DNA of 45,736 nt from Rhodocyclaceae bacterium (GTDB lineage: Bacteria; Pseudomonadota; Gammaproteobacteria; Burkholderiales; Rhodocyclaceae), in assembly GCA_020445785.1 (NCBI GenBank), contig JAGRFZ010000067.1:1-45736 (forward strand), written 5' to 3'. Each line of letters starts with the position of its first letter. Positions within the stretch are counted from its first letter, which is position 1. A program made the translations under genes and the position numbers. Positions 1 through 45,736 of the stretch are shown here, piece by piece. The notes under the pieces were generated by a model that worked only from the letters and a program-made list of their open reading frames with translations, was not told where the DNA came from and searched no databases.

Positions 1-462
1 GTCTATGCCGCCGGCGACGTCACCGAGGCGCCCGATCTCTTGACCGGCGAGAACATCGTCTCGGCAATCCAGCCCAACGCCGCAGACCAGGGCCGCATCG
101 CTGCGCTCGGCATGGCTGGGCGCAAGGTCGAGTTGCCCGGCGTATTGCCGATCAACGTGCTCGACACGCTGGGCCTGATCTCGGTGTCCTTCGGCCAATG
201 GTGGGGCGAGACGCCCGAGAACGACGGCAGCGGCGTCGAACTGGCCGACGAGGGCCTGTGGCGATACCTCAGCCTGCAGTTCCAGGGCGACGTGCTGATC
301 GGCGCGACCGCGATCGGTCGTACCGATCAGGTCGGCGTGCTGCGCGGCCTCATTCAGAACCGGACCCCGCTCGGCAAATGGAAGGACGTCCTGATGGACA
401 ATCCGACCCGCTTTGTGGACGCCTACATCGCCACCAGTCAGCCGGTGTCGATCGCCGCCTGA
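1..462 (+). CDS. FAD/NAD(P)-dependent oxidoreductase, C-terminal part (probable FAD subunit of an aldehyde oxidoreductase)
   Basis: The reading frame is open from the first base, so the start lies outside the window. The first visible residues, VYAAGDVTEA, are the second FAD-contact motif of pyridine-nucleotide disulfide oxidoreductases (the Ala-Gly-Asp that binds the flavin). About 150 residues follow to the TGA, the size of the C-terminal interface domain. The next gene encodes a MoaD-like sulfur carrier. A flavoprotein followed by MoaD is the arrangement seen around the FAD subunit of tungsten aldehyde oxidoreductases such as the Aromatoleum AOR, where this subunit passes electrons to NAD. 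The oxidoreductase fold is clear; the AOR assignment rests on context and needs the upstream genes. Rubredoxin or nitrite reductase flavoproteins are the alternatives. Confidence 0.75.
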   Translation, partial: VYAAGDVTEAPDLLTGENIVSAIQPNAADQGRIAALGMAGRKVELPGVLPINVLDTLGLISVSFGQWWGETPENDGSGVELADEGLWRYLSLQFQGDVLIGATAIGRTDQVGVLRGLIQNRTPLGKWKDVLMDNPTRFVDAYIATSQPVSIAA

Positions 463-560
463 CTTCATTCCCGAACGCGGCAGCCCGGTCTTTGCCGGCG
501 CTGTCGCGAACTCCCGACCGTGCCGGCTGTCCCAACGGCGCCCCACCATCGGATCCGCGC

Positions 561-812
561 ATGAACATCACGCTCAAGCTGTTTGCGACCCTCACCGACT
601 ACCTGCCTGCCGACGCGAAGGGCAATATCGCGCAGTTGCAGTTGGACGACGACACGCCCCTCGGCACCCTGCTCGACGACCTGAAGCTGCCCGAAAAGCT
701 GGTCCATCTGGTGCTGGTCAATGGCGCCTACGTGGCGCCCGACGCACGCGCCCGGCATCCCCTCGTCGACGGCGACACGCTGGCGATCTGGCCACCGGTG
801 GCGGGCGGCTGA
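561..812 (+). CDS. MoaD/ThiS-family sulfur carrier
   Basis: This 83-residue protein has the ubiquitin-like beta-grasp layout of MoaD: an N-terminal strand MNITLKLFATL, a central LVNGAYV, a DGDTLAIWPPVAGG tail and the C-terminal Gly-Gly that is adenylated and thiocarboxylated. MoaD proteins donate sulfur for the dithiolene of molybdopterin. Dedicated copies beside tungsten aldehyde oxidoreductases are thought to serve that enzyme's cofactor. The gene follows the flavoprotein by about 100 bp on the same strand and is followed within 6 bp by another small gene, so the three probably form one transcript. The ATG at 561 is chosen because it places the beta-grasp strand at the N-terminus. The family is confident; the specific role is inferred from context. 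Confidence 0.88.
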   Translation: MNITLKLFATLTDYLPADAKGNIAQLQLDDDTPLGTLLDDLKLPEKLVHLVLVNGAYVAPDARARHPLVDGDTLAIWPPVAGG

Positions 813-817
813 CGTCC

Positions 818-1105
818 GTGCCGGGCACGGAATTCGAGCGCGACGTTTCGGCCACGCTCGACGAACTCGCGGCTTGGATCGCCAAGGCCTACCCCGAGGC
901 CGAGCAACGGGGTGCCGGCGACTATCGGATCACTCATCGCGACGCCGTGTTGGAACTCCTGGCCACGCCTGGCCCGGAACGAAAGATCGCACTATTGCGC
1001 CTGCCGACCCTCGGCATTCGCTACCGTTTCACCGCAGGCGCGGCCGACGACCGGGCGGCCCTGCTCGAGCGGCTCGACCTATACATGCACCGCGGCGGCG
1101 GCTGA
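818..1105 (+). CDS. Small hypothetical protein downstream of MoaD-like gene
   Basis: A 95-residue protein can be read from a GTG 6 bp after the MoaD-like stop codon. I do not recognise the family. The sequence looks real: an acidic amphipathic N-terminus (SATLDELAAWIAKAYPEAE), two beta-like segments (ITHRDAVLELLA and IALLRLPTLGIRYRFTAG) and a C-terminus ending MHRGGG. The compact alpha-beta pattern and tight spacing suggest a partner of the MoaD-like protein, perhaps in cofactor maturation or enzyme assembly; that is inference. The polyglycine end resembles the MoaD tail but could be coincidence. The other frames here give only low-complexity arginine-rich translations. Confidence 0.6.
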   Translation: MPGTEFERDVSATLDELAAWIAKAYPEAEQRGAGDYRITHRDAVLELLATPGPERKIALLRLPTLGIRYRFTAGAADDRAALLERLDLYMHRGGG

Positions 1106-1222
1106 CGGGTCGCCACAGCGGCCCCAGGTGCGCCCGATGGGCATGTCCGCGCCCGAGGTACCCCTTAAGACGCAAGGCATGTCTGCCATGGTGAGTTCGA
1201 ATCCAAGCGAGGATCGCTCACC

Positions 1223-2536
1223 ATGTTCGCCCGCTTCACGATCGAGCGCCCGCTCGTGGCCGGCTGCGTCGCGGTACTGCTTTGCCCCACCCTGTTCTCG
1301 ATCTTTTCCCATGCGCTATCGACCGACGCACACCTGGCGGCCAGCGAAGGCAGGATGCTCGAAGTGTCGGTGTTGCAAGCCAAGGAGGTCGGCTTCCACG
1401 CCATCCAGGTCCAACAATTCCTGACCGACGCGCCCGCCATCGGAGCCCAGGAACCGATTGCCGAGGCCGCCCAATCCCGCGATCTGGCGCTGGCCGGCAT
1501 ATGCCGGCTTGCCGCCCACGCGGGCCGCGGAGCTCGAGCCCTTCGGCCCGGCGGTCCATCGATTGTTCGACACCGGTGTCGAAATGGCCGGGCGCTATCT
1601 GCGCCAGGGCCGGCAAGCGGGCAAACCCCTGATGAAGAGGCCCGGCGGCTTCGACGAGCAGGCGGGCGCCTTGGCCGCGCAGATCGACACGGTGGTCGCC
1701 GGGCTGGGCATTCGCTCGGCCGACCGTCTCGAGGAAGCCACCGATTCGCTGGCCTGGATGCGCACACTGACCTCCCGTGTCGGCGCCGGCATGCTGCTCG
1801 CGACCGCCCTCGCGGCGGTGATCGCTCAGCGCATGAATCTACGACCGCAGCTCCGACGGCGCGATTCGATGATCGACGTTGCCGACGGCGAAGGGAATTC
1901 ACCCGCCAGCTCGACGCCAGCGGACACAGCGAGATCGCCCAGGTCAGCCGCAGCTTCAATCGCTTCGCCTCGCGCGTCCGCGAAACCATCGCCCAGGCAG
2001 CCGAGGGCAGTGCCGGCCTGGCCCTGAAGAGCGACGCACTGCCCCGCTCGGCAATCGGAACCCGGCAGGACATGCAGCGCCTGAACGACCTGACCGAGGC
2101 GGCCACTTCCGCCATCGTCCAGATGGATGCGAATGTCCAGGAGGTCGCCGAGAGCAGGGTCTTTGCTGCGGAGTCGGCCCGTGCCGCCAACGACAAGGCG
2201 GCAGAGGGCCGAGCCGTGACGGAGCGTGCGATCGGCGAGATCCGCCATGTCGCGGAAGGCGTCCAACAGGCGGCCGAAAGCATGCGCGCGCTCGAGAACG
2301 ACGTCCAGGAGGTCAGTGAAACCCTCAACGTGATCCGCGAAATCGCTGCCCAGACCAACCTGCTGGCGCTCAATGCGGAAATCGAGGCGGCCCGGGCCGG
2401 CGAGCAAGGCCGGGGGTTTGCCGTGGTTGCCGACCGCACGGCGGCCGGCGCCGACCAAGCCACGAACGACATGGTCGAGATGGCGTCCAGCATGGCCCAC
2501 CTCGAGTCGCCGGTTGCCCGCTTCAAGACAGACTGA
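1223..2536 (+). pseudogene. Methyl-accepting chemotaxis protein, frameshifted and internally deleted
   Basis: The start is intact: a membrane segment (LVAGCVAVLLCPTLFSIF) and the beginning of a periplasmic sensor domain. Near 1500 homology leaves frame 2 and continues in frame 3 (FGPAVHRLFDTGVEMAGRY, then a second membrane segment and a worn HAMP start ending VADGEGN near 1887). It then returns to frame 2 with TRQLDASGHSEIAQVSRSFN, the second HAMP helix. The signalling tip IREIAAQTNLLALNAEIEAA is intact, but directly after AVVAD the usual EVR-LA-RT segment and the following methylation helix are missing. The protein resumes at TNDMVEMASS and ends early at VARFKTD. Two frame changes plus a deletion make a dead gene more likely than a single sequencing error. 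Confidence 0.85.
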
Positions 2537-2684
2537 CCCCGGTCGGGCCGGCCCCTCCGGCCGGCTCGACGCTGCCCGTGACGGTGACCCGGGTTACATA
2601 CCGTGGTCCGCATTCGCGGCATATTTCGGTCATCGCCGGCTGCAACGCGCCGGCCGAAAATTTCCGACACCGAGGAGATGGACC

Positions 2685-3242
2685 GTGATCATCCGCAAGT
2701 TCCTGACAGGCGCCTTCTGCGCACTGTCATTGTCCACCAGCGTGCCGGCCCAGGCCGAGGGCTGGCGATTCGCACCCCTGTTTACCGACGCCGACTTCCG
2801 TCTCGAGCCCGCCCTTGCGCTGACCGTCGGATCGGTTCGCCCGCAGCACGGAGACGATGACTCGCTGACCGCCTTCGGCCTCGAGGCCAACTTCAACTGC
2901 GGCTTGCTACAGTCGCCCGACAACCGCATTCGCAGCCATCTTTCGCTCAGTCGTATCGACGACGACGGCCTCGAGGTGACGACCCTCGCACTCTCGCCGC
3001 GCTACACGGCACCGCTCACCACGGGCCTCTCGATCGGTGTCGGCCCCAGTCTTGCTCTGCTGCAGGTCGACAGCGGCCGGCGGGACGAGAACCTGTTCGG
3101 ATACGGTGTCGCCGCCGGCCTCGACTACCGCGCCGGCAGCTTGTACGCCGGCGCCGACCTGCGCTACCAGGAGACCACCGAGGAACGTGACCTGGCGTTT
3201 GCGAATTGGGCCGTGACTGCCAAGATCGGCGTCAACTTCTAG
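2685..3242 (+). CDS. Small outer-membrane beta-barrel-like protein
   Basis: A 185-residue protein starts at a GTG preceded by GAGGAG at a good distance. Residues 1-24 form a signal peptide (IIRKFLTGAFCALSLSTS, then VPAQA). The mature part alternates polar and hydrophobic residues in short strands (ALALTVGSV, LTAFGLEANFN, VTTLALSPRYTA, LSIGVGPSLALLQV, FGYGVAAGLDYRAG) and ends IGVNF, with a C-terminal Phe as in outer-membrane barrels. About eight strands can be drawn, like OmpA/OmpX-size or lipid A deacylase-like barrels, but I cannot name the family. It stands alone after the broken chemotaxis gene, and its 3' end overlaps the convergent acetyltransferase gene by 11 bp. Regulation is not evident. 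Confidence 0.7.
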   Translation: MIIRKFLTGAFCALSLSTSVPAQAEGWRFAPLFTDADFRLEPALALTVGSVRPQHGDDDSLTAFGLEANFNCGLLQSPDNRIRSHLSLSRIDDDGLEVTTLALSPRYTAPLTTGLSIGVGPSLALLQVDSGRRDENLFGYGVAAGLDYRAGSLYAGADLRYQETTEERDLAFANWAVTAKIGVNF

Positions 3243-3723
3243 GCCGCGGCAATTCCGCCACCATGCGGAAATTCGTCAGCCGACACGGCCCGCGCGGCAC
3301 ATGCTGCCGAGCGAGCACGCGAAAACCCGCCGCCTCGAACACCGGTCGGGCCAGCAGGCTGGCGTGACACTCCAGATGCCACCAGCGACGATCGTGCGCG
3401 CGAGACAAGGCGGCGGCCAGCAGGGCCCGGCCGACGCCCTGCCGCGCGAAGTCCGGCTCGACGAACAACAGATCGACGACGCCGGGGGATCGCAATGCGA
3501 CGAATCCCGCCAGTCGGCCATCGACACCTGCGACGATCACGTCGGCATCTGCCAGCCGCCGGGCCCAGCTCGCTTCGTCGGGCACGGTCGACAGCCAGGC
3601 ATCGATCTGCTCGGCGCTGTAGCAGCTACGCGCCGATTGTCGAATCGCGCGCCGAAGCAAGTCCAACAAGGCTTCCGGCGCCTGGCCGTGCCATCGCCGA
3701 AGCCGCAGATTCGATCCCGTCAC
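3232..3723 (-). CDS. GNAT-family N-acetyltransferase
   Basis: The central VDLLFVEPDFARQGVGRALL is the GNAT acetyl-CoA motif A (R/Q-x-x-G-x-G/A). It is preceded by the strand DVIVAGVDGRLAGFVALR and followed by the motif B region with HLECHASLLARPVFEAAGF. This is a small single-domain acetyltransferase moving the acetyl group of acetyl-CoA to an amine of unknown identity. I chose the GTG at 3723 because GGAG lies just upstream and the first strand NLRLRRW begins a few residues later. A GTG at 3759 would add 12 residues but has no visible ribosome site. The gene is divergent from the rhodanese gene and convergent with the barrel protein. The substrate cannot be predicted. Confidence 0.88.
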   Translation of the reverse strand: MTGSNLRLRRWHGQAPEALLDLLRRAIRQSARSCYSAEQIDAWLSTVPDEASWARRLADADVIVAGVDGRLAGFVALRSPGVVDLLFVEPDFARQGVGRALLAAALSRAHDRRWWHLECHASLLARPVFEAAGFRVLARQHVPRGPCRLTNFRMVAELPRPRS

Positions 3724-3795
3724 GGCCCGCTCCGGGCACGTCGATCGTGACTGGACCACAATAAGGATGACACTCCCGTCGCAGAGGATTCCACG

Positions 3796-4206
3796 ATGAA
3801 GAAGACGCTCCTTTCAGTAATCCTGTTGGCCATGTCGAGCACGTGCCTCGCCGAGATCGTGACGATCGAGGTCGAGGACCTGGGCGAACTCGTCTCGCGC
3901 GGCGTGCCACTGGTCGACGTCCGCACTGCCGGCGAATGGCAGGAGACCGGCATCGTGCCCGGCAGTCGCACACTGACCTATTTCGATGAGCAGGGCCGAT
4001 CCGATCCGGAAGCCTGGATGCGAGAATTCCAGTCGATTGCCGGCCCCGACGACGAGGTCGCGATCATCTGTCGCAGCGGCGCCCGGAGCCGGGCCGTCGC
4101 CGAGTTTCTCGACAAGGAACGCAGGTACAGCCGGGTCTACACGGTCGGTGGTGGCGTGGTCGGCTGGAAGGCACTGGGCCGACCCACGGTTGATCCACAG
4201 CGCTGA
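3796..4206 (+). CDS. Periplasmic rhodanese-like protein
   Basis: The 136-residue protein has a signal peptide of about 19 residues (MKKTLLSVILLAMSSTCLA) and then a single rhodanese domain. The substrate-entry motif VPLVDVRTAGEW and the active-site loop IICRSGARSRAVAEFL, with catalytic Cys followed by Arg-Ser-Gly-Ala-Arg-Ser, are both intact, as is the closing GGVVGWKALG. Such proteins carry sulfane sulfur as a cysteine persulfide; an exported copy may act in thiosulfate or sulfide handling or in thiol homeostasis, but the physiological donor and acceptor are unknown. AGAGG lies upstream of the ATG. The gene is divergent from the acetyltransferase with about 70 bp between start codons. Confidence 0.93.
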   Translation: MKKTLLSVILLAMSSTCLAEIVTIEVEDLGELVSRGVPLVDVRTAGEWQETGIVPGSRTLTYFDEQGRSDPEAWMREFQSIAGPDDEVAIICRSGARSRAVAEFLDKERRYSRVYTVGGGVVGWKALGRPTVDPQR

Positions 4207-4356
4207 TTCAACACGTCCACATCGACCCTTCGCCGTCACGGCCGCCCCGCAGACCCGGAGCCCATCGGCGGCGCGCCCTGCCCTCGCGCGCGTGCGGCGG
4301 CCGCTACGACCGAAGCCGGATAGAATAGCGTCTCGATATCGCTTGCGGGGCGCCGG

Positions 4357-4617
4357 ATGCTCTTCTTTCCCGAGTTGATCCAGGAACTGGAAGTCTTGTC
4401 GCGGTTCGATCCGGGCAACCACCAACAGGGCATCAAGATCCACGGCAGCGCCGACCGCGAGGTGATCGAAGCCACCCGTCGGCTCTTTCACAAAGGTCTG
4501 ATCAGCCAGGCCGACGGCGGCTACCTGACCAGCCTCGGCCTGGAGGTGGTCGAGCATCTCCAGGCGACCCTGACCATTCTTTCCAGCGCCTGCCCGGCCC
4601 CGGCCGGGCGCGACTGA
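4357..4617 (+). CDS. TIGR02647-family conserved protein
   Basis: This 86-residue protein begins MLFFPELIQELEVLSRFD and contains GIKIHGSADREVIEATRRLF followed by HKGLISQADGGYLTSLG. That matches my recollection of the TIGR02647 family of small proteins found mainly in Pseudomonas and relatives. The C-terminal half looks like a winged-helix: a helix, then GLISQADGGYLTSLGLEVVEH as wing and closing helix, so nucleic-acid binding is plausible but unproven. It lies alone between the rhodanese gene and the convergent sigma-54 regulator, with 25 bp to that gene's stop codon. A GC-rich perfect inverted repeat covers its last codons but has no T-run. Confidence 0.85.
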   Translation: MLFFPELIQELEVLSRFDPGNHQQGIKIHGSADREVIEATRRLFHKGLISQADGGYLTSLGLEVVEHLQATLTILSSACPAPAGRD

Positions 4618-4642
4618 GGCGGCAGCGACGCCGCCGGTCACG

Positions 4643-6676
4643 TCACATGCGGCCGAGCTTGCGATACAGGGTGTTGCGGCTGATACCGAGCCGGCGGGCG
4701 GCGGCCGAAACGTTGCCCTGACAGTCGGCCAGCACCCGCTCGATCGCGCGCAGTTCGATGACCTCCAGCGATTCCCCGGACGCGGCCGGTGCGGACGCGC
4801 TCACCGGCCGCCCCAAGGCAGCAGGCGACATCTGCGGTGCCTGCTCGAAGCGCTCGGACGAGACGTCGCTGTCGCATTCGATGGCGAACAGCTCCTCGGG
4901 CAGATGTGCCGCCGTGATCTCGCTTTCGTCGGGATCGAGCAGCGCGAGCGCCACCCGCAACACGTTCTGCAACTGACGGATGTTGCCGGGCCAGCCGTAG
5001 CGCGCAAAGAAATCGTGGACTTCGTCGGACACCAGGACCAACTGCCCGGGTTCCGCCTCCATCTCGATGATGGTGTCGATCAGGCTGCGAATGTCCGAAC
5101 GCTCGCGCAGTGACGGCAAGGTCACGGTCAATCCGTTCACCCGGTAGTAGAGGTCCTGGCGGAAGGCGCCCGAGCGTACCGCTTCGGGCAGGTTGCGGTG
5201 GGTTGCGCAAACCAGCGAAATGTCTACCGGCACCGACTTGATCCCACCCAGCGGCACGACGATGCGCTCCTGCAGGACCCGTAACAGGCGCGCCTGCAGC
5301 GAGAGCGGCATGTCGCCGATTTCGTCCAGGAACAGCGTGCCGCCACTGGCCTGCTGAATCTTGCCGGTGTAGCCCTCTTTGCGAGCCCCGGTGAACGCGC
5401 CGCCGACATAGCCGAAGAGCTCCGATTCGATCAGGTTCTCGGGAATTGCCGCGCAATTGAGGGCAACGAACGGCTTGTCCCGGCGCGGACCGCTGTGGTG
5501 GAAAGCCTTGGCGAACATCTCCTTGCCGACGCCGGATTCGCCCAGGATCAGCAGGGGAATGTCCTTGCCCACGACCTTGCTGGCACGCTGCACCGCAGCG
5601 CGAAGTCGCGAATCTCCCGTGTCCAGACAGGATAACGTCGGCGTCTCGGGGGTTTCGCAGCCGCGCGTTCTGCGCGCCGGCGCCTCGTTGACCGCGGGGA
5701 TGGCCGGCGCCGCGGTGACCACGCTGCCGCGAGCGGTGGGCACCCGCATGCGGGCAAACACGCGCTCGCCCTGTCGCAGCGACAAGGAACTCAGGGTGTG
5801 GGGATCGCGCGCAGCGCGATCGACGAAGCAGCCGAACTCGCCCTCGAACAACAAGCTGAAATCGAGCTGGCCGATCATCGCCCGGCTGATGCCCAGGGCT
5901 TCGACTGCCGCCCGGTTCGCGGCCAGCAACGTGCCCTCCGGCGCGAACGCCAATACCCCTTCCTGCAGCGTGCCGACATACTCCATGCGCGGATGGAAGA
6001 ACACCAGATACTCCTGCGCGAATTCGGCTTCGAACAAGCGCTTTTCCATGATCTGGGAGGTCAGTCGGACGAGACCGAGGGTGTGGCGCTGATGGGCGCG
6101 GAAGTCGCCCGAGATGTCGAGCGCGCCCAACAGACGCCCGCGGGCGTCGAAGATCGGCGACGCACTACAGGTGAGGAAGCTGTTGCAGTCGAAGTAATGT
6201 TCGCTGCCGACGATCTCGACCGGCCGCTGTTCGACCAGCGCGGTACCGACCGCGTTGGTGCCGCGCATGGTTTCGGCCCACGAGGCACCGGGGCGAAGCG
6301 CCACCCGATTGGCGCGGTCGACGAACTCCGGGTCGCCGAGGCTCTCGAGCACCATGCCGGTGCTGTCGGACAGGATCACCACACTGCCGGTGGAACGGAT
6401 CTGCTCATACAGGTGATTCAGAATCCCCCGCGAATGGGACAGGAGAAAGGCGTTGCGCTCGTGCGCCTCACGCAGCGCCGCCTGCGCGGCACACTCGAGA
6501 TCGCCACCCCGAACGTCGTGATCGAGGCCGAGCTGGCGACAGCGCTGCCAGGATTTGACGATGCCGGCCGTGGCGACTTCGAGTGAATCGACCTTGTCCG
6601 TTCCTTCGAAGAACGCCCGTCGCGCATCGCGCACCTGGGCATCCCGCGCCTCCATCGGCAACACAAGTCCGCTCAT
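4643..6676 (-). CDS. AcoR-like sigma-54-dependent transcriptional activator (GAF-AAA+-Fis)
   Basis: This 677-residue regulator has an N-terminal sensory region with SWQRC near residue 42 and a GAF domain at about 90-220 ([39 protein letters not shown]). The AAA+ domain has Walker A GESGVGKE (379-386), the sigma-54 contact loop GAFTGA (426-431) and Walker [12 protein letters not shown] (445-455). A C-terminal Fis-type helix-turn-helix ends [20 protein letters not shown]. The architecture is that of AcoR and related activators of alcohol and acetoin metabolism. It is divergent from pedF, whose start is preceded by a sigma-54 promoter and an inverted repeat, so pedF is a likely direct target. 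The effector is unknown. Length and motifs are complete. A second activator of the same type lies at 17165-19009. Confidence 0.95.
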
Positions 6677-6755
6677 AGCTTCTGGCTCTCCTCTCCTAGT
6701 TAGGATTTTTGTTGTTGTTATCGTTACTTACATTTCGGTGAAAGACCCTAACACC

Positions 6756-6772
6756 TGTTCCACATTGGAGCA
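6756..6772. promoter_or_regulatory. Candidate upstream activator site for pedF
   Basis: The inverted repeat TGTTCC-acatt-GGAGCA matches its own reverse complement at five of six arm positions. It lies about 145 bp upstream of the sigma-54 promoter of pedF, a usual distance for an enhancer site. The same TGTTCC-N5 layout occurs at 30926-30942 between two other sigma-54 promoters. A weaker relative starts at 6791 (TGCTCC-actac-TAGGCA). The rest of the 317-bp gap 6677-6993 contains an AT-rich stretch at about 6700-6745, which probably holds the regulator's own promoter, and no gene. Confidence 0.55.
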
Positions 6773-6916
6773 ATCCTGCACCGCAGCGAGTGCTCCACTA
6801 CTAGGCAAGGCCCATGCCACCCGTACGCGTGCATCCGTGCCGCAGCAACCGGCGAAGCCTCGACAGACGGGCCGTGGTGGCGCGCACGGCGCCTTCGCGG
6901 CGCGAACACGGCACCG

Positions 6917-6932
6917 TGGCATAGCCCTTGCA
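6917..6932 (+). promoter_or_regulatory. Sigma-54 (-24/-12) promoter of pedF
   Basis: TGGCATAGCCCTTGCA has the invariant GG and GC pairs of sigma-54 promoters at the correct spacing (TGGCAY-N5-TTGCA). It ends about 60 bp before the pedF ATG, downstream of the inverted repeat at 6756-6772 and next to a divergent sigma-54 activator gene. Confidence 0.85.
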
Positions 6933-6993
6933 CTTGGGTTCCTGCACGCCAGCAACAGGGCGACGACCGACCAACCAACGCAAGGAACTATTC

Positions 6994-7428
6994 ATGGCCA
7001 CCACTCAGAAGCCCCGCCGCGCGCTGCGAAGCGCCATTGCCATTGCCGCCTTTGGATTCGCCGGTAGCGTATTCGCCCATGGCGACGTGACGCCGCAGGC
7101 AGTCGACGTGACCTCACTCAAGCCGGTGGGCGACGAATGGCTCGAGAGCAATCCCTACCGGGGCGACAAGGAAGCGATCCGGATCGGCTCCTCCGCCTAC
7201 AACCAGAACTGCGCGCGCTGCCACGGTATCGAGGCCGTGTCGGGCGGCATCGCACCGGATCTGCGCTACCTGCCGGTCGAGGACGAGGGCGACGAGATCT
7301 TCATCATGCGCATTCGCAACGGCGCAACCCGAAACGGGCGCGTGTACATGCCGCCGTTCGAGGGTATCCTCCAGCAAGAGGCAATGTGGGCCATTCGGGC
7401 CTATCTGGAGACGGTGCATGAAGAATAG
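6994..7428 (+). CDS. pedF: Cytochrome c550 PedF
   Basis: This 144-residue protein has a signal peptide ending SVFA near residue 28, one c-type haem site C73-ARC-H77 and a likely distal Met in RVYMPPFEG (M119). The segments HGDVTPQAVD, YNQNCARCHGIE, GGIAPDLR and MWAIRAYLETVHEE are characteristic of the PedF cytochrome c550 family, the electron acceptor of PQQ-dependent ethanol dehydrogenases. It would act in the periplasm, carrying electrons from the quinoprotein towards the terminal oxidase. The ATG at 6994 is preferred over an upstream start because it opens the signal peptide and has AAGGAA upstream. It overlaps the next gene by 11 bp and has a sigma-54 promoter, so it is probably induced by alcohols. 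Confidence 0.94.
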   Translation: MATTQKPRRALRSAIAIAAFGFAGSVFAHGDVTPQAVDVTSLKPVGDEWLESNPYRGDKEAIRIGSSAYNQNCARCHGIEAVSGGIAPDLRYLPVEDEGDEIFIMRIRNGATRNGRVYMPPFEGILQQEAMWAIRAYLETVHEE

Positions 7429-8266
7429 GCGCGGCATTCTGCGCAGCATGGTGGCGCTGGCGCTGGCAATTGCCAGCGCCAGCGTGGCCGCCCTCGCCGA
7501 GCCGGTGGAGACGATGACACCGGGCCGGCTGCGGATCGCGGTATACGACGACTTCGCCCCCTACTCGGGCGGCGGCTCGGGGATCGACGTCGCGATCGGC
7601 CGGGAACTCGCCACCCGCCTGGGGCTCGAGCCCGAGCTGGTGGAGTTCGCGGCCGACGAGGACATGAACGACGATCTGCGCAACATGGTCTGGAAGGGTC
7701 ACTACCTGGGCACCCGGCCAGCCGACGTAATGCTGCACGTGCCGGTGGATCAGCGGCTCGCCGCACGCAACGAGCAGGTACGGATCTTCGGTCCATACCA
7801 CCTCGAGAGCCTTGCCGTGATCCGCGATCCGAAGCGCGTACCGCCTGTCACGGGATCGGCCGCGCGGGCCCTCGAAGTCTTCACCCGCGAGCGGATCGGC
7901 GTCGAAACCGCGACCCTGGCCGACGACTTCCTGCTTCAGGTCCTGAACGGCCGGCTTCGGGACAACGTCGTGCATTTCAAGACCGTCGCCGCGGCGGTCA
8001 AGGCCATGGAAGCCGGCGACGTCGTCGCCGTGATGGCGACGCGCGCCGAGATCGAGGGCGCCAGCCGCGACGTCGATCCACGCTTCGAACTGAGCGCGGT
8101 GAGGATGCCGGAACTGCGGATTCAGGGCTGGCCCCTGGGGATGGCCGTGAAAGCGGACGCCACCGCCCTCGCCGACGCCCTGTCCAAGGTCATGGCCGAC
8201 ATCCAGCGCGACGGCACGCTGGCGCGCATATTCAGCGACCACGGAGTGACACTGCAGAAGCCCTGA
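7418..8266 (+). CDS. Periplasmic binding protein of quinoprotein clusters (MxaJ/XoxJ-like)
   Basis: The 282-residue protein has a signal peptide (about residues 1-28) and then a type II periplasmic binding fold: LRIAVYDDFAPYSGGGSGIDVAIGREL at the start, DVMLHVPVD in the middle, FGPYHLESLAVI at the hinge, and a C-terminal LADALSKVMADIQRDGTLARIFSDHG. Family 3 solute-binding proteins of this kind (MoxJ/MxaJ, XoxJ) occur beside quinoprotein dehydrogenases, where they are thought to help the apoenzyme mature rather than serve a transporter. Overlap with pedF shows co-translation. No permease gene is adjacent. A strong terminator follows about 60 bp downstream. The assignment as a quinoprotein accessory is by fold and context; the exact ligand is unknown. 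Confidence 0.85.
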   Translation: MKNRRGILRSMVALALAIASASVAALAEPVETMTPGRLRIAVYDDFAPYSGGGSGIDVAIGRELATRLGLEPELVEFAADEDMNDDLRNMVWKGHYLGTRPADVMLHVPVDQRLAARNEQVRIFGPYHLESLAVIRDPKRVPPVTGSAARALEVFTRERIGVETATLADDFLLQVLNGRLRDNVVHFKTVAAAVKAMEAGDVVAVMATRAEIEGASRDVDPRFELSAVRMPELRIQGWPLGMAVKADATALADALSKVMADIQRDGTLARIFSDHGVTLQKP

Positions 8267-8324
8267 GCAAGGGCTCAGCCCGGCGCGCACTGCCCCCCGC
8301 CGGGCCCGCGACAACCGAAGTACG

Positions 8325-8366
8325 AGCACTGCGCGCCGGCGGCAACGCCGGCGCGCAGTGCTTTTT
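8325..8366 (+). terminator. Rho-independent terminator after the pedF operon
   Basis: A perfect 16-bp stem (8325-8340 with 8347-8362) with a 6-nt loop GGCAAC is followed by a T-run (TTTTT, then C). It lies about 60 bp after the stop codon of the binding-protein gene. On the opposite strand no T-run follows, so it acts for plus-strand transcripts. Confidence 0.93.
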
Positions 8367-8405
8367 CTTGGCCACCTTGCAGGCCGGATGCCTTATATAA
8401 GACAT

Positions 8406-8419
8406 TTGACCCAAGTCAA
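8406..8419. promoter_or_regulatory. FNR/Anr-type palindrome
   Basis: TTGAC-ccaa-GTCAA is a perfect 5-4-5 palindrome that differs from the FNR consensus TTGAT-N4-ATCAA only at the inner base of each arm; FNR/CRP-family sites (Anr, Dnr) often show TTGAC arms. TATATAA lies just to its left at 8394-8400. No annotated gene starts nearby on either strand, so what it would control is unclear. Confidence 0.45.
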
Positions 8420-8420
8420 A

Positions 8421-8441
8421 ATTGTCCAAGCATTGGGCAAT
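8421..8441. repeat. Inverted repeat, possible operator
   Basis: Arms ATTGTCCA and TGGGCAAT are complementary at seven of eight positions with a 5-nt spacer, directly after the FNR-like palindrome. There is no T-run, so it is not a terminator; it may be a protein-binding site. Confidence 0.3.
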
Positions 8442-8464
8442 CAGGCGCGCCAGATCTGAACGAT

Positions 8465-8481
8465 TGCTCCAGATTGCAGCA
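8465..8481. promoter_or_regulatory. Possible activator-type inverted repeat
   Basis: TGCTCC-agatt-GCAGCA has the 6-5-6 layout of the candidate activator sites at 6756 and 30926, with one arm mismatch. A weaker repeat with the same central AGATT follows at 8489-8505. No sigma-54 promoter with correct spacing was found next to it. Confidence 0.25.
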
Positions 8482-8765
8482 GCCCAAATGTGACAGATTG
8501 GTGCCATTGGCGACAAAGCATTGCGACCAGAACGGCAGCAAGCGCAGTACGGCGCGTGGCGCCAGCCCAGCCGACCGAGAAGCGTTGCAGAGCTGCGGCG
8601 ACCAGCAGGCGATCGGCGGGGCGGCGACTCCCGGTGCACCGGACGAATCCGTTCGGCGTCGCGGTCGGCCGCCGGGATATGGCCGGCTCGCACCCCGACG
8701 GTCCCGCGCGCGGCGCCCGCGTCCCCGCACCGGCGACCGCCCTCCGACTCGGTCGAGCGTGCAGA

Positions 8766-9575
8766 CTAGGCGCCGCGGCCGGTCTTGCGCAGCATGCCGC
8801 GCTGGGGATCGTAGCCGATCACCGCAATCGCAAAGAACATCGACAGGCAGACGACGACGACCAGGAACGACGTGGCCTGGAACTGCCCGTACATCGCAAA
8901 GCGAACGAGCTCGACAGCATGGCTGAAAGGATTGAAGCGGGCTGCCTGGTGCAGCCACTCGGCGCCGGACTCCTGCAGTTTCCACAGGGGGTAGAGCGCG
9001 GGCGAGATGAAAAACATCGGGAAGATCACGAAGTTCATCGTGCCGGCGAAGTTCTCGAGCTGCTTCACATGCACCGACAAGACCAGGCCGAGGGCACCGA
9101 GCATCATGCCCGCCAGGACCAGTGCGGGCAGCACCAGCAGCATGCCCTCGAGCGGAAGCTCGACCCCGAGCAACCAGGCGATCACGAGGAAGGCGATCGC
9201 CTGCAGCACCGACAGCACGGTGCCGGCGACGAGCTTGGACAGCAACAGGTACCAGCGCGGCACCGGCGCGGTCAGGAGCAGCCGCATCATCCCCATTTCG
9301 CGGTCGTAGACCATGGCCAGCGACGACTGCATGCCGTTGAACAGCAGGATCATGCCGAGCAGCCCGGGGGCGATGTAGACCTGGTACGGGATGTAGGTCT
9401 CGTAGGGGGGGATGATGGACACGCCGAAGACATTCTGAAAGCCGGCGGCGAACACCACCAGCCACAGCAGCGGCCGCACCAGCGCCGAAAAGAAGCGCCC
9501 GCCCTGGTGCACGAACTTCTCGACCTCGCGACCGGCGACCGCGACCAGGACCCGCAGGCCATGCACCGGCGTCAT
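8766..9575 (-). CDS. pedC: ABC-2 type permease PedC of the PQQ alcohol system
   Basis: The 269-residue protein has about six membrane segments (for example FFSALVRPLLWLVVFAAGFQ, LQAIAFLVIAWLLGVELPL, FLVVVVCLSMFFAIAVIG) and the ABC-2 permease signature region FNPFSHAVELVRFAMYGQF. The sequence PPYETYIPYQVYIAPGLLGM is typical of the PedC permeases found with PQQ-dependent alcohol dehydrogenases. It is the last gene of the minus-strand operon, 22 bp after the binding-protein gene, and pairs with the ATPase at 11773-12549. In Pseudomonas putida the homologous PedA1A2BC system is reported to be needed for growth on 2-phenylethanol with lanthanides. Transport direction and substrate are not settled. 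Confidence 0.9.
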   Translation of the reverse strand: MTPVHGLRVLVAVAGREVEKFVHQGGRFFSALVRPLLWLVVFAAGFQNVFGVSIIPPYETYIPYQVYIAPGLLGMILLFNGMQSSLAMVYDREMGMMRLLLTAPVPRWYLLLSKLVAGTVLSVLQAIAFLVIAWLLGVELPLEGMLLVLPALVLAGMMLGALGLVLSVHVKQLENFAGTMNFVIFPMFFISPALYPLWKLQESGAEWLHQAARFNPFSHAVELVRFAMYGQFQATSFLVVVVCLSMFFAIAVIGYDPQRGMLRKTGRGA

Positions 9576-9597
9576 CGGCGACTCCTGGACGCTTCGA

Positions 9598-10776
9598 TCA
9601 GAACTTGCATTGGCTTTCCCGTTGGTCGAATCCGAGGGTATCGAGGGTATTGGTCTGGTGCATGAAGCCCTGGATCGGCGCCCGCTCGATCACCGCATTG
9701 TGGGTCGCCAGCAGCATCGGCTGGCGCAGTTGGTGGTTCCAACTGCGGAAGGACAGGCGATGGCCCTTGAAGCCATCGATCGTGATTTCCGGTCCGAGCA
9801 GATAGTCGCGGATCTTGCCGAAGTCCGCGCCACCGGTGCGCTGCATCGCCTCGACCACCGTCTTGGCGGCCATCCAGGCTGCCCAACCGGCCTCGCCCAT
9901 CCGGGCCTTGGCCTTGCGCTCGAAGCGGCTGTTCAACTGCGGCGCGCCGTTGCGCTCCCACGACCAGTGCCAGCCGGTTGCCACCAGCCCCTCGGCGCCG
10001 ACCACCGGCCGGGGCCGCACGGTGCGGTAGGGCACGCTTCGGGCGAATTCGCCGTCACTGTCGGCGACGAAGACCACATCATAGTCGGCGTTCGAGGTGA
10101 GCAGCCCGACATTGCCCTGGTCGCGTTCTCGGGGATCGTTCGACAGGATGAAGTCTCGCGTTGCCTCGATCTTGATGCCGAAACGCTTGGCCGATCGCTC
10201 GAAGGCCTTGGCGATCAGCGCGTCCTCGGCAAGCGGTCCCCGCAACAGCAGCACCGATCGCCATTTCTTCGAGACCAGGTACTGGGCCATCGCATCGGCC
10301 CGCATCGCGTGACTCGGCACGGTGTGCAGCAGATTGGCCTGACACAGCTCCTGGCGCAGGGCATCGTCGTGGGCCGAGATGTTGAACAGCAACAGGTCTC
10401 GCCCCTTGACCGCGGCGGCAACCTCGGCCACGACCGGCCCGGGCGCATCGATCAGAAAATAGCGCGTGCCTTCGCCGGACAAGCGCTCGAGCGCCTCGAC
10501 CAGGCCTTTGCCATCCTTCGCGCGCGCTTGCTTTTCGCCGAGCTCGACCCCCGCTGCCTTGGCGTTGAAGCGCGACTCGCGCAGCGCTACCGCCAGCCCG
10601 GGCTCCGGCTCGCCCTCCCCTTGCGCCAGGTTGCGTGCATAGATGCGGTCCTCATGGTAGCGATCGTCGCGCGACAGGCTGAGGTAGCCGAAATCGATCG
10701 ATGCCGCCAACGAATTGCCCGCCAGCCCGAAGCCGGCAAGGGCCAGCACGCCGGCGCCGACGACGGATTTCATGGT
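9598..10776 (-). CDS. ABC substrate-binding protein of the PQQ alcohol system (TIGR03863-like)
   Basis: A 392-residue exported protein with a signal peptide of about 23 residues starting MKSVVGAGVLALAGFGLAG. The core resembles a branched-chain amino acid-type (type I) binding protein: FLIDAPGPVVAEVAAAVKGR, LLLFNISAHDDALRQ, LHTVPSHAMRADAMAQYLV, WRSVLLLRGPLAED and DYDVVFVADSDGEFARSVPY. This family accompanies the PQQ-linked ABC system; it likely corresponds to one of the two PedA components of P. putida. The ATG at 10776 is preferred because it opens the signal peptide. A start at 10794 would overlap the upstream gene. It would act in the periplasm with PedB and PedC; the ligand is unknown, with a lanthanide or its carrier one proposal. 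Confidence 0.88.
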   Translation of the reverse strand, partial: TMKSVVGAGVLALAGFGLAGNSLAASIDFGYLSLSRDDRYHEDRIYARNLAQGEGEPEPGLAVALRESRFNAKAAGVELGEKQARAKDGKGLVEALERLSGEGTRYFLIDAPGPVVAEVAAAVKGRDLLLFNISAHDDALRQELCQANLLHTVPSHAMRADAMAQYLVSKKWRSVLLLRGPLAEDALIAKAFERSAKRFGIKIEATRDFILSNDPRERDQGNVGLLTSNADYDVVFVADSDGEFARSVPYRTVRPRPVVGAEGLVATGWHWSWERNGAPQLNSRFERKAKARMGEAGWAAWMAAKTVVEAMQRTGGADFGKIRDYLLGPEITIDGFKGHRLSFRSWNHQLRQPMLLATHNAVIERAPIQGFMHQTNTLDTLGFDQRESQCKF

Positions 10777-10786
10777 GCCGGCCGCC

Positions 10787-11761
10787 TCAGTCATCGACCA
10801 CCACACCATAGGGCACGCGACCGACCGGGACGGACTTCAACACCCGGCGCTTACCGGTATCGACGATCGACAAGTCGTCCGACAGTCCATTCACCACGTA
10901 GAGCGTCTTTTCGTCGCGGGACAAGGTGGCGCCCCACGCCCGGCGACCGACCAGGATGTAGTCCTCGATCTCGCGCTTTGCGACATCGACGACGGCAACG
11001 TGATTCGCCCGTCCGAGGGTGACGTAGGCGGTGGCGCCGTCGCGGGTCATGACGATGCCCACCGGTGTCACGTCCTCGTTGCGAAATCCCTTGGGCTTGA
11101 ACGGGATGGTGCCCTTGATCCGATCGGTCTTGCCGTCCAGGATCGTGACCTCGCCGGCCAGTTCGCTGGTGACCCAGACTTCGCTGCCGTCGGGCGTCAC
11201 CGCGAACCGGCGGGGGCGGTTGCCGACCGTGATGTTGCTGCGGATCTCGTTGGTGGCGGCGTCGATCACGTGCACCATGCTGGCAACCTCGGAGGTCGCG
11301 TAGACGGTCTTGCCGTCGGGACTCACCCTGACGCCCTCCGGTTCTTCGCCGACTTCGATTTCGGCCACCTGTTCGCCACTGGCGATGTCGATCACCGAAA
11401 TCGCCGCGTCCTCTTCCATCGAAATGTAGAAGCGCATGCCGTCAATACCCACGTCGAAGGCTTCCGGATCTTCACCGACATCGATGCTCTTGGTCACCGC
11501 GAGCGTGTCGACGTCGATCAGGTCGATCCGCCCGGAGTCGCTCGCCACCACGTACAGGGTCTTCCGGTCGGGCGAGAACTGCATGTGGCGCGGGCGCTCG
11601 CCGGTATCGATGACCTTGACCACTTCCAGGCTCTTGCCGTCGAGCACCGTGACCGCATGGTCCTTTTCGCTGCTGACGAAGACGCGACCGCTGTCCTTGG
11701 CCCCTGCGACACCACAGCATGCCAACGACAACACCAGGGCACCAGCCTTGACAAGGCTCAT
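10787..11761 (-). CDS. YVTN beta-propeller protein of the PQQ alcohol system
   Basis: After a signal peptide (residues 1-21, ending CCGVAGA), this 324-residue protein consists of seven or so beta-propeller repeats of about 42 residues. Each has the form of a strand such as VFVSSEKDHAVTVLDGKSLE, then a turn with G-x-x-P, then F-SPD-KTLYVV (for instance near residues 60-75 and 145-160). Such YVTN propellers are constant members of PQQ alcohol clusters (TIGR03866-like) and probably match PedA2. It may act as a periplasmic scaffold or binding protein. AGGAGG stands just before the ATG. It lies 11 bp after the ATPase gene and 10 bp before the binding-protein start, in the same operon. Confidence 0.9.
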   Translation of the reverse strand: MSLVKAGALVLSLACCGVAGAKDSGRVFVSSEKDHAVTVLDGKSLEVVKVIDTGERPRHMQFSPDRKTLYVVASDSGRIDLIDVDTLAVTKSIDVGEDPEAFDVGIDGMRFYISMEEDAAISVIDIASGEQVAEIEVGEEPEGVRVSPDGKTVYATSEVASMVHVIDAATNEIRSNITVGNRPRRFAVTPDGSEVWVTSELAGEVTILDGKTDRIKGTIPFKPKGFRNEDVTPVGIVMTRDGATAYVTLGRANHVAVVDVAKREIEDYILVGRRAWGATLSRDEKTLYVVNGLSDDLSIVDTGKRRVLKSVPVGRVPYGVVVDD

Positions 11762-11772
11762 TCCTGCCTCCT

Positions 11773-12549
11773 CTATCGATTGGGGTTCGAGTTTTCCGGC
11801 GGGCGTCGTCCGCCCCCTTCGGTGAGCTGGGCGAACGCCTGCCCGAGATTGTCGACGCCGGCGCCCGCCACCAGTTCAGCCGGTGTTCCTTCGGCCCGCA
11901 CTCGGCCCTGATGCAGCAACACGACCCGGTCGGCGCGCTCGGCCTCGTCCACCAGGTGCGACGCCCACAGCACGCCGACGCCGCGCGCCGCACACAAGCC
12001 ATGCACCTGATCCAGCAGGGTCGCGCGGGAACCCGGATCGAGTCCGACGGTGGCTTCGTCCATCAGCAGCACCCGTGGCTCATGCACCATGGCCCGCGCC
12101 AGCTCGACCTTGCGCCGGTTTCCGCCGGACAGATCACGCACACGATCGCGCCGCCGCTCCGCGAGTCCCTGGGCGTCGAGTTCCGCGGCGACGCGCCGCC
12201 GCGCATCGGCACCGCCGAGTCCGTGCAGCCGGGCATGAAACATCAGATTGCGCTCGACCGACAGATCGAGATCGAGGGTGGCCTGCTGAAAGACGATCCC
12301 GATCCGCGCCAAGGCCTTGACCGGTGCTCGGCGGATGTCGTGACCACAGATCGAGATGGCACCGCCATCGGCAACGAACAGGCCCGACAGCAATTGGAAC
12401 AAGGTGCTCTTGCCGGCGCCGTTGGGCCCCAGCAGGGCCACGAACTCGCCCTCGGAAATCGTCAGCGAGACGCGGTCGAGCGCCTTGCGGGCGCCATAGG
12501 ACTTGGCGACGTCGTCGACCGTCAGCAGAGCGGCATGGTTGTCAGTCAT
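11773..12549 (-). CDS. pedB: ABC transporter ATP-binding protein PedB
   Basis: The 258-residue ATPase shows Walker A GPNGAGKST, Q-loop GIVFQQATLDLDLSVERNL, ABC signature LSGGNRRKVELARAM, Walker B RVLLMDEATVGLD and the switch histidine in LWASHLVDEAE. The closest style is the ABC-2 exporter ATPases (NodI/CcmA-like), matching the ABC-2 permease PedC four genes along. Its start overlaps the stop of the NitT/TauT-type ATPase gene by one base (TGATG), so the two ABC systems are translated from one message. It energises the PedABC system at the inner membrane. The symbol follows the P. putida naming as I remember it (PedB for the ATPase). Confidence 0.88.
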   Translation of the reverse strand: MTDNHAALLTVDDVAKSYGARKALDRVSLTISEGEFVALLGPNGAGKSTLFQLLSGLFVADGGAISICGHDIRRAPVKALARIGIVFQQATLDLDLSVERNLMFHARLHGLGGADARRRVAAELDAQGLAERRRDRVRDLSGGNRRKVELARAMVHEPRVLLMDEATVGLDPGSRATLLDQVHGLCAARGVGVLWASHLVDEAERADRVVLLHQGRVRAEGTPAELVAGAGVDNLGQAFAQLTEGGGRRPPENSNPNR

Positions 12550-13307
12550 CAGGCAGCATCCTGGTTGTCACCGCCGAGTCCGGCCAGGAGGCCGGGGTGG
12601 CGTGACAACAGTTCTTCGTAGCGTCTTCCCACCTCGACCGACTGCGGATCGCGCGGGCGCGGCAGATCGATCCGATGCTCCAGCACGATCCGCCCCGGCG
12701 AGGCCGACAGGAAGCACACGCGGTCGGCCAACGCGAGTGCTTCACGCAGATCGTGGGTAACGAACAATACCGTCGCGCGGCGCCGCTGCCAAAGCGTGAT
12801 CAGCATTTCACGCAGACGAGCCGCCGTCGGCGCGTCGAGCGACACGAACGGTTCGTCCATCAGCAGCAAACGCGGCTCGATGACGAAGGCGCGGGCAAGC
12901 GCGACCCGGCGCTGCATGCCACCCGACAATGCCCCCGGGAACGCATCGACGACTTCGCCCAGCTCCATCGCCCGCAACAGTTCCAAGGCCCGTTGCTCCG
13001 CGCCCGGCCGCCCATCGCACACCAGGCAGACATTCTGCCGCACCGTCAGCCACGGCATCAGGCGCGGCTCCTGGAACATGAAGCCGACATCTTCCGCCGC
13101 AGCACCGGCGTCGAGATCGACACTGGCCTGGGCGGTCGCGTCGAGGCCGCCGATGATGTTGAGCAGGGTGCTCTTGCCACAGCCCGAGGGCCCCACCAGG
13201 CACACGAACTCGCCATCCTCCGCGGACAGCCGCAGGTCGCGCAGCGCCAAGTGGCGGCGCCCACCACGATCGGCGTAGTGCTTCTCCCGCACGTGGACCG
13301 TCAGCAT
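12549..13307 (-). CDS. NitT/TauT-type ABC transporter ATP-binding protein
   Basis: The 252-residue protein has Walker A GPSGCGKST, Q-loop VGFMFQEPRLMPWLTV (the FQEPRLMPW form typical of nitrate/sulfonate/taurine importers), signature LSGGMQRRVALARA, Walker B LLLMDEPFVSLD and switch FVTHDLREAL. With the two upstream genes it forms a complete SsuABC-like importer: binding protein, permease, ATPase. Only one base separates its start from the permease stop, and it overlaps pedB. The importer's substrate cannot be read from the sequence. Its place in a PQQ alcohol operon suggests something needed for that pathway, such as a metal chelate, a cofactor or an organic substrate. Confidence 0.9.
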   Translation of the reverse strand: MLTVHVREKHYADRGGRRHLALRDLRLSAEDGEFVCLVGPSGCGKSTLLNIIGGLDATAQASVDLDAGAAAEDVGFMFQEPRLMPWLTVRQNVCLVCDGRPGAEQRALELLRAMELGEVVDAFPGALSGGMQRRVALARAFVIEPRLLLMDEPFVSLDAPTAARLREMLITLWQRRRATVLFVTHDLREALALADRVCFLSASPGRIVLEHRIDLPRPRDPQSVEVGRRYEELLSRHPGLLAGLGGDNQDAA

Positions 13308-13308
13308 G

Positions 13309-14130
13309 TCACTGCCTCCAGCGGTTCAGGCGCCGCTCCATCGGGCGCATGACCAGTGCCTCGACCAGCAGCACCACGGCCGCGAACACCAGCGTGTAGG
13401 CCAGGATGCCGGAGATGTCGAAGAACTGGAAAAAAACGTTGAGCTGGAAGCCGATGCCCTCGCTGCGCCCCAGCAGCTCGACCACCAGCACGATCTTCCA
13501 GATCAGCGAGAGTCCGGCCCGCGCCGCCGCAAAAAGGTAGGGATAGAGCTGCGGCAGATACACCTGCAGGAACTTGCGGGACACCGGCAGACGATAGGCC
13601 CGGGCGACTTCCATCAGGCGCGGATCGATCGCACGGGCCCCCTCGCGCACGGTCACCACCACGGTAGGAATCTTGTTGAGCGCCACGGCCAGGATCGCCG
13701 CCCAGTCGTTGAGGCCGAACCAGATGTAGCACAGGATGATGGTGACCAGTGCCGGGATGTTCAGTCCGAGCACCAGCCAACCATCGAGGAAGCGGTCGAG
13801 CATCGGCCATCGCCCCATGGCGATGCCGACGGCCGCACCGATCAACATCGCCGCGGCAAAACTCACGCTCACCCGCAGCAGGGTGACGCCGAGATGGTGC
13901 GGCAAGGCCATCGACGCGATCTCCGCGCCGATACGCTCGAACACCACGGCCGGCATCGGTACCGTGGCATCCTGTGCCACCACTGCCACCACCTGCCACA
14001 GCAACAGGAACACCACCAGCGACGCCAATCGCAACAGGGCGTCCCGCCCCGGTCGCCATGGTGGGCGGCCCTTGCCCGGAGAACCCAGCGCGCCTGCAGT
14101 CGTGGTCGATGCTTCGGCCGGTCGATTCAC
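13309..14130 (-). CDS. NitT/TauT-type ABC transporter permease
   Basis: This 273-residue protein has a cytoplasmic N-terminal tail of about 30 residues, then six membrane segments including LLRLASLVVFLLLWQVVAVV and LGLNIPALVTIILCYIWFGL. The cytoplasmic EAA loop is EVARAYRLPVSRKFLQVYLP, which contacts the ATPase. It belongs to the BPD-type permease superfamily (SsuC/TauC). The start codon is GTG and overlaps the binding protein's stop (GTGA), indicating translational coupling. It partners the ATPase at 12549-13307. No motif reveals the substrate. Confidence 0.9.
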   Translation of the reverse strand: MNRPAEASTTTAGALGSPGKGRPPWRPGRDALLRLASLVVFLLLWQVVAVVAQDATVPMPAVVFERIGAEIASMALPHHLGVTLLRVSVSFAAAMLIGAAVGIAMGRWPMLDRFLDGWLVLGLNIPALVTIILCYIWFGLNDWAAILAVALNKIPTVVVTVREGARAIDPRLMEVARAYRLPVSRKFLQVYLPQLYPYLFAAARAGLSLIWKIVLVVELLGRSEGIGFQLNVFFQFFDISGILAYTLVFAAVVLLVEALVMRPMERRLNRWRQ

Positions 14131-15110
14131 CGGCCGCCGCCCGTCCAGAACACCCCGGCGGCGAGTTCGGTCGCATTGCCCACCAGCGGCGCCCCGCCTT
14201 CGCGTGCCAGCACCGCGAAGGCCTGGCGGGCTGCCGCCTCGGCCTGGGCCACCGTTCCGGTCGGAATGCCGGCCCGGAACCCCTCCCGAAGCGCAACGAA
14301 GGTCGCCTCGTCCTCAGCCTTCATCAATGGCCGCAGCCGCTCCCACTCGGCGTCCGATTCGGCGAGGATCTTCTTGGCCGCCGCCGACGCCTTGAGGAAC
14401 CCGGCGATCGCTTCCGGCTCGGCCCGGGCCCACCCTTCCTTGAACACCCAGCCGACCATCGGCAGCTCGCGGTCGATTGCGAGTCCGGCAAGCACTTCGT
14501 CGATCGAGATCAGGCGCTGCATACCGGCTGCTTCCAGCCTCGCCGCGTAGTGCCAGAAATTCAACACCGCCGGCAACTCACCTTTCAACATCAATTGGTT
14601 GAGCAGCGGAGGCGCCGCAAAGTTCGGCTCGACCAGCGCCCTCGCGTCGCGCCCGGTCTGCTGGCGACTGTAGGCCCGCAGCAACAACCAGCTCTTGTCG
14701 AGGGCGCCGCCGGCAACTCCCAGCCGCTTTCCCTCCAACCCTTCCAGGCTGTCCACACCGGCGTCCGGGCGCACCATGACGCTGCCCTCGGCGCGCGAAT
14801 AGGGGTAGAACGCGTAGTCTCGGTTCTCGGCCCGCTGCCGGGCGACCCACAGCCAGTCGCTGACGATGACGTCGACCGAGCCGCCCTGCACCGCAACCGC
14901 AGCAGCGTCCTTGAGGGCAAGGGGCGTAATCTCGAGCCGCACACCATGGGCCGCGTCGAGGCGATGGTGCCGGATCACGTCCAGTTCCCAGCTCACGGTG
15001 CCGTACTGCAAGACGCCCAGTCGGATTTCGACGGGTTCGGCAGCCGCCGCCGAAAGCGGGGCGAGGCAGGCCAGCAGGGCGACGAGCCCCGGGATCAGAT
15101 GGCGCAACAT
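14127..15110 (-). CDS. NMT1/SsuA-like ABC substrate-binding protein
   Basis: The 327-residue exported protein starts with a signal peptide (about 23 residues, ending SAAAA) followed by VEIRLGVLQYGTVSWELDVI. It contains DVIVSDWLWVARQRA, SVMVRPDAGVDSLEGLEGKRLGV and LPAVLNFWHYAARLEAAGM, the layout of the NMT1/SsuA type II binding fold. It is the first gene of the seven-gene operon that ends with pedC. GGAGA precedes the ATG and a sigma-54 promoter lies about 80 bp upstream. The longer open frame upstream to 15239 crosses the promoter and terminator and is not used. Related proteins bind sulfonates, nitrate or thiamine precursors; no ligand can be assigned here. Confidence 0.9.
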   Translation of the reverse strand: MLRHLIPGLVALLACLAPLSAAAAEPVEIRLGVLQYGTVSWELDVIRHHRLDAAHGVRLEITPLALKDAAAVAVQGGSVDVIVSDWLWVARQRAENRDYAFYPYSRAEGSVMVRPDAGVDSLEGLEGKRLGVAGGALDKSWLLLRAYSRQQTGRDARALVEPNFAAPPLLNQLMLKGELPAVLNFWHYAARLEAAGMQRLISIDEVLAGLAIDRELPMVGWVFKEGWARAEPEAIAGFLKASAAAKKILAESDAEWERLRPLMKAEDEATFVALREGFRAGIPTGTVAQAEAAARQAFAVLAREGGAPLVGNATELAAGVFWTGGGR

Positions 15111-15187
15111 TCCAGTCTCCTTCGATTGCCGGCTTTGCCAGATGGCTTGCCGGTCTGATGCGGATAGTTCCGCGTTGTTCCCTCGGG

Positions 15188-15203
15188 TGCAAGCCCTGTG
15201 CCA
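15188..15203 (-). promoter_or_regulatory. Sigma-54 promoter of the ABC/ped operon
   Basis: Read on the minus strand the site is TGGCACAGGGCTTGCA, a perfect -24/-12 element. It ends about 78 bp before the ATG at 15110 and lies just downstream of a terminator that cuts off read-through from the GGDEF gene. Confidence 0.88.
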
Positions 15204-15218
15204 ACAACCCGTGCCCGG

Positions 15219-15251
15219 AAAAAAACGGGCGGTCCGCATGCGGCCCGCCCG
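15219..15251 (-). terminator. Intrinsic terminator upstream of the ABC/ped operon
   Basis: On the minus strand a 12-bp GC-rich stem with one mismatch and a 2-nt apex is followed by seven T residues (the A-run at 15219-15225). It probably ends transcription of the GGDEF gene, about 270 bp downstream of its stop, and insulates the sigma-54 promoter at 15188-15203. Confidence 0.8.
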
Positions 15252-15517
15252 GAAGTTACGCCATCGAGGGAGAATCGTGGATGACCCTGGCCGAACTCGC
15301 GGCGATGTCAGGCGCTCGACGAGGCACGGGGCGGAAGAGGGAGGGCCGCCCGGCTGGTATCACCCACGCCAGGATTAACGCATCACCCATGCCTGAATTC
15401 CGAATCGGCCCGAAAAGGCCCGCATATCAAGGGATTTGGCCAATGACCTGATATCGGCGAATGGCGCACACGTGCACCGAAACTGGACAGGTGTTCCACC
15501 ACGGCGCGCCGTCGCTG
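15252..15517. other. Intergenic stretch without recognised gene
   Basis: With the promoter and terminator, this belongs to the 407-bp gap between the GGDEF gene and the ABC operon. It holds a TGTTCC half-site at 15492-15497 (second arm GGCGCG poor), upstream of the sigma-54 promoter. No credible reading frame was seen. Confidence 0.5.
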
Positions 15518-16831
15518 TCACGCTCCGCTGCGCTCGACGCGGTTTCCTCCCGCGCGGCGGGCGCGATGCACGGCCTGGTCGGCGCGTCCGAGCAAGGTCG
15601 ATGCACCGACCTGCCCGGCGCGTCCGAGCGAATCCCCGGCCACCCCGATGCTGACCGTGACGCTGGCCGTGCGGCGGCCGATCGAAACCGGGGTGTCGGC
15701 GATTTGCGCACGCAGGCGCTGGGCGATCTCGGTGGCCTGATGGACGTCGGTGGCCGGCATCAGCACCGCAAACTCACCCGTGCTCGTGCGCGCCGGAAAA
15801 TCGGTCGAACGGCTGACGTGGCGGACGCGATCGGCCACCGCCAGTACCAGTGCACTCAGCAGGTGCTCGCCGTACTGCTCGGTCAGCTGGTCGAAGCCGT
15901 CGATCTCGACGATCGCCAGGGACGATGGCGTCTCCAGCACCATTGCCCGCTCGGTTTCGATCGCCAGCTGGCGCTGCAGGCTGCCGCGGCTCCACAGTCG
16001 GGTCAGTGGGTCGACCGCGTGCTCGGCAGGCCGGGCCGTTCCGGCGACCAGGTCGCGTGCCGGCGCCAGATCCGCCTCGTGGGACGTCGCGACCGGCGCG
16101 TCGATCGCCGGCGCCTCGGGCAAAACCGGCGCCTCGGCCGCGCCGGATCGTGACGAGACCGGCGCCGACCGCGAATCGCGGGTCAACAGGGTGACCAGCA
16201 GCAGGGTCAGGATGCCCGCCATCGCGGTCGCCAGCGCGACGAACCGATTCAGGTCATGGCGTCGGCGCAGGGCATCGTCGCGCGCAGCCTCGAGTTCGAG
16301 GCGCACGTGGGCGAGCAGCGATTCCGCCTCCTCCGTCAATTGGTCGACTTCCCGATCGAAACGCTCCATCGCGGCCGCGCCATCGGTCAGCCGGGATTCG
16401 ACTGGCCAGCCGAGCAGTACGGTACCCATCTGTCGCGCGACCGCCCAGCGCTGCGTCATCTCCGAGAGCCGCTGCTTTTCGTTGGGATGGCCGAAGTCGG
16501 CATTTCGAATCAGTTGCCCGAACAGGCTCTCGACCTGTCCTGCAATCAGTTCGAAGCGGATCCGCTCGTCGTTGCCACCGTGAATCAGGAAGTCGTTGGG
16601 CGGCATCGCGCTACGGGACAACAACAACTGCAAGCGCGAAACGTCCTCGAAGCGGGACTGGATGTCGTCGGCAATGACCTCGATGTCCTGTTGCAGCGGC
16701 CGGTACACCCACAGATTGGCGAAAACCAACACCGCCACGAATGGCAGGACCGCTGCGACGATGGCCAGGGCGAGCCGAACTCTGCGCGAAAGGCCTCGGA
16801 GCAGTCCGGTCATCGATCGGTCAATAGCCAT
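15518..16831 (-). CDS. Membrane protein with degenerate GGDEF domain
   Basis: The 437-residue protein has membrane segments at about 18-40 and 197-216 enclosing a periplasmic helical domain of some 150 residues. A low-complexity linker and a GGDEF domain (about 272-430) follow. The domain opens normally (DPLTRLWSR), keeps the metal-binding Asp (IVEIDGFDQL) and has the RxxD inhibitory site (RSTD, 341-344). The active-site signature is STGEF (350-354) instead of GG[D/E]EF, so cyclase activity is doubtful and c-di-GMP binding through the I-site is more likely. The ATG at 16831 starts a basic leader before the first membrane segment; longer frames run through the upstream tandem repeat and are rejected. 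It is divergent from the activator at 17165. Confidence 0.85.
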   Translation of the reverse strand: MAIDRSMTGLLRGLSRRVRLALAIVAAVLPFVAVLVFANLWVYRPLQQDIEVIADDIQSRFEDVSRLQLLLSRSAMPPNDFLIHGGNDERIRFELIAGQVESLFGQLIRNADFGHPNEKQRLSEMTQRWAVARQMGTVLLGWPVESRLTDGAAAMERFDREVDQLTEEAESLLAHVRLELEAARDDALRRRHDLNRFVALATAMAGILTLLLVTLLTRDSRSAPVSSRSGAAEAPVLPEAPAIDAPVATSHEADLAPARDLVAGTARPAEHAVDPLTRLWSRGSLQRQLAIETERAMVLETPSSLAIVEIDGFDQLTEQYGEHLLSALVLAVADRVRHVSRSTDFPARTSTGEFAVLMPATDVHQATEIAQRLRAQIADTPVSIGRRTASVTVSIGVAGDSLGRAGQVGASTLLGRADQAVHRARRAGGNRVERSGA

Positions 16832-16860
16832 CAAGCCTCTCGTGGGGCAATCACACGCAG

Positions 16861-16938
16861 TCAGGCTAGAGAATATCCCGAGCGGCGTGTCGGCGCGATT
16901 CAGGCTAGAGAATATCCCGAGCGGCGTGTCGGCGCGAT
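16861..16938. repeat. Perfect 39-bp tandem duplication in a divergent promoter region
   Basis: Two identical 39-bp units (16861-16899 and 16900-16938), each containing CTAGAGAATATCCCGAGCGG, abut without spacer. They lie in the 333-bp region 16832-17164 between the divergent GGDEF and activator genes, starting 30 bp upstream of the GGDEF start codon. The region otherwise shows no gene. The copies could duplicate a promoter or operator, or be a recent replication slip. Confidence 0.9.
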
Positions 16939-17164
16939 CAAAGTGCGTCACTTGACCCAACAAGACACCCGAGCCGGGCCCGTTCGCTTGCTCGGAACTG
17001 CGCATTTTTGGAGCATGTGCTGCAATTCGCATACGCCGGAGCAATGGCCCGGCCGCATCGGCGAGCGCATCTGGTTCACGGCAATCGGGCCCCGGCAAAC
17101 GCCATCGGGCGATCGCCGCGCGGACTCCATACGCAACGGCATGGTTCATGCAAGCACGCGTACC

Positions 17165-19009
<1,845 letters not shown>

Positions 19010-19164
19010 GCCCGGACGAGGAGACCGTTCGGGGACCACGGCTCATGCAAGCGCGAAAGCCGGATCGGCGAACGGCCCCCGGATCTCGGCAGGTTCGTCG
19101 CTCGCGATCGTTCCTGCGGCGCCCACCGCTGCGGCAGCCGCGGACCGCATGGCTGCGCCTCTTG

Positions 19165-20637
19165 CTACAGGGACTTCAGATATTCCACCAACGCGTCCTT
19201 GTCGCCGTCCGCCAACGCAGTTCCATATTCGTGGCCACGATTGCTGCCGCCCTTCTGGCGGGTATCGTGCAGGGTGCCGACCCGCTCGGCCTCGGCGCCC
19301 TCGGTGACGAAGCCGACCTTGCGCGGATCATAGACGTTGTAGCCGCGACGGAAAGTGAGGGGGCGCGCGGCGGCCGGCTCGAGCAGATCGCGCAGGGTCG
19401 GTACCGAGCCGTTGTGCAGGTAGGGTGCCTTGATCCAGATGCCGTCGAGGAAGGCCGCGACGTAGCCACGCAGTGGCTCCTCGACCAGCCCCTTGCGGCG
19501 AATGCCCATCGCCTCGACGACCGCATTGGCCTCGCGCGCCGCGCGCTCGTTCCAGGTGTCGAGACGGTCCCGGCTGGTGCCCACTTCCTCGACCGGTACT
19601 ACGGTTCCGGTGCGGGCGCTTTCGTGGCAGCGGGCACATTCGGCGACGAACAGTCGCCGGCCACGTTCGACCAGACCTTGGTCGACGTCGAAGGGATAGG
19701 GCGGCGCCTGGCGCGCAGTGAAGTATTCGAGCATCCAGTCGATGTGATCGAGAAAGCGTCGGTTGTCCTTGGGCGCCGCCCCCAACAGTCCGAGGGCCGA
19801 GTCGATCAGCACCGAGTAGGCATCGTGACTGTCGCCGGCAAAGTTCATGCGCATGCCCTGTTCCGGCCGGTACTTGCCCAGGTTCCACAGCGACGGCATG
19901 TCGGTCGGGCCGAAGCTGTCGTCCATCGGCCATTCGATCATGAAGTACTTGGTCAGATTCATGGCGTCGTCACGGCCGCGCCCCCAGTCCGGAAAGCCCG
20001 GGTGGTACAGCCACGCGAACTGGGATTCACGCTCTAGCAGGCGCTTCTTGGTGATCGGGATCAGCACGAAGCGGTAGATCAGGCGCTGGCTCAACGACAG
20101 GTCGGTGACCAGGCCGATCTCCCGCATCAGATTGTCGGCGTTGAAGCGCGGATCCTTAGCGCAGTCGATCAGGAAGCGGAAGAACGCGGCCAGGTTCAAG
20201 GTGTGGTTGGGCGCCAACGGCACGAACACCGGCTTGGCGTCTTCGCTCACCCGGTAGCTGCCGGTGTGGCACACAGCACAGGTGTTGGCGACCCGCGGAA
20301 AGCCGATGGTCTTCTTGGTGAATCCGACCGGAAGTTCCATGCCCTCCTCCCAGGCCACGCCGAACGCCGCGTAGCCGCCGGGGCCCGGAAGCTTCTCCGG
20401 GAACATGCGGGGCAGCACGTAGAAGATCCAGTAGGGAATGCCGGCGTCGTTTTCGGCGCCGATCGAGCCGTACTTGAACCGCATTTCGGGATTCTCGGTG
20501 ATCCAGGCCGGCTGCGGCTCCTCGTGGAAGAACTGGTACCACCCCCAGACGCCGGCGACGGCGGACAGGATCAGCAGCACGCAAACGGCAGTGATCCATC
20601 TTCGGCAGCGACGTGAGTGGCAGGCGGTCGGTTTCAT
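19165..20637 (-). CDS. Di-haem cytochrome c, RoxA/peroxidase-like (paralogue 2)
   Basis: The 490-residue protein has an N-terminal signal-anchor (about 14-34, ITAVCVLLILSAVAGVWGWY) and two c-type haem sites, C120-AVC-H124 and C334-ARC-H338. Near the C-terminus it carries APYLHNGSVPTLRDLLEP and then YNVYDPRKVGFV. This spacing of about 210 residues and the LHNGSVPTLRDLL motif recall the di-haem peroxidase/MauG superfamily and RoxA-like cytochromes. It is the last gene of a five-gene operon, 12 bp after its close paralogue, and the two share the whole architecture. It faces the periplasm. Whether it is an oxygenase, peroxidase or electron carrier cannot be decided. GGAG lies 6 bp before the ATG. 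Confidence 0.85.
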   Translation of the reverse strand: MKPTACHSRRCRRWITAVCVLLILSAVAGVWGWYQFFHEEPQPAWITENPEMRFKYGSIGAENDAGIPYWIFYVLPRMFPEKLPGPGGYAAFGVAWEEGMELPVGFTKKTIGFPRVANTCAVCHTGSYRVSEDAKPVFVPLAPNHTLNLAAFFRFLIDCAKDPRFNADNLMREIGLVTDLSLSQRLIYRFVLIPITKKRLLERESQFAWLYHPGFPDWGRGRDDAMNLTKYFMIEWPMDDSFGPTDMPSLWNLGKYRPEQGMRMNFAGDSHDAYSVLIDSALGLLGAAPKDNRRFLDHIDWMLEYFTARQAPPYPFDVDQGLVERGRRLFVAECARCHESARTGTVVPVEEVGTSRDRLDTWNERAAREANAVVEAMGIRRKGLVEEPLRGYVAAFLDGIWIKAPYLHNGSVPTLRDLLEPAAARPLTFRRGYNVYDPRKVGFVTEGAEAERVGTLHDTRQKGGSNRGHEYGTALADGDKDALVEYLKSL

Positions 20638-20649
20638 CGGGGACTCCGT

Positions 20650-22167
20650 TCAGAAGGTCTTCAGATATTCGACCAGGGCGTCCTTGTCGGCGGCCGGCAG
20701 TCCAGTTCCGTAGGCGACGCCCTCGTGGCCCTGATTGCCGTTGCCGGGACGCGTGGTATCGAACAGGAAGAAGCGCCGCCCGCCATCCTCGGCGCGGTCG
20801 GAGACGAAGCCGACCCGCGCCGGATCATAGACGTCGTTGCCCCGGTAGAACGTCCGTGGCCGCTTCGCTACCGGTTCGAGCAGATCCCGCAGGGTGGGCA
20901 CCGAGCCGTTGTGCAGGTAGGGCGCCCGCAACCAGATGCCGTCGAGCGGCATGTTGGCGTAGCCGAAGGTCTTCTTGAAGTGGCGGAATCGATGCGGGTA
21001 GCCGGCATACAGCGTCGCCTGATTCACCGCCAGCTCGTACGTGTAGGAGTCGAGCCGGGCGCGATCGGTGGCGATGTCGCCGATCGGCGTCACGTGGCCG
21101 ACGCGCGCACCGCTGAAATCGCGGCCGTCGCGGCCGTGGCAGTCCGCGCAATAACGCTCGTAGAGCGGCATGCCGCGCTGCGCCAGCGCGGCGTCGATGG
21201 GGTAGGGCCAGGCCGGCGGCTGGAGCGTCAACAGCCATTCCTCGACCCGCCCGATGGCCCCCAGTTCGATCGTCGGCGGCGTCGTGCCGGTGCCGAACGC
21301 GGCGCTCTTGTTGCGCTCCTCGGTACGCGTGTTGTTGCCGTCCCAATGCAGTTCCATGCGCTCGCCGTCGTCACGCAGCATGCGCGGCCCCTGCAGCCAG
21401 ATCGACGGGAAGTCCGATGCGCCCAGCAACTCCTGGGCGGGGAGCCGGTGCATCGGGAAATTGAACAGCACCTTGGCGGAATTGAACGTATCGACACGTC
21501 CCGGCCCCCAGTCGGGCTGGTCGAAGACGAAGGCGAAGCGCTCCTTCAGCATCAGCAGCCGCTCGCGCATCAGCCCGATCGCCACCGGATAGACCACATT
21601 GCGATCGAGCCATGACAGCCCACCACGCAGCGCCTCGATTTCAGGCACGATGAATTCCGATCGGAATTTGGCGCTGGCCGCACAGTTGAAGAAGAAGGCC
21701 TCGAACCCGCGGATGTCGAAGCGATGGGCCGGCATCCCCAACACCAGCCGCGGCGCGGCGCCGGGCGCATCTCGCACGGTACTGGTGTGGCACACCGCGC
21801 AATTCAGGAAGACCCGGTCGATGCCCAGATGAAATCGCTGCGACACCCCTACCGGCAGATCCTTGCCCGGTTCGTAGAGCATGCCGAGCGAAGCATAGCC
21901 ATCGCCCGGCAGGTGTTCGGGGCAGACCTGGGGCAGCGCCCGCCAGATCCAATAGGGAAAGCCCGATTCGCGCTCACCGCCGGTGGAGCCGTACTTGAAA
22001 TGTTCCGCGATGTCGCGGTAGGTCACCGGCTCGTCGGCCCCGAAGCGCCCAACCGCATACACGGCCGCCAGGACCGCCAACACCCACGGCGCCCACAAGG
22101 CGGCCCGCCAAAGCTGCCGAAGCCAGTTCGGGCCGGTGGCTGCGGCATCGTCATCGGGATCTTGCAT
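20650..22167 (-). CDS. Di-haem cytochrome c, RoxA/peroxidase-like (paralogue 1)
   Basis: This 505-residue protein has an N-terminal membrane segment (about 22-42), haem sites C123-AVC-H127 and C340-ADC-H344, and the same FKYGSTGGERESGFPYWIW and APYLHNGSVPTLRDLLEP blocks as its downstream neighbour. The pair arose by tandem duplication. The FPYWI block before the first haem and the VYDPARVGFVSD block after the second are shared and may form the active-site region. AGGAGG precedes the ATG, which lies 15 bp after the preceding gene. RoxA-type rubber oxygenases have similar haem spacing but are longer, so I do not assign that activity. Confidence 0.85.
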   Translation of the reverse strand: MQDPDDDAAATGPNWLRQLWRAALWAPWVLAVLAAVYAVGRFGADEPVTYRDIAEHFKYGSTGGERESGFPYWIWRALPQVCPEHLPGDGYASLGMLYEPGKDLPVGVSQRFHLGIDRVFLNCAVCHTSTVRDAPGAAPRLVLGMPAHRFDIRGFEAFFFNCAASAKFRSEFIVPEIEALRGGLSWLDRNVVYPVAIGLMRERLLMLKERFAFVFDQPDWGPGRVDTFNSAKVLFNFPMHRLPAQELLGASDFPSIWLQGPRMLRDDGERMELHWDGNNTRTEERNKSAAFGTGTTPPTIELGAIGRVEEWLLTLQPPAWPYPIDAALAQRGMPLYERYCADCHGRDGRDFSGARVGHVTPIGDIATDRARLDSYTYELAVNQATLYAGYPHRFRHFKKTFGYANMPLDGIWLRAPYLHNGSVPTLRDLLEPVAKRPRTFYRGNDVYDPARVGFVSDRAEDGGRRFFLFDTTRPGNGNQGHEGVAYGTGLPAADKDALVEYLKTF

Positions 22168-22182
22168 CTCGCGCCTCCTGAA

Positions 22183-24162
<1,980 letters not shown>

Positions 24163-24188
24163 CGCAAACGCTCGGAGCACGGCCTCGC

Positions 24189-25097
24189 CTACTGCGCCGC
24201 GACGTCCAGCCGATGGACCTGCGTACCCCGCCAACAGTCCTCGGCGACCTGCCCGCTGCGCCGGAATTCGGCTTCGCCGGCCTTCGCAACCTCGTCGTTC
24301 CACAGCACGAAATTGACGACGAAGGCGCGGTCGAGGTAGGCGCGGCCGAGGTAGAAACCCGGCCGAACCATGCGGATCTCGTCGCGAATGGCAAAGCCGT
24401 CGCGCCCCGCCATCACGTCCGGCATGCGCCGATAGCCCGGCAACTCGTCGGTAAAGGCATAGTCGATGATGATCGACTCGCGACGACCGTCGAGCAGGCT
24501 CTGGCCGCAATACAGGCGGGCCGGGAACAGCAGCCACTGGTCGCGGCCGCCGACCTCGATCTTGGTCAAGGGATTGGCCGTACCGCCATCCTCGACGAGA
24601 CCCACGCGCTTGAGCGGGCGCAGATCCTCGATACGGTTTCGCAGCAGACGCTGGTCGCGGTAGAAGACCTTGCCCTTCCACAGGATCTCGCCGATCGCGT
24701 CGAGCTTGCGGCCGGCGACATTGACCAGCAGGCCCCGGAGCCCGCCCCCGGCGATCTCGGACAGCCGCAATTTTCCGCTGATGCCGCGCGGAAAGAAGAG
24801 GTCGCCTTCATACGGCCCGTCCGGGATCGGCCCGGCCGACAATCGTGCGTAGATCTGGTCCACCTGTTCCTGCTCGAGCAGCGACAACAGTTCCGGCGTG
24901 ATGCGGTAGAGATCGTCCACCGACAGCGGATGGTCGTGCTCGATCGCGGCAAAGTCCGGCTTGGCGGAATGGGCCTCGCCGTACGGCGCGAACGGAAAGT
25001 CGACCTCGAATTCCTTCTTCTTGCGCTGTTCTTCCTGGCCGCAGCCGGCGACCAGCGTGCAGGCGACGAGGGCGATCGCGAATCGATTGACTGGCAT
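24189..25097 (-). CDS. Lipoprotein of the di-haem cytochrome operon
   Basis: The 302-residue protein starts with a lipoprotein signal: MPVNRFAIALVACTLVAGCG, where LVAGC is the lipobox and Cys19 would be acylated. A charged linker (QEEQRKKKEFEVDFP) follows, then a globular domain with no haem site. Recognisable stretches are ARLSAGPIPDGPYEGDLFFP, LWKGKVFYRD and a late block with IRDEIRMVRPGFYLGRAYLD. I do not know the family. Position between four cytochrome genes suggests an anchor or assembly factor at the outer or inner membrane. The PDG-YEG and FLG-AY pattern is reminiscent of small lipocalin-like barrels, but that is only an impression. Confidence 0.8.
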   Translation of the reverse strand: MPVNRFAIALVACTLVAGCGQEEQRKKKEFEVDFPFAPYGEAHSAKPDFAAIEHDHPLSVDDLYRITPELLSLLEQEQVDQIYARLSAGPIPDGPYEGDLFFPRGISGKLRLSEIAGGGLRGLLVNVAGRKLDAIGEILWKGKVFYRDQRLLRNRIEDLRPLKRVGLVEDGGTANPLTKIEVGGRDQWLLFPARLYCGQSLLDGRRESIIIDYAFTDELPGYRRMPDVMAGRDGFAIRDEIRMVRPGFYLGRAYLDRAFVVNFVLWNDEVAKAGEAEFRRSGQVAEDCWRGTQVHRLDVAAQ

Positions 25098-25111
25098 GGC
25101 GTCTCTCCGCT

Positions 25112-27691
25112 TCACAGGGTTGCCAGGAAGGCCGTCAGCGCCTTCTTGTCGGCATCGGGCAGGTCCTCGCCGAAGCGATGCCCGGCGTTCTCGACCTCGG
25201 CGAAGCAACTGCTATAGACCTGCTTGACCAGATAGGGCCGCTTCTTGAGGGCTTCGACCAGGCCGTTCGGCGACTTGCGAACCTCCTTGACGATCGCCTT
25301 CAGGTCGGCGAGCACCTTCTTGCCTTCGCGCGGACCCAGCCGCTGCTCGAGCCGCGCTTCGACTTCGTCGGACTTGAACTTGGCCTGCACCAGATCGACG
25401 ACGAAGGCCTTGTGGCGGAAGTTGCCGATGGTTCCCGCGGTGACGCCGCGACCGTCGATCTCTGCCGGGATGGTGAGCGCAAAGCCGAGCAGTTTTTCCT
25501 TGTCGGTGCCGTCCCACAGCCTCGGGCCGACCCGCAACGTAACGTCCTCGTTGAGCAAGGTCACCTTCGGGACGCGCAGGTCCGGATTCAACAGGGCGTC
25601 CATCGAGCGCTTGTAGAGGTCGAACCGGCCTGCCACGCTGGGGTCGTAGGGCATGCACGCAGGCTGTTGCTCGGGGGGCAGCAGGCGGATGTTGCTGCCA
25701 TCCACGTAGCGCGGGCGCATCGCATAGAAGTCGTTGGCGGAATTGGCCGGCTTGCCGCAAATCTCCGGTCCGATCGCGTTGTTGTGCATGAACGGGGCGT
25801 GGGCCCACAGATTCAGCAGCGAGATGTTGCGGTAGTAGCCGCGCCCGCCGTCGGCCGGTTCGGCGATGTTCGGGTCGGGCGCCTGGGCGCGCAGGGTCTC
25901 CGAACCGTATTGTTCCCAGATATGGCCTGCCACGTGGTTCGAGTGCAAGGCCCGGCAGCGGAATGTGCCGACTTCCGAGACCGGGGTCGGCCGGTCGTTG
26001 CCGAGCCAGTCGGCACGCAGGCCGCTGGCCTCGTCGATGCGATGGAAGTCGATGCCGGTGGTCTGGCCGGCCGTCGCCTCGGGCTGACTGGAATGGCAGC
26101 GCGCGCACTGAGCCGCGAAGACCTTGGCGCCGCGGGCGACCGCACCGTCACCGAACTCACTTTCGAGGTCTTCGATGAAATCGGTCTCGGTGTACTCGGC
26201 GCGCGGATCGAAGGACTTCAGATCGTTCTCGCGGGCAACCCGCAGGTCGCTGGCGTGGGCCTCGGCCGACAGGAAGAAGTCGAGGATGTTCTGCAACCGA
26301 TCCTCGATCGCCCGGAAGTTCGGGCAATCGCGCCGGCACTGGCCGATGTCGAACGGCGTCTGGCCGAAGCCGCGTTGCTGCGGGTCCACCACCCGCAGGT
26401 CGGTCAGGTGATTGACCCAACACTGCTCGGAACACGAACCGATGTTGAAATACACGCGCTGGATCGCTTCGAGGGCGCCGATCGAATCCTCCCCCCCTTT
26501 CAGGATGTGGTGCACGGTCTCGTCCTGCAGCCCCTTCGACCAGCACTTGCCGTCACGGCCCGGCTCGCACCAGCAGGCCTCGGCGCTCTGACCGTCGCAG
26601 CTCTGCGCCTTGCGCCACTTTCGTACCGACTCGCCCGCGAACACCGGTCGCCGGGCGATGTTGATCAGTGCGTTGATGGTGCCAGGGTTGTTCACCTGGT
26701 CGTTGGGAATCGCCGAGGTATCCGAGGTGCCCGGCCGCGCATGGGCGAACATCTGCCATTCCAGGGTATTGCTGGGCATGCCCGAAACCATGACCTCGGA
26801 GATCCGGGTGTACTGGTTGCCGATCAGGCCGACGATGTTTTCCCAGCGCGGTCGTGCCGGATCATCGGGCGGATTCTCCGGGTCGAAGGCGATGTGGCAG
26901 GAGCCGCAGGACGTGCCGATCAGGAACGGCGGTTCGATCGAGCCGTCCCACAGACGGCTCTTGGCCGGTTCGTGCTCGCCGCCAGCGGCGGCAATCCGCC
27001 GGCCGTAGCCTTCCCAGCTCCCGCTACGACCATTCACTTCGATCCAACGCGCACGGTCGAAGCGCGGATTCGGGAACTTGCGGATGCCGAGCGCACCGGT
27101 CGAGGTACCGAACTTGAGATCACAGGCGGACTGACGCTGGTCCTGCGGGCCATGGGGGTCGCCCTCGACCAACGGCGCGTCGCGGAAATCGCAGGCCGGG
27201 TCACGATAGCCCTTGCGGCCGACGTAGGACAGCAGTTCCTCGTCGCCGGGACACCAGTCGAGGCCATAGGTCTCATCCAGGCTCCGCGCGGGGCAACCGA
27301 GCGAGCCCGGCGTACAGCAACTCGGATCGTTGATCGCCCCCCAGGCCGCGAACCGGTCGCCGCGCTGATCGGAGCGCAGTACCCGGAACCAATCGATCAT
27401 GACGCCGACCCGCTGCTGGAAAACGTAGGTATGAAAACGATCGTTGCCGGCGGTGGCTTTGAACCAGATCAGACGGCCGGCACATTCGGACGCATTCAAC
27501 CCCTCGCGTGCACACGCCTCGACATAGGGGATGTCCTGCGCATGGACGACCGCCTGGCCGGCGATATGCACCGGCCCCTCATCGCGTCGCCAGCCCGGCG
27601 CCGTCTCGGACTGCTGCGCGAAGACCGATGTGAACATCGAGGCCGCCATCACGACCGCCACGACATGGACCAATTGCAGAGCGCCTTTCAT
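25112..27691 (-). CDS. Very large Cys-rich di-haem cytochrome c, first gene of operon
   Basis: The 859-residue exported protein (signal peptide about 1-25) carries two haem sites, C262-GSC-H266 in LIGTSCGSCHIAFDPE and C529-ARC-H533 in FAAQCARCHSSQ. It has many further cysteines (for example DPSCCTPGSLGCPA, ACWCEPGRDGKCW, IGSCSEQCWVNH) that likely form disulfides in the periplasm. A late block LLNLWAHAPFMHNNAIGPEICG parallels the LHNGSVPTL block of the smaller cytochromes, so the C-terminal half probably shares their fold. I do not recognise the family by name. GGAGGT precedes the ATG. It heads the five-gene operon, whose cytochromes together carry eight haems. Confidence 0.82.
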   Translation of the reverse strand: MKGALQLVHVVAVVMAASMFTSVFAQQSETAPGWRRDEGPVHIAGQAVVHAQDIPYVEACAREGLNASECAGRLIWFKATAGNDRFHTYVFQQRVGVMIDWFRVLRSDQRGDRFAAWGAINDPSCCTPGSLGCPARSLDETYGLDWCPGDEELLSYVGRKGYRDPACDFRDAPLVEGDPHGPQDQRQSACDLKFGTSTGALGIRKFPNPRFDRARWIEVNGRSGSWEGYGRRIAAAGGEHEPAKSRLWDGSIEPPFLIGTSCGSCHIAFDPENPPDDPARPRWENIVGLIGNQYTRISEVMVSGMPSNTLEWQMFAHARPGTSDTSAIPNDQVNNPGTINALINIARRPVFAGESVRKWRKAQSCDGQSAEACWCEPGRDGKCWSKGLQDETVHHILKGGEDSIGALEAIQRVYFNIGSCSEQCWVNHLTDLRVVDPQQRGFGQTPFDIGQCRRDCPNFRAIEDRLQNILDFFLSAEAHASDLRVARENDLKSFDPRAEYTETDFIEDLESEFGDGAVARGAKVFAAQCARCHSSQPEATAGQTTGIDFHRIDEASGLRADWLGNDRPTPVSEVGTFRCRALHSNHVAGHIWEQYGSETLRAQAPDPNIAEPADGGRGYYRNISLLNLWAHAPFMHNNAIGPEICGKPANSANDFYAMRPRYVDGSNIRLLPPEQQPACMPYDPSVAGRFDLYKRSMDALLNPDLRVPKVTLLNEDVTLRVGPRLWDGTDKEKLLGFALTIPAEIDGRGVTAGTIGNFRHKAFVVDLVQAKFKSDEVEARLEQRLGPREGKKVLADLKAIVKEVRKSPNGLVEALKKRPYLVKQVYSSCFAEVENAGHRFGEDLPDADKKALTAFLATL

Positions 27692-27881
27692 GACACCTCC
27701 CGCTCGGGTTGGAAAGCCCGTCCCCCGCGAGGGTCACGCAGCGGTTCAGCCGATCCTGCCGGGGGGCCTGGCGAAGCGCGGCAGACGGCGCCGCACGTCG
27801 CGAATCCGAGTCACGGTCGAAGCGACGAATCGATCCCCGCCCGCCGCGCCGTGCAACACTTTTTTATTCTCGGTACATACA

Positions 27882-27909
27882 TTAGTAGCATGGCCCCATG
27901 GCATTTCAA
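27882..27909 (-). promoter_or_regulatory. Candidate sigma-70-type promoter of the di-haem operon
   Basis: On the minus strand TTGAAA (27904-27909), 16 bp, then TGC-TACTAA (-10 with extended TG) can be read about 190 bp upstream of the ATG at 27691. The surrounding 27855-27910 is A+T rich. No sigma-54 element was found in the 374-bp gap 27692-28065, which apart from this and the terminator at 28015 shows no gene. Confidence 0.4.
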
Positions 27910-28014
27910 TTGGCGCGCCCCACCAACCGTGCGATTTTCCATAGAAGGACGTCGGCGCCCGCCGGAGCCGGGGCGGCGGTGTCTGCGGCAGATCCCCGGG
28001 CGCCGGGTAGACGC

Positions 28015-28041
28015 AAAAAGGGCGCTGCCACGGCAGCGCCC
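28015..28041 (-). terminator. Rho-independent terminator after small cytochrome c gene
   Basis: A perfect 10-bp stem (28020-28029 with 28032-28041) is followed on the minus strand by five T residues. It lies 25 bp after the cytochrome stop codon and separates that gene from the di-haem operon. Confidence 0.9.
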
Positions 28042-28065
28042 CCGAAACGTCCTTATCGCGGCCGG

Positions 28066-28449
28066 TCACTCGCCGAGCGAAAGGATCCAGCTCACCAGCA
28101 GGCGGGCATCGGTCTCCTTGATCGCCGAAGCGTTGGGCGGCATCGACAGGCCGCTGACCTTTCCCTTCCAGTGACTGCTGTAGGGGCTGGATCCCTCCAG
28201 CACCACCCGGGTCAAGAAATCCTGGGCGCCGGGCTTGCCCCGGTACTGGGCCGCCACGTCCTGCCAGGCCGGGCCGATCGGGTCCATGCCTTTCGGACCG
28301 GGCTTGCCCGACTCGATCGAATGGCAGGTCATGCAGCCGCTGGCGGTCGCCAACTGGCGCATGGATTCGTCGCCCTTGCTGTCGGCGGCCGCCGCACCGG
28401 CGAGCGCCATGCCGACGGCCGCGAGCATGGTTGTCATTGCAAACTTCAT
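28066..28449 (-). CDS. Small class I cytochrome c (c551/c552-like)
   Basis: The 127-residue protein has a signal peptide of about 22 residues (ending GAAAA), one haem site C39-MTC-H43 in ATASGCMTCHSIE, PIGPAWQDVAAQYRG in the middle, and the distal Met in VSGLSMPPN (M103), the cytochrome c551/c5 pattern. It would carry electrons in the periplasm, probably from the adjacent dehydrogenase or the di-haem proteins. AGGAGG precedes the ATG; the longer open frame upstream is not used. The gene lies downstream of the dehydrogenase on the same strand but has its own sigma-54 promoter and is bounded by terminators on both sides. Confidence 0.92.
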   Translation of the reverse strand: MKFAMTTMLAAVGMALAGAAAADSKGDESMRQLATASGCMTCHSIESGKPGPKGMDPIGPAWQDVAAQYRGKPGAQDFLTRVVLEGSSPYSSHWKGKVSGLSMPPNASAIKETDARLLVSWILSLGE

Positions 28450-28682
28450 GTCAAACCTCCTGAAGGATCGTTGTTGAAAACCGCATGGATGCATCCGGGG
28501 CCGACGCCCAGCGTGTCCGCCACGACAGGCCCCTTCCGCAAGAAATTCGAACCACGTCCTGCCTCCCGCAGCACCGACATTCGGGGCGATCCGGCTGCCG
28601 GGATCCGGGTACCCGGGCGACAAATCCGTTACGACGCGGACGTCCCGAAAAATGCGTCACCGGGGACAGTCTGCGCAAACGG

Positions 28683-28698
28683 TGCAACACTCATGCCA
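28683..28698 (-). promoter_or_regulatory. Sigma-54 promoter of the small cytochrome c gene
   Basis: On the minus strand the site reads TGGCATGAGTGTTGCA, a perfect -24/-12 element about 234 bp upstream of the cytochrome ATG. It lies downstream of the dehydrogenase terminator. The rest of the 407-bp gap 28450-28856 shows no gene. Confidence 0.8.
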
Positions 28699-28788
28699 AT
28701 TGCAACGACGAGGCTGCCGCCCAGCTGCGTCCGTGCGCCGGCAGCCTGGATCGGACACCAGGCCATCCGCCGCCACTGGCCAGGGGCC

Positions 28789-28825
28789 AAAAACAGCGGC
28801 ACGGCAGCGCCCGCTGCCGTGCCGC
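28789..28825 (-). terminator. Rho-independent terminator of the alcohol dehydrogenase gene
   Basis: A perfect inverted repeat of 14 bp (28796-28809 with 28812-28825) is followed on the minus strand by TGTTTTTGG. It lies 32 bp after the dehydrogenase stop codon. Confidence 0.92.
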
Positions 28826-28856
28826 CCGTCCCCGGTTTCACCGGGTCTTCGATCCG

Positions 28857-30644
28857 TCAGGACTTGTGCAGCTTGAATACCCAGATCGAGCCACCCTGCT
28901 CGAGGTAATTCACGCGCTTGGCGACGTCACCGCCCCACAGTGGCACCGCACCACCCCAGCCGGCCGACACGGCAACATACTGCTCACCGTCCTGTTCCCA
29001 GGTGATCGGCGGCGCAACGATGCCGGTGCCGACCTGGAAGCTCCACAGCTCCTTGCCGGACTTGGCATCGAGGGCCTTGAAGTAGCCTTCCGGGGTACCG
29101 TAGAAGGTCAGCCCGCCGGCAGTCGTCAGCACACCGCCCCACAGCGGCGCGTAGTTCTTGTTTTCCCAGACGATCTTGCCGGCCACCGGGTCAACCGCAC
29201 GCAGCACGCCGATGTAGTCTTCATGCAGCGCCTTGATGGTGAAGCCCGCACCGAGGTAGGCCGCGCCCTTCTTGTAGGACACCGGCTCGTTCCAGATCTC
29301 CATGCCCCACTCGTTGGCCGGCACATAGAACAGACCGGTCTTCGGGTTGTAGGCGATTTGCATCTGGTTCTTGCCGCCGAGGAAGGACGGCACCGCAAAC
29401 ACCATCTCGCCCTTCTTGCCGTCGGCCGAATTGGCCGGGTTGCCCGGGCGGTTCGCGTCCACATACACCGGCCGGCCGGTCGAGAGGTCGATCTTTTCGG
29501 CCCAGCTGATCTCGTTGACGAACGGGAAGGCGTTCAGCAGCTTGCCGTTGGTACGGTCGTTCACATAGAAGAAACCGTTGCGGTCGGCCTTGCCGCCCGC
29601 CTTGACGACCTTGCCCGACTTCGGATCCTTGTAATCGAACGAGACGAACTCATTGACGCCGTCGAAATCCCAGCCGTCGTTCGGCGTGTTCTGGTAGTGC
29701 CAGACGATCTTGCCGGTGTCCGGATTGATCGCCACGGTCGACGACGAGAAGAGGTTGTCGCCCGGCCGCAGGTGGCTGTTCCACGGTGCCGGGTTGCCGG
29801 TTCCGGCGAAGATCAGGTTGGTGTCCGGATCGTAGGTGGCACCGTTCCAGGTGGCGGCGCCGCCCGTCTGCCAGAGGTCGCCGGGCCAAGTGGCGTTCTT
29901 GGTGCCGGAGACGCCGTTCTCGGTCTTGTTGCCCGCATCGTCGAACTTGTAGCCCATGTGGCCTTCGATCGTCGGGCGGATCCACTTCAGCTTGCCGGTC
30001 TTCGCGTCGCGCGCTTCGATGCGGCCGATGACGCCGAATTCGCCGCCGGAGACGCCGGTGATGACCATGCCGTTCACGATGATCGGCGCCGCCGACATCG
30101 AATAGCCGGCCGCATAGTCGTCCACCTTCTCGCGCCAGACCCGCTTGCCGGTTTCGACGTTGAACGCCAGCAACTGGGCATCGAGGGTGCCGAAGATCAC
30201 CAGGTTGTCGTACAGCGCGGCGCCGCGGTTCACCACGTCACAGCACGGCATGATGCCGTCCGGCAGGCGATGCTCGTATTTCCAGAGCTTCTTGCCGGTC
30301 TTCGCGTCGAAGGCGAACAGACGGCTGTAGGAGGCAGTCACGAACAGACGGCCATCGTGCACCAGCGGCTGAGCCTCCTGGCCACGCTGCTTCTCGCCGC
30401 CGTAGGACATCGTCCAGGCCGGCACGAGGTTGCCGACGTTGCCGGCATTGACCTTGTCGAGCGGGCTGTAGCGCTGGCCTTGGGTACCCAGGCCGAAGGA
30501 GACGACATCGCCCGTCGTCTTGGCGTCGTTCAGGATATCCGCGTCGGTCACGCCGGCGGAGGCCGTGCCCCACGCCAGAATCGAGGCTGCGACGACGCCC
30601 ATCGCCAGGCTGCGGGCCGGGCCAGTCTTGCTCCAGTCTTTCAT
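28857..30644 (-). CDS. PQQ-dependent alcohol dehydrogenase with lanthanide-type metal site (PedH-like)
   Basis: This 595-residue quinoprotein oxidises alcohols to aldehydes in the periplasm. A signal peptide (about 1-30, ending GTASA) precedes an eight-bladed propeller with repeated GK-LW motifs. The vicinal disulfide that covers PQQ is C134-C135 in [12 protein letters not shown]. Expected metal ligands are E202 (SGGEFGVIG), N284 (GTGNPAPWN) and the catalytic D326 ([12 protein letters not shown]). D328, two residues after the catalytic Asp, is the extra acidic ligand found in lanthanide-dependent XoxF and PedH but replaced by Ala or Ser in calcium enzymes. The ATG at 30644 follows AGGAGGT. 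It has its own sigma-54 promoter and terminator and is divergent from the tonB operon. The ethanol/methanol family is certain; the substrate is not. Confidence 0.95.
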
Positions 30645-30721
30645 CAAAATACCTCCTCACTATTTTTTGGTGCGTCCCCGACCGCCCGTGACCGGATCTG
30701 AGCGGGGTGCCAAAGGAGTTG

Positions 30722-30737
30722 TGCAAGGGACATGCCA
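30722..30737 (-). promoter_or_regulatory. Sigma-54 promoter of the alcohol dehydrogenase
   Basis: On the minus strand the site is TGGCATGTCCCTTGCA, a perfect -24/-12 element ending about 78 bp before the ATG. It faces away from the sigma-54 promoter of the tonB operon at 31019-31034. The 458-bp divergent region 30645-31102 holds no gene. Confidence 0.9.
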
Positions 30738-30925
30738 CTTGGCGGGCAGCGGAATCCTGCGATCCATCCTCCTGAAAATCTCCAGACCGGAGTCGCCGAA
30801 ATCTGGCGGAATCGCGCGCAGGCCGGCCCATGCAGGGTCACCGGTGCCGGCAGGCCGAATGCGCCCGCCGAGGCCCGGGCGCACACCCGCGCCGCTGCCG
30901 GGCGGGTGTTCCGAAAGTTGCCAGT

Positions 30926-30942
30926 TGTTCCGAATTGAAACA
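30926..30942. promoter_or_regulatory. Candidate shared activator site between divergent sigma-54 promoters
   Basis: TGTTCC-gaatt-GAAACA is an inverted repeat with one arm mismatch and the same 6-5-6 layout as the site at 6756-6772. It lies about 190 bp from the dehydrogenase promoter and 80 bp from the tonB promoter, suitable for one activator driving both. Another TGTTCC half-site stands at 30907-30912. Confidence 0.55.
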
Positions 30943-31018
30943 GGCTGCTGGCTGAAGCGGGACGGAGCACCATCCCGCCCCAGGATTTTTCGTCCTGCCT
31001 CGACAAACCCCCTTTTTC

Positions 31019-31034
31019 TGGCATCTTGCTTGCA
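31019..31034 (+). promoter_or_regulatory. Sigma-54 promoter of the tonB-receptor-sensor operon
   Basis: TGGCATCTTGCTTGCA is a perfect -24/-12 element ending about 70 bp before the tonB ATG at 31103. Confidence 0.88.
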
Positions 31035-31102
31035 CCAGACTGTTCTTCCCGTCCGGCCCGGTCCGTCTACTTGCCTTGAGCGCCATCGCCTCGCCCGTCC
31101 CC

Positions 31103-31879
31103 ATGTCCGAACCGACGCCCCGGTCGCGCGCCGACCGGCGGCCGGTCTATGCGCTGCTGGCCTCGCTGCTGATCCACGGCGCCTTGTTTGCCGCCCTGCC
31201 CGACTGGAACACCGCGCCGAAGGCGCAGCAACCATTGCTGCAGGCCTTCCTGGTGGCACCACCACCGCCCACCCCGCCGCCCGACTTCGAGGTGCCTCCG
31301 CCCGTGGTGGAAGTGCCCCCACCAGTGTTCGAGCCACCACCACCACCGGAGCCCGTGGTTCGGCCCGCACCGAAACCGAAGCCGAAACCGAAACCGAAAC
31401 CGAAACCGAAACCGAAGCCGAAGCCGAAGCCGAAGCTGCAACCTGAACCGGAACCGAAGTCGACGCCCGCGCCTCCGCCACCACCGCGGACGCCGGTTCC
31501 GGTTCCCGCGCCGCCGGTGGTAGCGCCGGTGGTGCGCCAGCCCGCGCAACCACCGGCCATCCGCCCGCCCGCGCCGGATCCGCGCCTGCTGGAACGCTAC
31601 GGCGCCGAGCTGTCGCGGCGCTTCGCCGGCGCCCAGACCTATCCCCGGCTCGCGGCGATGCGCGGCTGGGAAGGCGAGGTGCTGCTGCGGCTCACCATTG
31701 GCCGCAGCGGCGGGCTGGTGTCGGTGCAGGTCCTGCGCTCGAGCGGGCATCGGATTCTCGACAAGCACGCCGTCGCCCTGGTCGAAGGCAGTGGACGCCT
31801 GCCCAAACCCCCCGCGGGCTTCGATCGCGAGGACATCGAGATCACGGTACCGGTGCGCTATCGTCTGCGCTCCGGCTAG
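31103..31879 (+). CDS. tonB: TonB-family energy transducer
   Basis: The 258-residue protein has the standard TonB plan: a short cytoplasmic N-terminus, a membrane anchor (about 15-33, VYALLASLLIHGALFAALP), a Pro-rich periplasmic spacer with a long Lys-Pro run (near 90-115), and a C-terminal domain with YPRLAAMRGWEGEVLLRLTI and ILDKHAVALVEGSGRLPKPP. It couples the proton-motive force to the receptor encoded next. ATG 31103 is chosen; a TTG at 31076 would add nine residues without a ribosome site. Being first in an operon with one receptor, it is probably dedicated to that receptor. The repeat-coded spacer (AARCCG units at about 31373-31437) may vary in length between strains. Confidence 0.92.
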   Translation: MSEPTPRSRADRRPVYALLASLLIHGALFAALPDWNTAPKAQQPLLQAFLVAPPPPTPPPDFEVPPPVVEVPPPVFEPPPPPEPVVRPAPKPKPKPKPKPKPKPKPKPKPKLQPEPEPKSTPAPPPPPRTPVPVPAPPVVAPVVRQPAQPPAIRPPAPDPRLLERYGAELSRRFAGAQTYPRLAAMRGWEGEVLLRLTIGRSGGLVSVQVLRSSGHRILDKHAVALVEGSGRLPKPPAGFDREDIEITVPVRYRLRSG

Positions 31880-31905
31880 GCACGACTCCTGCTCACGAAA
31901 ACACG

Positions 31906-34305
31906 ATGAAGAAAAAAATCATGAGACAACCGAGCACCACCCCCACCCGACTCGCCGCCCTCGCCGCCCTGATCGGCACGGCGCCGGCCATTGCCGCCGA
32001 GCCCCAGACCCTCGCACCGATCGAGATCATCGGCACGACCCTGCTGCCCGGCATCGGCGTGCCGAAGGACCAGATACCCGCCAATCTCCAGCAGGTGCCG
32101 TCGGAGGCCCTGCGCGCCGCCGGCGGCGCCTCGGCGACGCGCGCGCTCGAGCGCAGTGTCGGTGCGATCACCGTCAACGAGATCCAGGGCAACCCGTTTC
32201 AGGCGGACCTCAACTACCGGGGCTTTACCGCGTCGCCACTGCTCGGAACCGCCCAGGGACTGTCGGTGTATCTCGACGGTGTGCGCATCAACGAGCCCTT
32301 CGGTGACGTCGTCAATTGGGATCTGATTCCGCGGGCAGCGATCGACACGATCACCGTCGTGCCCGGCTCCAACCCGCTGTACGGCCTGAACACGCTCGGC
32401 GGCGCCTTGTCCCTGCGGACCAAGCGCGGCACCACGCATCCAGGCACCGAAGTCGAACTCTCGGGCGGGTCCCATGGCCGGGTCGACGCGGTGATCCAGC
32501 ACGGCGGCAGCCGCGACGCGCTATCGTGGTTCGTCGCCGCCGAGGGCTTCCGCGAGGATGGCTGGCGGGATCGCTCGCCGTCCGAAATCGGGCAGTTGTT
32601 CGCCAACCTCTCCTGGCAACGCGGCACGACCGCTTTCGGCGCGACGGTGCTGGCGGGCAGCACCGACCTGGTCGGCAACGGTCTGCTGCCCGAATCCATG
32701 CTGGCGCGCGACCGTGAATCGATCTTCACCCATCCGGACAACACCCGCAATCGCTCGCTGACCCTGGCGCTCGACGGCAGCCACTGGCTCGGCGACAGTG
32801 ACCAGATCTCCGGCAGCTTGTATGTTCGCCGTACCCGTGCCCGAACCCTCAACGGCGATGGCAACGACGACTTCGAGGACAGCCCGTTCAATGCGAGCTG
32901 CGAAGCCGACGAATTCGAGCCCGGCTCCGAGGACGAGGCCACCTGCCTGATCTCCAACGCCAGCGGTGGCAGCGCCGAGGACTCCGGTGTCAACAACCGC
33001 ACCCGCAGCGACCAGAACGCGTTCGGCGCGGCGCTGCAGTGGACCCGCTTCATCGGTGCCCACCAGGTCGCGCTCGGCTTGTCTCACGACCGCAGCCACG
33101 CCCGCTTCGAACAGACTGCCGAGGAAGGCGAACTCAACGACAGCCGCGGCGTGGACACCGAAGGGGAGGTCGAACTCGAGAACAAGCTCTCCGGTCGAAC
33201 CCGGACCACCAGCCTGTATTTGACCGACACCATGACGATCGGCGAGTCCCTCAGTGCCACCGCGTCCGTGCGCTACAACCGCACCCGGGTGATCAATCGC
33301 GACAAGCTCGATTTCGAGCCGCCCAACCTGGACGGCGATTTCACCTACCACAAGCTCAACCCGGCGCTGGGTCTGAGCTGGAAGGCAGCCAGCAACCTGA
33401 CCGTGTACGGTGGCTTCAGCCAGGGGAACCGGGCGCCGACGCCGATCGAACTCGGTTGCGCCGATCCGGAGAACCCGTGCACCCTGCCCAACGCGCTGGC
33501 CGCCGATCCGTTCCTGGAGCAAGTCGTCGCTCGCACCTGGGAGGCCGGAGTTCGCGGCCGCCACGGCGGCATCGACTGGAATGCCGGGCTCTACCGCACG
33601 ACCAACCACGACGACATCCTGTTCGTCGGCACCTCCACCAGCGCCGGCTATTTCACCAACTTCGGCCGCACCCGGCGCGAGGGCGTCGAATTGGGGCTCG
33701 CCGGCCGTCTCGGCCCGTCGCTCGACTGGAAGCTCGACTACAACTGGTTGCGGGCCACGTTCCAGTCCTCCGCCTGCCTGCTGTCCGAAGCCAACTCGAG
33801 CCGCGGCACGGCGCCGGAATGCACCGCCGACGGGCAGGACGACGAAATCCGCGTACGCGCCGGTGACCGCCTGCCCGGCATGCCCGAGCATGCACTGAAA
33901 CTGGCGATCGGCTGGCGCGCGTCGCCGGCGCTCAGGCTGGGCATGGATCTGGTCGGCTATTCCGACCAGATCGTGCGGGGCAACGAAAACAACGAGCACC
34001 GTGCGGGCGAGGCGACCGACGCCTTCGGCGAGACGCGCGACTTCGGCGGCAGCGGCAAGATCGGCGGCTACACCGTGATCAACGTCGACGCCGAATACGT
34101 GATGGGCGGCGGCTGGACCCTGTTCGGCCGGGTGGATAATCTCCTGGACCGCGACTACGCGACTGCAGGCGCGCTGGCCGAGAACCCGTTCGACGCATCC
34201 GGCGCCTTCCTCACCGACACCGAATCCTGGACCGACGAGCAGTTCGTCGCGCCCGGTGCGCCGCGGGCCGCCTTTGTCGGCGTGCGCTATCGCTGGGGCG
34301 GGTAG
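31906..34305 (+). CDS. TonB-dependent outer-membrane receptor
   Basis: The 799-residue protein has a signal peptide (about 1-29), a TonB box-like LAPIEIIG, a plug domain with NYRGFTASPLLGTAQGLSVY, VRINEPFGDVVNWDLIPRAA and NPLYGLNTLGGALSLRTKRG, and a 22-strand-type barrel ending FVGVRYRWGG. An extracellular loop at about 316-347 is very acidic (NGDGNDDFED, then CEADEFEPGSEDEATC bounded by two cysteines) and could bind a hard metal ion. Location beside a lanthanide-type dehydrogenase suggests uptake of a lanthanide complex, as proposed for LutH of Methylobacterium; this is inference. Other siderophore or copper substrates are possible. The kinase gene starts at the base after the stop codon. 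Confidence 0.93.
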   Translation: MKKKIMRQPSTTPTRLAALAALIGTAPAIAAEPQTLAPIEIIGTTLLPGIGVPKDQIPANLQQVPSEALRAAGGASATRALERSVGAITVNEIQGNPFQADLNYRGFTASPLLGTAQGLSVYLDGVRINEPFGDVVNWDLIPRAAIDTITVVPGSNPLYGLNTLGGALSLRTKRGTTHPGTEVELSGGSHGRVDAVIQHGGSRDALSWFVAAEGFREDGWRDRSPSEIGQLFANLSWQRGTTAFGATVLAGSTDLVGNGLLPESMLARDRESIFTHPDNTRNRSLTLALDGSHWLGDSDQISGSLYVRRTRARTLNGDGNDDFEDSPFNASCEADEFEPGSEDEATCLISNASGGSAEDSGVNNRTRSDQNAFGAALQWTRFIGAHQVALGLSHDRSHARFEQTAEEGELNDSRGVDTEGEVELENKLSGRTRTTSLYLTDTMTIGESLSATASVRYNRTRVINRDKLDFEPPNLDGDFTYHKLNPALGLSWKAASNLTVYGGFSQGNRAPTPIELGCADPENPCTLPNALAADPFLEQVVARTWEAGVRGRHGGIDWNAGLYRTTNHDDILFVGTSTSAGYFTNFGRTRREGVELGLAGRLGPSLDWKLDYNWLRATFQSSACLLSEANSSRGTAPECTADGQDDEIRVRAGDRLPGMPEHALKLAIGWRASPALRLGMDLVGYSDQIVRGNENNEHRAGEATDAFGETRDFGGSGKIGGYTVINVDAEYVMGGGWTLFGRVDNLLDRDYATAGALAENPFDASGAFLTDTESWTDEQFVAPGAPRAAFVGVRYRWGG

Positions 34306-35703
34306 ATGTTCTTTCGGGTGGCCAATCGACTCCACGATCGCATCGGCCTGCTGGTGACCGGCGCAGCAGCGCTGATCCTGCTGCTGGCCGGCTTGTGGTG
34401 GGGCGTCACCACCCGCAACGCGATCGAAGAGGAGATCACTGCCGCCACCCGGGTCGCGGAGCAGTGGATGACGGTCCTGGTGGACGAAGCCAAGGCCCGC
34501 GACGACACCGCGATGCTGACCGACCAGCTCGCCGCCGTCGGCCGGGTCCGGGCCAATTCCCTCGAAGTGCGCGATTCCGAAGGCCGCCTTCGCTACCGCT
34601 CACCGGGTTCGACCTACAAGCTCGGCCGCGATGCCCCGGACTGGTTCGCGGCATTGCTGATGCCCGCCTTCGAGCCGACCGTCCTCGACGTGGACGGATT
34701 GCGCCTGACCCTGATTCCGGACGCCTCGCGGGCGACCCTCGATGCCTGGGATGGCCTGGTACAGGTCGGCGGCTGGGCGCTCGCGCTGCTGGTGGTGCTC
34801 GGGCTGGCGGTGCGCCACGCCATCAACCGCACGCTGCGGCCGCTGGTGGCGCTGGAGACCGCGCTGGAACAGACGGCCGACGGCCACTTCGACCTGCGGC
34901 TGCCGAGCCATGGCGTGGCCGAACTCGATCGACTCGCGGAACGCTACAACCGGATGGCCGACGAGCTCGACTCGAGCCTCGCGCGCAATGCCCGGCTGGA
35001 GCAGGATCAGGCCTTCAACCAGGCCCTGCAGGCCCGTCTCGAGGAAGAGCGACGTCAGATCGCGCGCGAACTGCACGACGAGATCGGCCAGAGCGTGACG
35101 GCCGTGCGGGCGATGGCCGGCGCCATCCTGCAACGCAGTGACGAGCAGCCGGGCATCCATGGCAGCGCCCAGGCGATCCTCGCGATGACCGGCCAGATGC
35201 AGGACGGCGTGCGCCATATCCTGGCCCGCCTGCGGCGGCCCGAACCGCTACCCCGAGGACGCCTGGCCGCCGCGCTGGTCGACTATTGCGACCACTGGTC
35301 GGGGCTCTATCCCGACATCGTGCTGGAGCAGGACATCGATGCCGAGCCGGTTGCGCTCGACGAAGCGTTCAGTCTTGCCGTGCTGCGTGTCCTGCAGGAA
35401 AGCCTGACCAACGTAGCGCGCCATGCCAACGCCAGCCGGGTCGAAGTGCACGCCAGTTGCAGCGACACCCATCTGCGCCTTTCCATCAGCGACGATGGCC
35501 AGGGCTTCGCCGGGCCTGCCGGCGCCGAGCGCTACGGCCTCACCGGTATGCGCGAGCGGGTCGAGGCCCTCGACGGTCGTCTCGGCCTGGAGCGCAGCCC
35601 CCGCGGCGGCGCGCTGGTCACCGCACTGCTGCCGCTGCCGAAGGCGCCGGCGATCGCGCAGCGCAGTCCGTCACCGCAACCGAACGAAGGAGACGAAGCA
35701 TGA
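34306..35703 (+). CDS. Sensor histidine kinase (HisKA_3/NarX-type)
   Basis: The 465-residue protein has two membrane segments (about 15-37 and 152-172) enclosing a periplasmic sensor domain of about 115 residues, then a HAMP domain (NRTLRPLVALETALEQTADG) and a HisKA_3 dimerisation domain with H257 in ARELHDEIGQSVTAVRA. The ATPase domain has the N-box ESLTNVARHANAS and G-box ISDDGQGF and ends GLTGMRERVEALDGRLGLE. It should phosphorylate the regulator encoded next, whose start overlaps its stop (ATGA). In Pseudomonas, kinases of this class (PedS2, ErcS-like) control the lanthanide switch and alcohol genes, so it may sense lanthanide or alcohol status. No cysteine or obvious acidic metal cluster stands out in the sensor domain. 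Confidence 0.93.
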   Translation: MFFRVANRLHDRIGLLVTGAAALILLLAGLWWGVTTRNAIEEEITAATRVAEQWMTVLVDEAKARDDTAMLTDQLAAVGRVRANSLEVRDSEGRLRYRSPGSTYKLGRDAPDWFAALLMPAFEPTVLDVDGLRLTLIPDASRATLDAWDGLVQVGGWALALLVVLGLAVRHAINRTLRPLVALETALEQTADGHFDLRLPSHGVAELDRLAERYNRMADELDSSLARNARLEQDQAFNQALQARLEEERRQIARELHDEIGQSVTAVRAMAGAILQRSDEQPGIHGSAQAILAMTGQMQDGVRHILARLRRPEPLPRGRLAAALVDYCDHWSGLYPDIVLEQDIDAEPVALDEAFSLAVLRVLQESLTNVARHANASRVEVHASCSDTHLRLSISDDGQGFAGPAGAERYGLTGMRERVEALDGRLGLERSPRGGALVTALLPLPKAPAIAQRSPSPQPNEGDEA

Positions 35704-36347
35704 GCCAGCCGCTGGCCGGCCTGCGTGTGGTGCTGGCCGACGACCATGCGGTCGTGCGTGCGGGATTCCGCATGCTGATCGAAGGCGCCGGAGCGACCAT
35801 CGTCGCCGAAGCCGCGAATGGCGAGGACGCGGTGCGCGCGTTCGACCAGCATCGGCCCGACGCGCTGGTGATGGACGTCAGCATGCCGGGCATCGGCGGC
35901 CTTGGTGCCCTAGAGCGCGTCCGTGCCCATGACGAACGGGCGCGGGTGCTGATGCTCTCCGCCCATGACGACCTGCAGATCCCGTCGCGCGCGCTCAAGC
36001 TGGGCGCCACCGGTTATCTGTCGAAGCGCGCCGACCCGCAGGATCTGTTGCTCGCGGTGGGACGGGTGGCCCGGGGCGAACGCTACCTCGATCCCGAACT
36101 CGCCCCGCGCCTCGCGCTGGCCCGATTCGGCGAAGCCTGTGACCCCGCCGAAGCACTCACCGACAAGGAGTTCGCGGTGTTCCTGCAGCTCGCCCGCGGC
36201 CAGTCGGTCAATCAGGTGGCCGAGAGCCAGCACCTGTCGCCGAGCACCGTCGGCACCCACCTGTACAACATCAAGCGCAAGCTCAATGCGTCGAACTCGG
36301 CCGAACTGGCCCTGATCGCGGTCCGCGCGGGGCTGATCGACGCATGA
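35700..36347 (+). CDS. LuxR/NarL-family response regulator
   Basis: The 215-residue regulator has a receiver domain with acidic pocket ADDH (D14, D15), phosphoacceptor D59 in DALVMDVSMPG, and the conserved S/T and K in MLSAHDD and GYLSKRADPQ. A C-terminal LuxR helix-turn-helix follows: LTDKEFAVFLQLARGQSVNQ, then SPSTVGTHLYNIKRKL. The class matches ExaE, AgmR and PedR2, regulators of quinoprotein alcohol oxidation. Its start overlaps the kinase stop and its stop overlaps the next start, both as ATGA, so the three proteins are made together. Direct targets cannot be told; the sigma-54 promoters here need AAA+ activators, so this regulator may act on other promoters or indirectly. Confidence 0.94.
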   Translation: MSQPLAGLRVVLADDHAVVRAGFRMLIEGAGATIVAEAANGEDAVRAFDQHRPDALVMDVSMPGIGGLGALERVRAHDERARVLMLSAHDDLQIPSRALKLGATGYLSKRADPQDLLLAVGRVARGERYLDPELAPRLALARFGEACDPAEALTDKEFAVFLQLARGQSVNQVAESQHLSPSTVGTHLYNIKRKLNASNSAELALIAVRAGLIDA

Positions 36348-38455
36348 TCCGGTATGGTCTGCTCCTCTGCGTCGCCTGCTGGCTGGCGCTGGCGGGTGCG
36401 ACCGCCACTGCCGGCGATCTCGCAAAGGAAGAGGTGGCCGCCTACTTCCCGCCCCCCCTACAGGTCGGCGAGCGGCTCGCGCAGTTGCCGGCGTGGCCGA
36501 TCACCAGCGAACTACGGCCCGACGACGGCCCGATCGGCTATGCCTTCGAATCCATCGATCTGGCGCCGATCCCCGGCTTCGAGGGCACGCCGATCAATTT
36601 GCTGATCGCCCTCGACGGCGAGGGCAACTTTCTCGACGTCGCCCTGCTGCGTCAGCACGAGCCGGTCTTCCTGGGTGGCCTCGGCGAGCCACCGCTGAAA
36701 GACTTCCTCAAGCAATACCAGGGGCTCAGCCTGTCGTCGCCGATCTCGGTAGGCTCGAAGTATGCCGGCGCCGACGCCGTTCGTGACGACCGCCGCGTCG
36801 TGCTCGACGGGGTCACCAAGGCGACCGCGTCGATCCGCATCATCAACCAGACCGTGCTCACCAGCGCACTCGCCGTCGCCCGTGCCAAACTCGGCTTTGC
36901 CGGCGCACGCGACACCGGTCCGCCGGCCACGGTACGCGAGGACCACTACGAACGGCTCGGATTCGACGAATTGCTGGCGAATGGCGCGATTGCCCATTTG
37001 AAGCTCACCAATGCCGAGGTCGAAGCCATGTTTGCCGATTCCGCGGTGGCCGGCGACGACCCGGCCGTGCAGCAAAAACCGGATGCCACCTTCCTCGAAT
37101 TGTGGGTGGCCTATCTCAACGCGCCGAGCATCGGCCGCGCGCTGCTGGGCGACGCCGGCTTCGCCCGCCTGCAGGATCGACTCGACCCCGGCCAGCATGC
37201 CTTCTGGGTTGCCACCGCGGGCCGAGAAGCCCTCGTCGACGACGATTTCGTGCGCGGCACCAACCCGCGCAAGCTGACCCTGAGCCAGGGCAGCACGCCC
37301 TTCGAACTGCGTGATCTGGACATGGACCTGCCCCGCCCGGCCGGCCAGCCCGACTTCAACAGCCAGCTCAACCTCGCGCTGCCGCCGATTTCCGGTCTCG
37401 ACCCCGGCGGCGAGATCAAGCTCGAATATGCCTTGCTGCGCAAGAAGGGTTTCATCCTGCCGGAATTGATCTTTCGCAATGCCGATCTGAACTACCGCCC
37501 GCCCGAACGCTGGTTCGATCGGCCGCCGCCGCCGCCGCCCGAATGGCTGCAGGCCTGGCAGGCCCGCCGAACCGAGCTGATGACCATCGGCGCCGCGCTG
37601 CTGCTGCTGTTCACGGTATTGGCTCGCCCGCGCTGGGTGGTCGAGGACGCGCGCCGCCTGCGGGCCTTCCGTTGGGGCTTCCTCGCCTTTACCCTCGGCT
37701 ACATCGGCTGGTATGCGCAGGGGCAGCTCTCGGTCGTCCAGATCACCGGCGCGATCAAGTCGCTCAACGCCGGCGCCGGCCTCGGCAGCTTCCTCTACGA
37801 TCCGGTTTCGCTTCTGATGATGGCCGCCACCCTGGTGACATTCCTGATCTGGGGCCGCGGCAGCTTCTGCGGCTGGCTCTGCCCCTTCGGTGCCCTGCAG
37901 GAATTTTCCGCCCTCGCGATGCGCACGCTCGGGGTCAGGCCTCGTCGCCTTCCGGCCGCCTTGGGCAGGGCGCTTTCTCGCGGCCGCTACCTGATCCTCG
38001 CGGTGTTGGTCGCCAGTGCCGCGCTGGCACCGCAGGTGGCGGAGCGGCTGGTCGAGATCGAACCGTTCAAGACGTCGATCACCGTGGTCTTCGACCGCAG
38101 TTGGCCGTTCGTCGCCTACGCGGTCGTGCTGCTCGCCCTGGCCGGCCTCTATTACAAGTTCTTCTGCCGGTATCTCTGTCCGTTGGGCGCCTTCATGACG
38201 ATCGGCGGCAAGCTGCGGTTGCTGGCGTGGCTGCCGCGACGCAGCGAGTGTGGTCAGCCCTGCCAGCGCTGCCGCCACGATTGCGCCTACGATGCCATCC
38301 ACACCAGCGGCGCCATCGATTATGACGAATGTTTCCAGTGCCTGGACTGCGTCGGCATCTACCACGACGCCGAGCGCTGTGCGCCGATCATGCTCTATCG
38401 GCGCAAGGGTCGCCAGCTGCAACCAAGCGGCCGGACCATAGCCGACCCGGCCTGA
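36344..38455 (+). CDS. NosR/NirI-like membrane flavo-iron-sulfur protein
   Basis: The 703-residue protein has a signal peptide (about 1-24), a periplasmic FMN-binding domain with a flavinylation-type motif D155-GVTKA-T161, a Pro-rich stretch and then membrane segments from about residue 413. The membrane part carries the two CxxxCP motifs of NosR, CGWLCPFGAL and CRYLCPLGAF. The C-terminus has ferredoxin-like clusters: CGQPCQRCRHDC and CFQCLDCVGIYHDAERC. NosR and NirI move electrons from quinol to the periplasm and affect denitrification gene expression or enzyme activity. No nos or nir gene is present here; instead it is coupled to a receptor and two-component system, so its partner is different and unknown. 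It may supply electrons for metal reduction or redox sensing. Confidence 0.92.
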   Translation: MIRYGLLLCVACWLALAGATATAGDLAKEEVAAYFPPPLQVGERLAQLPAWPITSELRPDDGPIGYAFESIDLAPIPGFEGTPINLLIALDGEGNFLDVALLRQHEPVFLGGLGEPPLKDFLKQYQGLSLSSPISVGSKYAGADAVRDDRRVVLDGVTKATASIRIINQTVLTSALAVARAKLGFAGARDTGPPATVREDHYERLGFDELLANGAIAHLKLTNAEVEAMFADSAVAGDDPAVQQKPDATFLELWVAYLNAPSIGRALLGDAGFARLQDRLDPGQHAFWVATAGREALVDDDFVRGTNPRKLTLSQGSTPFELRDLDMDLPRPAGQPDFNSQLNLALPPISGLDPGGEIKLEYALLRKKGFILPELIFRNADLNYRPPERWFDRPPPPPPEWLQAWQARRTELMTIGAALLLLFTVLARPRWVVEDARRLRAFRWGFLAFTLGYIGWYAQGQLSVVQITGAIKSLNAGAGLGSFLYDPVSLLMMAATLVTFLIWGRGSFCGWLCPFGALQEFSALAMRTLGVRPRRLPAALGRALSRGRYLILAVLVASAALAPQVAERLVEIEPFKTSITVVFDRSWPFVAYAVVLLALAGLYYKFFCRYLCPLGAFMTIGGKLRLLAWLPRRSECGQPCQRCRHDCAYDAIHTSGAIDYDECFQCLDCVGIYHDAERCAPIMLYRRKGRQLQPSGRTIADPA

Positions 38456-38672
38456 GCGCAGGCCGACCACGCGTGCGCAAGCGGGCAAAGCGCACACGGA
38501 CGAATCGGCGCGAAGCGATGATTTTCGCTATTCTGCATAGCGAGCAAGCTGTCGGACTCGAAGCGCGCACTGGCACGGGGAGCACCTGGCCGGTGCGGTA
38601 GCGAACGCCGCCTCGCCCTGGCAGCCGCATAGCCTCGAGCTAGACCGACTGTCCGGCCCGGATCACCGCACC

Positions 38673-40058
38673 ATGTCGCCGCCATCCCAGATGAATTGCC
38701 ATTCGTGCCACCAACCCATCCGACCGGGGTCGAAATTCTGTCCGCTGTGCGGCGCGGCGCAGGCCGAAACCACGCCTTGCCCGGCCTGCCGTGCGCCGGT
38801 CGTCAGCGGCAAGACCTTCTGTCCCCATTGCGGGGCCTCGCTGTCCGACGAGGCCGAAGCGACAGAGGCGCAACAACGGGCCGATGAGGACGAACTGACC
38901 CGCCTGATCCTGCCCGGGGACGAAACGCTGGCCGATCGCCTCGAGCAGGATTTCTCCGCTGCCGATCGCCTCCCGCAGGAACCGGAGGAGCCGGAGGATC
39001 CGGTCACCGAGATGTTTCTCGAAAGCAACTGGCAGGCGGAAGGCGGACTGGCCGACCTGGCGCGGCAGGGCGCGGCCGATGTCGATCCGACACCGCCTCC
39101 GAACGGAGATGCGAGCGCAGCGGAACCGGCGCCCGAGCCGCCCCCGGTCCCGGCCCAGCCGACTTCGGACGAAGACCTGGAGAGAACCGTCATCCTGCGC
39201 TCCGGGCTTGGCAAGGCGCCCGATCTGCCGCCGGCCACGCCGTCGCAGTCCGAGCCGGCGGCGAATGGCAGCCCCCCTGGCGCCGATTGGGGCGTCGAAA
39301 CGGTCCGCCTCAGCGCCGAGGCTTTGCAGCAGGCGCGCGAGCCGGAGCCGTCCCAGCCCGAGACCGCCCGGCGGGCGCCGTTGCGGCTGGCCGCTGCCGC
39401 CACGATCGTCGTCGCCTTGCTTGCCGGAATCGTATGGTGGCTGACGGGAGCCGACGAGCCGACGCCCCCTGCCGCCAGCGCCCCGCGCCCGTTCGCACAG
39501 GACGCAGCCCCGTCCGCCGAGCCGCCGATCGCCCCCATCGAGGCCGACGCGCCACTGCCGCCCATTTCGCCGGAGCAACTGCCGGAGCCCGCAGCGACGG
39601 CGGATGACGTGGCGCCGCCGGCCGACGACGATGCCGCCCCTGCGCTGCCGGCCTCGGACGAGTTGCCGACGGCGGCAACGGATGCGATCGACAGCGGCGC
39701 GAATACGGACGCTGGCGAGCCATCGACCACCACCGCTGCGCCAGCGGCCGTCGAGCCCCCGCCGGAACCGAAACCGGTGCCGAAACCGGCACCGCGGCCG
39801 AAACCCAGGCCGAAGCCCACGCCCAAGCCCAAACCGGCTCCGCCGCCCCCGCCCGAACCGCCGGCACCGCCGGTGCCCGAGCCACCGCCATCGGCGCCTA
39901 CCCTGCCCGGCTGGCAGCTTCGCCTGCGCGAGGAACTGGCGGTATGCGATCAGAAGTCGTTCCTCGCCAAGGCCCTCTGCCGTGAGAAGGTGCGCTGGAG
40001 CTACTGCGCGCCGGATCGCTGGGACAAGGTGCCCGAATGCGCCGTGAAGAACCAGTGA
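38673..40058 (+). CDS. Zinc-ribbon membrane protein with proline-rich periplasmic region
   Basis: The 461-residue protein starts with two zinc-ribbon units (CHSCHQPIRPGSKFCPLCG and CPACRAPVVSGKTFCPHCG). An acidic region follows, then one membrane segment (AAAATIVVALLAGIVWWLTG) and a long Ala/Pro/Asp-rich stretch with TonB-like Lys-Pro repeats near residue 365-395. The C-terminal 60 residues form a small domain with four cysteines (LAVCDQKSFLAKALCREKVRW, then SYCAPDRWDKVPECAV). I do not know a family name; the C-terminal domain resembles short domains at the ends of other uncharacterised proteobacterial proteins. The next gene overlaps it and ends with a matching zinc ribbon. An in-frame ATG at 38691 directly before the first ribbon is an alternative start. 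Confidence 0.8.
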   Translation: MSPPSQMNCHSCHQPIRPGSKFCPLCGAAQAETTPCPACRAPVVSGKTFCPHCGASLSDEAEATEAQQRADEDELTRLILPGDETLADRLEQDFSAADRLPQEPEEPEDPVTEMFLESNWQAEGGLADLARQGAADVDPTPPPNGDASAAEPAPEPPPVPAQPTSDEDLERTVILRSGLGKAPDLPPATPSQSEPAANGSPPGADWGVETVRLSAEALQQAREPEPSQPETARRAPLRLAAAATIVVALLAGIVWWLTGADEPTPPAASAPRPFAQDAAPSAEPPIAPIEADAPLPPISPEQLPEPAATADDVAPPADDDAAPALPASDELPTAATDAIDSGANTDAGEPSTTTAAPAAVEPPPEPKPVPKPAPRPKPRPKPTPKPKPAPPPPPEPPAPPVPEPPPSAPTLPGWQLRLREELAVCDQKSFLAKALCREKVRWSYCAPDRWDKVPECAVKNQ

Positions 40059-41380
40059 ATGCGCCGGGGCCGGCACCCGCCACACCCCGCCGTCACGACG
40101 CGGCGACGCACGCCCATCTGCCGATGGACCTTGCCGCGACGGTTCTCGATGGCGCGCTCGACGGCTTGCGGACACTATCGGTGCTCGGTCTGCTCGCCGG
40201 GGGCTTGTTCGGGGTCGGACTCGCCGCCGTGCTGGCCAATGTGCAGGCGTTGCTCGCGAACTCGATCGCGCTCGCGGTCGTGCTGAATCTCGTGGCGGTG
40301 GTGCTCGCAATGGTCGTTCTGAATGGTGCCGGCGTAGCCCTGATGGATCGCACCGCAGGCCGGCCTGCGCGTCCGCTGGCGGCAAAGCTCACCGCAGGAG
40401 CGCGCGCGCTGGCGCGGTCGATTGCCCTCGCGCTGATCGTCGCGGCGGCCCAGTTCGCGTTTGCCATGGCCGCGACGGCCTTGCTATGGACCACCCGCCT
40501 GCCCGGAATCGGACCACTGTTGCTGGCACTCCTGTTGCCCTTGCTGATCGCCGCCGCGACCGTACTGCTGGCCGCCTCCAGCGCCACCTTGCTGCTCTGC
40601 GCGCCCGCATTCTGGTCCGGCCAGTCCCTGCGCACGGCGCTCGGCGCCACGCTGGCGCGGCTGCGTCGCTGGCCACTCGAGATCCTGCTGTCCCTGCTTG
40701 TGGCCGGCCTGCTCACGTCCGCGCTGGCGGCGCTCGTCGGCATGCTCGGCCTGGCCGGTACCGTCTTCGTCGGCGGCCTGGCCGGCGCCGTCGTCGGCAC
40801 CGAGTTCGCGATGGCCACCGCCGGGAACTTCAGCGCGGCCACCGCGTCCGGCAGTGGCCACGCGATTGCCGCGATGGCAGGCTCGAGCACCCTGTTCCTG
40901 CTGGGCGCGGTGCTGCCGTTGGCCGCCCAGATCGGCAGCCTGTGCCATCTCGGGCGCAAGCTCGATGCCCTCGACGCCCGCGACGTAGTCGCCGGTGACG
41001 CGACTACGGAGGCACCGGCGCAGCCCGATGTCGTGCCGGAAACGGCATTGGAGGCCGGATTGGCCTCGACGCTCGAGACCACGGCCTTGCCGGCGAACGA
41101 AACGGGCATCGAAACGCCCGAGCCGGCACCGCAACCCGACGCACAGCAGACCGATCGAATCGTTCCGCAGCCGCCGGGTGCCGGAGAGAGGCCCCGGTCC
41201 GCGGACTCGGGGACCGGCTTCCGTGCTGCCGACGCAGGGCTCGAAGTGACGATGATCGTCCGGCCTGGACGCTGCCCGGCCTGCCATGCGTCGGTCGAAC
41301 GAAGCGACCGGTTCTGCGGCGAGTGTGGGCACCCGCTGAGTCATGCAGCGCCGGAATTCCCAGGGAGAGACGACTCATGA
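40037..41380 (+). CDS. Multi-pass membrane protein with C-terminal zinc ribbon
   Basis: The 447-residue protein has about six membrane segments between residues 35 and 310 (for example VLGLLAGGLFGVGLAAVLAN, SIALALIVAAAQFAFAMAAT, GIGPLLLALLLPLLIAAATV). A long acidic Pro/Ala tail follows, then a C-terminal zinc ribbon, CPACHASVERSDRFCGECG. The segment AAATASGSGHAIAAMAGSSTLFLLG is distinctive but I cannot name the family. AAGGTG lies 6 bp before the ATG at 40037; a GTG at 40055 overlapping the previous stop is the alternative. It overlaps the ADP-ribosylglycohydrolase gene by ATGA, so three proteins are coupled. The ribbon resembles that of the preceding protein and may mediate their contact. 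Confidence 0.78.
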   Translation: MRREEPVNAPGPAPATPRRHDAATHAHLPMDLAATVLDGALDGLRTLSVLGLLAGGLFGVGLAAVLANVQALLANSIALAVVLNLVAVVLAMVVLNGAGVALMDRTAGRPARPLAAKLTAGARALARSIALALIVAAAQFAFAMAATALLWTTRLPGIGPLLLALLLPLLIAAATVLLAASSATLLLCAPAFWSGQSLRTALGATLARLRRWPLEILLSLLVAGLLTSALAALVGMLGLAGTVFVGGLAGAVVGTEFAMATAGNFSAATASGSGHAIAAMAGSSTLFLLGAVLPLAAQIGSLCHLGRKLDALDARDVVAGDATTEAPAQPDVVPETALEAGLASTLETTALPANETGIETPEPAPQPDAQQTDRIVPQPPGAGERPRSADSGTGFRAADAGLEVTMIVRPGRCPACHASVERSDRFCGECGHPLSHAAPEFPGRDDS

Positions 41381-42447
41381 CGACGCAAGAATTGACCGAC
41401 CGAGCCCGCGGCGCGCTGATCGGGGCCTTCATCGGCGACGCACTGGCCCTCGGCCCGCACTGGTATTACGACCTCGACGAGATGCGCCGCCGCTACGGCG
41501 ACTGGATCGACGACTACACGGCCCCCTACGAGGATCACTACCATGCGGGCCTCGCCGCCGGCGACGCCACGCAGGCCGGTGTGCTGCTGGCGATGACCGC
41601 CGAGTCGCTGGTCGCGTGCGGCCGCTACGACGAGGCCGACTTCTGCCGTCGACTCGATGAAGAGCTGTTTCCCCGACTCGACGGCACTCCGATGGGCGGA
41701 CCGGGCGGCTATACCAGCCAGTCGATCCGCGAATGCTGGCGCAAGCGGGTCGAACAGGGCTTGCCCTGGGGCGAGTGTGGCGGCTCTGCGGACACCACCG
41801 AAGCGATCGAACGCGGTATCGCGCTGGCCGTCCGCTTTGCCCGGAACCCCGCGCGGCTCGCGCTGGCGGCCGCCAGCAACGCGATGCTGACCCAGACCGA
41901 CGAGAGCGTGGTCGCGATGAGCGTGGCCTTCTGTTCGGTGCTCGGAGTACTGGTCACGGGCGCCCCGCTCGACGCAGAGATCTCGGGGCGCCTGATGGCG
42001 ATGTGCAAGGACGGGCGACTGCCCTTCCACACCGTGACCTCGGGCGCGGCGATGACGGCCCCCGCCGGCTCGGAACATTCCCGGATCGGGCGCTTTGCCT
42101 CGCCGGATGCCCTGCTGACCCCCTCTTTCATTGCACGCGCGGCGGCCGATTCGTCGATCCGGATCGAGCCGGCGTGGAAGGTGTCGCTGGTCTACGGCAT
42201 GCCTTGCGCGATCTACCACCAACTTCCGGCGGCCTATTACCTCGCCGCGCGATTTCACGACGACTTCGAATCGGCGGTGCTGCACGCGGTCAATGGCGGC
42301 GGCCAGAATCTGGCCCGGGCCATGCTGACCGGCGCGCTGGTCGGCGCCCAGGTCGGGCTTTCCGGCATCCCGCCGCGGCTGCTCGACGGACTGGGCGACG
42401 CACCCGGCCGGCTCGATCTCGGCGAGCGGCTGGCGGCGCAGGTGTGA
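41377..42447 (+). CDS. ADP-ribosylglycohydrolase family protein
   Basis: The 356-residue protein begins RARGALIGAFIGDALALGPHWYYD, the first metal-site block of ADP-ribosyl-hydrolases (DraG/ARH type). It continues with GDATQAGVLLAMTAESL and ECGGSADTTEAIERGIALAV. The C-terminal block AVNGGGQNLARAMLTGALVGAQVG usually reads G-G-D-T/N-D-x-x-A; here Gln-Asn replaces the metal-binding Asp pair, so catalysis may be altered. The family cleaves ADP-ribose from proteins or small molecules. J1-crystallin-like members have lost or changed activity. It is translationally coupled to the zinc-ribbon membrane protein, which is unusual for this family. Confidence 0.88.
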   Translation: MTTQELTDRARGALIGAFIGDALALGPHWYYDLDEMRRRYGDWIDDYTAPYEDHYHAGLAAGDATQAGVLLAMTAESLVACGRYDEADFCRRLDEELFPRLDGTPMGGPGGYTSQSIRECWRKRVEQGLPWGECGGSADTTEAIERGIALAVRFARNPARLALAAASNAMLTQTDESVVAMSVAFCSVLGVLVTGAPLDAEISGRLMAMCKDGRLPFHTVTSGAAMTAPAGSEHSRIGRFASPDALLTPSFIARAAADSSIRIEPAWKVSLVYGMPCAIYHQLPAAYYLAARFHDDFESAVLHAVNGGGQNLARAMLTGALVGAQVGLSGIPPRLLDGLGDAPGRLDLGERLAAQV

Positions 42448-42532
42448 GCAGCGAAAAGATTTTCGCGGTGCTGTAAGGACTCCGCGCCCGGCACCGTCCA
42501 ATCAACGGAACCCGTCCCAGGAGAAGTCCGCC

Positions 42533-42982
42533 ATGAAGATCCGCAGTCTGTCGTTGGGATTCCTGCTGTGCCTCTCGCCCCTCGCCCACGCGGCGGACGG
42601 GCTGATCGTCAGCGAGAGCCCCCATTCGCCGAGCGTGACCATGGATCGCCTCGAAGCGGCGGCCCGCAGCAAGGGCATGAAGATCTTCGCCCGCATCGAC
42701 CACGCCGCCGGCGCTCGCTCGATCGGCACCGATATGCGCCCGACCGAATTGCTGATCTTCGGCAATCCGAAGGGCGGCACGCCGTTCATGGGTTGTGCCC
42801 AAAGCGTGGCGATCGACCTGCCCTTGAAGGCGCTGGTGTGGGAAGACGGCGACGGCAAGGTCTGGCTCGGCTACAACGACCCATCCTGGATCGCGACCCG
42901 CCACGACGCCGGCGACTGCCCGGTGACGACCAAGATCACCGGCGCGCTGAAGGCGCTTGCCGGCGCTGCCACCGCCCCCTGA
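42533..42982 (+). CDS. DUF302-domain exported protein
   Basis: The 149-residue protein has a signal peptide (1-20, ending LAHA) and a single DUF302 domain: [51 protein letters not shown] and [22 protein letters not shown]302 proteins are small periplasmic or cytoplasmic proteins of unknown function, sometimes linked to stress or metal handling. AGGAG lies upstream of the ATG. It follows the ADP-ribosylglycohydrolase gene by 85 bp on the same strand and is convergent with gltD; a GC-rich hairpin lies between them. Co-transcription with the previous gene is possible but not shown. Confidence 0.92.
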
Positions 42983-43011
42983 TCGCCGCGACCGACGCGC
43001 ACCCGTAAACG

Positions 43012-43041
43012 CCGACGGGCGCAGCTCGCTGCGCCCGTCGG
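43012..43041. terminator. Hairpin between convergent genes
   Basis: A perfect 14-bp inverted repeat (43012-43025 with 43028-43041) sits between the DUF302 stop and the gltD stop. No T-run follows on either strand, so it may only slow polymerase or protect 3' ends. Confidence 0.5.
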
Positions 43042-43063
43042 ATGTCCGTCGAAGGCGTGACGA

Positions 43064-44524
43064 CTACCTCGGCAATACCGATTCGCCCATCAGGAAGGTG
43101 TCGACTTCGCGCGCGCACTGGCGGCCCTCGCGGATCGCCCATACCACCAGCGACTGGCCCCGTCGCACGTCGCCGGCAGCGAATACCTTGTCGACGCTGG
43201 TGGCATAGCAACCCTCGCCGTCGGTGGCCGCCTTGGCGTTGCCACGCGCATCCTTGTCGACGCCGAAGGCCTCGAGCAACGAGGCAGAAGGATTCGTGAA
43301 ACCCATTGCGAACAGGACCAGCTCCGCCGGAATCTCGAATTCGGAGCCGGGCACTTCGCCCATCTTGCCGTCCTTCCAGTCGAGGCGCACGCCCTTGAGC
43401 GCCTTGACCTTGCCGCCGTCGCCGATGAATTCCTTGGTGGCCACCGCGAAATCCCGCTCGCAGCCTTCCTCGTGGGAGGAAGAGGTACGCATCTTGATCG
43501 GCCAGTAGGGCCAGGTCAGCATCTTGTCTTCCTGCTCGGGCGGCTGCGGCAGCAACTCGAACTGGGTGATCGACTTGGCGCCGTGGCGATTGGACGTACC
43601 GACGCAGTCGGAGCCGGTGTCTCCGCCGCCGATCACGACCACGTGCTTGCCTTCCGCCGAAATCGGGTTGCCGGCGCCGCCGGCGACTTCCTTGTTCTGG
43701 GGAATCAGGAACTCCAGCGCGAAATGCACACCGTCGAATTCGCGCCCCGGCACCGGCAGATCGCGCGGCGTTTCGGAGCCGGCTGCCAGGATCACGGCGT
43801 CGAACTCGGCAGTCAGTTGGGCGGCACTGACCTCGGCCTTGGCGTCGTTGATGACGCCCTCGGGCGGCGGTGCCGCGACACAGACACCGGCGCGAAACTC
43901 GACCCCCTCGGCCTCCATCTGTTCGATGCGACGATCGATCAGATGCTTTTCCATCTTGAAGTCCGGAATGCCATAGCGCAGCAAGCCACCGATTCGGTCG
44001 TTCTTTTCGAATACCACGACATCGTGGCCGGCCCGCGCCAGTTGCTGCGCGGCGGCCAGACCGGCCGGACCGGAGCCGACGACGGCGACCTTCTTGCCGG
44101 TCTTGCGGGCCGGCGGCAGCGGCTTGACCCAGCCCTCGGCCCAGGCCTTGTCGATGATCGCCCGCTCCAGCGACTTGATGCCGACCGGATCGGTGTTGAT
44201 GTTCAGCGTGCAAGCCGCTTCGCACGGCGCCGGACAGATGCGACCGGTGAACTCCGGAAAGTTGTTGGTCGAATGCAGCACGCGGATCGCTTCCTGCCAG
44301 TCGCCCCGGTACACCAGGTCGTTCCAGTCGGGAATGATGTTGTTGACCGGGCAGCCGTTGTTGCAGAACGGAATGCCGCAATCCATGCAGCGCGCCCCTT
44401 GCTTGGCGGCGTCCTCGTCCGCCAGCGCGACGGTGAACTCCTTGTAGTGCCTGACCCGCTCGTCGGCCGGCGCATAGGCCTCCGACAGGCGCTGGAACTC
44501 CATGAATCCGGTGGGCTTCCCCAT
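43064..44524 (-). CDS. gltD: Glutamate synthase small subunit
   Basis: The 486-residue protein has the N-terminal iron-sulfur domain ([20 protein letters not shown], then [13 protein letters not shown]), the FAD Rossmann motif [20 protein letters not shown] and the NADPH motif [21 protein letters not shown] closing FAD motif [18 protein letters not shown] is also present. It supplies electrons from NADPH for the conversion of 2-oxoglutarate and glutamine to two glutamates, in complex with the large subunit. Length is normal for GltD. It follows gltB with a single base between stop and start, so the subunits are co-translated. The gene is ordinary housekeeping and marks the end of the accessory region. 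Confidence 0.98.
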
Positions 44525-44525
44525 G

Positions 44526-45736
44526 TTACGCAGCCTCCAGTTGCTTCTGCTTCTCCGCGGCCATTTCGTTCAGCACACGGCGATATTCGTGCGGCAGCAC
44601 CTTGACGAACTTGTCACGGTAGCTCGCCCAGTTGTCGAGGATCCCGGCGCCCCGGACGCTTCCGGTAAAGCGCACGTGGCGCTCGATCAAGGCCTTGATG
44701 ATGCGCTCGTCGGCCATTTCCAGATGGTCGATGTCCACCCGGCCGTGGGATTCGAGCTCGTCACCCGATTCCGAGCCCTTGCGTGCTTCGAGCTCCTCTT
44801 CGACCGGCTCCAGGGCGACCTGGGCCATGTTGCATCGGCCGGAGAAGTCACCCGCCTCGTCGAGCACGTAGGCGATGCCGCCCGACATGCCGGCCGCAAA
44901 GTTGCGCCCGGTCTGGCCCAGCACCAGCACGGTGCCGCCGGTCATGTATTCGCAACCGTGGTCGCCGACCCCTTCGACGACCGCGGTGCCGCCCGAGTTG
45001 CGCACGCAGAAGCGCTCGCCGGCGACGCCGGCAAAGAAGGCCTCGCCCTCGATCGCACCGTACATCACGGTATTGCCGATGATGATGTTGCTCGTCGCGT
45101 CACCGCGGAAGTCGGCATCCGGCCGCACGATGATGCGACCGCCCGAGAGCCCCTTGCCGACATAGTCGTTGCCCTCGCCGACCAGCTCGAGGGTGGCGCC
45201 CCGCGCGAGGAAGGCACCGAAACTCTGGCCGGCCGTACCGGAGAGCTTGATGTGGATGCTGTCTTCCGGCAGTCCCGCGTGGCCGTACTTGAGGGCTACC
45301 TTGCCCGACAGCATCGCGCCGACGGTGCGGTTGATGTTGCGCACCGGCAGGTCGATCGCAACCCGCTCGCCGCGCTCGATCGCGGGCTCCGCGAGCTCGA
45401 TCAGACGATTGTCGAGGGCCTTGTCGAGGCCGTGGTTCTGCGATTCGGTGTGATAGCGGCCGACGCTCTCCGGCACCGCCGGGCGGTAGAAGATCCGCGA
45501 GTAGTCGAGGCCCTGCGCCTTCCAGTGCTCGATCCCCTGCTTCATGTCGAGCAAGTCGGAACGGCCGATCAACTCGTCGAAGCTGCGAATGCCGATCTGC
45601 GCCATCAACTCGCGCACCTCTTCAGCGATGAAGAAGAAGAAGTTGACGACGTGCTCGGGCTGGCCGGAGAACTTCTTGCGCAGTTCCGGATCCTGGGTCG
45701 CAACGCCGACAGGACAGGTGTTGAGATGGCACTTGC
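44526..45736 (-). CDS. gltB: Glutamate synthase large subunit, C-terminal part
   Basis: The frame is open to the window edge. Translation from the edge begins [20 protein letters not shown], the conserved block with cysteines of the iron-sulfur cluster of the large subunit. It continues through [17 protein letters not shown] into the C-terminal beta-helix domain with glycine repeats ([53 protein letters not shown]). About 403 residues of the roughly 1500 are inside the window. The N-terminal glutaminase and most of the FMN domain lie outside. No anomaly is visible in the part seen. Confidence 0.98.

What the first reader, a model, noticed from the sequence alone, without database searches (positions are those of the whole stretch)
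6917..31034. Five near-identical sigma-54 promoters tie the alcohol-oxidation genes into one regulon
The 16-mers at 6917-6932 (+), 15188-15203 (-), 28683-28698 (-), 30722-30737 (-) and 31019-31034 (+) all read TGGCAY-N5-TTGCA and each precedes a gene of the same theme: pedF, the importer-ped operon, a cytochrome c, the PQQ dehydrogenase and the tonB-receptor-sensor operon. Under uniform base composition about 0.04 such sites would be expected in the window. Two AcoR-type activators are encoded in the same stretch. A lanthanide-type alcohol system including its outer-membrane receptor and two-component sensor placed under sigma-54 is, to my knowledge, not a described arrangement.
Basis: partly seen in the sequence, partly recalled or inferred. 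Interest (0 to 1): 0.82.

Follow-up and report, generated by a model that had tools for sequence, protein, structure and literature searches.

The report
Sigma-54 switch for lanthanide-type alcohol oxidation
In these bacteria a set of genes for oxidising alcohols, with an enzyme of the rare-earth-metal type, appears to be switched on together by the special RNA polymerase factor sigma-54, through matching promoter and activator sites that are kept in many related species.

Summary
In detail: five exact TGGCAY-N5-TTGCA sites at the stated places, all intergenic, all pointing at a gene (chance 0.04). Comparison with relatives supports them as promoters. A sigma-54 site precedes the PQQ dehydrogenase in 77 of 80 related loci (reversed control 0 of 80). 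A second, divergent site is present in 46 of 78 (control 1 of 78). I also found an activator palindrome, TGYTCC-N5-GGARCA, between the divergent promoters. It recurs in the acoR1/pedF intergenic region in 14 of 14 further genomes with that layout, of 16 examined, and its exact form occurs once in this genome, here. acoR1 has its own sigma-54 site. Best reading: an AcoR/BmoR-like activator drives a sigma-54 regulon for a PedH-type (lanthanide-type) alcohol dehydrogenase, pedF and a TonB/two-component operon in Rhodocyclales, and for the dehydrogenase and pedF also in Burkholderiales. Limits: the importer-ped and cytochrome promoters were checked only within the genus and lack a convincing palindrome; no transcript data; inducer and binding protein unproven. 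Sigma-54 control of a PQQ alcohol dehydrogenase is already stated for Azospirillum, so this is a new variant, not a new kind.

The parts
6917..6932 (+). sigma-54 site (-24/-12) of pedF
   Evidence: Exact match. In 28 pedF loci elsewhere: 15 score >=19.5 of 20.5 (one of them, L098, far upstream and doubtful), 9 read TGGTATN5TTGC, 4 have pedF directly behind the dehydrogenase gene and no site; reversed control 0 of 28. In 14 of 14 further genomes with the acoR1/pedF layout (no reversed control run there).
   Evidence: One mismatch to TGGCAYN5TTGCW; counterpart >=19.0 in 13 of 14 genomes with the acoR1/pedF layout, >=19.5 in 9 of 14, absent in L201; >=19.5 in 14 of 28 in another set.
6756..6772 (.). 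activator palindrome (UAS) TGTTCCACATTGGAGCA, 161 bp before the pedF element (start to start) and between the acoR1 promoter and the acoR1 start codon
   Evidence: Top-scoring place in the window for a matrix learned only at dehydrogenase promoters; only exact TGYTCCN5GGARCA in the genome.
4643..6676 (-). acoR1: sigma-54 activator, GAF + AAA+ (GAFTGA) + Fis-type HTH, 677 aa
   Evidence: Pfam, GAFTGA; relative of 47-67% identity in 16 of 16 dehydrogenase-bearing genomes tested.
6994..7428 (+). pedF, cytochrome c-550
   Evidence: TIGR04494 above cut-off.
7418..8266 (+). periplasmic binding protein (SBP_bac_3) next to pedF
   Evidence: Pfam; beside pedF in many of the loci compared.
15188..15203 (-). 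sigma-54 site of the importer-ped genes
   Evidence: Exact; perfect site in 3 of 3 same-genus genomes in which this gene was found; only weak palindromes upstream.
12549..15110 (-). ABC importer of the sulfonate/nitrate type (binding protein, permease, ATPase)
   Evidence: ATPase and permease by Pfam; the binding protein has no Pfam match and only a weak, below-cut-off SsuA-family match.
8766..12549 (-). ped ABC genes: ATPase, beta-propeller protein, substrate-binding protein, permease PedC
   Evidence: TIGR03864, TIGR03866, TIGR03863, TIGR03861 above cut-off.
17137..17152 (+). possible weak sigma-54 site before acoR2 (CGGCAT-N5-ATGCA); only 12 bases before my assigned ATG
   Evidence: 18.5 here; GG and GC core kept in 4 of 4 relatives listed, 17.5-18.5 of 20.5; spacing to the ATG is too short for a normal leader.
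16999..17015 (.). weaker UAS before acoR2
   Evidence: 15.1 bits here, 20.6 in the nearest relative, 10.2, 12.2 and 17.5 in three others.
17165..19009 (+). acoR2: second sigma-54 activator of the same type, 614 aa
   Evidence: Pfam, GAFTGA; 299 of 603 aligned residues identical to acoR1; similar C-terminal helix.
28683..28698 (-). sigma-54 site before the cytochrome c gene and the cytochrome genes behind it; about 220 bases of leader to the ATG
   Evidence: Exact; before the cytochrome in G005 and G001. In G004 a site lies at the same place behind the dehydrogenase but about 2 kb before the cytochrome match. No palindrome.
28066..28449 (-). cytochrome c gene
   Evidence: Pfam Cytochrom_C.
19165..27691 (-). 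cytochrome-rich genes behind it (large cytochrome-like protein, lipoprotein, unknown protein, two RoxA-like di-heme proteins); possible operon
   Evidence: Gene order, PF21419 and NF040606, synteny in the genus.
28857..30644 (-). PQQ-dependent alcohol dehydrogenase, PedH/ExaF type with lanthanide-type Asp
   Evidence: TIGR03075; best PDB hits 6zcv/6zcw, WDFDGVNE in both, WDFSGNNE in 1flg.
30722..30737 (-). sigma-54 site of the dehydrogenase
   Evidence: Exact; 77 of 80 related loci, reversed control 0 of 80; 10 of 11 in a partly overlapping set, own genome included, L033 lacking it.
30926..30942 (.). activator palindrome TGTTCCGAATTGAAACA between the divergent dehydrogenase and tonB promoters (205 and 93 bp from their elements)
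   Evidence: 23.6 bits (this region was one of the 77 used to learn the matrix).
31019..31034 (+). sigma-54 site of the tonB-receptor-sensor genes
   Evidence: Exact; divergent site in 46 of 78 loci, 42 of 47 in L071-L117; reversed control 1 of 78.
31103..38455 (+). tonB, TonB-dependent receptor, histidine kinase, LuxR-type response regulator, NosR-like protein
   Evidence: Pfam, NCBIfam; parts of the block kept in relatives.

Best explanation
This is a sigma-54 regulon for periplasmic alcohol oxidation. RNA polymerase with sigma-54 waits at -24/-12 promoters in front of the PedH-type PQQ dehydrogenase, the divergent tonB-receptor-kinase-regulator genes, pedF and the activator gene acoR1 itself. 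An AcoR/BmoR-like enhancer-binding protein, most likely AcoR1 (possibly shared with its paralogue AcoR2), senses an alcohol or its oxidation product through its GAF-type N-terminal part. It binds the palindrome TGYTCC-N5-GGARCA, which lies 93-205 bp upstream of three of these elements and about 32 bp downstream of the acoR1 element, and opens the promoters with its GAFTGA loop. The importer-ped and cytochrome genes use the same sigma factor, but whether the same activator serves them is open. The kinase/LuxR-type regulator inside the regulon probably adds a second input, metal or redox, as PedS2/R2 does in Pseudomonas. Shown here: promoter and palindrome conservation, gene content, activator motifs, rpoN. 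Inferred: which activator binds, the inducer, the looping, the role of the two-component pair.
For: Five sites against 0.04 by chance, clustered in this contig genome-wide. Promoter conservation by an ad hoc score (maximum 20.5, threshold 19.5): dehydrogenase 77 of 80 vs 0 of 80 reversed; divergent site 46 of 78 vs 1 of 78; pedF 15 of 28 strict plus 9 TGGTAT vs 0 of 28, and 14 of 14 further genomes with the layout. Palindrome: learned at dehydrogenase promoters (best hit >=8 bits in 74 of 77 regions; 2 of 77 after one shuffle), then tested where it was not learned: 14 of 28 pedF upstream regions >=15 bits against 0.05 expected from single-base shuffles, and 14 of 14 acoR1/pedF regions >=16. 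Exact form once in 4.58 Mb, at 6756. acoR1 relative in 16 of 16 dehydrogenase-bearing genomes tested. GAFTGA in both activators; rpoN present.
Against: No transcript or binding data. The count of 74 of 77 is on the training set; the three misses are L114, L123 and L140. The importer-ped promoter has only weak palindromes and the cytochrome promoter none. The genome gives 27 matches to AcoR1, most over the AAA+ part only, but including a 56% identical full-length paralogue on another contig, so the binder is not settled. Two of 16 genomes (L205 Thauera propionica, L214 Simplicispira) lack the acoR1/pedF layout; at L205 the palindrome is also missing (3.6 bits), as it is at that Thauera's dehydrogenase (L114). 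Half of the 28 pedF regions miss 15 bits; L115, L139 and L166 have a sigma-54 site but 8.8 bits or less. In 9 of 28 pedF loci the -24 box is TGGTA. No reversed control was run. The close relative dehydrogenase L033 lacks a good site. The 80 loci were the best by protein identity and are related to each other. In Azospirillum the stated partner is LuxR-type, so the local response regulator could be the real activator.
Confidence: 0.75

Rival explanations
1. The sites are sigma-54 promoters, but the direct partner is the local LuxR-type response regulator with its kinase, as stated for exaA in Azospirillum; the AcoR proteins control other genes.
For: [quoted passage not shown] A kinase or regulator match lies upstream on the opposite strand in 35 of the 42 loci of L071-L117 that have the divergent site; the other 7 have under 3 kb of upstream sequence.
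Against: LuxR-type proteins lack the AAA+ domain that sigma-54 needs (general knowledge). The palindrome is also kept at acoR1/pedF, which in the further genomes is a separate place from the dehydrogenase locus. The dehydrogenase upstream regions of two Azospirillum plasmid loci do not show TGGCAYN5TTGC.
Confidence: 0.15
2. Two or more activators share the sigma-54 promoters: AcoR1 for dehydrogenase, tonB genes and pedF; AcoR2 or another protein for the importer-ped and cytochrome genes. One sigma factor, but not one regulon. (This does not exclude the main reading.)
For: No convincing palindrome at the importer and cytochrome promoters; acoR2 lies between those two operons and is kept there in the genus.
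Against: The C-terminal helices of AcoR1 and AcoR2 are similar, so they may read the same palindrome. A weak pair of palindromes 19 bp apart is kept 286-317 bp upstream of the importer element here and in two relatives (5.8-11.6 bits).
Confidence: 0.4
3. The motif matches are chance or serve another DNA-binding protein, and the genes are read from sigma-70 promoters.
For: 11 of 19 other genome matches lie inside called ORFs, so the motif alone is not proof.
Against: Conservation against reversed controls.
Confidence: 0.04

Closest known systems
exaA of Azospirillum brasilense Sp7 (Singh et al. 2017, J Bacteriol 199:e00035-17; paper not held; known from a passage and reference in PMC6115532)
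   Same: PQQ-dependent alcohol dehydrogenase transcribed with sigma-54.
   Different: There the named partner is a LuxR-type regulator. In the two Azospirillum plasmid loci I read (other species), no TGGCAYN5TTGC site or palindrome precedes the gene. Here an AcoR-type gene and a palindrome are kept with the system.
BmoR / Pbmo of Thauera butanivorans (passages of PMC8899819; listings)
   Same: Alcohol-responsive sigma-54 activator with its site 193 bp upstream of -24/-12. The listing of PMC13227213 mentions 669 residues for the engineered factor, close to AcoR1's 677. That Thauera is in the same order is recalled.
   Different: BmoR drives an alkane monooxygenase promoter; here the targets are a lanthanide-type dehydrogenase, pedF and TonB/sensor genes. 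BmoR's sequence was not compared.
ped cluster of Pseudomonas putida (passages of PMC12997753, and PMC13390443)
   Same: Same enzyme type (PedE/PedH), PedF (recalled), ped ABC transporter, two-component sensor PedS2/R2.
   Different: The passages name PedR1/AgmR and PedS2/R2; the one sigma-54 mention in the review is CbrB. The review says P. putida lacks a LutH homologue; here a TonB receptor gene is in the regulon.
AdhR and other sigma-54 activators of Clostridiales (passages of PMC6615313, and PMC7017808)
   Same: Sigma-54 activators (AdhR with GAF domain) of alcohol dehydrogenase genes; many palindromes of the TGT-N10-12-ACA kind, mostly 100-250 bp upstream.
   Different: Alcohol-forming enzymes of Gram-positive bacteria, not periplasmic PQQ enzymes.

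Membership tests
sigma-54 (-24/-12) promoter | TGGCAY-N5-TTGCW with GG and GC ten bases apart | tested here: met
   Exact at five sites; conserved against reversed controls.
sigma-54 (-24/-12) promoter | transcript start about 12 bp downstream and dependence on RpoN | not testable with these tools
   rpoN is in the genome; no expression data.
bacterial enhancer-binding protein, AcoR/BmoR type | AAA+ domain with GAFTGA, Fis-type HTH, GAF domain | tested here: met
   Pfam for acoR1 and acoR2; GAFTGA.
bacterial enhancer-binding protein, AcoR/BmoR type | palindromic activator site upstream of the target promoters | tested here: met
   For dehydrogenase, tonB, pedF. Weak for importer-ped, not found for cytochrome.
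bacterial enhancer-binding protein, AcoR/BmoR type | AcoR1 itself binds that site and responds to an alcohol | not testable with these tools
   Only gene neighbourhood and co-occurrence.
lanthanide-type PQQ alcohol dehydrogenase (PedH/ExaF) | extra Asp two residues after the catalytic Asp | tested here: met
   WDFDGVNE as in 6zcv; WDFSGNNE in 1flg. That this Asp marks lanthanide use, and that 6zcv is PedH and 1flg a calcium enzyme, is recalled.
lanthanide-type PQQ alcohol dehydrogenase (PedH/ExaF) | activity with lanthanides | not testable with these tools
   No assay.
PQQ receptor PqqU/YncD | match to the curated PqqU model above its cut-off | tested here: not met
   94.8 bits against a cut-off of 1200; PDB hits YncD/PqqU cover residues 437-633 of 799 only.

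The most novel reading that the evidence does not exclude
A conserved sigma-54 circuit in Betaproteobacteria in which one palindrome sits between two divergent sigma-54 promoters and another sits inside the leader of the activator's own sigma-54 transcript (acoR1). The activator would then control its own sigma-54 promoter from a downstream, transcribed enhancer while driving a lanthanide-type alcohol oxidation regulon that includes an outer-membrane receptor and a two-component sensor.
Probability: 0.35. Interest if true: 0.68.

Novelty: new variant of a known kind. Interest (0 to 1): 0.57.

Why it matters
From recall and the passages read, control of rare-earth-type alcohol dehydrogenases has been worked out mainly in Pseudomonas and Methylobacterium, through LuxR-type and two-component regulators. 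Here a different logic, sigma-54 with a defined activator palindrome, is kept in loci labelled Zoogloea, Dechloromonas, Azonexus, Denitromonas and (site but not always palindrome) Thauera, with the dehydrogenase and pedF parts in Cupriavidus and Ralstonia. It gives a named activator candidate, named binding sites and a set of target genes to test, and it places a TonB receptor of unknown cargo in the same control group, which helps the search for how PQQ or lanthanides enter such cells.

Tried and rejected
I used the pattern search of the own genome and read 16 stretches around the hits.

Idea that all five promoters share the palindrome: not borne out for the cytochrome promoter, weak for importer-ped. 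Idea that the window matches 28438-28453 and 40524-40539 are promoters: dropped, the first overlaps the cytochrome start and the second lies inside an ORF. Idea that acoR2 is under a clear sigma-54 promoter: kept only as possible, because the element ends 12 bases before the ATG.

Idea that sigma-54 control extends to all close PQQ dehydrogenases: tested on 9 of the 136 plasmid records found. Both betaproteobacterial ones have a site >=19.5; none of the 7 alphaproteobacterial ones does.

Idea of an RNA element: Rfam finds nothing in the window at gathering scores. One search aligned acoR2 in a wrong frame and used some wrong start codons; one search replaces those parts. The predicted transcript start of acoR1 is, whose acoR1 values were right.

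Literature: ten searches listed no paper that I could see to be about sigma-54 control of a lanthanide-type dehydrogenase together with a TonB receptor. Only listings, and passages of six papers, were seen. The library lacks most subscription papers, so this is not proof of absence.

Full report
What is there. The window is contig C189 (45,736 bases) of a 4.58 Mb draft genome in 231 contigs. The five 16-mers are exactly as described. With my start codons they stand before pedF, the binding protein that heads the importer-ped genes, a cytochrome c gene, the PQQ dehydrogenase, and tonB. All are intergenic. A sixth site with one mismatch, 6819-6804 (-), stands before acoR1.

Is it more than chance? 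In the window, 5 found against 0.04 expected. In the genome, 24 matches to TGGCAYN5TTGCW, 5 to the reversed pattern, 5 of the 24 in this 1.0% of the assembly; by my arithmetic a Poisson chance of about 5 in a million. The other 19 sites were read in context: 11 inside an ORF called by my script, 8 not. NCBIfam was run on ten of the neighbouring genes. Above cut-off: NtrC (its site lies inside the preceding ORF), benzoate dioxygenase, a TRAP permease, a PQQ dehydrogenase, formylmethanofuran dehydrogenase A and a CinA-like amidase. Flagellin is just below its best model's cut-off. Another sigma-54 activator (37% identical to AcoR1) and two multihaem-like proteins make up the rest. So the genome uses this promoter type, and there is also ordinary background.

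Conservation of the dehydrogenase promoter. They are 70-94% identical. Within 500 bp upstream, 77 of 80 have a site scoring at least 19.5 of 20.5 by an ad hoc score; the three others score 17.0, 17.5 and 19.0 (L125, L126, L149). The same stretches read backwards give 0 of 80. Two loci (L122, L145) had less than 500 bp upstream but were counted. Over the whole 80 loci, including these sites, the density is 0.034 per 500 bp and strand. In a partly overlapping set of 11 dehydrogenase loci, own genome included, 10 have it and L033 does not. The loci are related to each other, so these are not independent events.

Conservation of the divergent promoter. On the opposite strand, within 1000 bp upstream, 46 of 78 loci (two dropped for short flanks) carry a site of at least 19.5, against 1 of 78 reversed; 42 of the 47 loci L071-L117 have it, and 4 of the other 31. 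Of those 42, 35 have a kinase or regulator match upstream on that strand and 26 a receptor match. The 7 without a kinase or regulator have under 3 kb of upstream sequence. Zoogloea loci mostly lack a receptor match. In three loci examined, genes on that side include a SoxYZ-like quinoprotein-associated carrier (L086) or a quinoprotein-relay metallohydrolase (L080, L109), so the first gene differs between genera.

pedF and acoR1. In 28 other pedF loci, 15 score at least 19.5 (one, L098, far upstream and doubtful), 9 read TGGTATN5TTGC, and 4 have pedF directly behind the dehydrogenase without a site of its own; reversed 0 of 28. In 16 further genomes chosen from the dehydrogenase loci, all have an acoR1 relative of 47-67% identity; in 14 of 16 it is divergent from pedF. 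In those 14, a pedF-side site of at least 19.5 is present in 14 and an acoR1-side site of at least 19.0 in 13 (9 at 19.5 or more; L201 lacks one) (no reversed control there). Of the two others, L205 has an acoR1-side site but no palindrome, and L214 has a 16.5-bit palindrome.

Importer-ped and cytochrome. The importer site is perfect in 3 of 3 same-genus genomes in which the gene was found. The cytochrome site is found in G005 and G001 (2 of 11 cytochrome matches; the other 9 are 50-57% identical and perhaps not orthologues). In G004 a site lies at the same place behind the dehydrogenase, but about 2 kb before the cytochrome match, with other sequence between.

The activator palindrome. From up to 350 bp upstream of the -24 box in 76 relatives plus the window, a palindrome TGYTCC-N5-GGARCA emerges; the best hit is at least 8 bits in 74 of 77 regions, often near 20, against 2 of 77 after one shuffle. 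This is a training count. Tests outside the training regions: 14 of 28 pedF upstream regions reach 15 bits against 0.05 expected from 20 single-base shuffles each, and all 14 acoR1/pedF regions reach 16. Of the 14 pedF regions below 15 bits, 4 are those with pedF behind the dehydrogenase; L115, L139 and L166 have a sigma-54 site but 8.8 bits or less. In the window the top places are 6756 (25.5 bits, pedF/acoR1), 30926 (23.6, dehydrogenase/tonB; in the training set), 8465 (21.6, see noticed items) and 16999 (15.1, before acoR2). In the genome the exact palindrome occurs once, at 6756; with one mismatch 19 places against 9 for the reversed pattern, 3 of the 19 in this contig. The importer promoter has 8.3 bits at 286 bp with a second weak copy 19 bp further, a pair also seen in two relatives (8.3/8.4 and 11.6/10.1), and the third relative has 14.2 bits at 102 bp; the cytochrome promoter has nothing. 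Of 200 shuffled 500 bp stretches, 95% stay below 6.5 and 99% below 12.2. So the importer link is weak, not absent.

Proteins. The dehydrogenase's best solved relatives are 6zcv/6zcw, listed as quinoprotein ethanol dehydrogenase (that these are PedH is recalled), and it shares WDFDGVNE with them where 1flg has WDFSGNNE. AcoR1 and AcoR2 have GAF, AAA+ with GAFTGA, and a Fis-type HTH; 299 of 603 aligned residues are identical. rpoN is in the genome, and a pqqC match with one in-frame TGA. The TonB receptor's solved relatives with E below 1e-10 are YncD/PqqU, over residues 437-633, and it is far below the PqqU model's cut-off, so its cargo is open.

How it most likely works. AcoR1, on sensing an alcohol or product, binds the palindromes and opens the sigma-54 promoters of the dehydrogenase, the tonB-receptor-sensor genes and pedF. 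At acoR1 itself the palindrome falls about 20-36 bp after the predicted transcript start, an order of elements kept in 13 of 14 relatives; whether this activates or brakes acoR1 is unknown. AcoR2, with a similar reading helix, may share the sites or extend the set to the importer and cytochrome genes. The kinase and LuxR-type regulator may add a second input.

Range. Among plasmid-borne relatives, 9 of 136 records were read: Aquabacterium and Variovorax have the site, and the seven alphaproteobacterial ones, including two Azospirillum, do not. The arrangement as defined here thus looks betaproteobacterial, on a small sample. A second dehydrogenase of the same genome, XoxF-like by my reading (WDFDG), also has a perfect sigma-54 site. 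In a search of 150 family genomes, 12 had a close homologue, and 6 of the 12, own genome included, have a site upstream. No palindrome is near it in the own genome.

Compared with what is known. Sigma-54 with a PQQ alcohol dehydrogenase is stated for Azospirillum (PMC6115532, passage). Sigma-54 activators tied to alcohols are known in Thauera butanivorans (BmoR, PMC8899819, passages) and Clostridium (PMC6615313 and PMC7017808, passages). The Pseudomonas ped passages I read name other regulators (PMC12997753, PMC13390443). Ten searches listed nothing that I recognised as this combination. I therefore call it a new variant of a known kind.

Noticed in passing
window 8423-8439 and 8465-8481: Activator palindromes without a target, in the 500 bp between the convergent ends of the binding-protein gene next to pedF and pedC; no good sigma-54 site is kept beside them. 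The 8465 copy is kept in two same-genus genomes (19.4 and 24.1 bits).
   Followed up: partly
L055 (G000:C43), site at contig 17774-17759, - strand: A XoxF-like dehydrogenase gene (WDFDG) has a perfect sigma-54 site upstream, kept in 6 of 12 family genomes with a close homologue, own included. Possible sigma-54 control of methanol oxidation.
   Followed up: partly
L055 (G000:C43), site at contig 9554-9539, - strand: Another perfect site upstream of an ORF whose match to formylmethanofuran dehydrogenase subunit A begins only at residue 373, so the link of site and gene is loose.
   Followed up: no
window 19165-27691: Cytochrome-rich gene block with two RoxA-like di-heme proteins, a lipoprotein and two large proteins with few or no family matches, kept in the genus; function unclear.
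   Followed up: no
L178 (G000:C85:524-540): Another strong activator palindrome (21.4 bits) near the start of a short contig, with a weaker one 19 bp away; target gene not identified.
   Followed up: no
L188 (G000:C52:14477-16498): A further AcoR-type activator, 56% identical to AcoR1, next to a gene that by eye looks like 4-hydroxyphenylpyruvate dioxygenase (no family search); it could compete for the palindrome.
   Followed up: no
L119 (CAMDGF010000006.1): Record titled Klebsiella pneumoniae MAG holds a dehydrogenase 72% identical to this one with acoR and pedF matches beside it; the label is probably wrong.
   Followed up: no
window 36344-38455: NosR-like membrane protein at the end of the receptor-sensor block, below the NosR model cut-off (533 of 1000 bits), with matches near the block in several relatives.
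   Followed up: no
L244 (G000:C44:9924-10613): The pqqC match has one in-frame TGA inside the matched stretch; could be an assembly error or a broken gene.
   Followed up: no
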